A stretch of 24,777 nt of DNA from Spirogloea muscicola (Eukaryota; Streptophyta; Zygnematophyceae; Spirogloeales; Spirogloeaceae), in the NCBI GenBank assembly GCA_009602725.1, contig WELB01000075.1:28345-53121 (forward strand), written 5' to 3'. This document shows positions 1 through 24,777 of this stretch, in pieces. The position numbers were made by a program, and so were the translations under genes. Under the pieces are notes generated by a model. The model was not told the origin of the DNA, made no database searches, and saw nothing but the letters and a program-made list of their open reading frames with translations. How positions within the stretch are numbered: position 1 is the stretch's first letter; the number at the start of each line of letters is the position of its first letter.

Positions 1-222
1 TTGCACCGCCGCGCTGGTCGCGCCCTTGCAGCAGCCTCTGGCTTGCGCAGCGGGGTTGCTCTTCCTCCCCTCAGCTCATCTGACTTCCTACTGCTGACAC
101 GGGGGTATTGAGGGCGCCCTGTCTGCCTAGCCTTTGGCTCCGTCATGAACACCTGTATGCATCTGGCTGGCATTTCACAGCCGATTCTTTCATATCAGCA
201 GCCGCTTTCTTTCTTTTTCTCC
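1..222 (+). mobile_element. LINE family B, 5'-truncated 3' end
   Basis: The frame open from base 1 encodes the last 36 codons of a LINE protein (LHRRAGRALAAASG ... SDFLLLTRGY) and stops at TGA 109-111. The 3' UTR follows, with the hairpin GGCTGGC/CACAGCC near 165-183 and a terminal TTTCTTTCTTTTT tract near 205-222. The element is cut by the window edge, so its true 5' extent is unknown. It lies about 80 bases past the F-box gene stop and points toward it. Bases 108-215 are almost identical to 10328-10425, which suggests a recent origin. Confidence 0.8.
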
Positions 223-302
223 CTATCCTTTGCCTTCTCCCCCGTCTCGGCGAGGCTCGGAGGCCAATTGCAACCCCCCCCCTTTCTTTTGCCCCCTCGG
301 CT

Positions 303-3300
303 TCACGGGTGGCCCGCCGCCGCCAGCGCCTCCGCCAGCGCGTCGGGGCAGCCCTGCGCGTGCAGGCGCCGCAGGCTCGGGCAGCGCAGGCGCAGCGCGC
401 CCCCGCCGGGCTCCAGGTTGCAGCAGCCGTTGAGGTTCAGGTCCACCAGGCTCCCGCACTCCAGCTCCAAGGCCTGCACGCTCGCGCCCCGCGCCGCCGC
501 TTGTCAGCGCGGCCGCCCCGCCTCCTTCCCGCGGGCCGGCCCCACGGTCGCGCGGGTGCCGCTGCCTCTCACCCGCAGGCCGGCGCAGCCCCACAGGCTG
601 AGCTGCCGCAGGCTCGCGCTGCGCAGCTTCAGCTCCGCTCCCCCCCGCCCGTCGTCGCGGGGCTTCTCCCCGCCGCTCTTGGCCCCGCCGCCGACGACGC
701 GCGCCCGCGTGGCCCTCGTCAGCCTGCCTCCGTTGTGGTCGCCGTCCACCAGCTGCTGCAGGGGCGGCCGGGACTCCCCGCTCTCCCCCGTGTCCTTGTC
801 CGGCGGCCGCGCGGCAACCAGCGTGTGCCCGCAGTCCAGGAGGCTCAGGTGAGGCAATGCCCTCACAGCCACCTCTATCCCGCTCACCGTCAGCCTGGGG
901 CAGGCTGCTACCAGCAGCTTCTGCAGGCTGCGGGCATTCGAGCGGCTGCACCCAAGCAAGAGGGACAAGCGTCAGTGCTGGTGCTGCTCTCCACCTTGGC
1001 CACACGAAATTGGTGTTTAGCAACACCGTGCAAAGGTGAAGCGCATGCCGAGGTACCTGACACGGCACACAGAGACATTGCAGGAAGGGCAGGGACGATA
1101 AGCAAGCCCAGCGCCTGACGCAATGAACAACCTCAAGTGTGGCTCCTTGTGACGACCTAGAACAGCAAGGGTGCGCAAGCAGGAACTCAACGTGCACGGC
1201 TTCGACAGACTGTGGTGCTGGACTTGCTCATCCGCCACGGGTGTTGCATAGCCACAGCGGTTATTGCTGGTCATGTGAGACGAGCTGATGACTTGGGACA
1301 TGTACGCGGACATGGCGGGTTTATGAGGGGCTCAGACCCACCAGAGGTTGTGCAGTGTGCAGTCTGTGATGACATTGCAGCCACTGAGGTCGACGAGTGT
1401 CAGATTCGTACACCTGCCAGTGATCCTCTCGATCAGAGCTGCCAAACACACAGCCCAGTCATGTCAGTGAGAGCACCTTCCGCCAGGATGCTCTTTCATT
1501 CCTTGCAGCTACATAGGCAAGCCCGAAGAAAGGCCGCCACTGTAACAATGATGCTGACGATGCAGATGGGGCAAGGATCTGCAGGGCACCTGCAAGCTGT
1601 GAGGCGCATACCATCAGTGAAGGACGACAGCGTCAGTGACAGCGCTTGGAGGTTCGCGGGGGAGTGGTCAAGCAGGGCCTGCGTTACCTGGCCACAGGAC
1701 GCATGCACCAGTGAATACGTGGAGCATCACTACTGAAGACAATCTGTGTAATATCTTGCCAGTATTTCACTTCCTCCACTGTCGGAGGATGAGGCTGACA
1801 AGTGTGACAACAGCCAAGGGGGTGATGCAATTGTCATGGCACAGCAGCAGAGAAGCTTCCCCCGGCATTGATCCGACAAGTCACTGTGCATGACATTGGC
1901 GTGAGGACAAAGGAGACCCAGAGAAGCAGACCTTGTCACAACTGGCTGTGACAAAGCAAAAGTGGAGGCGAGCCAAGGAGGGGCACTGTAGGACAATCTG
2001 TGAGCCAAGCCACAGCATGTCGAACAGGCCCATGACGAAGCTCTTAGTGGTGGACGTGAAATGGTTAGCTCATCGGACTGTTGCATGCACCCGAACAGTC
2101 CCCTCGCTTACCCATCGCATATGTCAGGTTTGTCATCGTTCTGATAGTGAGCAATTTGACATTGAGCAATCGCATGGAACTCCCTGGTCGTCTAACAGCT
2201 GACTGCACCTGCTGCAGGCTTGGTTGCGACGATCCTGCATTGCTTCTGAGGCTTGACAGATTGATTGTGGGGGCCAGGTCCCTGGGCAGTAGGCTCACGG
2301 CCACCTCCTGCAGGCCAGCACACCTGAGCTCCAGCTGTTGTAGCCCTGTGCACGCGGCCAGGTGCAGTACCTGCAGACTGGTGTTGCAGGCCAAAGACTC
2401 AAACACAAGCGTCAGGTACAGCAGGTATATTGCTCACTGCTGCTGAGACTGTCAAGAGGAACGACCAACGCATCGGCCTGACAGTACACCCAACGTTCAA
2501 GCTCACATGATCCTGGACGACACAGGCCATGCAGCGCGTGGGCAAGCAGCCACCTGGAGCTTTCAAGATTGATGGAGGTCACAGAGCTGCATGCGTCTAG
2601 CCGCAGCTCCTCCAGCTGGCTGCAAGAGTGCACGAAGCACCCCACTCCTTCCCTGGGAGTTGGACGTGCAATGCAGTCAATGTCCTGCCACTTGTGCCGG
2701 CGCCTTGCCGCAAGGATACTGGACAAGGAGCAGCATAGTGGCAGGCCGTGACTCAAGCTTGCTCTTGACTCAGTGGTGCCTACCTCTCTGTGTCTTTCCT
2801 TCATGCCAAGACTAGCATCCTGAACCGCACGAGGGGCTGGGTGCAGAGGAGGGGGAGAAGGGGGCGGGTGGAGGGTGGGGGGGATGCGAACCCCGTTATT
2901 GCACAGGTGCTGGATGGGCTGACGTGAATGGACAGAGCACGCAGCGTCGGGCGCACTTCTCCAATCCTTTTCAGCAGCACATCGTCTACAGGCCTGCGGC
3001 CGAAACAACAGGGGCACTGCCCGATTCATGTGTTGGAGGTGGGAGCGTGGTAATGGCAGGGGGAGGGGCATCTAAGCGGACGGGTGCGCCCCTCAATGTG
3101 ACGCTGTACTTACAGCATCTGCATGCTTGAAACAGGTTAGCATTTTGAGAAAGAGATGGCCCACAACCTGAGGGCGTTGAGAGCAAGGCGGGAGAGGGCA
3201 GAACAGCGCTTCAGTATGAAGAGGACGTAGGACAATGGCGGTGTCTGGTCTCCCACCACCAGAGTAACCTCCTGGATGGAGTTCCTGCTTGCACACGAGT

Positions 3301-4282
3301 CATTGGGAAGGCAAGAAGGGCCAATGCTCCTTGTCACCAGCCAAACTCTTGGAGATCACATATGTACTGCTCGGGCAGTAGCAGCTGGGTGGAGCCTCCT
3401 CAAGGGTGGTGCTGATTGGCAGGTCCTGGAGGCACACACGTACCAGACGACCTGTACCAGTCGCCGCCAGCGCCGACAGCAACGACTGGCAGCCAGGAGA
3501 TCCTGCGGTGCGAGCTGCAAGCAGGCAAGGAAGCGGAGGCAGCGCATGAGCGCAGTGAGACTCTGAAGTCGTCGCGAAAATACTGCACATTTATCGTTAA
3601 CCGCCCTCAGCTCCCGCAGTGGTGAGTCAGAGGTGCTGGCTCTGGGCTTGGGGTGCAACGGGAGAAGGTGATGAATGCCGCCGAAAACCTTCGATCTCGC
3701 GGGCAGAAAGGCCCTCTGCGCCACCATTGGTGCTGCCACCGAAGCCGTAGGCCCAAGACCGTACCTTGGACAGGATGGCCAGCATGCACGTGTCTTGGGA
3801 CGATGGCTGCCCGGCCGCGGCCCTCGAGCGAGTCTGTGATGGAGCTGGCTCGGGATTCGCGCCGGCCAGGCTGGGCGACCCCTCGCAGCTGTGGGGGCTC
3901 GGAATGGGCAGCGGGGAGCTGGGCTGCGACGCGCCCGACTGCTCGCTGCGGGCCAGAATGCGATGCAGCTCTGAGTCAGCAGCGTGGCGGCCGGGCGGGC
4001 CAAGGGGACGAGCGGCCTTGGAGGACGGGGCAAGTCCGAGATCCCTCCCCTCGGTCCCGCCGGAGTTGCCCAGAGTGACGGCGCATTGTGCCGGCGGCGG
4101 TGGCGGCGGCGATCACCTGCAGGCGGAGGAGTGGAAGAGGCGGAGCCGGGGCGGGCAGGGCCCCGGCGTGGCCACGTCGGGCAGCGGGCCCCGGCGGCCG
4201 GGCAGGGAGGGCGAGGGCGAGGGCAGCGGCGGCGCATGGCGGGCGTCGGCGCATGGCGGCCGGGGCGGAGCCGGGAGGCCAT
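303..4282 (-). CDS. F-box / leucine-rich-repeat protein (FBXL/AMN1-like), at least 10 exons
   Basis: Probable substrate receptor of an SCF ubiquitin ligase. I spliced the exons by hand; every junction is GT-AG and keeps phase. In coding order they are: (5' part)-3765, 3514-3444, 3284-3168, 2993-2892, 2718-2554, 2377-2209, 1687-1612, 1438-1342, 945-573 and 473-303, with TGA at 305-303. The F-box is split across the first two certain exons (MLAILSK then LAPQDLLAASRCCRRWRRL). Cysteine-rich LRRs follow, for example CSQLEELRLDACSSVT, CTNLTLVDLSGCNVITD and CGSLVDLNLNGC. A low-complexity charged insert near 820-640 (DKDTGESGES ... GGAKSGGEKPRD) interrupts the last LRRs. The 5' end is unresolved: ATG 4282-4280 in GGCCATGG context, with donor GTGATC near 4113, is only a provisional start. 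From 3514 onward the protein is 446 residues. The family call is firm; the individual substrate is unknown. Confidence 0.85.
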
Positions 4283-4302
4283 GGCCCGGGCTCCGGGCCA
4301 GC

Positions 4303-4314
4303 TTTGGCGCCAAA
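4303..4314. promoter_or_regulatory. palindromic E2F/DP-type site (TTTGGCGCCAAA)
   Basis: A perfect 12-base palindrome lies about 20 bases upstream of the provisional F-box gene start. It contains the E2F core TTTGGCGC on both strands. Such sites mark cell-cycle promoters in plants and algae. That it acts on this gene is inference. Confidence 0.45.
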
Positions 4315-4555
4315 AAGCCCCGCGCACGTGCTGAGCGCGGCACGACGTGACTGGCTCCGCGCGCGCCGGCCGCGGCATCCGCCACGTGGCGGCGGCGGTT
4401 CCCCCGGGCCCGAAAAGGGTGCCCGGGCAACTTGAGCCCCGAGTCCCTTCTGCGGTTTGGGTTGCACCTCGGGCTTGTTGAGCACCCACTCAATGTCGCC
4501 ACTTGCACACAGCTGTGCCGATCCAGCGCCTTCTTCTGGCCCTTGGACCTCGTTC
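4315..4555. other. GC-rich upstream region of the F-box gene
   Basis: No gene was resolved between the E2F-like site and the first LINE tail. On the minus strand near 4500-4435 a short open stretch reads GDIEWVLNKPEVQPKPQK. It looks coding-like, but no start, splice partner or family could be found. It may be an upstream exon, a captured fragment or chance. Confidence 0.25.
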
Positions 4556-4632
4556 CTCCTCTCTAACTCCGTCCATTCTTTGTTTTTCCTGGGCTGGCCA
4601 ACCACAGCCATCGCCCTCTACTGGAAGTGTCT
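4556..4632 (+). mobile_element. LINE tail, type D
   Basis: Contains the hairpin-like GGCTGGCCAACCACAGCC followed by ATCGCCCTCTACTGGAAG and a TCTTC tract. The same CCCTCTACTGGAAG block recurs in reverse near 15250-15280 and, diverged, near 5720 and 5910. No coding part is recognisable here. Confidence 0.55.
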
Positions 4633-4639
4633 TCTGTCT

Positions 4640-4792
4640 TCGATTCGCGCTGGACCGAACGGTCCCAGGCTCACGCAGTGCATTTGCGGGCAGGCCGTGC
4701 CGTGGCTGCTGCTTCTGGATCTGTTGGGGTGCCCCCCTGCAACTGCAAGTTACTCCGACTTGCGGCTGCTGACTCGGGATTCAGGTTACTAG
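4640..4792 (+). mobile_element. LINE C-terminal fragment, frameshifted
   Basis: One frame gives RAVAAASGSVGVPP. After a shift, a second frame gives SDLRLLTRDSGY and TAG at 4790-4792. This is the family's C-terminal signature with two extra residues inserted before the final Gly-Tyr. Decayed copy. Confidence 0.6.
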
Positions 4793-5118
4793 ACTCCCAT
4801 TCGCTGCAGTTCTTGCATGTCTGTGTGCTTTTGGCGCCTCTCGGCCCTTTGGACCTGCGGTCCACGCGCGCGCTGGCCGTGCTATGGCTGCTGCTTCCGG
4901 GTCTCGGCAGAGTGCCGCTTTTCCTGCTCCGAGTTACTCTGATCTGCTGTTGCTCACACGTGGCTACTAAGAATCCAATCTGCATCTCCCTCTGCACCGT
5001 CTAGCACTTTGTAGTGTAGTCCTTTTCCGGCACTTCTTCTTTGGCTTTGAACATTGTCCATTCTTTTTGGTTTGGCTTTGCCAGCCCCTCTTCTCTATGG
5101 GCGGGCACTTTCTCTGTT
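4793..5118 (+). mobile_element. LINE family A2, C-terminus plus 3' UTR
   Basis: The C-terminal frame reads RAMAAASGSRQSAAF ... SDLLLLTRGY and ends at TAA 4968-4970. The 3' UTR carries TGTAGTCCTTTTCCGGCAC, ACATTGTCCATTC, the hairpin GGCTTTGCCAGCC and the closing GGGCGGGCACTTTC. Bases 5119-5380 hold only another hairpin-like GGCTGGCCTCTCACAAGCC near 5143 and no gene. Confidence 0.75.
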
Positions 5119-5380
5119 TTTGGACCTTGTCCAATACTTAAGGCTGGCCTCTCACAAGCCATTGCTGTAACTGGGAGAGCTGCTCTCCTTCCGCAGCCCT
5201 CGCCCCCTTCTTGAGCTCCCGCCACCTTACAGAGGCGTACAAGAGTCCAGCATCGACCCACACTGCTGAGCACGCAGTGCAGAGCAGAGAAAGCTGCAGC
5301 ACTATTCTGACTACCCCAGAATAGATCACTCCTACCAGCCGCAATCGACACCTTTGGCTGCATGGGTCCTCGTTTTCGTA

Positions 5381-5700
5381 CCGACTTGAGAAGATCGCAA
5401 GTCTAGGGTATGCACGACGTGAGGATATGCTTCCAGCCGAGTTGGGCATGCCGGCAGCTTATATATCATTTCTGCAATATCGTGTTTCGGCCTGTTTGCA
5501 GCGAGCTCAGGCTCATGCTTTGCACCAGAAAGCTGGTTGAGCCTTAGCTGGTGGCACATGGGCTTGTCGATTGCCGTCCACCATTTGGTATCAGTCAGCG
5601 AAGTGCTGACTCGTGATTACTGAGCGGCTGGCTAAGCAGCAGATGATGTACATGTCTGAATGTGCTTGCCTTGGTACTTTGCCACTCAGGCCCTTGACCC
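5381..5700 (+). mobile_element. LINE family C, C-terminus plus 3' UTR
   Basis: The frame reads YARREDMLPAELGMPAAY, then VSACLQRAQAHALHQKAG, an in-frame TGA, and finally SEVLTRDY with TGA at 5621-5623. Downstream is a family-specific UTR (GCTTGCCTTGGTACTTTG) ending in GGCC-type inverted repeats. Related copies lie at 9060-9375 and, in reverse, at 14785-15095. Confidence 0.7.
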
Positions 5701-5945
5701 CTCAATATAAACTCCTTCTCAGTAGAGGGCAATGGCCGTGATGATCAGCCCAGATGACGATTGAAGAAAGCTCTAAGGGGCCAGAAAATCCTGAAGCCCA
5801 CAGCGACTCACGTGGCCACTGGGTGCTCAAGCTCCCCTGTTCCACCGCCCCCTTAAGAAGAGCCACTCTTCTACGAGAGCCACTTTCTCTTTGGAACAGC
5901 TCTTCCAATATAAGGCAGTGGCAGTGAAAGGCCAATCCAATGGAG
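5701..5945 (-). mobile_element. two decayed LINE tails, type D
   Basis: Read on the minus strand, GGCCATTGCCCTCTACTGAG (near 5735-5715) and CACTGCCTTATATTGGAAG (near 5920-5900) are diverged versions of the type D tail. The spacer (5760-5870) has no recognised content. Confidence 0.4.
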
Positions 5946-5994
5946 TGTACAAGGTCTGAAGGGCCGGATGGCGCAAAAGTAGGATACTATACTC

Positions 5995-6115
5995 CACGTC
6001 AGCAAGTTGGCTCTCGATAAAAGAAAGTGCTCGCCCATAGAAAAAAGGGGCTGGCAAAGCCAGCCCAAAAGAATGGACAATGTCCAAAGCCAAAGAAAGA
6101 ACAATGTACGAAAAA
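5995..6115 (-). mobile_element. LINE tail, family A2
   Basis: Reverse orientation. It holds GAAAGTGCTCGCCCATAG, the hairpin GGGGCTGGCAAAGCCAGCCC and GAATGGACAATGTCC. Only the last part of the 3' UTR is present. Confidence 0.65.
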
Positions 6116-6189
6116 TTGGGCTCTCGATAACCTCTCGTCAGCAAGTGCAAAGCGGAAGAGTTCACTACTACCCTGTTGACTACCAGCCC

Positions 6190-6438
6190 ACGTCGTCCAC
6201 ACGCGAGCAGGCCGTGTTATAGCTGCTGCCTCAGGGTCTCGGCGGAGTGCCTCTTTCCCTGCAGCGAACTACTCTTACTTGATGTTGCTCACTCGCGGGT
6301 ACTGAGCTTCCCTCCGCAACGTCTCGTGTTTTGTAGTGTAGTCCTTTTTCGGCACCTTTTTCTTTGGTTTTGGACATTGTCCATTCTTTTTGGGCTGGCT
6401 TTGCTAGCCCCCATTCTCTATGGGCGAGCACTTTCCTT
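6190..6438 (+). mobile_element. LINE family A2, C-terminus plus 3' UTR
   Basis: The frame RAGRVIAAASGSRRSASF ... YLMLLTRGY ends with TGA 6303-6305. It is followed by the A2 UTR: TTTGTAGTGTAGTCC, GGACATTGTCC, the terminal hairpin and GGGCGAGCACTTTCC. Confidence 0.75.
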
Positions 6439-6547
6439 GTTGAGCAGCCGCAGGTCAGAGAAAGTGGTCTCTACGTAGTGAAGAAGAAGAAGTAGTGGGT
6501 CTCCAAGTAGCGGGCCGAGAGAAGCTATCTGGGTATTCTTTTTGGTA

Positions 6548-6670
6548 CTTTCTGGTAATTGCAGCAGCGAGCTACTCCGACTTGATGTTGCTCACTCGCG
6601 GGTACTGAGAATCCCTCTGCATCGTCTTGTATTTTGTCCTGTTTTGTGGTGTAGTCCTTTCTCCAGTCAA
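6548..6670 (+). mobile_element. LINE family A2, short truncated copy
   Basis: Retains SDLMLLTRGY and stop near 6606, then the start of the A2 UTR to GTGTAGTCCTTTC. It is interrupted before the terminal hairpin. Bases 6670-6828 have no recognised content beyond short GC-rich stretches. Confidence 0.6.
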
Positions 6671-6828
6671 TCTGGCCGCGCTTTCTTTTTCGGCACCTCT
6701 TTGCGGAGGAGCTCCGGGCATCCTTCCCCTCCCTGGTACCCTCTTTTCCATTGGGGTACGGTCAGCCCAGCGACCTCCCCTGGCGGACAAGGGGTGATCG
6801 AGCGGGCACGCGGCAAGGGGAGAAGAAG

Positions 6829-6925
6829 GAAAGCAGCTACAAATCACTCAGTAACCCCTGCTAAGCAGCCGCAAATCAGAGAGGCTAGGGTCCTGGAAGT
6901 GGGTCCCCTGGACAGAGCCAGAGGA
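6829..6925 (-). mobile_element. inverted LINE family A1 C-terminal fragment
   Basis: Read on the minus strand it encodes a segment ending SDLRLLSRGY plus stop, nearly the same as the C-terminus at 8650-8747. It ends exactly where the plus-strand RT fragment begins, giving a head-on inverted junction. Confidence 0.6.
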
Positions 6926-6926
6926 A

Positions 6927-8747
6927 GGGGACCCCCTCGCCGGCTTCTTCTTTGCGCTCGCTCACCACCGGGCTCTGCAGGCTACCGCGGCGGCACACCC
7001 AGAAGTCCTACTCCCCACCTTCGCGGACGACACCACCATAGTCGTCCCTCCGGAAGACGTGGCGGCGGCCTTCGTCACCTTTGAGCTGCAGCTGGCCACC
7101 CTCGGCCTGTCCACCCGGGCGTCGAAGTGCGCGGCTTGGTCTCCCTGCGGCCTCCCATTCACCCTGACGCTGCCCACCGGCTGCCAGACTCCAGCAGATG
7201 GCTTCACCCTGCTGGGTGGCCCCATCGGCGCGCCGTCCTTCGTGGAGGGGCAGCTGCGAGCTCGCCTTGCGGAGCATCTTCAGCCTGCGGCCCAGCTTCC
7301 CGAGCTGGACAATTATGCAGCTGTCGTTGGCCGTGCTGACCAAGGCCATTGGGCAGCGGCTCCAGTAAGTGACGCGGGCCACTCCGCCGTCTCCAGGGGC
7401 GTTGGCGGCGTACGCGGATTTTGACGCAGGCATGGTGGCGAGCTTGGCGGCCCTGGTCCGCCACCAGGGCTTCCTCCAGTCGCCAGCCTGGACCAGGCTG
7501 GCGACTGGATCCATCCAGTCGCCAGGCGGCGCCACCCCTCAGCCACCGTGGTCTCGGCCTGCGCCCGCTCGCCCGTTCTTGCCGGGCTGCATACCTCGGC
7601 AGCTGGGCGCAGACTGCCGCCTCCGTGGCCCAGCGCTTCATGGTCCACGGCCGGCATGCACTGGAGCAGGCGGTGGTGGAGGTCAACATGGGCGCGCTGC
7701 CGTTCCAGGTGTCGCTGCGCTCTGCCCACCAGGAGCTGCTCGCGGCGCACCCGGACCTGGCAGGCCAGGCGGTCTCCTTTGCGCACATCGTGCACACCGC
7801 TGACCTGCACGTCCAGGCGCGCTTCGCGGCCGTGATCGACAAGGCCGCCTACACCACCACCGTGCTGCAGCTCCCCGAGGCCGACTTGCGCGGGCGCGCG
7901 AGACTTCAATTGGCCTCCTCCCGGGGGGCAGCGGCGTGGCTTCAGGCCCTCCCCATCAATGACGCCCTCACCCTCCCCGATGAGGTATTTCGCACTGCCG
8001 TCCACCGGCTCCTGGGACTGCCGCCTCCATGTCTCCAGGGCGTGCGTCAGTGTGCATGCGGCGAGCGAGGGGCCGAGTCTGGGGAGCTGGCTGCTCATGT
8101 TCTGCACTGCGCCCACGGCGGCGAGCGGACAGCGGCCCACGACCGCCTCCGTGATGCGATGCATGGCATCCTGGTGGCGGCTGGCTTGTCGGTGGCAGCG
8201 GAGCACTCCGGCGTCATGCCGCTCCAGGAAAGGGCCGACGGTCTCAACGCCCGTCGCGTAGACATGGTGGCCACCCCACATGGCCACCCCACAGGCCGGC
8301 GGGCCCCGTCTTCTCCTGGACGCGGTGACACCGACGCATACGACAGCTCACACCCAGCCCAATGTAAAACCAAGGTTTGGTATGCGGTCGCTTGCGCTGC
8401 TCGGGCTAAAGAGCTCAAGTACGCCGACCATCCGCTGGAAGACGAGTTCTTCCCGTTGGCAATTGACACCCATGGGGTGCTGGGCGCTCGGTGACTCGAG
8501 CTGCTCACCCAGCTCGCCCGCCACACCATCGCCCGTCGCTTCCATGGGGAGCCGGTAGACTTACCTGCAGCCGGGTTGCTAGCGCAAGTTTATCGTATGC
8601 TCTGGCCGTCTCCTGCAGAGGTCTATGGCCCGCGTGCTGCACCTTCGTGCCGGCAGAGCCCTCGCTGCTGCCTCTGGCTCTGGCCAGGGGACCCACTTCC
8701 AGGAGCCTAGCATCTCTGATCTGCGGCTGCTTAGCAGGGGTTACTGA
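6927..8747 (+). pseudogene. LINE (family A1) reverse transcriptase fragment, broken
   Basis: The longest retroelement piece. It opens at GDPLAGFFFALAHH (the QGDPL-type RT motif), then FADD at 7020-7031 (catalytic Asp pair of RT) and LSTRASKCAAW. The frame shifts between about 7300 and 7560 and resumes with GLGLRPL and AAYLGSWAQTAASVAQRF. A Cys/His motif follows (CACGERG ... HVLHC), then HDRLRDAMHGILVAAGLSV and RRVDMVATPHG. These resemble the C-terminal endonuclease-like region seen in several LINE groups; that subgroup call is inference. Next come FFPLAIDTHG and an in-frame TGA at 8492-8494. Homologous sequence continues (LARHTIARRFHGEPVDLPAA), with one more shift before GRALAAASGSGQ and SDLRLLSRGY, TGA 8745-8747. 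The RT N-terminus and ORF1 are missing. Non-functional as it stands. Confidence 0.8.
7475..7509. repeat. 17-bp perfect inverted repeat inside the LINE
   Basis: Arms 7475-7491 and 7493-7509 are exact reverse complements around a single central A. A partial third copy (TCCAGTCGCCAG) follows near 7516. The local reading frame is disrupted here. Confidence 0.85.
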
Positions 8748-8950
8748 GTGATTCGTAGCTGCTTTGTTTCTTTGTGTGCTTGTTTTTCTTAGCGCTTCCC
8801 CTGGCCCCCTTCTCGTACTCTGTTCATTCGTTTTTGGGCTGGCTTTTCGAGCCCCTATCCTCAATGGGCGAGCTCTTTCTTCTTTCTTTGGCATTGGACA
8901 TTGTCCATTCCTTTTGCGCTGGCTTTGCCAGCCCCTCTTCTCTATGGGCC
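8748..8950 (+). mobile_element. LINE 3' UTR (A1) followed by an A2 tail
   Basis: Directly after the RT fragment stop comes the A1 UTR (GCGCTTCCCCTGGCCCCC, TCGTACTCTGTTCATTC, hairpin GGGCTGGCTTTTCGAGCCCC, CTCAATGGGCGAGC, then TTTCTTCTTTC to about 8888). A second, A2-type tail abuts it (GGACATTGTCC, GGCTTTGCCAGCC, TCTATGGGC). Two tails in tandem indicate insertion of one element at the end of another. Confidence 0.75.
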
Positions 8951-9059
8951 GTATTCCGTGTTATGTAGCCCTGTTTAGTTTGCCATAGACTCTGCCTGAA
9001 CAATGTATCGGCTTGAATTGGCCTCCAGTTCATTTCATGCGCCCCGCGCGCCTTCTCTC

Positions 9060-9375
9060 TATGGGCGAGCATTCTCTTTCTGTGCAGATGTGTTTCCGGC
9101 TGACATGGGCTTGCCAGCTGCCTATCTGTCGCTCTTGCGACGACAAGTTTCGGCCTGTTTGCAGCGTGCTCAGGCTAGTGCCTTGCACCAGAAAGCTGGG
9201 CGAGCTCTAGTTGGTAGCAGAAGGGCTCCGTTTCTGCATCTGGTATTCATGCATCGAGTAGTGACCTTTATGTTTTGACCCGTGGTTATTTTGAGCGGGT
9301 CAATCTGCTGTAGGTTATGTAGATCTTCAGATGTGCTTGCCTTGTACTTGGCCATTTGGCCTACATTTCTTTCTA
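9060..9375 (+). mobile_element. LINE family C, C-terminus plus 3' UTR
   Basis: Encodes DVFPADMGLPAAYLSLLRRQ and VSACLQRAQASALHQKAG. The end is decayed (VLTRGY-like near 9285). The UTR has GCTTGCCTTGTACTTGGCC ATTTGGCC near 9330-9360. The stretch just before it (about 8990-9030, TTGAATTGGCC) is a separate repeat shared with 21056-21110. Confidence 0.7.
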
Positions 9376-9399
9376 ATACACGAAATTCTCTCTTTTTGG

Positions 9400-9760
9400 A
9401 GAAAGTGCTCGCCTTGAGGATAGGGGCTGGAAAAGAAGAAGAAAAATGAGCTCGCCCATAGACGAGGGGCTGGCAGAAGCCAGCCAAAAAAGAATGGACA
9501 AAATCCAAAGAGCTACTGGAGAATCACTCAGTAACCTCTGCTAAGCAGCCGCAGGTCGGAGATGCTAGGCTCGTTGAAGTGGGTCCCCTGGCCAGAGCTA
9601 GATAGGAAGTGCTCGCCCATTGAGAATAGGGGCTGGAAAAGCCAGCCCAAAAAAGAATGAACAAAGGACGAGAAGGGGGCCAGGAAGAAATAGCTACAGG
9701 AGAATCACTCAGTAACCTCTGCTAAGCAGCCGCAGGTCGGAGATGCTAGGCCAGAGGCAG
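9400..9760 (-). mobile_element. tandem nested LINE family A copies
   Basis: On the minus strand there are two successive copies, each with SDLRLLSRGY, stop, and A1 or A2 tail blocks. Near 9430 a TTC-type tract joins directly to TTTTCCAGCCCC, the second half of another copy's terminal hairpin. One element therefore inserted inside another's tail. Confidence 0.7.
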
Positions 9761-9764
9761 CAGC

Positions 9765-10130
9765 GAATAAGAAGGTGCTCGCCCATTGAGAAAAGGGGCT
9801 GGCAAAGCCAACCCAGAAAGAATGGACAATGTTCAAAGCCAAAGAAAGAGGTGCTGGAAAAGGACTACACTACAAAGTGCAAGATGGTGCAGAGGGAGAT
9901 GCAGATGGCTGCTCAGTATCCACGTGTGAGCAACAGCAGATCAGAGCAGCGAGGGCTCTGCCGGCACGAAGGTGCAACGCCCGGGCCATAGACCTGTGCA
10001 GCGAGACGGCCAGGCGCATTCGATACACTTGCGCCAGCGACCCGACTGCAGGAAAGTCGACCGGCTCCCCACGGAAGCGACGGGCGATGGTGTGGCGGGC
10101 GAGCTGGGCGGGCGAGCTGGGGGGCTGGAA
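9765..10130 (-). mobile_element. LINE family A2, C-terminus plus 3' UTR
   Basis: Minus-strand coding remnant: HTIARRFRGEPVDFPAVG, LAQVYRMRLAVSLHRSMA, ALHLRAGRALAA, then after a shift SDLLLLTRGY. The A2 UTR and terminal hairpin follow. It aligns with the end of the longer RT copy at 8495-8747 but differs clearly in the UTR. A short duplication (CCAGCTCGCCCG) is visible near 10105-10120. Confidence 0.75.
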
Positions 10131-10325
10131 AAGAAGAAAGTGCTCGCCCATTGAGAATAGGGGCTGGAACAACCAGCCCGAAAAAGAATGAACAGAGTAC
10201 GAGAAGGGGGCCAGGGGAAGCGCTAAGTAACAGAAACAAAAGCTGCTACGAGCTGGAAAAGCCAGCCCAAAAAAGAATGAGCAAAGTACGAGAAGGGGGC
10301 CAGGGGAAGCGCTAAGGAAAGAGTC
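10131..10325 (-). mobile_element. two LINE family A1 tails
   Basis: Two reverse-oriented A1 tails (10131-10225 and about 10250-10320) share GCCAGCCCAAAAAAGAATGA and GTACGAGAAGGGGGCCAGG. The first begins with a GAAGAA tract (the TTC tail read in reverse). Confidence 0.7.
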
Positions 10326-10327
10326 CT

Positions 10328-10432
10328 ATCTGCCTAGCCTTTGGCTCCGTCATGAACACCTGTATGCATCTGGCTGGCATTTCACAGCCGATTCTTTCAT
10401 ATCAGCAGCCGCTTTCTTTCTTTTTTTTGAAG
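10328..10432 (+). mobile_element. LINE family B tail, near-identical to the copy at the left edge
   Basis: 3' UTR only, from CTGCCTAGCCTTTGGCTCCG through the hairpin GGCTGGC/CACAGCC to TTTCTTTCTTTTTTTT. By eye I find no difference from 112-215 in the body. Confidence 0.8.
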
Positions 10433-10436
10433 GCAA

Positions 10437-10512
10437 GAGTGAGAGGCCAGCCCAAAGACGTATTGCTCGCCGCTAGAGAAGAGGGGCTGGCAAAGCTCAG
10501 CCCAAAAAAGGA
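10437..10512 (-). mobile_element. LINE tail fragments upstream of RBM48
   Basis: Reverse-oriented GAGAGGCCAGCCCAAAG followed by an A-like tail (TTGCTCGCC ... GGGGCTGGCAAAGCTCAGCCC). They end about 110 bases before the RBM48 start codon, so the promoter space of that gene is very short or lies within retroelement sequence. Confidence 0.55.
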
Positions 10513-10624
10513 CCTCGGGCCGCCAGCCGATGCCCGAATACCGGGCGGCAGGAGCGGAGCGGCGGAGCGGAGCGGCGAGCCCAGGCTCGCGCCACACTCC
10601 CACGCCCGCGCCGCGCCGCGGGGC

Positions 10625-12727
10625 ATGGCCGCGGGCGAGCCGCCCTCGCCGCCCGCGCGCCCCGCCTACCGCGCCGCCCGCAAGCCCTCCGCCGTGAAGG
10701 TGTACACCGTCAACCACGAGTCCAGGTCTCGCCCCCACCACGCCACCCTGGCCGCCCGCTCGCCTGCTGGCCCTGCAGGCCCTGCGCCTTCGGCCCTTCC
10801 CAGTCCCGTGGCCCACCATCCCGCTCGTTGCACAGCCGCCGTCGTCGTGGTATCGACTGCCGCCAACTGCCCAGCCCCTGTAGAGGAAATTCTCACGCTT
10901 AGCCTGCCTACTTGCGGACGCAGATACCTCATTGTGAGGAACGTCCCAGCGCTGGGCTGCACCGACGAGCTCATTGGCCTCTTCAGGACCTATGGACCTA
11001 TTGAGGAGTAGGGGCCCTGCTCGGCGAGCAGCACCACTCCCCCTGCTCCGTCTATACGTCCAGTGCTATTGCAAGTCACACACTGCTGATAATGCAAATG
11101 TTCATCAGTGACAGTGTGAGGTGACAGTCGGTTGCAGACGTGCACATCAGTGACTCTCTCTATAATTCTACGACGTGTCCCCCCATCCGCGGGGCCTTGC
11201 TTTCAGGTACCGCCTGATGGACGAGCTGGAGAGCGCCCCTTTCACTGACATATACTGGATCAAGTATGTGCAGATTGCCAGTGCCCGGTAAGCCACAAGG
11301 CCGCCAACGAGCACTCGCTCAGTCGCCTTATCCGTCCGGTACTGCAGCACAGCAGTATTGCTCGGCAAACTCCTCACGGGACCTGCCCAGAATCGGTGGC
11401 TCACACCCAGTGCACATCCTCTCTGCAATTGGTCTCTTCTCTGATGACTATTGAAGCCCCTCTTGCAGCTTTGCCAAGCGGAAGCTTGACAAGTTCCACT
11501 TCCTAGGAAGCCTCCTAGAGGTGACGTACTCGCCACGAGATGAGACGGTCATGGATACGCGCAGCAAATTTGAGGAGCGATGGTGGACAGTGGTCCGCAA
11601 GTGCGACCGTGAGTATCAGTGCCTGAGTTCTTGGACTTGTGCACCTGCACACCTGTCTTGACAGCTGCAGACATCCCTGCAGGCCTCTCACTGAGGGCCT
11701 CATTGCTGCTTGCCTGGTAGCAACGCTCAGAAAGGCAAAGCAAGCTGGAGAACCCGCAAATCTTGCATTGCGCCAAGGCCTGCCTTCCACGGAGCCGGTG
11801 CTGCACATCACAGGAGCTTCTGCTACTCCTGGACGGCTGCCTGTGACGCACATGCCCGAAGGTCCCTGGCCTAGGCATCTAAATAGGTTTGATACTGCAA
11901 AGCCTGTCGTTGTTGCTATCAGGTCAAATACTGCACACAATGTATCTCTTGTGGAATGTCTCGCATGGTACTCCACTCTTTCGCAGTATCAGGGGTTGCA
12001 TTCTGGTAGCAGATGCCCTGTGCAGCAGAGGTTGCCAGGGGCCATTGCATTGAGCCAGCCAGAGGCCTTCAAGGATTAAGGACTTGCACTATGAAGTAGC
12101 TGGTTTCAGCTTCTGTGAGACCCTTCACGTACCAAAAGGTTGTAATGTGCGCAGTGTGTCTGTGAACGAGGAAGCCCAGGTACAGGCTGAAAGTCGGCCA
12201 GTTGCGCCCATCAGCAATATGCTGCATGGCACTTCAGCAGGCACTGGAGAGTCGTTGCTGAATGCTCCCCATGCGCAGCCTGTAAGTCCGCAAGCTGTGG
12301 CCCATTTAGTACATTTGTGTGCCGACAACAAACGTTCAGGGCTTGTACTCACGGGGTCCTGACATTTTTTCTGCCTACTTGACCTGGGCAGTCATCCAGA
12401 GCACTCACTGGTGGTCAGGCATAGGCACAGTACTCTTTGAAGGAGAAGATGTCAGTATGTCAGTAGCATTTGGTTGCACTCCCTGACTCGTGGCTTGGGG
12501 CTCAGGTGAACGCGCAGTATGAAGGCGTCGTCGACTCGTTCGAATTAGGGCTGACCGTGTTCCTGTCGTGGCCAGTCTACTGAGGTTGCCACACTTTCTT
12601 TGTGCTGCAGCAAGTCGTAGAGGTTGGTGGTATGGCAACTCCAAAGGGCTGCAGCACTGGGTTCACGTGCCGCACAGATCAGCTGGAATTCAAGCGGGCT
12701 CGCAAGGACACACGGAGGCGAATCTAA
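10625..12727 (+). CDS. RBM48: RBM48-family RNA-binding protein, 7 exons
   Basis: RBM48 homologue. In animals and plants this protein, with ARMC7, acts in the minor (U12) spliceosome. Exons spliced by hand: 10625-10725, 10924-11007, 11207-11287, 11469-11608, 11721-11886, 12110-12281, 12611-12727 (TAA 12725-12727), giving 286 residues; the exon 5 boundaries are the least certain. The start is ATG 10625, followed by a short Pro/Ala leader and VKVYTVNHESRYLIVRNVP. The RRM covers about residues 25-110: YLIVRNVPALGCTDELIGLF, YGPIEEYRLMDE, FTDIYWIKYVQIASARFAKR and FHFLGSLLEVTYSPRDET. A basic linker and a disordered region follow. The C-terminus KRARKDTRRRI matches the RRRI ending typical of the family. 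All introns seen are GT-AG. Confidence 0.9.
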
Positions 12728-13200
12728 GCTGGACAGGCGCCTCCTCTGTGCAGCCTAAAATGCTGGTTAGTACGTGCATGCTTCTATTCTTCTGGGGACG
12801 ACACGCATCAGCTCTCTGTGACCTATCAAATGTCAAATGATTTCTGGCAACGAACGAGTGACCCTGGCCGTAGCTGACAAGACTGTGTGTGCCAGAGGCT
12901 TTTGGGCAGCAAGCTCACACGAGCATTGGGAGTGGATGCAGTAAGGGACGAGTACGGTGCCGGAGCCTCAGGAGGGCTCCTGCGTTGGGCCCTTGGCGCC
13001 TCGAGCACTTGTTAAGGCTCTACCCAAGCGGTGTAGTTCTTGGAGTGGCATGTCATTGGCTTGAAAAGGGCGTGGCCAAGGCTGAAAGGCCTTCAGGCAC
13101 ACGGCTTCTCAGTTGGAGGAGAAGAGAACGATGGAAGATGGCGTGTACTGAGAGACAGAGCCGGAGCAGCCAGAGGAGGAAGAAGGATGTTCGGGGGCGG
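12728..13200 (+). other. unassigned; possible decayed LINE RT N-terminal piece
   Basis: A plus-strand frame near 12950-13110 reads RRAPALGPWRLEHLLRL and HWLEKGVAKAERP. This weakly recalls the GPSGWRxEHL block upstream of LINE reverse transcriptases. The match is loose and no catalytic motif is present. Otherwise nothing is recognised. Confidence 0.25.
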
Positions 13201-13204
13201 CTGT

Positions 13205-13400
13205 ATAACGCTACTGGAGTGCATACCGAGGAAGCTTTGAAGTGCATCTCAATATGCGGAGCCGCAGCTAGGCAGCTCAGGGCCTTCCTGTTACCCCCCC
13301 CCCGTGTCAGCAAGAGGAGCTCTACATGAGCTGCGGGGAGGAAAGCCAGAGGCTGCAGCGGTGGCACAGTTGCCGCAGCGGTGCTAGGCAAGCGATTGGT
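13205..13400 (-). mobile_element. degenerate LINE family B end
   Basis: On the minus strand, FLPAAHVELLLLTRG and a run of G near 13300 correspond to the B copy's LLLTRGY-stop. They are followed by a diverged CTGCCTAGCTGCGGCTCCG. Older and more decayed than the copies at 1-222 and 19375-19620. Confidence 0.5.
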
Positions 13401-13614
13401 ACCAGTGGAGAAACATGGGGAGACGCACTCAGCAGTACAACCCTGGACCCAAGGCATGGCGCCTCCAGATAATGCTGCACTGTCAGCGACGCCGCTGGTC
13501 AGCTTGAGAGGCCAGGAGCAAAAGTACCGAGGACCACCAAGGCTCGCAACACCCGTGGATAACCATGGCCAGCGGGTAGAAGGTATCGCAAGCGTGGTGG
13601 TTTCTTGGCCACCT

Positions 13615-13854
13615 TCACAATATAGCCAACTTAGGATGGACAGGGCCCCCTCCCTTCAGAACCTGATGCTGATACAAGTTCGTCAGGAGCTGCTCGCCTT
13701 CCAAGGGAATGCCCACCAGGTCAACAAGCCTAATTCGAACAACACGGCTGCGGAGTTGCACAGGCACCCCATACAGAACCACTTCAATACCGCCTCCAGT
13801 ACGATGCCGTACATAACATCGAGCAAGAGGTTGTGAGAGCGAGTTCATGAGCAC
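13615..13854 (-). pseudogene. open frame of unknown origin
   Basis: A 79-residue minus-strand frame with protein-like character: VVLYGVPVQLRSRVVRIRLV, then DLVGIPLEGEQLLTNLYQHQ. I do not recognise it. It sits among LINE debris, and the VxLxGVP start is reminiscent of ORF1-type RNA-binding domains, but that is speculation. No splice sites were identified. Confidence 0.3.
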
Positions 13855-14001
13855 CTGAGCTCATGGGCGCCTATGCTCAAGGCACTGTGCTTAATGAGGC
13901 TGCATTTGAAGAAGAGAACACGGCTGACATTAGGCCAGCTGTGAAAGCCAGAGGGAGTATGGGATTTACAGTACACTAGATAGCCTCCCCAGAAAAGGTA
14001 A

Positions 14002-14217
14002 TCAAGATGGCCGCGCATAGCATCGTCTTAAGCGTTTGTCCAGCTGCAACCCCCGCACTAGAGGCAAGGCATGGAGCCACTCAGACACGGCAACACATAA
14101 AAGGCGGGCCTGGCCACTGAGCATCCCTTGACGAGCACCTCGCCGTCGGCTCGATTGGCTGCTCATACTGCAGCGATGGGCCGTGACTGAGCTTTCAGAG
14201 AGCGACTCTACTGCCAC
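14002..14217 (-). pseudogene. possible RT fragment
   Basis: The minus-strand frame contains RRGARQGMLSGQARLLCVAV then SEWLHALP. Its spacing recalls the GxRQGxPLSxLLF motif of LINE reverse transcriptases. The catalytic FADD/YADD motif is not seen downstream. It belongs to a different copy from the fragment at 6927. Confidence 0.35.
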
Positions 14218-14289
14218 CTCTCACACCCGTCGGCCCCGTTAGAAGAGCTTCTCTTCTTCTTCTCCGACTCCGTGTGCAAGGTGCACTTT

Positions 14290-14420
14290 CCCTCCGACCT
14301 TGTTGCATTGCCAGCCCTTCAGATATTGGGACAGCTTCAAATGCCTTGGTGTGATAATCCAATCTAATGAACTATGCCGAGCTGTAAGGTGGGCTAGTTC
14401 CCAAGGGGCAGGGTTTGGCT
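14290..14420 (+). pseudogene. possible RT thumb-region fragment
   Basis: The plus-strand frame DSFKCLGVIIQSNELCRAVR resembles the FKYLGV block that follows the catalytic motif in LINE reverse transcriptases. It is short and isolated; the call rests on this one motif. Confidence 0.3.
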
Positions 14421-14499
14421 GGAGGCTGTCACTGTGAGTATTTACAGCACATCAAAGCCAACAAAGAGCGCCACATCTGCAGAAGATTCTGCAGATGGG

Positions 14500-14610
14500 G
14501 GCGATGGCTGTGTAGGCCAGCCCCGAGTGAAAGACAAGGTGGAAAGGGGCCGGCAAGCGCCAAAGAGGGTGCTGAATAACCCCTGGTCAGCAGCCGCAAG
14601 GTGGAGTAGC
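14500..14610 (-). mobile_element. LINE C-terminal and tail remnant
   Basis: Minus strand: STLRLLTRGY near 14592-14565, with the stop lost, then a short UTR with the hairpin-like GGGGCTGGCCTACACAGCC near 14525-14507. A further subfamily or a badly decayed copy. Confidence 0.5.
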
Positions 14611-14784
14611 TTGCAGCGTAAAGAAGGTGCTCAGTACGCATGCAACGAGAGGGAAGTCAAGCAAGCCAGCTCGATTGAATCATAGGAAACCAAGAAACGT
14701 TCAGAGGGGCGGAAAGCAAATATCGTGTATTTGGAAGGAGGAGCTCTGCCCAAGTGAGCGAGAAATGGAGTCATGTGTTGAGTC

Positions 14785-15095
14785 ATGGAGGGCCTGAGTG
14801 GTCAAGTACAAAGGCAAGCACATCAACAGTAGATACATCACCTGCTGCTCAGCTGGCCCGCTCAATGGACACATTTAACACATGGAGGTCGTTAAATGAT
14901 GCCCGCATTCCGGACGGCATATGACAAGCCCTTCTACCACCAGCTAAAGCTCGACCATGCTGGTGCAAAGCATGAGCCTAACGTCGCTTCAACTGACAGA
15001 AAACGACAACATGCTGCCAGCATGCCCATCTCGGCTGGAAGCAAATCTCGTCGTGCATATACAAGAACTTGCACGAGCAAGGTCTGAGGAAAACC
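14785..15095 (-). mobile_element. LINE family C, reverse copy
   Basis: The coding part near 15080-14935 reads YARRDLLPAEMGMLAACCRF and then decays. The UTR near 14880-14785 has TGTGCTTGCCTTTGTACTTG and ends with CCACTCAGGCC, as in the plus-strand copies at 5381 and 9060. Confidence 0.65.
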
Positions 15096-15139
15096 AACCA
15101 ACAAAGAGAAAGATGAATAAGGCGGCAGCCTATTCTTAA

Positions 15140-15300
15140 GGGGCGGCTTGTAATAAAACAAGCCGAGTGCATACAGGAAAGTAATAGCTCCTATGGTAAG
15201 GCAACGACTGTGAGAGGCCAGCCCAAAGGTATAAATGAGGAAGGGAAGAAGACTCTTCCAGTAGAGGGCGTGCTTGGCCAGCTCAGGAACACGATAAACA
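15140..15300 (-). mobile_element. LINE tail, type D, with small hairpin
   Basis: Reverse CCCTCTACTGGAAGAGTC and GGGCTGGCCTCTCACAGTC mark the tail. A perfect small hairpin, GGCTTGT/ACAAGCC with loop AATAAA, lies near 15147-15166. No gene in 15300-15505; AGTAGTATAGC occurs twice there. Confidence 0.5.
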
Positions 15301-15505
15301 AAAGACGATGAGCCAGAAGAGCGCTTAAGTGCCCAGCGACTCCTAGTGGTACGCAACGTTCCCTACTGAGCAGCAGCAGGTTCGTGAATCTAGTCTCCGG
15401 AAGGAAAGTAGTATAGCGCTTACTTGAAAAGAAACAGTAGTATAGCAGTTATAGAAGCTTCGTGACACGATGCATAGACACTGCCAGCGACGGCCCCCTC
15501 CCGCC

Positions 15506-16468
15506 ATGGCCGCGGCGGGCTTCAACCAGGGCCCTGCGTGGGCGGCGGCCGCGCCGCGCGCCGCTTGGGCGTTCCTGGAGGCCCACGGCTGGCCCCTCCT
15601 CGCCCTCCTCCTCCTTGCCGCCCTCCTCCTCCCCCGCCTCCGCGCCGCCGCCACCCGCCTGCGCCCCGCCGGTAGGCGTTGCTCCGCCCGCCCACATCTA
15701 CCTCGCTAAGCTCGCCCTGCGGGACCCTCCTCTTATGCCCGCGAGCCGTGCCGTCCCTTGTTCCAGATGGCACCAAGGCAGCAGCATACGCAGAGGGGAT
15801 TCGGCGGGCGAGGGACGCGCAGCAAGCGGAGCTGGAGCGCCAGCGGGTGGAGCGTGCCGAGCGCTTGGCTCAGCAGGAGCAAGAGGAAGACGCCCGTCAC
15901 CGTGCGCACCGCCTGGAGGAGCTGGACCGCAAGGCCACGCGCCTGGGCTTTCGGCCACGAGGCAAGGGTCAGCGACTAGGGACGCCAGAGGATGATCTTC
16001 CGGTGCGTCTCCCTGCCAGAAGTCTTGGCCACACAGTAGGCTGTTGTCGCCCTTAGCTTCGTCAGGTTCAGGTCCAACTCCAGCGCCATATTGTTGCTGG
16101 GATGGTGCAGATTACTGGAGATGGAAAGCGTGAGGATCTTGATGATGGTGACGGCGAAGTAGGAAGCTGGAGTGGGAGCCATAACCCGGCGCCTGCGACT
16201 ACAACCGTACCTGCGAGGCCGCGTGGCACGCTCCTTCCAGGTGCCGCTCTGCAGCTGATGGGCTCGCTTTTGACATCTTGGGTCACCCTCCGCACCCAAG
16301 CCCGCACACAATTTGCAGCTCATTGTCCTCTGTGCTAGCCATGAGGCAGTCGCAGCGCTCGTGCCACTCTGGTCTGCAGGAGGGTACAGTCCGATGAGAG
16401 AGCGAGGGCACATATTCACGTACCGACCTTCGCAACGCATCAGGAATCCCCAACCTGGCCGACTATAA
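15506..16468 (+). CDS. selenoprotein S / VIMP-like ER membrane protein (no Sec)
   Basis: Likely ER-membrane adaptor of the SELENOS/VIMP family, which in animals links p97/VCP to the ERAD retrotranslocation machinery. Exon 1 is 15506-15671, exon 2 15767-16002, the last exon 16380-16468 (TAA 16466-16468). Phase needs either a 19-base micro-exon 16111-16129 (total 169 residues) or an earlier exon 2 donor at 15968 (total 151 residues). Order of features: short lumenal N-terminus with FLEAHGW, one transmembrane helix (PLLALLLLAALLLPRL, about residues 29-45), then a charged coiled coil (AELERQRVERAERLAQQEQE and EELDRKATRLGFRPRGKG). The end, GYSPMRERGHIFTYRPSQR, corresponds to the GYNPL ... WRP end of SELENOS. 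No in-frame TGA/Sec is used. The family call rests on architecture and these short motifs. Confidence 0.7.
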
Positions 16469-16479
16469 CCCTCCCTTCG

Positions 16480-17160
16480 TCTGATGTGATTACGCTGCTC
16501 TTCTGAGCAAATTCATCGGCGTCCAAGGATGGTGAGTAAGCTCAGACCGTCAGGCACCCGCACTCACATTCTTGAGGTTCTTCTCTTGCCTTGTTTTGGA
16601 AGGGTCCAGGTGGCAGTAAGGCCATCTTACAGTCTCTCGCCCTGCAGATGCATCCTCATTTGACTCTCTTGAGTCTGTGTCTTTATGCAGCCAAATATAT
16701 CTTGTGCTACTTTGCCTCCACTTGTACACGGGCGATTCAAATGCCCACTGATACATATTTCATAAGTGGTTGGTCCACCATGAGGAAGCTGTGCAGTCTA
16801 AGAAAGCAGCTGACACCGATGGACACGGCCGCAGGCTCCAAGTTTTGGTCTGAGCAATTGCTTGCTACAGCTGCTAGTGTAGAGGGTAGGTTACAGAAGT
16901 GAGCTGTTTGACCTCGCCCTTCAGGTAGTGACACCAGCTCGAGACGGTCCGATGCTGCATCTTCACAGCACCGCAAAGAGGCCAATGCCAGGCTCCGTGT
17001 GTCCACAAAGTGTGAGCATGCGTTCCACTTTTTTGGTGCGCTCCATTTTTTGGCATTATCGGCATTTAGCGTACCCTTGCAGGTGTGTCGAGTTGCCGAT
17101 TACAGGTGCAAATCTCGGTGTTAGCAATTTGCACCACTCAGTACAAGGATGGTTGAGGGA
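16480..17160 (+). other. unresolved possible spliced exons between convergent genes
   Basis: This gap between two convergent genes contains several good splice signals. They include the donor GTGAGTAAG near 16531, the acceptor after TTTTGGAAG near 16602, and a pair that joins FWSEQLLATAASVEG to SDTSSRRSDAASSQHRKEAN in phase (donor near 16887, acceptor near 16924). The frame could continue to a TGA near 17156. No family is recognised, and the sequence could equally be the two 3' UTRs. Confidence 0.25.
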
Positions 17161-17253
17161 GGACGAGGGCGGAACATACCAAGTGGGTTTCAATGTGCTC
17201 ACGAAAGGCAATGCTTTCTGACGTACTAGCAGATGCAGAGGTGAACGCACGGC

Positions 17254-18986
17254 TCAGAGAGGAGGGAGTGACTTGCGGATCCATTCTCGAAAGTCTCTGG
17301 CTTCATCAGGGTGAAAGCGATGGATTTGTTCAGGCCCCCTCCGAAAGGTACATGACACACCTGCCTCCTTCAGCAGGTCCCTACCCACCTCCCCACACCT
17401 GAAGTCCACAACGCGGTCCTGGTCGCCATGACTCCACCAGAGAGGAGTATCCTGTACCGGTATGCGAGGTGTTATGTTGAGCTGTCAGTCAGCCACAACA
17501 GAAGGCCGCAGCTAACAGCTAGCAACGAAAACAACATAGATCAGAAGGGTCCTGGTCTAGGCTTGACTTCTTTGCGACCTGCATAAATTGCCTGGTATGT
17601 GCGATTTAGCTTCAGGGGGAAACTATAGCTCAAACTGCATGTATCTGCAGCCTTGACTAATTGTAATGACCGGAAGTCCCAACCATGACACAATGCATCC
17701 CCAGTAAGAGAATAGGCTGGCGCATTTGGAGTCCTAGGCCATAGGAGTGCCAAGACGTGACAGAAGGCAATGAGCACGTGCCTGCGCCTCAGGCGAGACG
17801 AGGGAGAGGAAGGTGGAGTTGGGGAGCGGCACCCAGCCCCAGAGTACAGCTGCACCAGCAAGCTTGTGGGGGTAAAGCATGGAGCTCATGAGCGTCAAGG
17901 CACCCCCTTGGCTGAATCCCGCCACCACCATCCTTTGCATTTGCAAGAGGAGACAGGCTGTCAACTGGCTGACCACACCCGCAGAGTATGGCGGTGCAAG
18001 TTCACCGGCAAGAAATCGCTGACGGAATCGTCAAAAGTGTAGCACAAAAGCCCTGTTACCTGTGGTGCTCAATGCCAGCAAGTGCTTGGGCCTTGAGCAG
18101 CGAGTGCACTGTCCGCACTGCAGCAATGACATCTGCAATACAGAGGACAGACCTTTGCATGAACTGTGCGAGCATCTGCTGCTGCTGCTGCTTGGAGTTG
18201 GGCCCTGCTTGCAGTACTGCACTGGTGGCCACGCACAGGTCTCACAGCAGGACTCACCCTCCTGCTTGGAGGGAGGTGAGTCCGCCTTCACAGGAATGAC
18301 AGGCATGTCGAACCACGAGGGTATGACCTCCCCGCGGTTGCAGGTCACCGCCTGCTCCGGTGCTGCGATCCAGAGGCCCGTGGGCATCAGCAGGCTGAAG
18401 GGTGTGCAGACAAACTCTGGAGGCCCATCAAGCTCTGCCACTCTTGAACGGTGACGCAGGAGAGCCCTCACGCATGCCAGGAGGTCCACTGCGTCAGTGA
18501 AGAGGGGGAGTCTCAGGGGGACTGCATCGTTGGGTGCAGCCAGCTACCGGCAGGATGGAGCCACTTGATGTGGCCGAATGCGGGGTCCGTGTGCATGTCC
18601 TTGGCGTACGAGCGATCGTTGCCGGGGCGAGAGCCCAGGCCGTGAAGCCAGACCACCAGGGCGGTGTGTTGGGCAACCGCGGGTGCGCCGCTTGCCCCTG
18701 GCAGCTGAGTGGCGGCCTGGGCCCCGGGGCCGAGCCCCTCGGACGACTGCACGACCACGGAGCCGGACTCGTCCTCGACGGTCTCGGCGGTGGCGTCCGC
18801 CTTGGCGCGCGCGGCGCCGAGCGGGGCGGCAGTGCCGCTGGCATCGCCGAGGGAAGCGGCGGGGCGCGCGGAGCGCAGGTAGAGGGCGGCGGTGGCGGAG
18901 AGGGCGAGGGCGAGGACGAGGGCGAGGGCGGCGTGGCGGCGCAGGCGCTCGCTCCTAAGGCGGCGAGGCCAGGGGTCCGGCAGCAT
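17254..18986 (-). CDS. acyl-protein thioesterase (LYPLA/APT family), membrane-anchored, 5 exons
   Basis: Serine hydrolase of the alpha/beta fold. Family members remove palmitate from proteins or hydrolyse lysophospholipids. Exons in coding order: 18986-18548, 18362-18258, 18132-18060, 17932-17800, 17481-17254 (TGA 17256-17254), 325 residues; the last intron's ends are the least certain. The basic N-terminus is followed by a hydrophobic segment (ALALVLALALSATAALYL, about residues 20-37) and a roughly 70-residue linker. These precede the core, so the protein is much longer than the usual ~230 residues. Core motifs: VVWLHGLG (oxyanion region), APEQAVTC and PSWFDMPV, GFSQGGAL (nucleophile Ser), LWGWVPLP, WWSHGDQDRVVDF (catalytic Asp) and IHRFHPDE (catalytic His). 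The N-terminal helix predicts membrane anchoring. Confidence 0.88.
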
Positions 18987-19154
18987 GGTGGCGGCGGCGG
19001 TGGGGGTGGGCGGGGCAGAGACGGGGAGCCGGGGAGGCGGCGCGGCGGGGCGAGCGCGGTGGTGGAGCCGGCAGGCGGCCGGGCGGGTGGTGGCAGCCCC
19101 TGGCGGCCTCGCCGTCGTCTGTTTCTCCTCCTACTGAGGGAAATGCGTGTATAT

Positions 19155-19215
19155 TAAGAGATGGGGAGGCCATGTGTGGCCAAGTACAAAGGCAAGCATA
19201 TTGGACAAATGTACG
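19155..19215 (-). mobile_element. LINE family C tail
   Basis: Minus strand GCTTGCCTTTGTACTTGGCC followed by ACACATGGCCTCCCC, forming a GGCC hairpin. The same tail is seen at 14785-14880. It lies about 170 bases upstream of the thioesterase start codon. Confidence 0.6.
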
Positions 19216-19233
19216 TCACCTGCTGCACCTCCT

Positions 19234-19340
19234 ACTGAGGGCGCCCTGTCTGCCTAGCCTTTGGCTCCGTCATGAACACCTGTATGCATCTGGCTGACAG
19301 TTTACAGCCGATTTTTTAATATCAGCAGCCGCTTCCTATC
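19234..19340 (+). mobile_element. LINE family B tail
   Basis: From GGGCGCCCTGTCTGCCTAG to the terminal ATATCAGCAGCCGCTT. The hairpin is slightly diverged (GGCTGACAGTTTACAGCC). Confidence 0.75.
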
Positions 19341-19374
19341 CTACTCCGAATGCGTTGGTCTATGTGCCTACAGC

Positions 19375-19620
19375 AATCGCTTTGCATCGCCGGGCTGGTC
19401 GCGCCCTTGCAGCAGCCTCTGGTTTGCGCAGCGGGGTTGCTCTTCCTCACCTCAGCAGCAGGAAGTCAGATGAAAAAGCTCATCTAACTTCCTACTGCTG
19501 ACACGGGGGTTTTGAGGGCGCCCTGTCTGCCTAGCCTTTGGCTCCGTCATGAACACCTGTATGCATCTGGCTGGCAGTTCACAGCCGATTCTTTAGTATC
19601 AGCAGCCGCTCATCCTACTC
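19375..19620 (+). mobile_element. LINE family B, C-terminus plus 3' UTR
   Basis: Encodes LHRRAGRALAAASGLRSG and, after a disrupted region with a fold-back (separate entry), the family C-terminus ending LLLTRGF at TGA near 19514. The full B tail follows, to ATCAGCAGCCGCT. Confidence 0.75.
19453..19500. repeat. 21-bp imperfect fold-back inside a LINE B copy
   Basis: Arms 19453-19473 and 19480-19500 are reverse complements with 2 mismatches, around the 6-base loop AAAAGC. Intact B copies (1-111, 19800-19917) have only the right arm, so the left arm is an added inverted copy. Confidence 0.8.
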
Positions 19621-19654
19621 CCGACCAGCAGCAGGGCCGGCAACAGGGTGCAGC

Positions 19655-19715
19655 CCTTCCCTTTTGGGCTGACTTTTCCAGCCCCAATCCTCAATGGGCG
19701 AGCACTTTCTTCTTC
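19655..19715 (+). mobile_element. LINE family A1 tail, very short
   Basis: Contains only the hairpin (GGGCTGACTTTTCCAGCCCC), CTCAATGGGCGAGC and ACTTTCTTCTTCTTTC. About 60 bases remain, an extreme 5' truncation ending in the TTC tract. Confidence 0.7.
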
Positions 19716-19744
19716 TTTCTTCCCGGTGGCTCGGTGCCTTTGGG

Positions 19745-19917
19745 TCTTGTGTCCTGCTGCCGATTGCGTTTGTCTATGTCCCTACAGCGGTCCTAAGCGC
19801 TTGCTTTGCACCGCCGCTCTGGTCGCGCCCTTGCAGCAGCCACTGGCTTGTGTAGCGGGGTTGCTCTTCCTCCCCTCAGCTCATCTGACTTCCTACTGCT
19901 GACACGGGGGTACTAAG
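19745..19917 (+). mobile_element. LINE family B C-terminus with an in-frame stop
   Basis: The frame reads LRLSMSLQRS, TAA, ALALHRRSGRALAAATG, then PPLSSSDFLLLTRGY with TAA 19915-19917. Its 3' UTR is cut off by the reverse A-family copy that follows. Confidence 0.7.
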
Positions 19918-20036
19918 AAGAATGAGCTCGCCCATAGAAGAGAGGGGCTGGCAGAAGCCAGCCAAAAAAGAATGGACAAATTCCATAGAGCTACAGGAGA
20001 ATGACTCAGTAACCTCTGCTAAGCAGCCGCAGGTCT
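19918..20036 (-). mobile_element. LINE family A copy inserted at the end of a B copy
   Basis: Reverse orientation: GAAGAATGAGCTCGCCCATAG, GGGGCTGGCAGAAGCCAGCC and GAATGGACAAATTCC, then the coding end (stop plus LRLLSR, near 20005-20030). It resembles 9440-9570 closely. Confidence 0.65.
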
Positions 20037-20290
20037 AAGAGCGCCCTGGCTGCCTAGCCTCTGGCTCCGTCATGAACACCTGTGTGCATCGGCTGGCTTT
20101 CACAGCCTCTCATTTTACATCAGCAGCCGCTGTCAATACTTCATCCCTCCTGCTGCTGACACGGGGACACTAGTAGCGCCGTGACTGCCTTTGGCTCCGC
20201 TAAACTTGTCATGAACACCCTCTGTGTGCACCTGGCTGGCTTCTTCACAGCCACTCTCTTGATGTCAATAGCCGCGTTCTTTCTCTCTAT
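20037..20290 (+). mobile_element. two LINE family B tails
   Basis: The first (20037-20137) carries CTGGCTCCGTCATGAACACC and GGCTGGCTTTCACAGCC. The second (20138-20290) starts at LLLTRGH plus stop (TAG near 20170) and has a diverged UTR (GGCTGGCTTCTTCACAGCC, GATGTCAATAGCCGC), ending in TTCTTTCTCTCT. Confidence 0.65.
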
Positions 20291-20400
20291 GCCAGCCAGC
20301 CCGCAGCACCATTGATTTTGGCTGCTCACCCTGCTGCCTCTGCGCCGGGGCATCCGCGCAAGTGGCTATTTCTTGCTGGAGGAGGTCGAGCCATCTAGCC

Positions 20401-20950
20401 TCAGGTGCCCCATCTATGACCAATCGCCAGCGGGACAAAGTCGACTCCCACAGGATGCATGGTTGACGTCCTTGATCCTCGAGCTTTGGTGGCCAAGCGA
20501 TTGGCCTCCATGGCCGATGGATCCATGATGCCGCTGTGAATAGCTGCCCTCGTCATCACATATGGCACTAACACGCAGGCCACCACCAGGCGTGTGGGAT
20601 TAAGGGTGCAGTCTTCTAAGCACTGCACCGCCTCCTCCCGCTTGCCGCACCAGGGGGCAGCTCTCTGCTGCAGACGAGAAGTACTTCGAGTCGCTGCTTG
20701 AGTTGCGCCTTCGGTCGCTCTTGCATTACTTGCACCAACGTGCTCGCATGCAACTGGACACAGCACAGCTCGCCTTTATGGCACCTCTGTCATGCTGAAG
20801 CAGCGCTCTTGAGTCAGCGAGCCCTCCACTGCCAACGCTACTGCTATCCTGGCACCACAGCAGCGTAGTCAATGCAGCACCATCGCAGCAGCGTAGTGCT
20901 GAAGTTGCAGGGAGTTCGGCCCCACAAGCCTCTTCAGCCCGCTGCCTCAC
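20401..20950 (-). pseudogene. LINE C-terminal domain fragment
   Basis: Minus strand. One frame contains MDPSAMEANRLATKARG and HPVGVDFVPLAIGHRWGT. This parallels the DEFFPLAIDTHG block of the fragment at 6927-8747, in the endonuclease-like C-terminal region. The upstream part (20726-20950) has Cys residues but no clear motif. From 20951 to 21450 I see no gene. Confidence 0.45.
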
Positions 20951-21055
20951 TTTGAAGCTGTACAGCGCTAGCTGACTCTGAAAGCAAGGCGGTCACGACC
21001 CACCGGAGCCCGCCCTCCGTTTCTCGGAGAGCAAAGAAGGCGCGCTGTGCGCATG

Positions 21056-21110
21056 GAATGAATGAGGCCAATTCAAGCCAATACATTGTTCAGGCTAAAG
21101 CTAGTGCAGA
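21056..21110 (-). repeat. dispersed repeat shared with 8990-9040
   Basis: The minus-strand GCCTGAACAATGTATTGGCT and TTGAATTGGCC match plus-strand 8996-9028 with one visible difference. Type unknown; probably another retroelement 3' UTR. Confidence 0.5.
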
Positions 21111-21454
21111 AAATTTTTCTACATGAAACGAAGCCCTATGCTAAGGTGGCTAAGGAAACAGTGTGACGTTAGTACCTACGGGTGAGCACAAGCTAATTTG
21201 GGGAGCCGGAGCGCCGCCACAGATGCCGGTGGCTTGTTCATCAGCGCGCCGAGCACGCTGATGAATAGCCAAAGCTTGCCAGCGCTGCAAAGTCAAGCAA
21301 AAGCCGCATTATGGAAGTTGCAACTAATGCTTGCGGAATGCTAGTGTGGCCCAAGCTGCACCCCCGACTTTGGTGACGCGCGTCAACCACTTAGGCCAGA
21401 TGGCTAGATGAGGGAGGACCAGTGTCGTCTGCCATTCTGGGCCCTTCAAACCTT

Positions 21455-21950
21455 TGTCCTATCTTTTTGGGCTGGCTTTGCCAGCCCCTCTTCTCTACGG
21501 GCGAGCACTTTTGCCCCCATTGGGAGAACCAGTTCTACCATAGTAAGGCGGGGAAGGATGGGTCGCAAGGCGGCCGGGGCCGCGTGGGGTCGGTAAGTAC
21601 CCAGACGAAGAAGAAAGTGCTCGCCCATCGAGGATAGGGGCTGGAAAAGCCAGCCCAAAAAAGAATGAACAGAGTACAAGAAGGGGGCCAGGCAGGAGAC
21701 GGACAGCCTGGACCCCAAGGGCCGCGTCGCTCACTGGCGCCCGGCTCGCTGGCAGCCCACGTGGCCGACATTCGCCCCGCCGGGCACCAGCAAGGTCACC
21801 GTTGACGCACTGCCCCAGCCTTCAAAGACGAAAGTGCTCGCCCACGCTCAAAGCGATGCAGCCTTTCTTTGAACATTGTCCATTCTTTTTGGGTTGGCTT
21901 TGCCAGCCCCTTTTCTCAATGGGCGAGCACCTTCTTTCCCGACCCGGCGG
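21455..21950. mobile_element. cluster of family A tails in both orientations
   Basis: A plus A2 tail (about 21460-21515), a minus A1 tail with a GAAGAAG tract (21605-21690), a minus tail start (GAAAGTGCTCGCCCA, 21830) and a plus A2 tail (21865-21945). Between them, 21695-21830 holds a GC-rich open stretch (GRVAHWRPARWQPTWPTFAP) of unknown origin. Confidence 0.6.
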
Positions 21951-22614
21951 CCGTGCGCGTCTGGCCGGCGCGAAATAGAGCCCTTCCACCATGGCACACA
22001 GTGCAATCACATCTTCCTGCTCTGGCAAACGTGGCATTCTCCTGCAACTTCAAGCGCAATGCTAGTATGAGGTGGTCTTTGTCCTGCTCGACGTGCTTCG
22101 GTTTACATAGCCACAGCATTTGCTGTCCATCATCTTCCCCGGTCCTCCAAACCCCCCCTCCCCCCTCCCCAGATTTATTNCCCCCCCCCAAAAATATTAA
22201 CTCCTTCCCTTGCTTTGTACCCCGCGCGTCCCTCACTGTCCTCCACTGTAGCCCCCTGATGCTTCCAGTCAGTTCCTGCTCCCTCTCACAGATGCATGCC
22301 CGCTCAGTCAGCAGCATCAGAATATTGAATATGCAGCTTATCTCGCCGTAAGTGCTGCAGGCTGATGCCTTCCAGACAGTGCTCGCTCCTAGCGAGGATC
22401 AGAGCAATGGCAGTGGGCCTATTCGCAGGACTACCAGGACAAGCTCTGCATGAAAGCTCAGGGCTCCCGAACACGTCCACAAGCGGAGTGGCGCGGATGA
22501 TCTTCGCTGGTCCATGGTACTTTGACTTATCATGCTCCACAGGCCACATTAGCGGGCTACCATCCCCGAGCTAGCAAGCCATTGGCATCTGATGCCAACT
22601 CTCAGATGCCTTGA

Positions 22615-22665
22615 GAATTGACGTCTCAGCTATCAATCGATTGGCGGGAATTGACGTCTCAGCTA
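22615..22665 (+). repeat. 18-base direct repeat with TGACGTC core
   Basis: GAATTGACGTCTCAGCTA occurs at 22615-22632 and 22648-22665, identical, with starts 33 bases apart. The ACGT core is the type bound by bZIP factors; function is inference. Confidence 0.6.
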
Positions 22666-22984
22666 CGTCTCCAGATGTGGGATCATCCTCATCAACACAA
22701 AGAGTCCTCAGCTAGCGAGACCACGGGTCCATCTGCAAGTCAGTGGACACTCTAGAGGCCCAGTATCAATCCTGTGCTCCTCTGCGCATATGAGCCAGAG
22801 CATCTACGACATGCTCTGTGAGAAGCAAGACCACACGACTTGTGCCTGCCCGCGTTCCTGCACTTTCTCAGCTGTCACCTTCCTGCAGAAGCCTCACAGT
22901 GCATGCTGCATTGGCCACTGCACTCCTGGCCCTTCACTCCGTGGCTTTGCTCAGCAATGAAGTGCCCAGATGTTCATGGAGGCT

Positions 22985-23012
22985 GACCGCACCCCCTGGA
23001 CCGCACCCCCTG
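22985..23012 (+). repeat. 14-base exact tandem duplication
   Basis: GACCGCACCCCCTG is repeated twice head to tail. It adds 14 bases, so it shifts any frame that crosses it. Confidence 0.8.
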
Positions 23013-23804
23013 AAGATGCTTCTGGGCTCCTGGCGAAGCAGCTACATTGCTGGACTGCTTGCCAGAGCAGCCAGTTGTCAGTGGAGCTCATAGCTCCCAC
23101 CTTTGACCACATCCTCCACTTTCATTGACGATCTGCAGCTTCCTTGGACTGTGAGTGCAAGCGGCAGCCGTTGACACCAGCACAAGTTTGGTGCTTTGCC
23201 GTGCTCTGCAATGTCAAACCTTCAGTACGCAGCAAGACAATCTCATCAACCAGAAGCAAAGTGCTGGTTTTGCAAGCTCCACCTACTGCAGCAGATGCAC
23301 AGAAGGCACTAGTTCGGGCAGGTGTGCAGTCAACAGTGCATGATTTGACCCGTGTGCATCATGCACGCCTGGATTTGTGTCAACAGCAGCACACAAGCGG
23401 AAAGATGGGGACCGGAAAGTTTTGAAAGTATAAGCTGGGCTGTATAAATACACCGAGGCTAAAGAAGCACTTGACTAGTTCGCCACACCATCGATGCAAA
23501 GCCATCGCCTCTTGGCAGAGCTTTGACAGAAGGTGGTCATGCACGTGTCTAGTGCATGGCTGCTCCTAGCTCCAAGCCCAGACGACGGAGCTAGTCGATA
23601 GTCCTACTGTCAGCACCACACTGCTCACCTCGACTCCTATTAAAGCAGGACCAGGAGATGCCATAGTTTCTGGCCTGCAGGCAGCTGCTTGGGGTCCCTT
23701 AGCGCGGTACCTGGGCCAAGCGCCCAGGCCACTTTGGGCCAGGCACTACCTGGCTCAAAGTGAGCGACTCCAAGCAGACCACGAATACATACAAATACAC
23801 AGCT

Positions 23805-23810
23805 TTTATT
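23805..23810 (-). promoter_or_regulatory. AATAAA, possible poly(A) signal
   Basis: Minus-strand AATAAA lies about 140 bases past the TGA at 23951, fitting a 3' end for the gene at the right edge. Green algae commonly use TGTAA instead, so this may be chance. Confidence 0.3.
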
Positions 23811-23950
23811 GTCTATCAGGTCTCTGATGAGAGGGCGAAGAGTGTGCCATCCCTTATTCTCGTACAACTCGCATGGCAGAGGTGGCCGGCAAGACGTGCT
23901 CGAGTGGAGGTTAGGGGAAGGGGAAAGGGAGGGTGCACGTGCCGGAGCCT

Positions 23951-24512
23951 TCAGGTGCCAGGGGCACTGCTGACTGGAAGCTCCTCTTGCGGTCTGAGCC
24001 CAACTGTGTTCCTGTTCAGACTCACTTGCCACGTTGCAGGTCCGGGCCGCAGCCTCTGCTGCACCTGCGCATCCGGGGGTGGCAGCGAGCCCGTCGGCAT
24101 GCCTGCTGGGTGTGTCAGCCTTAAGCCGTCTGAGCCCGAGCGCTGGAGGGCGGCTGTGCCGTTGGCCGGCGCGTCTGCGCTCCCGAACTCGTGGAAGCTC
24201 CTCCTGCCAAAGTGCTGGAAGGTCTGAAGCGGGACGCCGGCCGGCGGGCCGGCCACGGGGACGCCCTCCACGGTCTGGCCTTGGATGAGGACGTTGAACC
24301 AGGGGCCGTCCTCGATGGAGTTCTGGCGGGAGATGCCGACCTTGACGGTCTCCGTGCTGGACTGGCGGGAGAGCGACGGCTGCGGCCGCAGGCTGAGCTG
24401 GCGCGCCAGCATGGAGGGCTGCGCCTCGCCGGGCAGGATGACGGAGAAGCCGTGGAAGGACAGCTGCCGCTTCAGCACCTCCGCCTGCGGCGCGAGGCCA
24501 GCCTCCGCGCGG
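23951..24512 (-). CDS. partial gene: protein with an RxxS phosphomotif array
   Basis: Unrecognised. A strong acceptor (TCCTGTGCAG) precedes 24512, and the exon opens in phase with RAEAGLAPQAEVLKRQLS. Upstream exons lie toward or beyond the window edge; 24513-24777 is GC-rich with no clear exon. The frame stays open to TGA 23953-23951, but a strong donor (GTGAGT at 24025) offers an alternative end at 24026. Basic-x-x-Ser motifs are dense: KRQLSFHG, ARQLSLRP, LSRQSSTE, ISRQNSIED, GRRSFHE, LQRSGSDG. Such motifs suit AGC/CaMK/SnRK-type kinases and 14-3-3 binding. A hydrophobic block (GPWFNVLIQG) may be structured; the rest looks disordered. Confidence 0.55.
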
Positions 24513-24777
24513 CTGCACAGGACGAGGGGCGGGGGGCGACAGTCAGCCGCCTGGCAGTCCTCCCCCCCCCCCAGCTCAAGGGGGGGGCTCCCGCCCGGTC
24601 ACGGAGCGGCGGGGCAGGGTCGGCGGGGAGGCGCGGCGCAGGCCGGCGCCCGCAACGTCAACCACGGAGGAGGGCGTGACGCGGGCACGAGCGGCCGCCG
24701 CACAACCGGCCGAGCTGGGAGCTGGGCCAAGCGGGCGGGCAGCGGAGGGCGAGGCGGGCGGGCGTCAGCTGCGGCGC

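Follow-up and report, generated by a model that had tools for sequence, protein, structure and literature searches.

HERO, NeSL and R4 are the sister clades of R2, which is known from Bombyx mori and birds. LINEs of the Zepp/L1 clade feature an APE endonuclease and a poly(A) tail. The motif of the R2 restriction-like endonuclease (RLE) is defined as KX2KY and its knuckle as CX2-3CX7-8HX4C in a passage of PMC5678591, and the R2 protein is in use with C-terminal fusions (passage in PMC12180492). Dualen and RandI are LINEs of the green lineage that carry an RLE. Dualen combines APE and RLE in one element, and RNase H has been reported from Dualen/RandI (passage in PMC4640811); RandI tails are carried by SINEs, one of them with (CTTT)n (PMC3747384, in part). 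Zepp-like elements are described as L1 LINEs, and in green algal genomes they form clusters at the centromeres (PMC8226300, in part).

We analyzed a window of 24,777 nt from Spirogloea muscicola (GCA_009602725.1, contig WELB01000075.1, positions 28,345 to 53,121, forward strand). A six-frame scan of the window recovered 15 tag-like C-termini with a stop codon on both strands, comprising 11 that end in LL[TS]RGY-stop and four decayed forms (Table 1). S-D stood at the start of the tag in 9 of the 11 exact frames, the exceptions being the frames at 6273 (SYLM) and 20006 (without S). The pattern [LV]L[TS]R[GD]Y-stop occurred 12 times, as compared to 0.0 times per shuffle in 200 block shuffles. Judged by RVT_1 matches and an endonuclease motif read by eye, the window tags are the 3' ends of dispersed R2-group LINEs. 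The original prediction of at least 15 truncated copies on both strands held for tags with a stop, but only nine carried its strict motif. All three families that it named (A, B and C) contributed tags, but so did E: the 15 tags belong to A, B, C or C-like, and E copies, and BLAST identified at least five families (A, B, C, E and H) by their 3' ends in the window. RAGRALAAASG, predicted to lie 20-30 residues before the end, occurred in frame in 5 of the 15 tags, either intact or as a RAGRA variant differing by one residue, with a distance of about 23-33 residues to the end; the region was truncated, interrupted or frame-shifted in the other 10.

Table 1. Tag frames and LINE copies in the window (positions count from the first letter of the window)
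Feature	Position	Strand	Details
Exact LL[TS]RGY-stop frames	stops 109, 4968, 6303, 6606, 8745, 19914	+	
Exact LL[TS]RGY-stop frames	stops 6850, 9530, 9711, 9915, 20008	-	
Decayed tags with stop	5606; 4766; 19492; 20150		LTRDY; LLTRDSGY; LLLLTRGF; LLLLTRGH
LLTRG-type frames, no stop right behind motif (n = 3)	6127; 14576; 13299	-	
Family A LINE 3' end	1..211	+	SDFLLLTRGY 79-108, stop 109-111, 3' UTR to 211; 100% to A reference
Family C LINE 3' end	4844..5113	+	SDLLLLTRGY 4938-4967, stop, UTR with 3' hairpin module; 91% to C reference
Old family E 3' end	5391..5684	+	decayed ..VLTRDY-stop 5606-5623; 70% to E reference
C-like family 3' end	6195..6435	+	SYLMLLTRGY-stop 6273-6305; 79% to C
C-like family 3' end	6568..6663	+	SDLMLLTRGY-stop 6576-6608; 72% to C
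Family B fragment	6824..6927	-	SDLRLLSRGY-stop 6880-6848; 88% to B
Family B copy, inside RT to 3' end, broken frames	6925..8883	+	88% to B, 1962 alignment columns; RVT_1 remnant 6855-7424, E 0.0014, below curated cut-off
Tag of B copy 6925..8883	8715-8744	+	SDLRLLSRGY, stop 8745-8747, UTR to 8883
Family H fragment, UTR only	8955..9059	+	90% to H
Family E 3' end	9084..9383	+	SDLYVLTRGY 9260-9289, no stop directly after; 94% to E
B-like 3' end with tag	9400..9602	-	stop 9530-9528; 73% to B
B-like 3' end with tag	9604..9751	-	stop 9711-9709; 79% to B
Family C 3' end	9769..9946	-	SDLLLLTRGY, stop 9915-9913; 98% to C
Family B coding segment	9945..10118	-	adjoins C copy; 94% to B 3302-3474
Two family B UTR-only fragments	10132..10319	-	99% and 91% to B
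Family A UTR-only fragment	10325..10418	+	99% to A
Old A-like family	13299..13840	-	decayed ..LLLLTRGGG, no stop; 66% to A, 601 alignment columns
Cluster of family A 3' ends, B/C fragments in between	19233..20281	+	by similarity and translation
Members of A cluster	19233-19337; 19339-19610; 19719-19912; 20038-20134; 20148-20281	+	second ..LLLLTRGF-stop, third SDFLLLTRGY-stop, fifth ..LLLLTRGH-stop
Family B fragment with tag	20004..20035	-	stop 20008-20006; 94% over 32 nt
Old family H 3' end	21035..21389	-	75% to H, 378 alignment columns

The reverse transcriptase (RT) matched Pfam RVT_1 in A (E 3e-17), B (E 8.3e-16) and C (E 2e-11), and its best PDB matches were R2 proteins. Much as in the R2 group, a candidate N-terminal Cys/His finger, RT, a candidate knuckle and a putative C-terminal KX2KY endonuclease are followed by a short 3' UTR, and some copies (L054, L071 and L087) have target duplications. 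The endonuclease motif, assigned by eye from the motif only, reads KLHKY in A, KELKY in B and F, KERKY in C and KERHY in H. The proline of the endonuclease PD is replaced in all five families, Pfam gave no endonuclease match for A, B or C, and the match to the PDB profile stops short of the RLE. Within the candidate N-terminal finger C-x2-C-x12-H-x3-C is invariant, and Pfam finger models reached E 0.09-0.4 in B only, below the cut-off. The candidate knuckle (C-E-C-G..H-[MV]-L-R-C in five of five families) is spaced C-x-C-x12-H-x3-C, as taken from A and B, which differs from the R2 spacing in the passage of PMC5678591. Whereas R2 is rDNA-specific, the algal LINEs are dispersed, with unlike flanks at 49 junctions rather than insertion at one 28S rDNA site. 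The sections of the R2 descriptions compared make no mention of the tag.

Resemblance to the other two systems was partial. The RLE is shared with Dualen/RandI, and the (CTTT)n SINE tail in the passage of PMC3747384 resembles the CTTTCTT-like 3' ends, without poly(A), of the copies shown here. Unlike in Dualen/RandI, Pfam searches of A, B and C with E up to 1 revealed no APE or RNase H family. Clusters of LINEs in green algal genomes are common to our LINEs and Zepp-like elements, but those described in part of PMC8226300 are L1 LINEs at centromeres, as opposed to dispersed RLE LINEs. The absence of APE from A, B and C and of poly(A) from the copies shown likewise sets these families apart from Zepp/L1.

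The tag, with consensus S-D-[LF]-x-[LV]-L-[TS]-R-[GT]-Y-stop, forms the ORF end of A, B, C, F and H and the C-terminus of E and G, which were read at the C-terminus only, their interiors being N. Contrary to one outcome that the original prediction had allowed for, it was therefore not confined to a single family. Stop-to-stop open frames running from RT to the C-terminus ended in the tag in A (L019), B (L018 and L025) and C (L022), as did the long open frames of F (L093) and H (L097). When 20 copies were chosen by their RT, 17 reached the C-terminus and all 17 had the tag, one as SDLMSLTRGY; these hand-picked copies represent about six family types. The other three comprised one that was all N and two that were lost or rearranged before the end. 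SDLMLLTRGY of the window copy at 6568..6663 is identical to the tag of L113-L115 and L118, which are RT-chosen copies. We scored 150 of 1366 RT candidates, and LINEs more distant from A without the tag may exist because each of these was at least 62% identical to A. Similarity of the copy L110 ended upstream of the basic block described below. Exact matches to the B tag numbered 1,022 genome-wide, on contigs C1 to C11 among the matches listed. A tblastn search for relatives outside the genome found none, either in viral_contigs (23 pattern matches) or in genome_contigs (70 pattern matches). An LHCII-type protein matched proteins of the green lineage, which places the genome in that lineage but no more precisely.

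Past the endonuclease, a conserved basic block (YRMRL-x3-LQRS-x-A-x-A-x-H-x-RAGRAL) leads into a linker of about 12 residues, itself poorly conserved, and then the ten-residue tail. Across seven families (21 non-independent pairs and 10 tag codons), synonymous (pS) and replacement (pN) change were 0.79 and 0.21 in the tag, 0.73 and 0.23 in the basic block, 0.77 and 0.52 in the linker, and 0.70 and 0.51 in the region upstream of the block. When the tag was compared with the rest of the ORF over the five long ORFs, as had been proposed, its pN of 0.130 was among the lowest 36 of 1085 ten-codon windows. This is about equal to the ADDTT window of RT (0.137), and RQGDP is more strongly conserved (0.094). 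Serine was encoded by TCN or AGT, arginine by CGN or AGG, and threonine/serine by ACN or AGC, and leucine likewise changed codon class. Old window copies had decayed tags (GF, GH, RDY and GGG), and dead copies therefore do not keep the tag. As read from these codon comparisons, selection acts on the tag peptide and not on the DNA, because the tag has diverged at synonymous sites as much as other regions have, with few replacements. The predicted functional C-terminal peptide thus gained support from its position at the end of every readable family ORF, its high pS and low pN, and the RT-chosen copies.

The analysis established the position of the tag, its presence in all families with ends read, and the kind of selection. 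We consider it probable that the tag naturally terminates the large protein in a group of related, dispersed R2-like LINEs, as an inherited feature held under purifying selection and putatively docking to the endonuclease. Several old families would have inherited it, with purifying selection on the protein retaining it. The large protein would comprise RT, knuckle, restriction-like endonuclease, a basic block that is probably helical, the linker, and a tail with a free carboxylate. The hydrophobic tail may fold back over the flexible linker and dock onto the endonuclease/linker/thumb superdomain, or onto a partner, which would fix the basic block where contact with nucleic acid is possible. 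We infer that the tag would most likely serve the endonuclease superdomain as its docking C-terminus.

Common ancestry without special constraint would make the tag a mere trace of descent. The families are homologous along the whole ORF, with 49-70% core protein identity among A, B, C, F and H, such that shared ends are expected, and conservation comparable to that of the tag is seen in the block ahead of the linker and in several internal windows. However, synonymous differences of A from B or C approach saturation (pS 0.69-0.87 when the short linker is left out), and the tag is conserved where the linker and the region upstream of the block are poorly so, with only 36 of 1085 windows as constrained. 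We regard this explanation as unlikely.

In one further reading, which we hold to be quite improbable, a clade-wide C-terminal peptide of RLE LINEs would act from the terminating ribosome, with a pause at the stop codon that favors cis binding of the nascent protein to its own 3' end, or would need its free carboxylate to switch the endonuclease/RT machine; if true, either mechanism would represent a novel way of controlling LINE retrotransposition. In another, the last ten residues would pause the terminating ribosome while the protein binds the 3' hairpin of its own mRNA, resulting in cis preference. The stretch upstream of a protein's last residues lies in the ribosome exit tunnel during termination. 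Protein-level constraint, the fixed position at the stop, a variable upstream stretch that would sit in the tunnel, and UTRs of only 98-148 nt all fit such a signal. Against it, we know of no arrest peptide resembling the tag, and the hairpin is clear in B and C only, making this highly improbable.

The UTRs bear on whether the copies belong to a single LINE family whose UTRs were recombined or captured. A 3'-terminal hairpin module is common to B, C, F and G, with scores above all 200 shuffles. The UTRs of A, E and H showed no clear similarity, and A-G was marginal (26 versus a shuffle maximum of 24). UTR ends folded better than shuffles in B (z -3.6) and C (z -2.5), and not clearly so in A, E, F, G and H (z -0.4 to -1.8). 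The predicted complete difference among the UTRs of A, B and C consequently holds only in part, and B and C are not unrelated. Third-position identity between B and C starts at 47% over the first hundred core codons, rises to 68-70% over the second and third hundreds and drops to 37-44% over the last three, so some exchange between families is possible. The copy L054 continues from A into a B UTR, although it is a nested insertion with duplicated GGTATTGAG. A single family is nonetheless contradicted by ORFs that differ at 30-51% of core residues and by UTR similarity that tracks ORF similarity among B, C and F and, judged by its C-terminus, G, and we give the idea very little credence. The UTRs changed faster, perhaps because template choice requires just their 3' end, and kinship among LINEs is poorly judged from dissimilar UTRs.

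The original prediction also offered a nucleic-acid constraint at the ORF/UTR boundary, in the form of RNA structure, template recognition or a priming signal. The tag does abut the stop codon, with TGA-G there in six of seven families. Yet the codon-class switches at serine, arginine and leucine run against it, and tag pS is at the high end (0.79 over seven families; 0.775 over the five long ORFs, with 952 of 1085 windows at or below), which speaks against a shared RNA signal and leaves this constraint scarcely plausible. Equally hard to credit is LINE insertion into or beside the tag as the source of its abundance, an idea prompted by insertions of B into a G tag (L028), into an A tag (L041) and, as a B UTR, at an A stop codon (L054), and by L061: it was rejected on a junction count (60 copies, 11 of them left out because of N or an incomplete 3' end) with LINEs at 18 of 49 3' junctions versus 61 of 147 controls 100-160 bp away, showing no excess, and abundance cannot account for protein-level constraint.

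No description of the tag was found in open-access full-text searches, in agreement with its presumed novelty; these covered titles and the starts of abstracts, with subscription journals and Repbase outside. LLTRGY was not found in the open-access full texts searched, and the best-ranked open-access matches for LLSRGY and RAGRALAAASG contained no description of the tag. The shared tag is a real but modest finding. It offers a short, sharply bounded mutation target in RLE LINEs, consisting of ten residues with a loose linker between tail and enzyme. R2 proteins are under development as gene-insertion tools, and LINEs with a selected free C-terminus provide a useful contrast because R2 works with C-terminal fusions. 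Apart from this target and the lesson on UTRs, the results reflect ordinary retrotransposon evolution.

Sixteen of the strongest RVT_1 matches of the genome (L001-L016) were first taken for LINEs and had no tag on the coding strand. Many read by eye as what we take to be gypsy-type LTR elements with chromodomain-like ends, and the loci were used as a low-LINE background: LINEs make up 21.2% of the window as compared to 0.6% of these 16 loci. One of them, L012, contained a single stray tag (SDLRLLSGGY) on the opposite strand.

The ten-residue tag S-D-[LF]-x-[LV]-L-[TS]-R-[GT]-Y, placed directly before the stop codon, is a C-terminal signature at the level of a clade, carried by RLE LINEs that are otherwise familiar. 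Seven families (A, B, C, E, F, G and H, our letters) end in it, bearing out the original observation that it occurs in more than one.

Tagged C-termini and open frames of the LINE families. Frames were read stop to stop, from before the reverse transcriptase (RT) to the C-terminus, so that codon counts are not from true starts; families E and G were read at the C-terminus only. L-numbers are loci fetched from the genome.
Family	C-terminus	Open frame (codons)	Locus
A	SDFLLLTRGY	1278	L019
B	SDLRLLSRGY	1328	L018 and L025
C	SDLLLLTRGY	1130	L022
C, shorter frame		955	L024
E	SDLYVLTRGY		
F	SDLHLLTRGY	1196	L093
G	SDLRLLTRTY		
H	SDLFVLTRGY	1292	L097

The genome around the window (C75:28345-53121) comprises 153 Mb in 471 contigs and encodes LHCII-type antenna proteins with matches from the green lineage. 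Searches with the seven C-termini gave roughly 9,293-16,713 first-look candidates per query, 150 of which were scored for each. The 28-nt B tag occurs exactly 1,022 times in the genome, and its reversed control had no exact match there. Pfam identified RVT_1 in families A, B and C, and neither APE nor RNase H in these three. The nearest solved proteins in sequence are R2 retrotransposon proteins. A putative C-x-C..H-x3-C knuckle precedes the endonuclease motif in A, B, C, F and H, the motif being KX2KY in the first four and KERHY in H; its first K is the catalytic K of R2-type LINEs according to PMC5678591. In build, judged from sequence, the tagged copies match RLE LINEs of the R2 group. Whereas R2 sits in rDNA, the tagged LINEs here are dispersed.

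Because the first copies had been found with tag queries, a second sample was drawn by RT. With the family A RT as query, 150 of 1,366 candidates were scored (62-100% identity), a sample reaching down to 62% identity to A only. Expected ORF ends were fetched for 20 copies, hand-picked for identity spread and long frames. One was all N (L102), one lost similarity before the block, a conserved basic, probably helical stretch after the endonuclease (L110), and one ran into an inverted C-like stretch (L111). The tag was present in all 17 others, changed to SDLMSLTRGY in L117. These 17 are not independent cases, as they represent about six family types (five H-like, five C-like, four F-like, one A, one B and one new). 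Further forms were SDMHVLTRGY (L109) and SDLMLLTRGY (L113-L115, L118 and window position 6576).

Shared C-termini are unsurprising in themselves, since kinship between the families extends over the entire ORF. We compared the last 75 codons of all seven families (21 non-independent pairs, uncorrected Nei-Gojobori proportions). The tag (pS 0.79, pN 0.21) and block (0.73, 0.23) had lower pN than the linker of about 12 residues between them (0.77, 0.52) or the stretch before the block (0.70, 0.51). Tag pN was also low among A, B and C alone (0.05-0.17), with pS of 0.83, 0.87 and, for B-C, 0.51. Across five ORFs (1,094 core columns, 1,085 ten-codon windows), tag pN was 0.130, with 36 windows at or below it; other windows were as conserved, including those at ADDTT (0.137) and RQGDP (0.094). 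Tag pS was 0.775, with 952 windows at or below it and a core value of 0.682. Codon classes within the tag switch between families (serine TCN/AGT, arginine CGN/AGG). Together, low pN, high pS and these switches support selection on the peptide, in line with the functional C-terminal peptide first proposed. A nucleic-acid constraint at the ORF/UTR boundary, proposed alongside it, would depress synonymous change, which is not depressed in the tag; such a signal is therefore unsupported.

The tag keeps its position and its peptide, and the linker is weakly constrained. The tail probably docks on the RT-linker-endonuclease superdomain and, once docked, would hold the basic block in place. PMC10499050 and PMC5678591 describe the R2 superdomain as compact and the RLE as the C-terminal domain. 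R2 proteins in use carry C-terminal fusions, according to PMC12180492, so the tagged group would differ from R2 if a free C-terminal end matters. The boldest reading, that the nascent chain causes a pause when the stop codon is reached, is very improbable.

The 3' UTRs (98-148 nt) had been described as unrelated, which is accurate only in part. A 3' module with a GGGCTGG-type hairpin is common to B, C, F and G, whose pairwise local scores (29-80) each exceed every one of 200 shuffles; no clear similarity to these four was seen for A, E or H by the same measure, with A-G marginal. ORF identity is 68.5-69.5% among B, C and F, 56.5% for A-H and 49-51% between both groups. In these comparisons UTR similarity follows ORF similarity, G's ORF being known from its end only. 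No UTR exchange need therefore be assumed, which argues against a single family with recombined UTRs. Third-position identity between the B (L025) and C (L022) ORFs was 68-70% over the second and third hundreds of core codons and 37-44% over the final three, an unevenness that suggests past exchange between these families. The 3' ends finish in short CT-rich tails (e.g., CTTTCTT), with no poly(A) in the copies inspected. Compared with shuffles, folding is clearly better for the B and C ends, and not clearly so for those of the other families.

A six-frame scan of the window found LL[TS]RGY-stop exactly at the end of 11 frames on both strands, nine with the full S-D-x-x-L-L-[TS]-R-G-Y, and four decayed tags with stops (LTRDY, LLTRDSGY, LLLLTRGF and LLLLTRGH). 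The original count of at least 15 thus holds in substance when variants are included, and falls to nine if strict; 200 shuffles in 500-bp blocks yielded zero tags. The RAGRALAAASG said to be shared upstream was recovered in frame, as RAGRA or a one-residue variant, in five of the 15, the rest being truncated, interrupted or shifted. In old copies the tag has been lost by various changes, which is what dead copies should show. By BLAST against reference copies, the window holds 3' ends of families A, B, C, E and H, and the seven reference 3' ends match 5,248 of its 24,777 bases (21.2%), in clusters. This coverage compares with 0.6% of the 68,220 bases that surround LTR-type RVT_1 matches (L001-L016), so LINEs and LTR elements may occupy separate genomic compartments. 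Exons of a carboxylesterase/thioesterase-like gene lie at 17734-19130 on the minus strand (Pfam Abhydrolase_2, 3.1e-08 at 17734-18030, over the cut-off, and 0.0012 at 18512-19130, below it).

There was no sign of insertion hot spots at tags: LINE sequence adjoins 18 of 49 complete copies (60 less 11 dropped for incomplete 3' ends or N) and 61 of 147 nearby control positions, no excess. Six of 20 A copies (L054, L056, L062-L065; sequence inspected for five) begin near A reference position 3248-3258 and lack about 3275 to 3381; they are a discrete short A derivative, probably a non-autonomous one. L049 starts similarly with a different junction. Seven of 20 C copies (L068, L075, L078, L081-L084) and the window copy at 4844 begin beside the SLQRS codons, at C reference 3154-3163, which we read as a truncation or insertion hot spot among copies long enough to be sampled, the query having begun just downstream. 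L081 and L083 carry a B fragment inside C at this point. By eye, a long B copy seems to be nested within an E-like copy, immediately downstream from a further B tag (L018:1-478), and exemplifies the nested arrays that these LINEs form.
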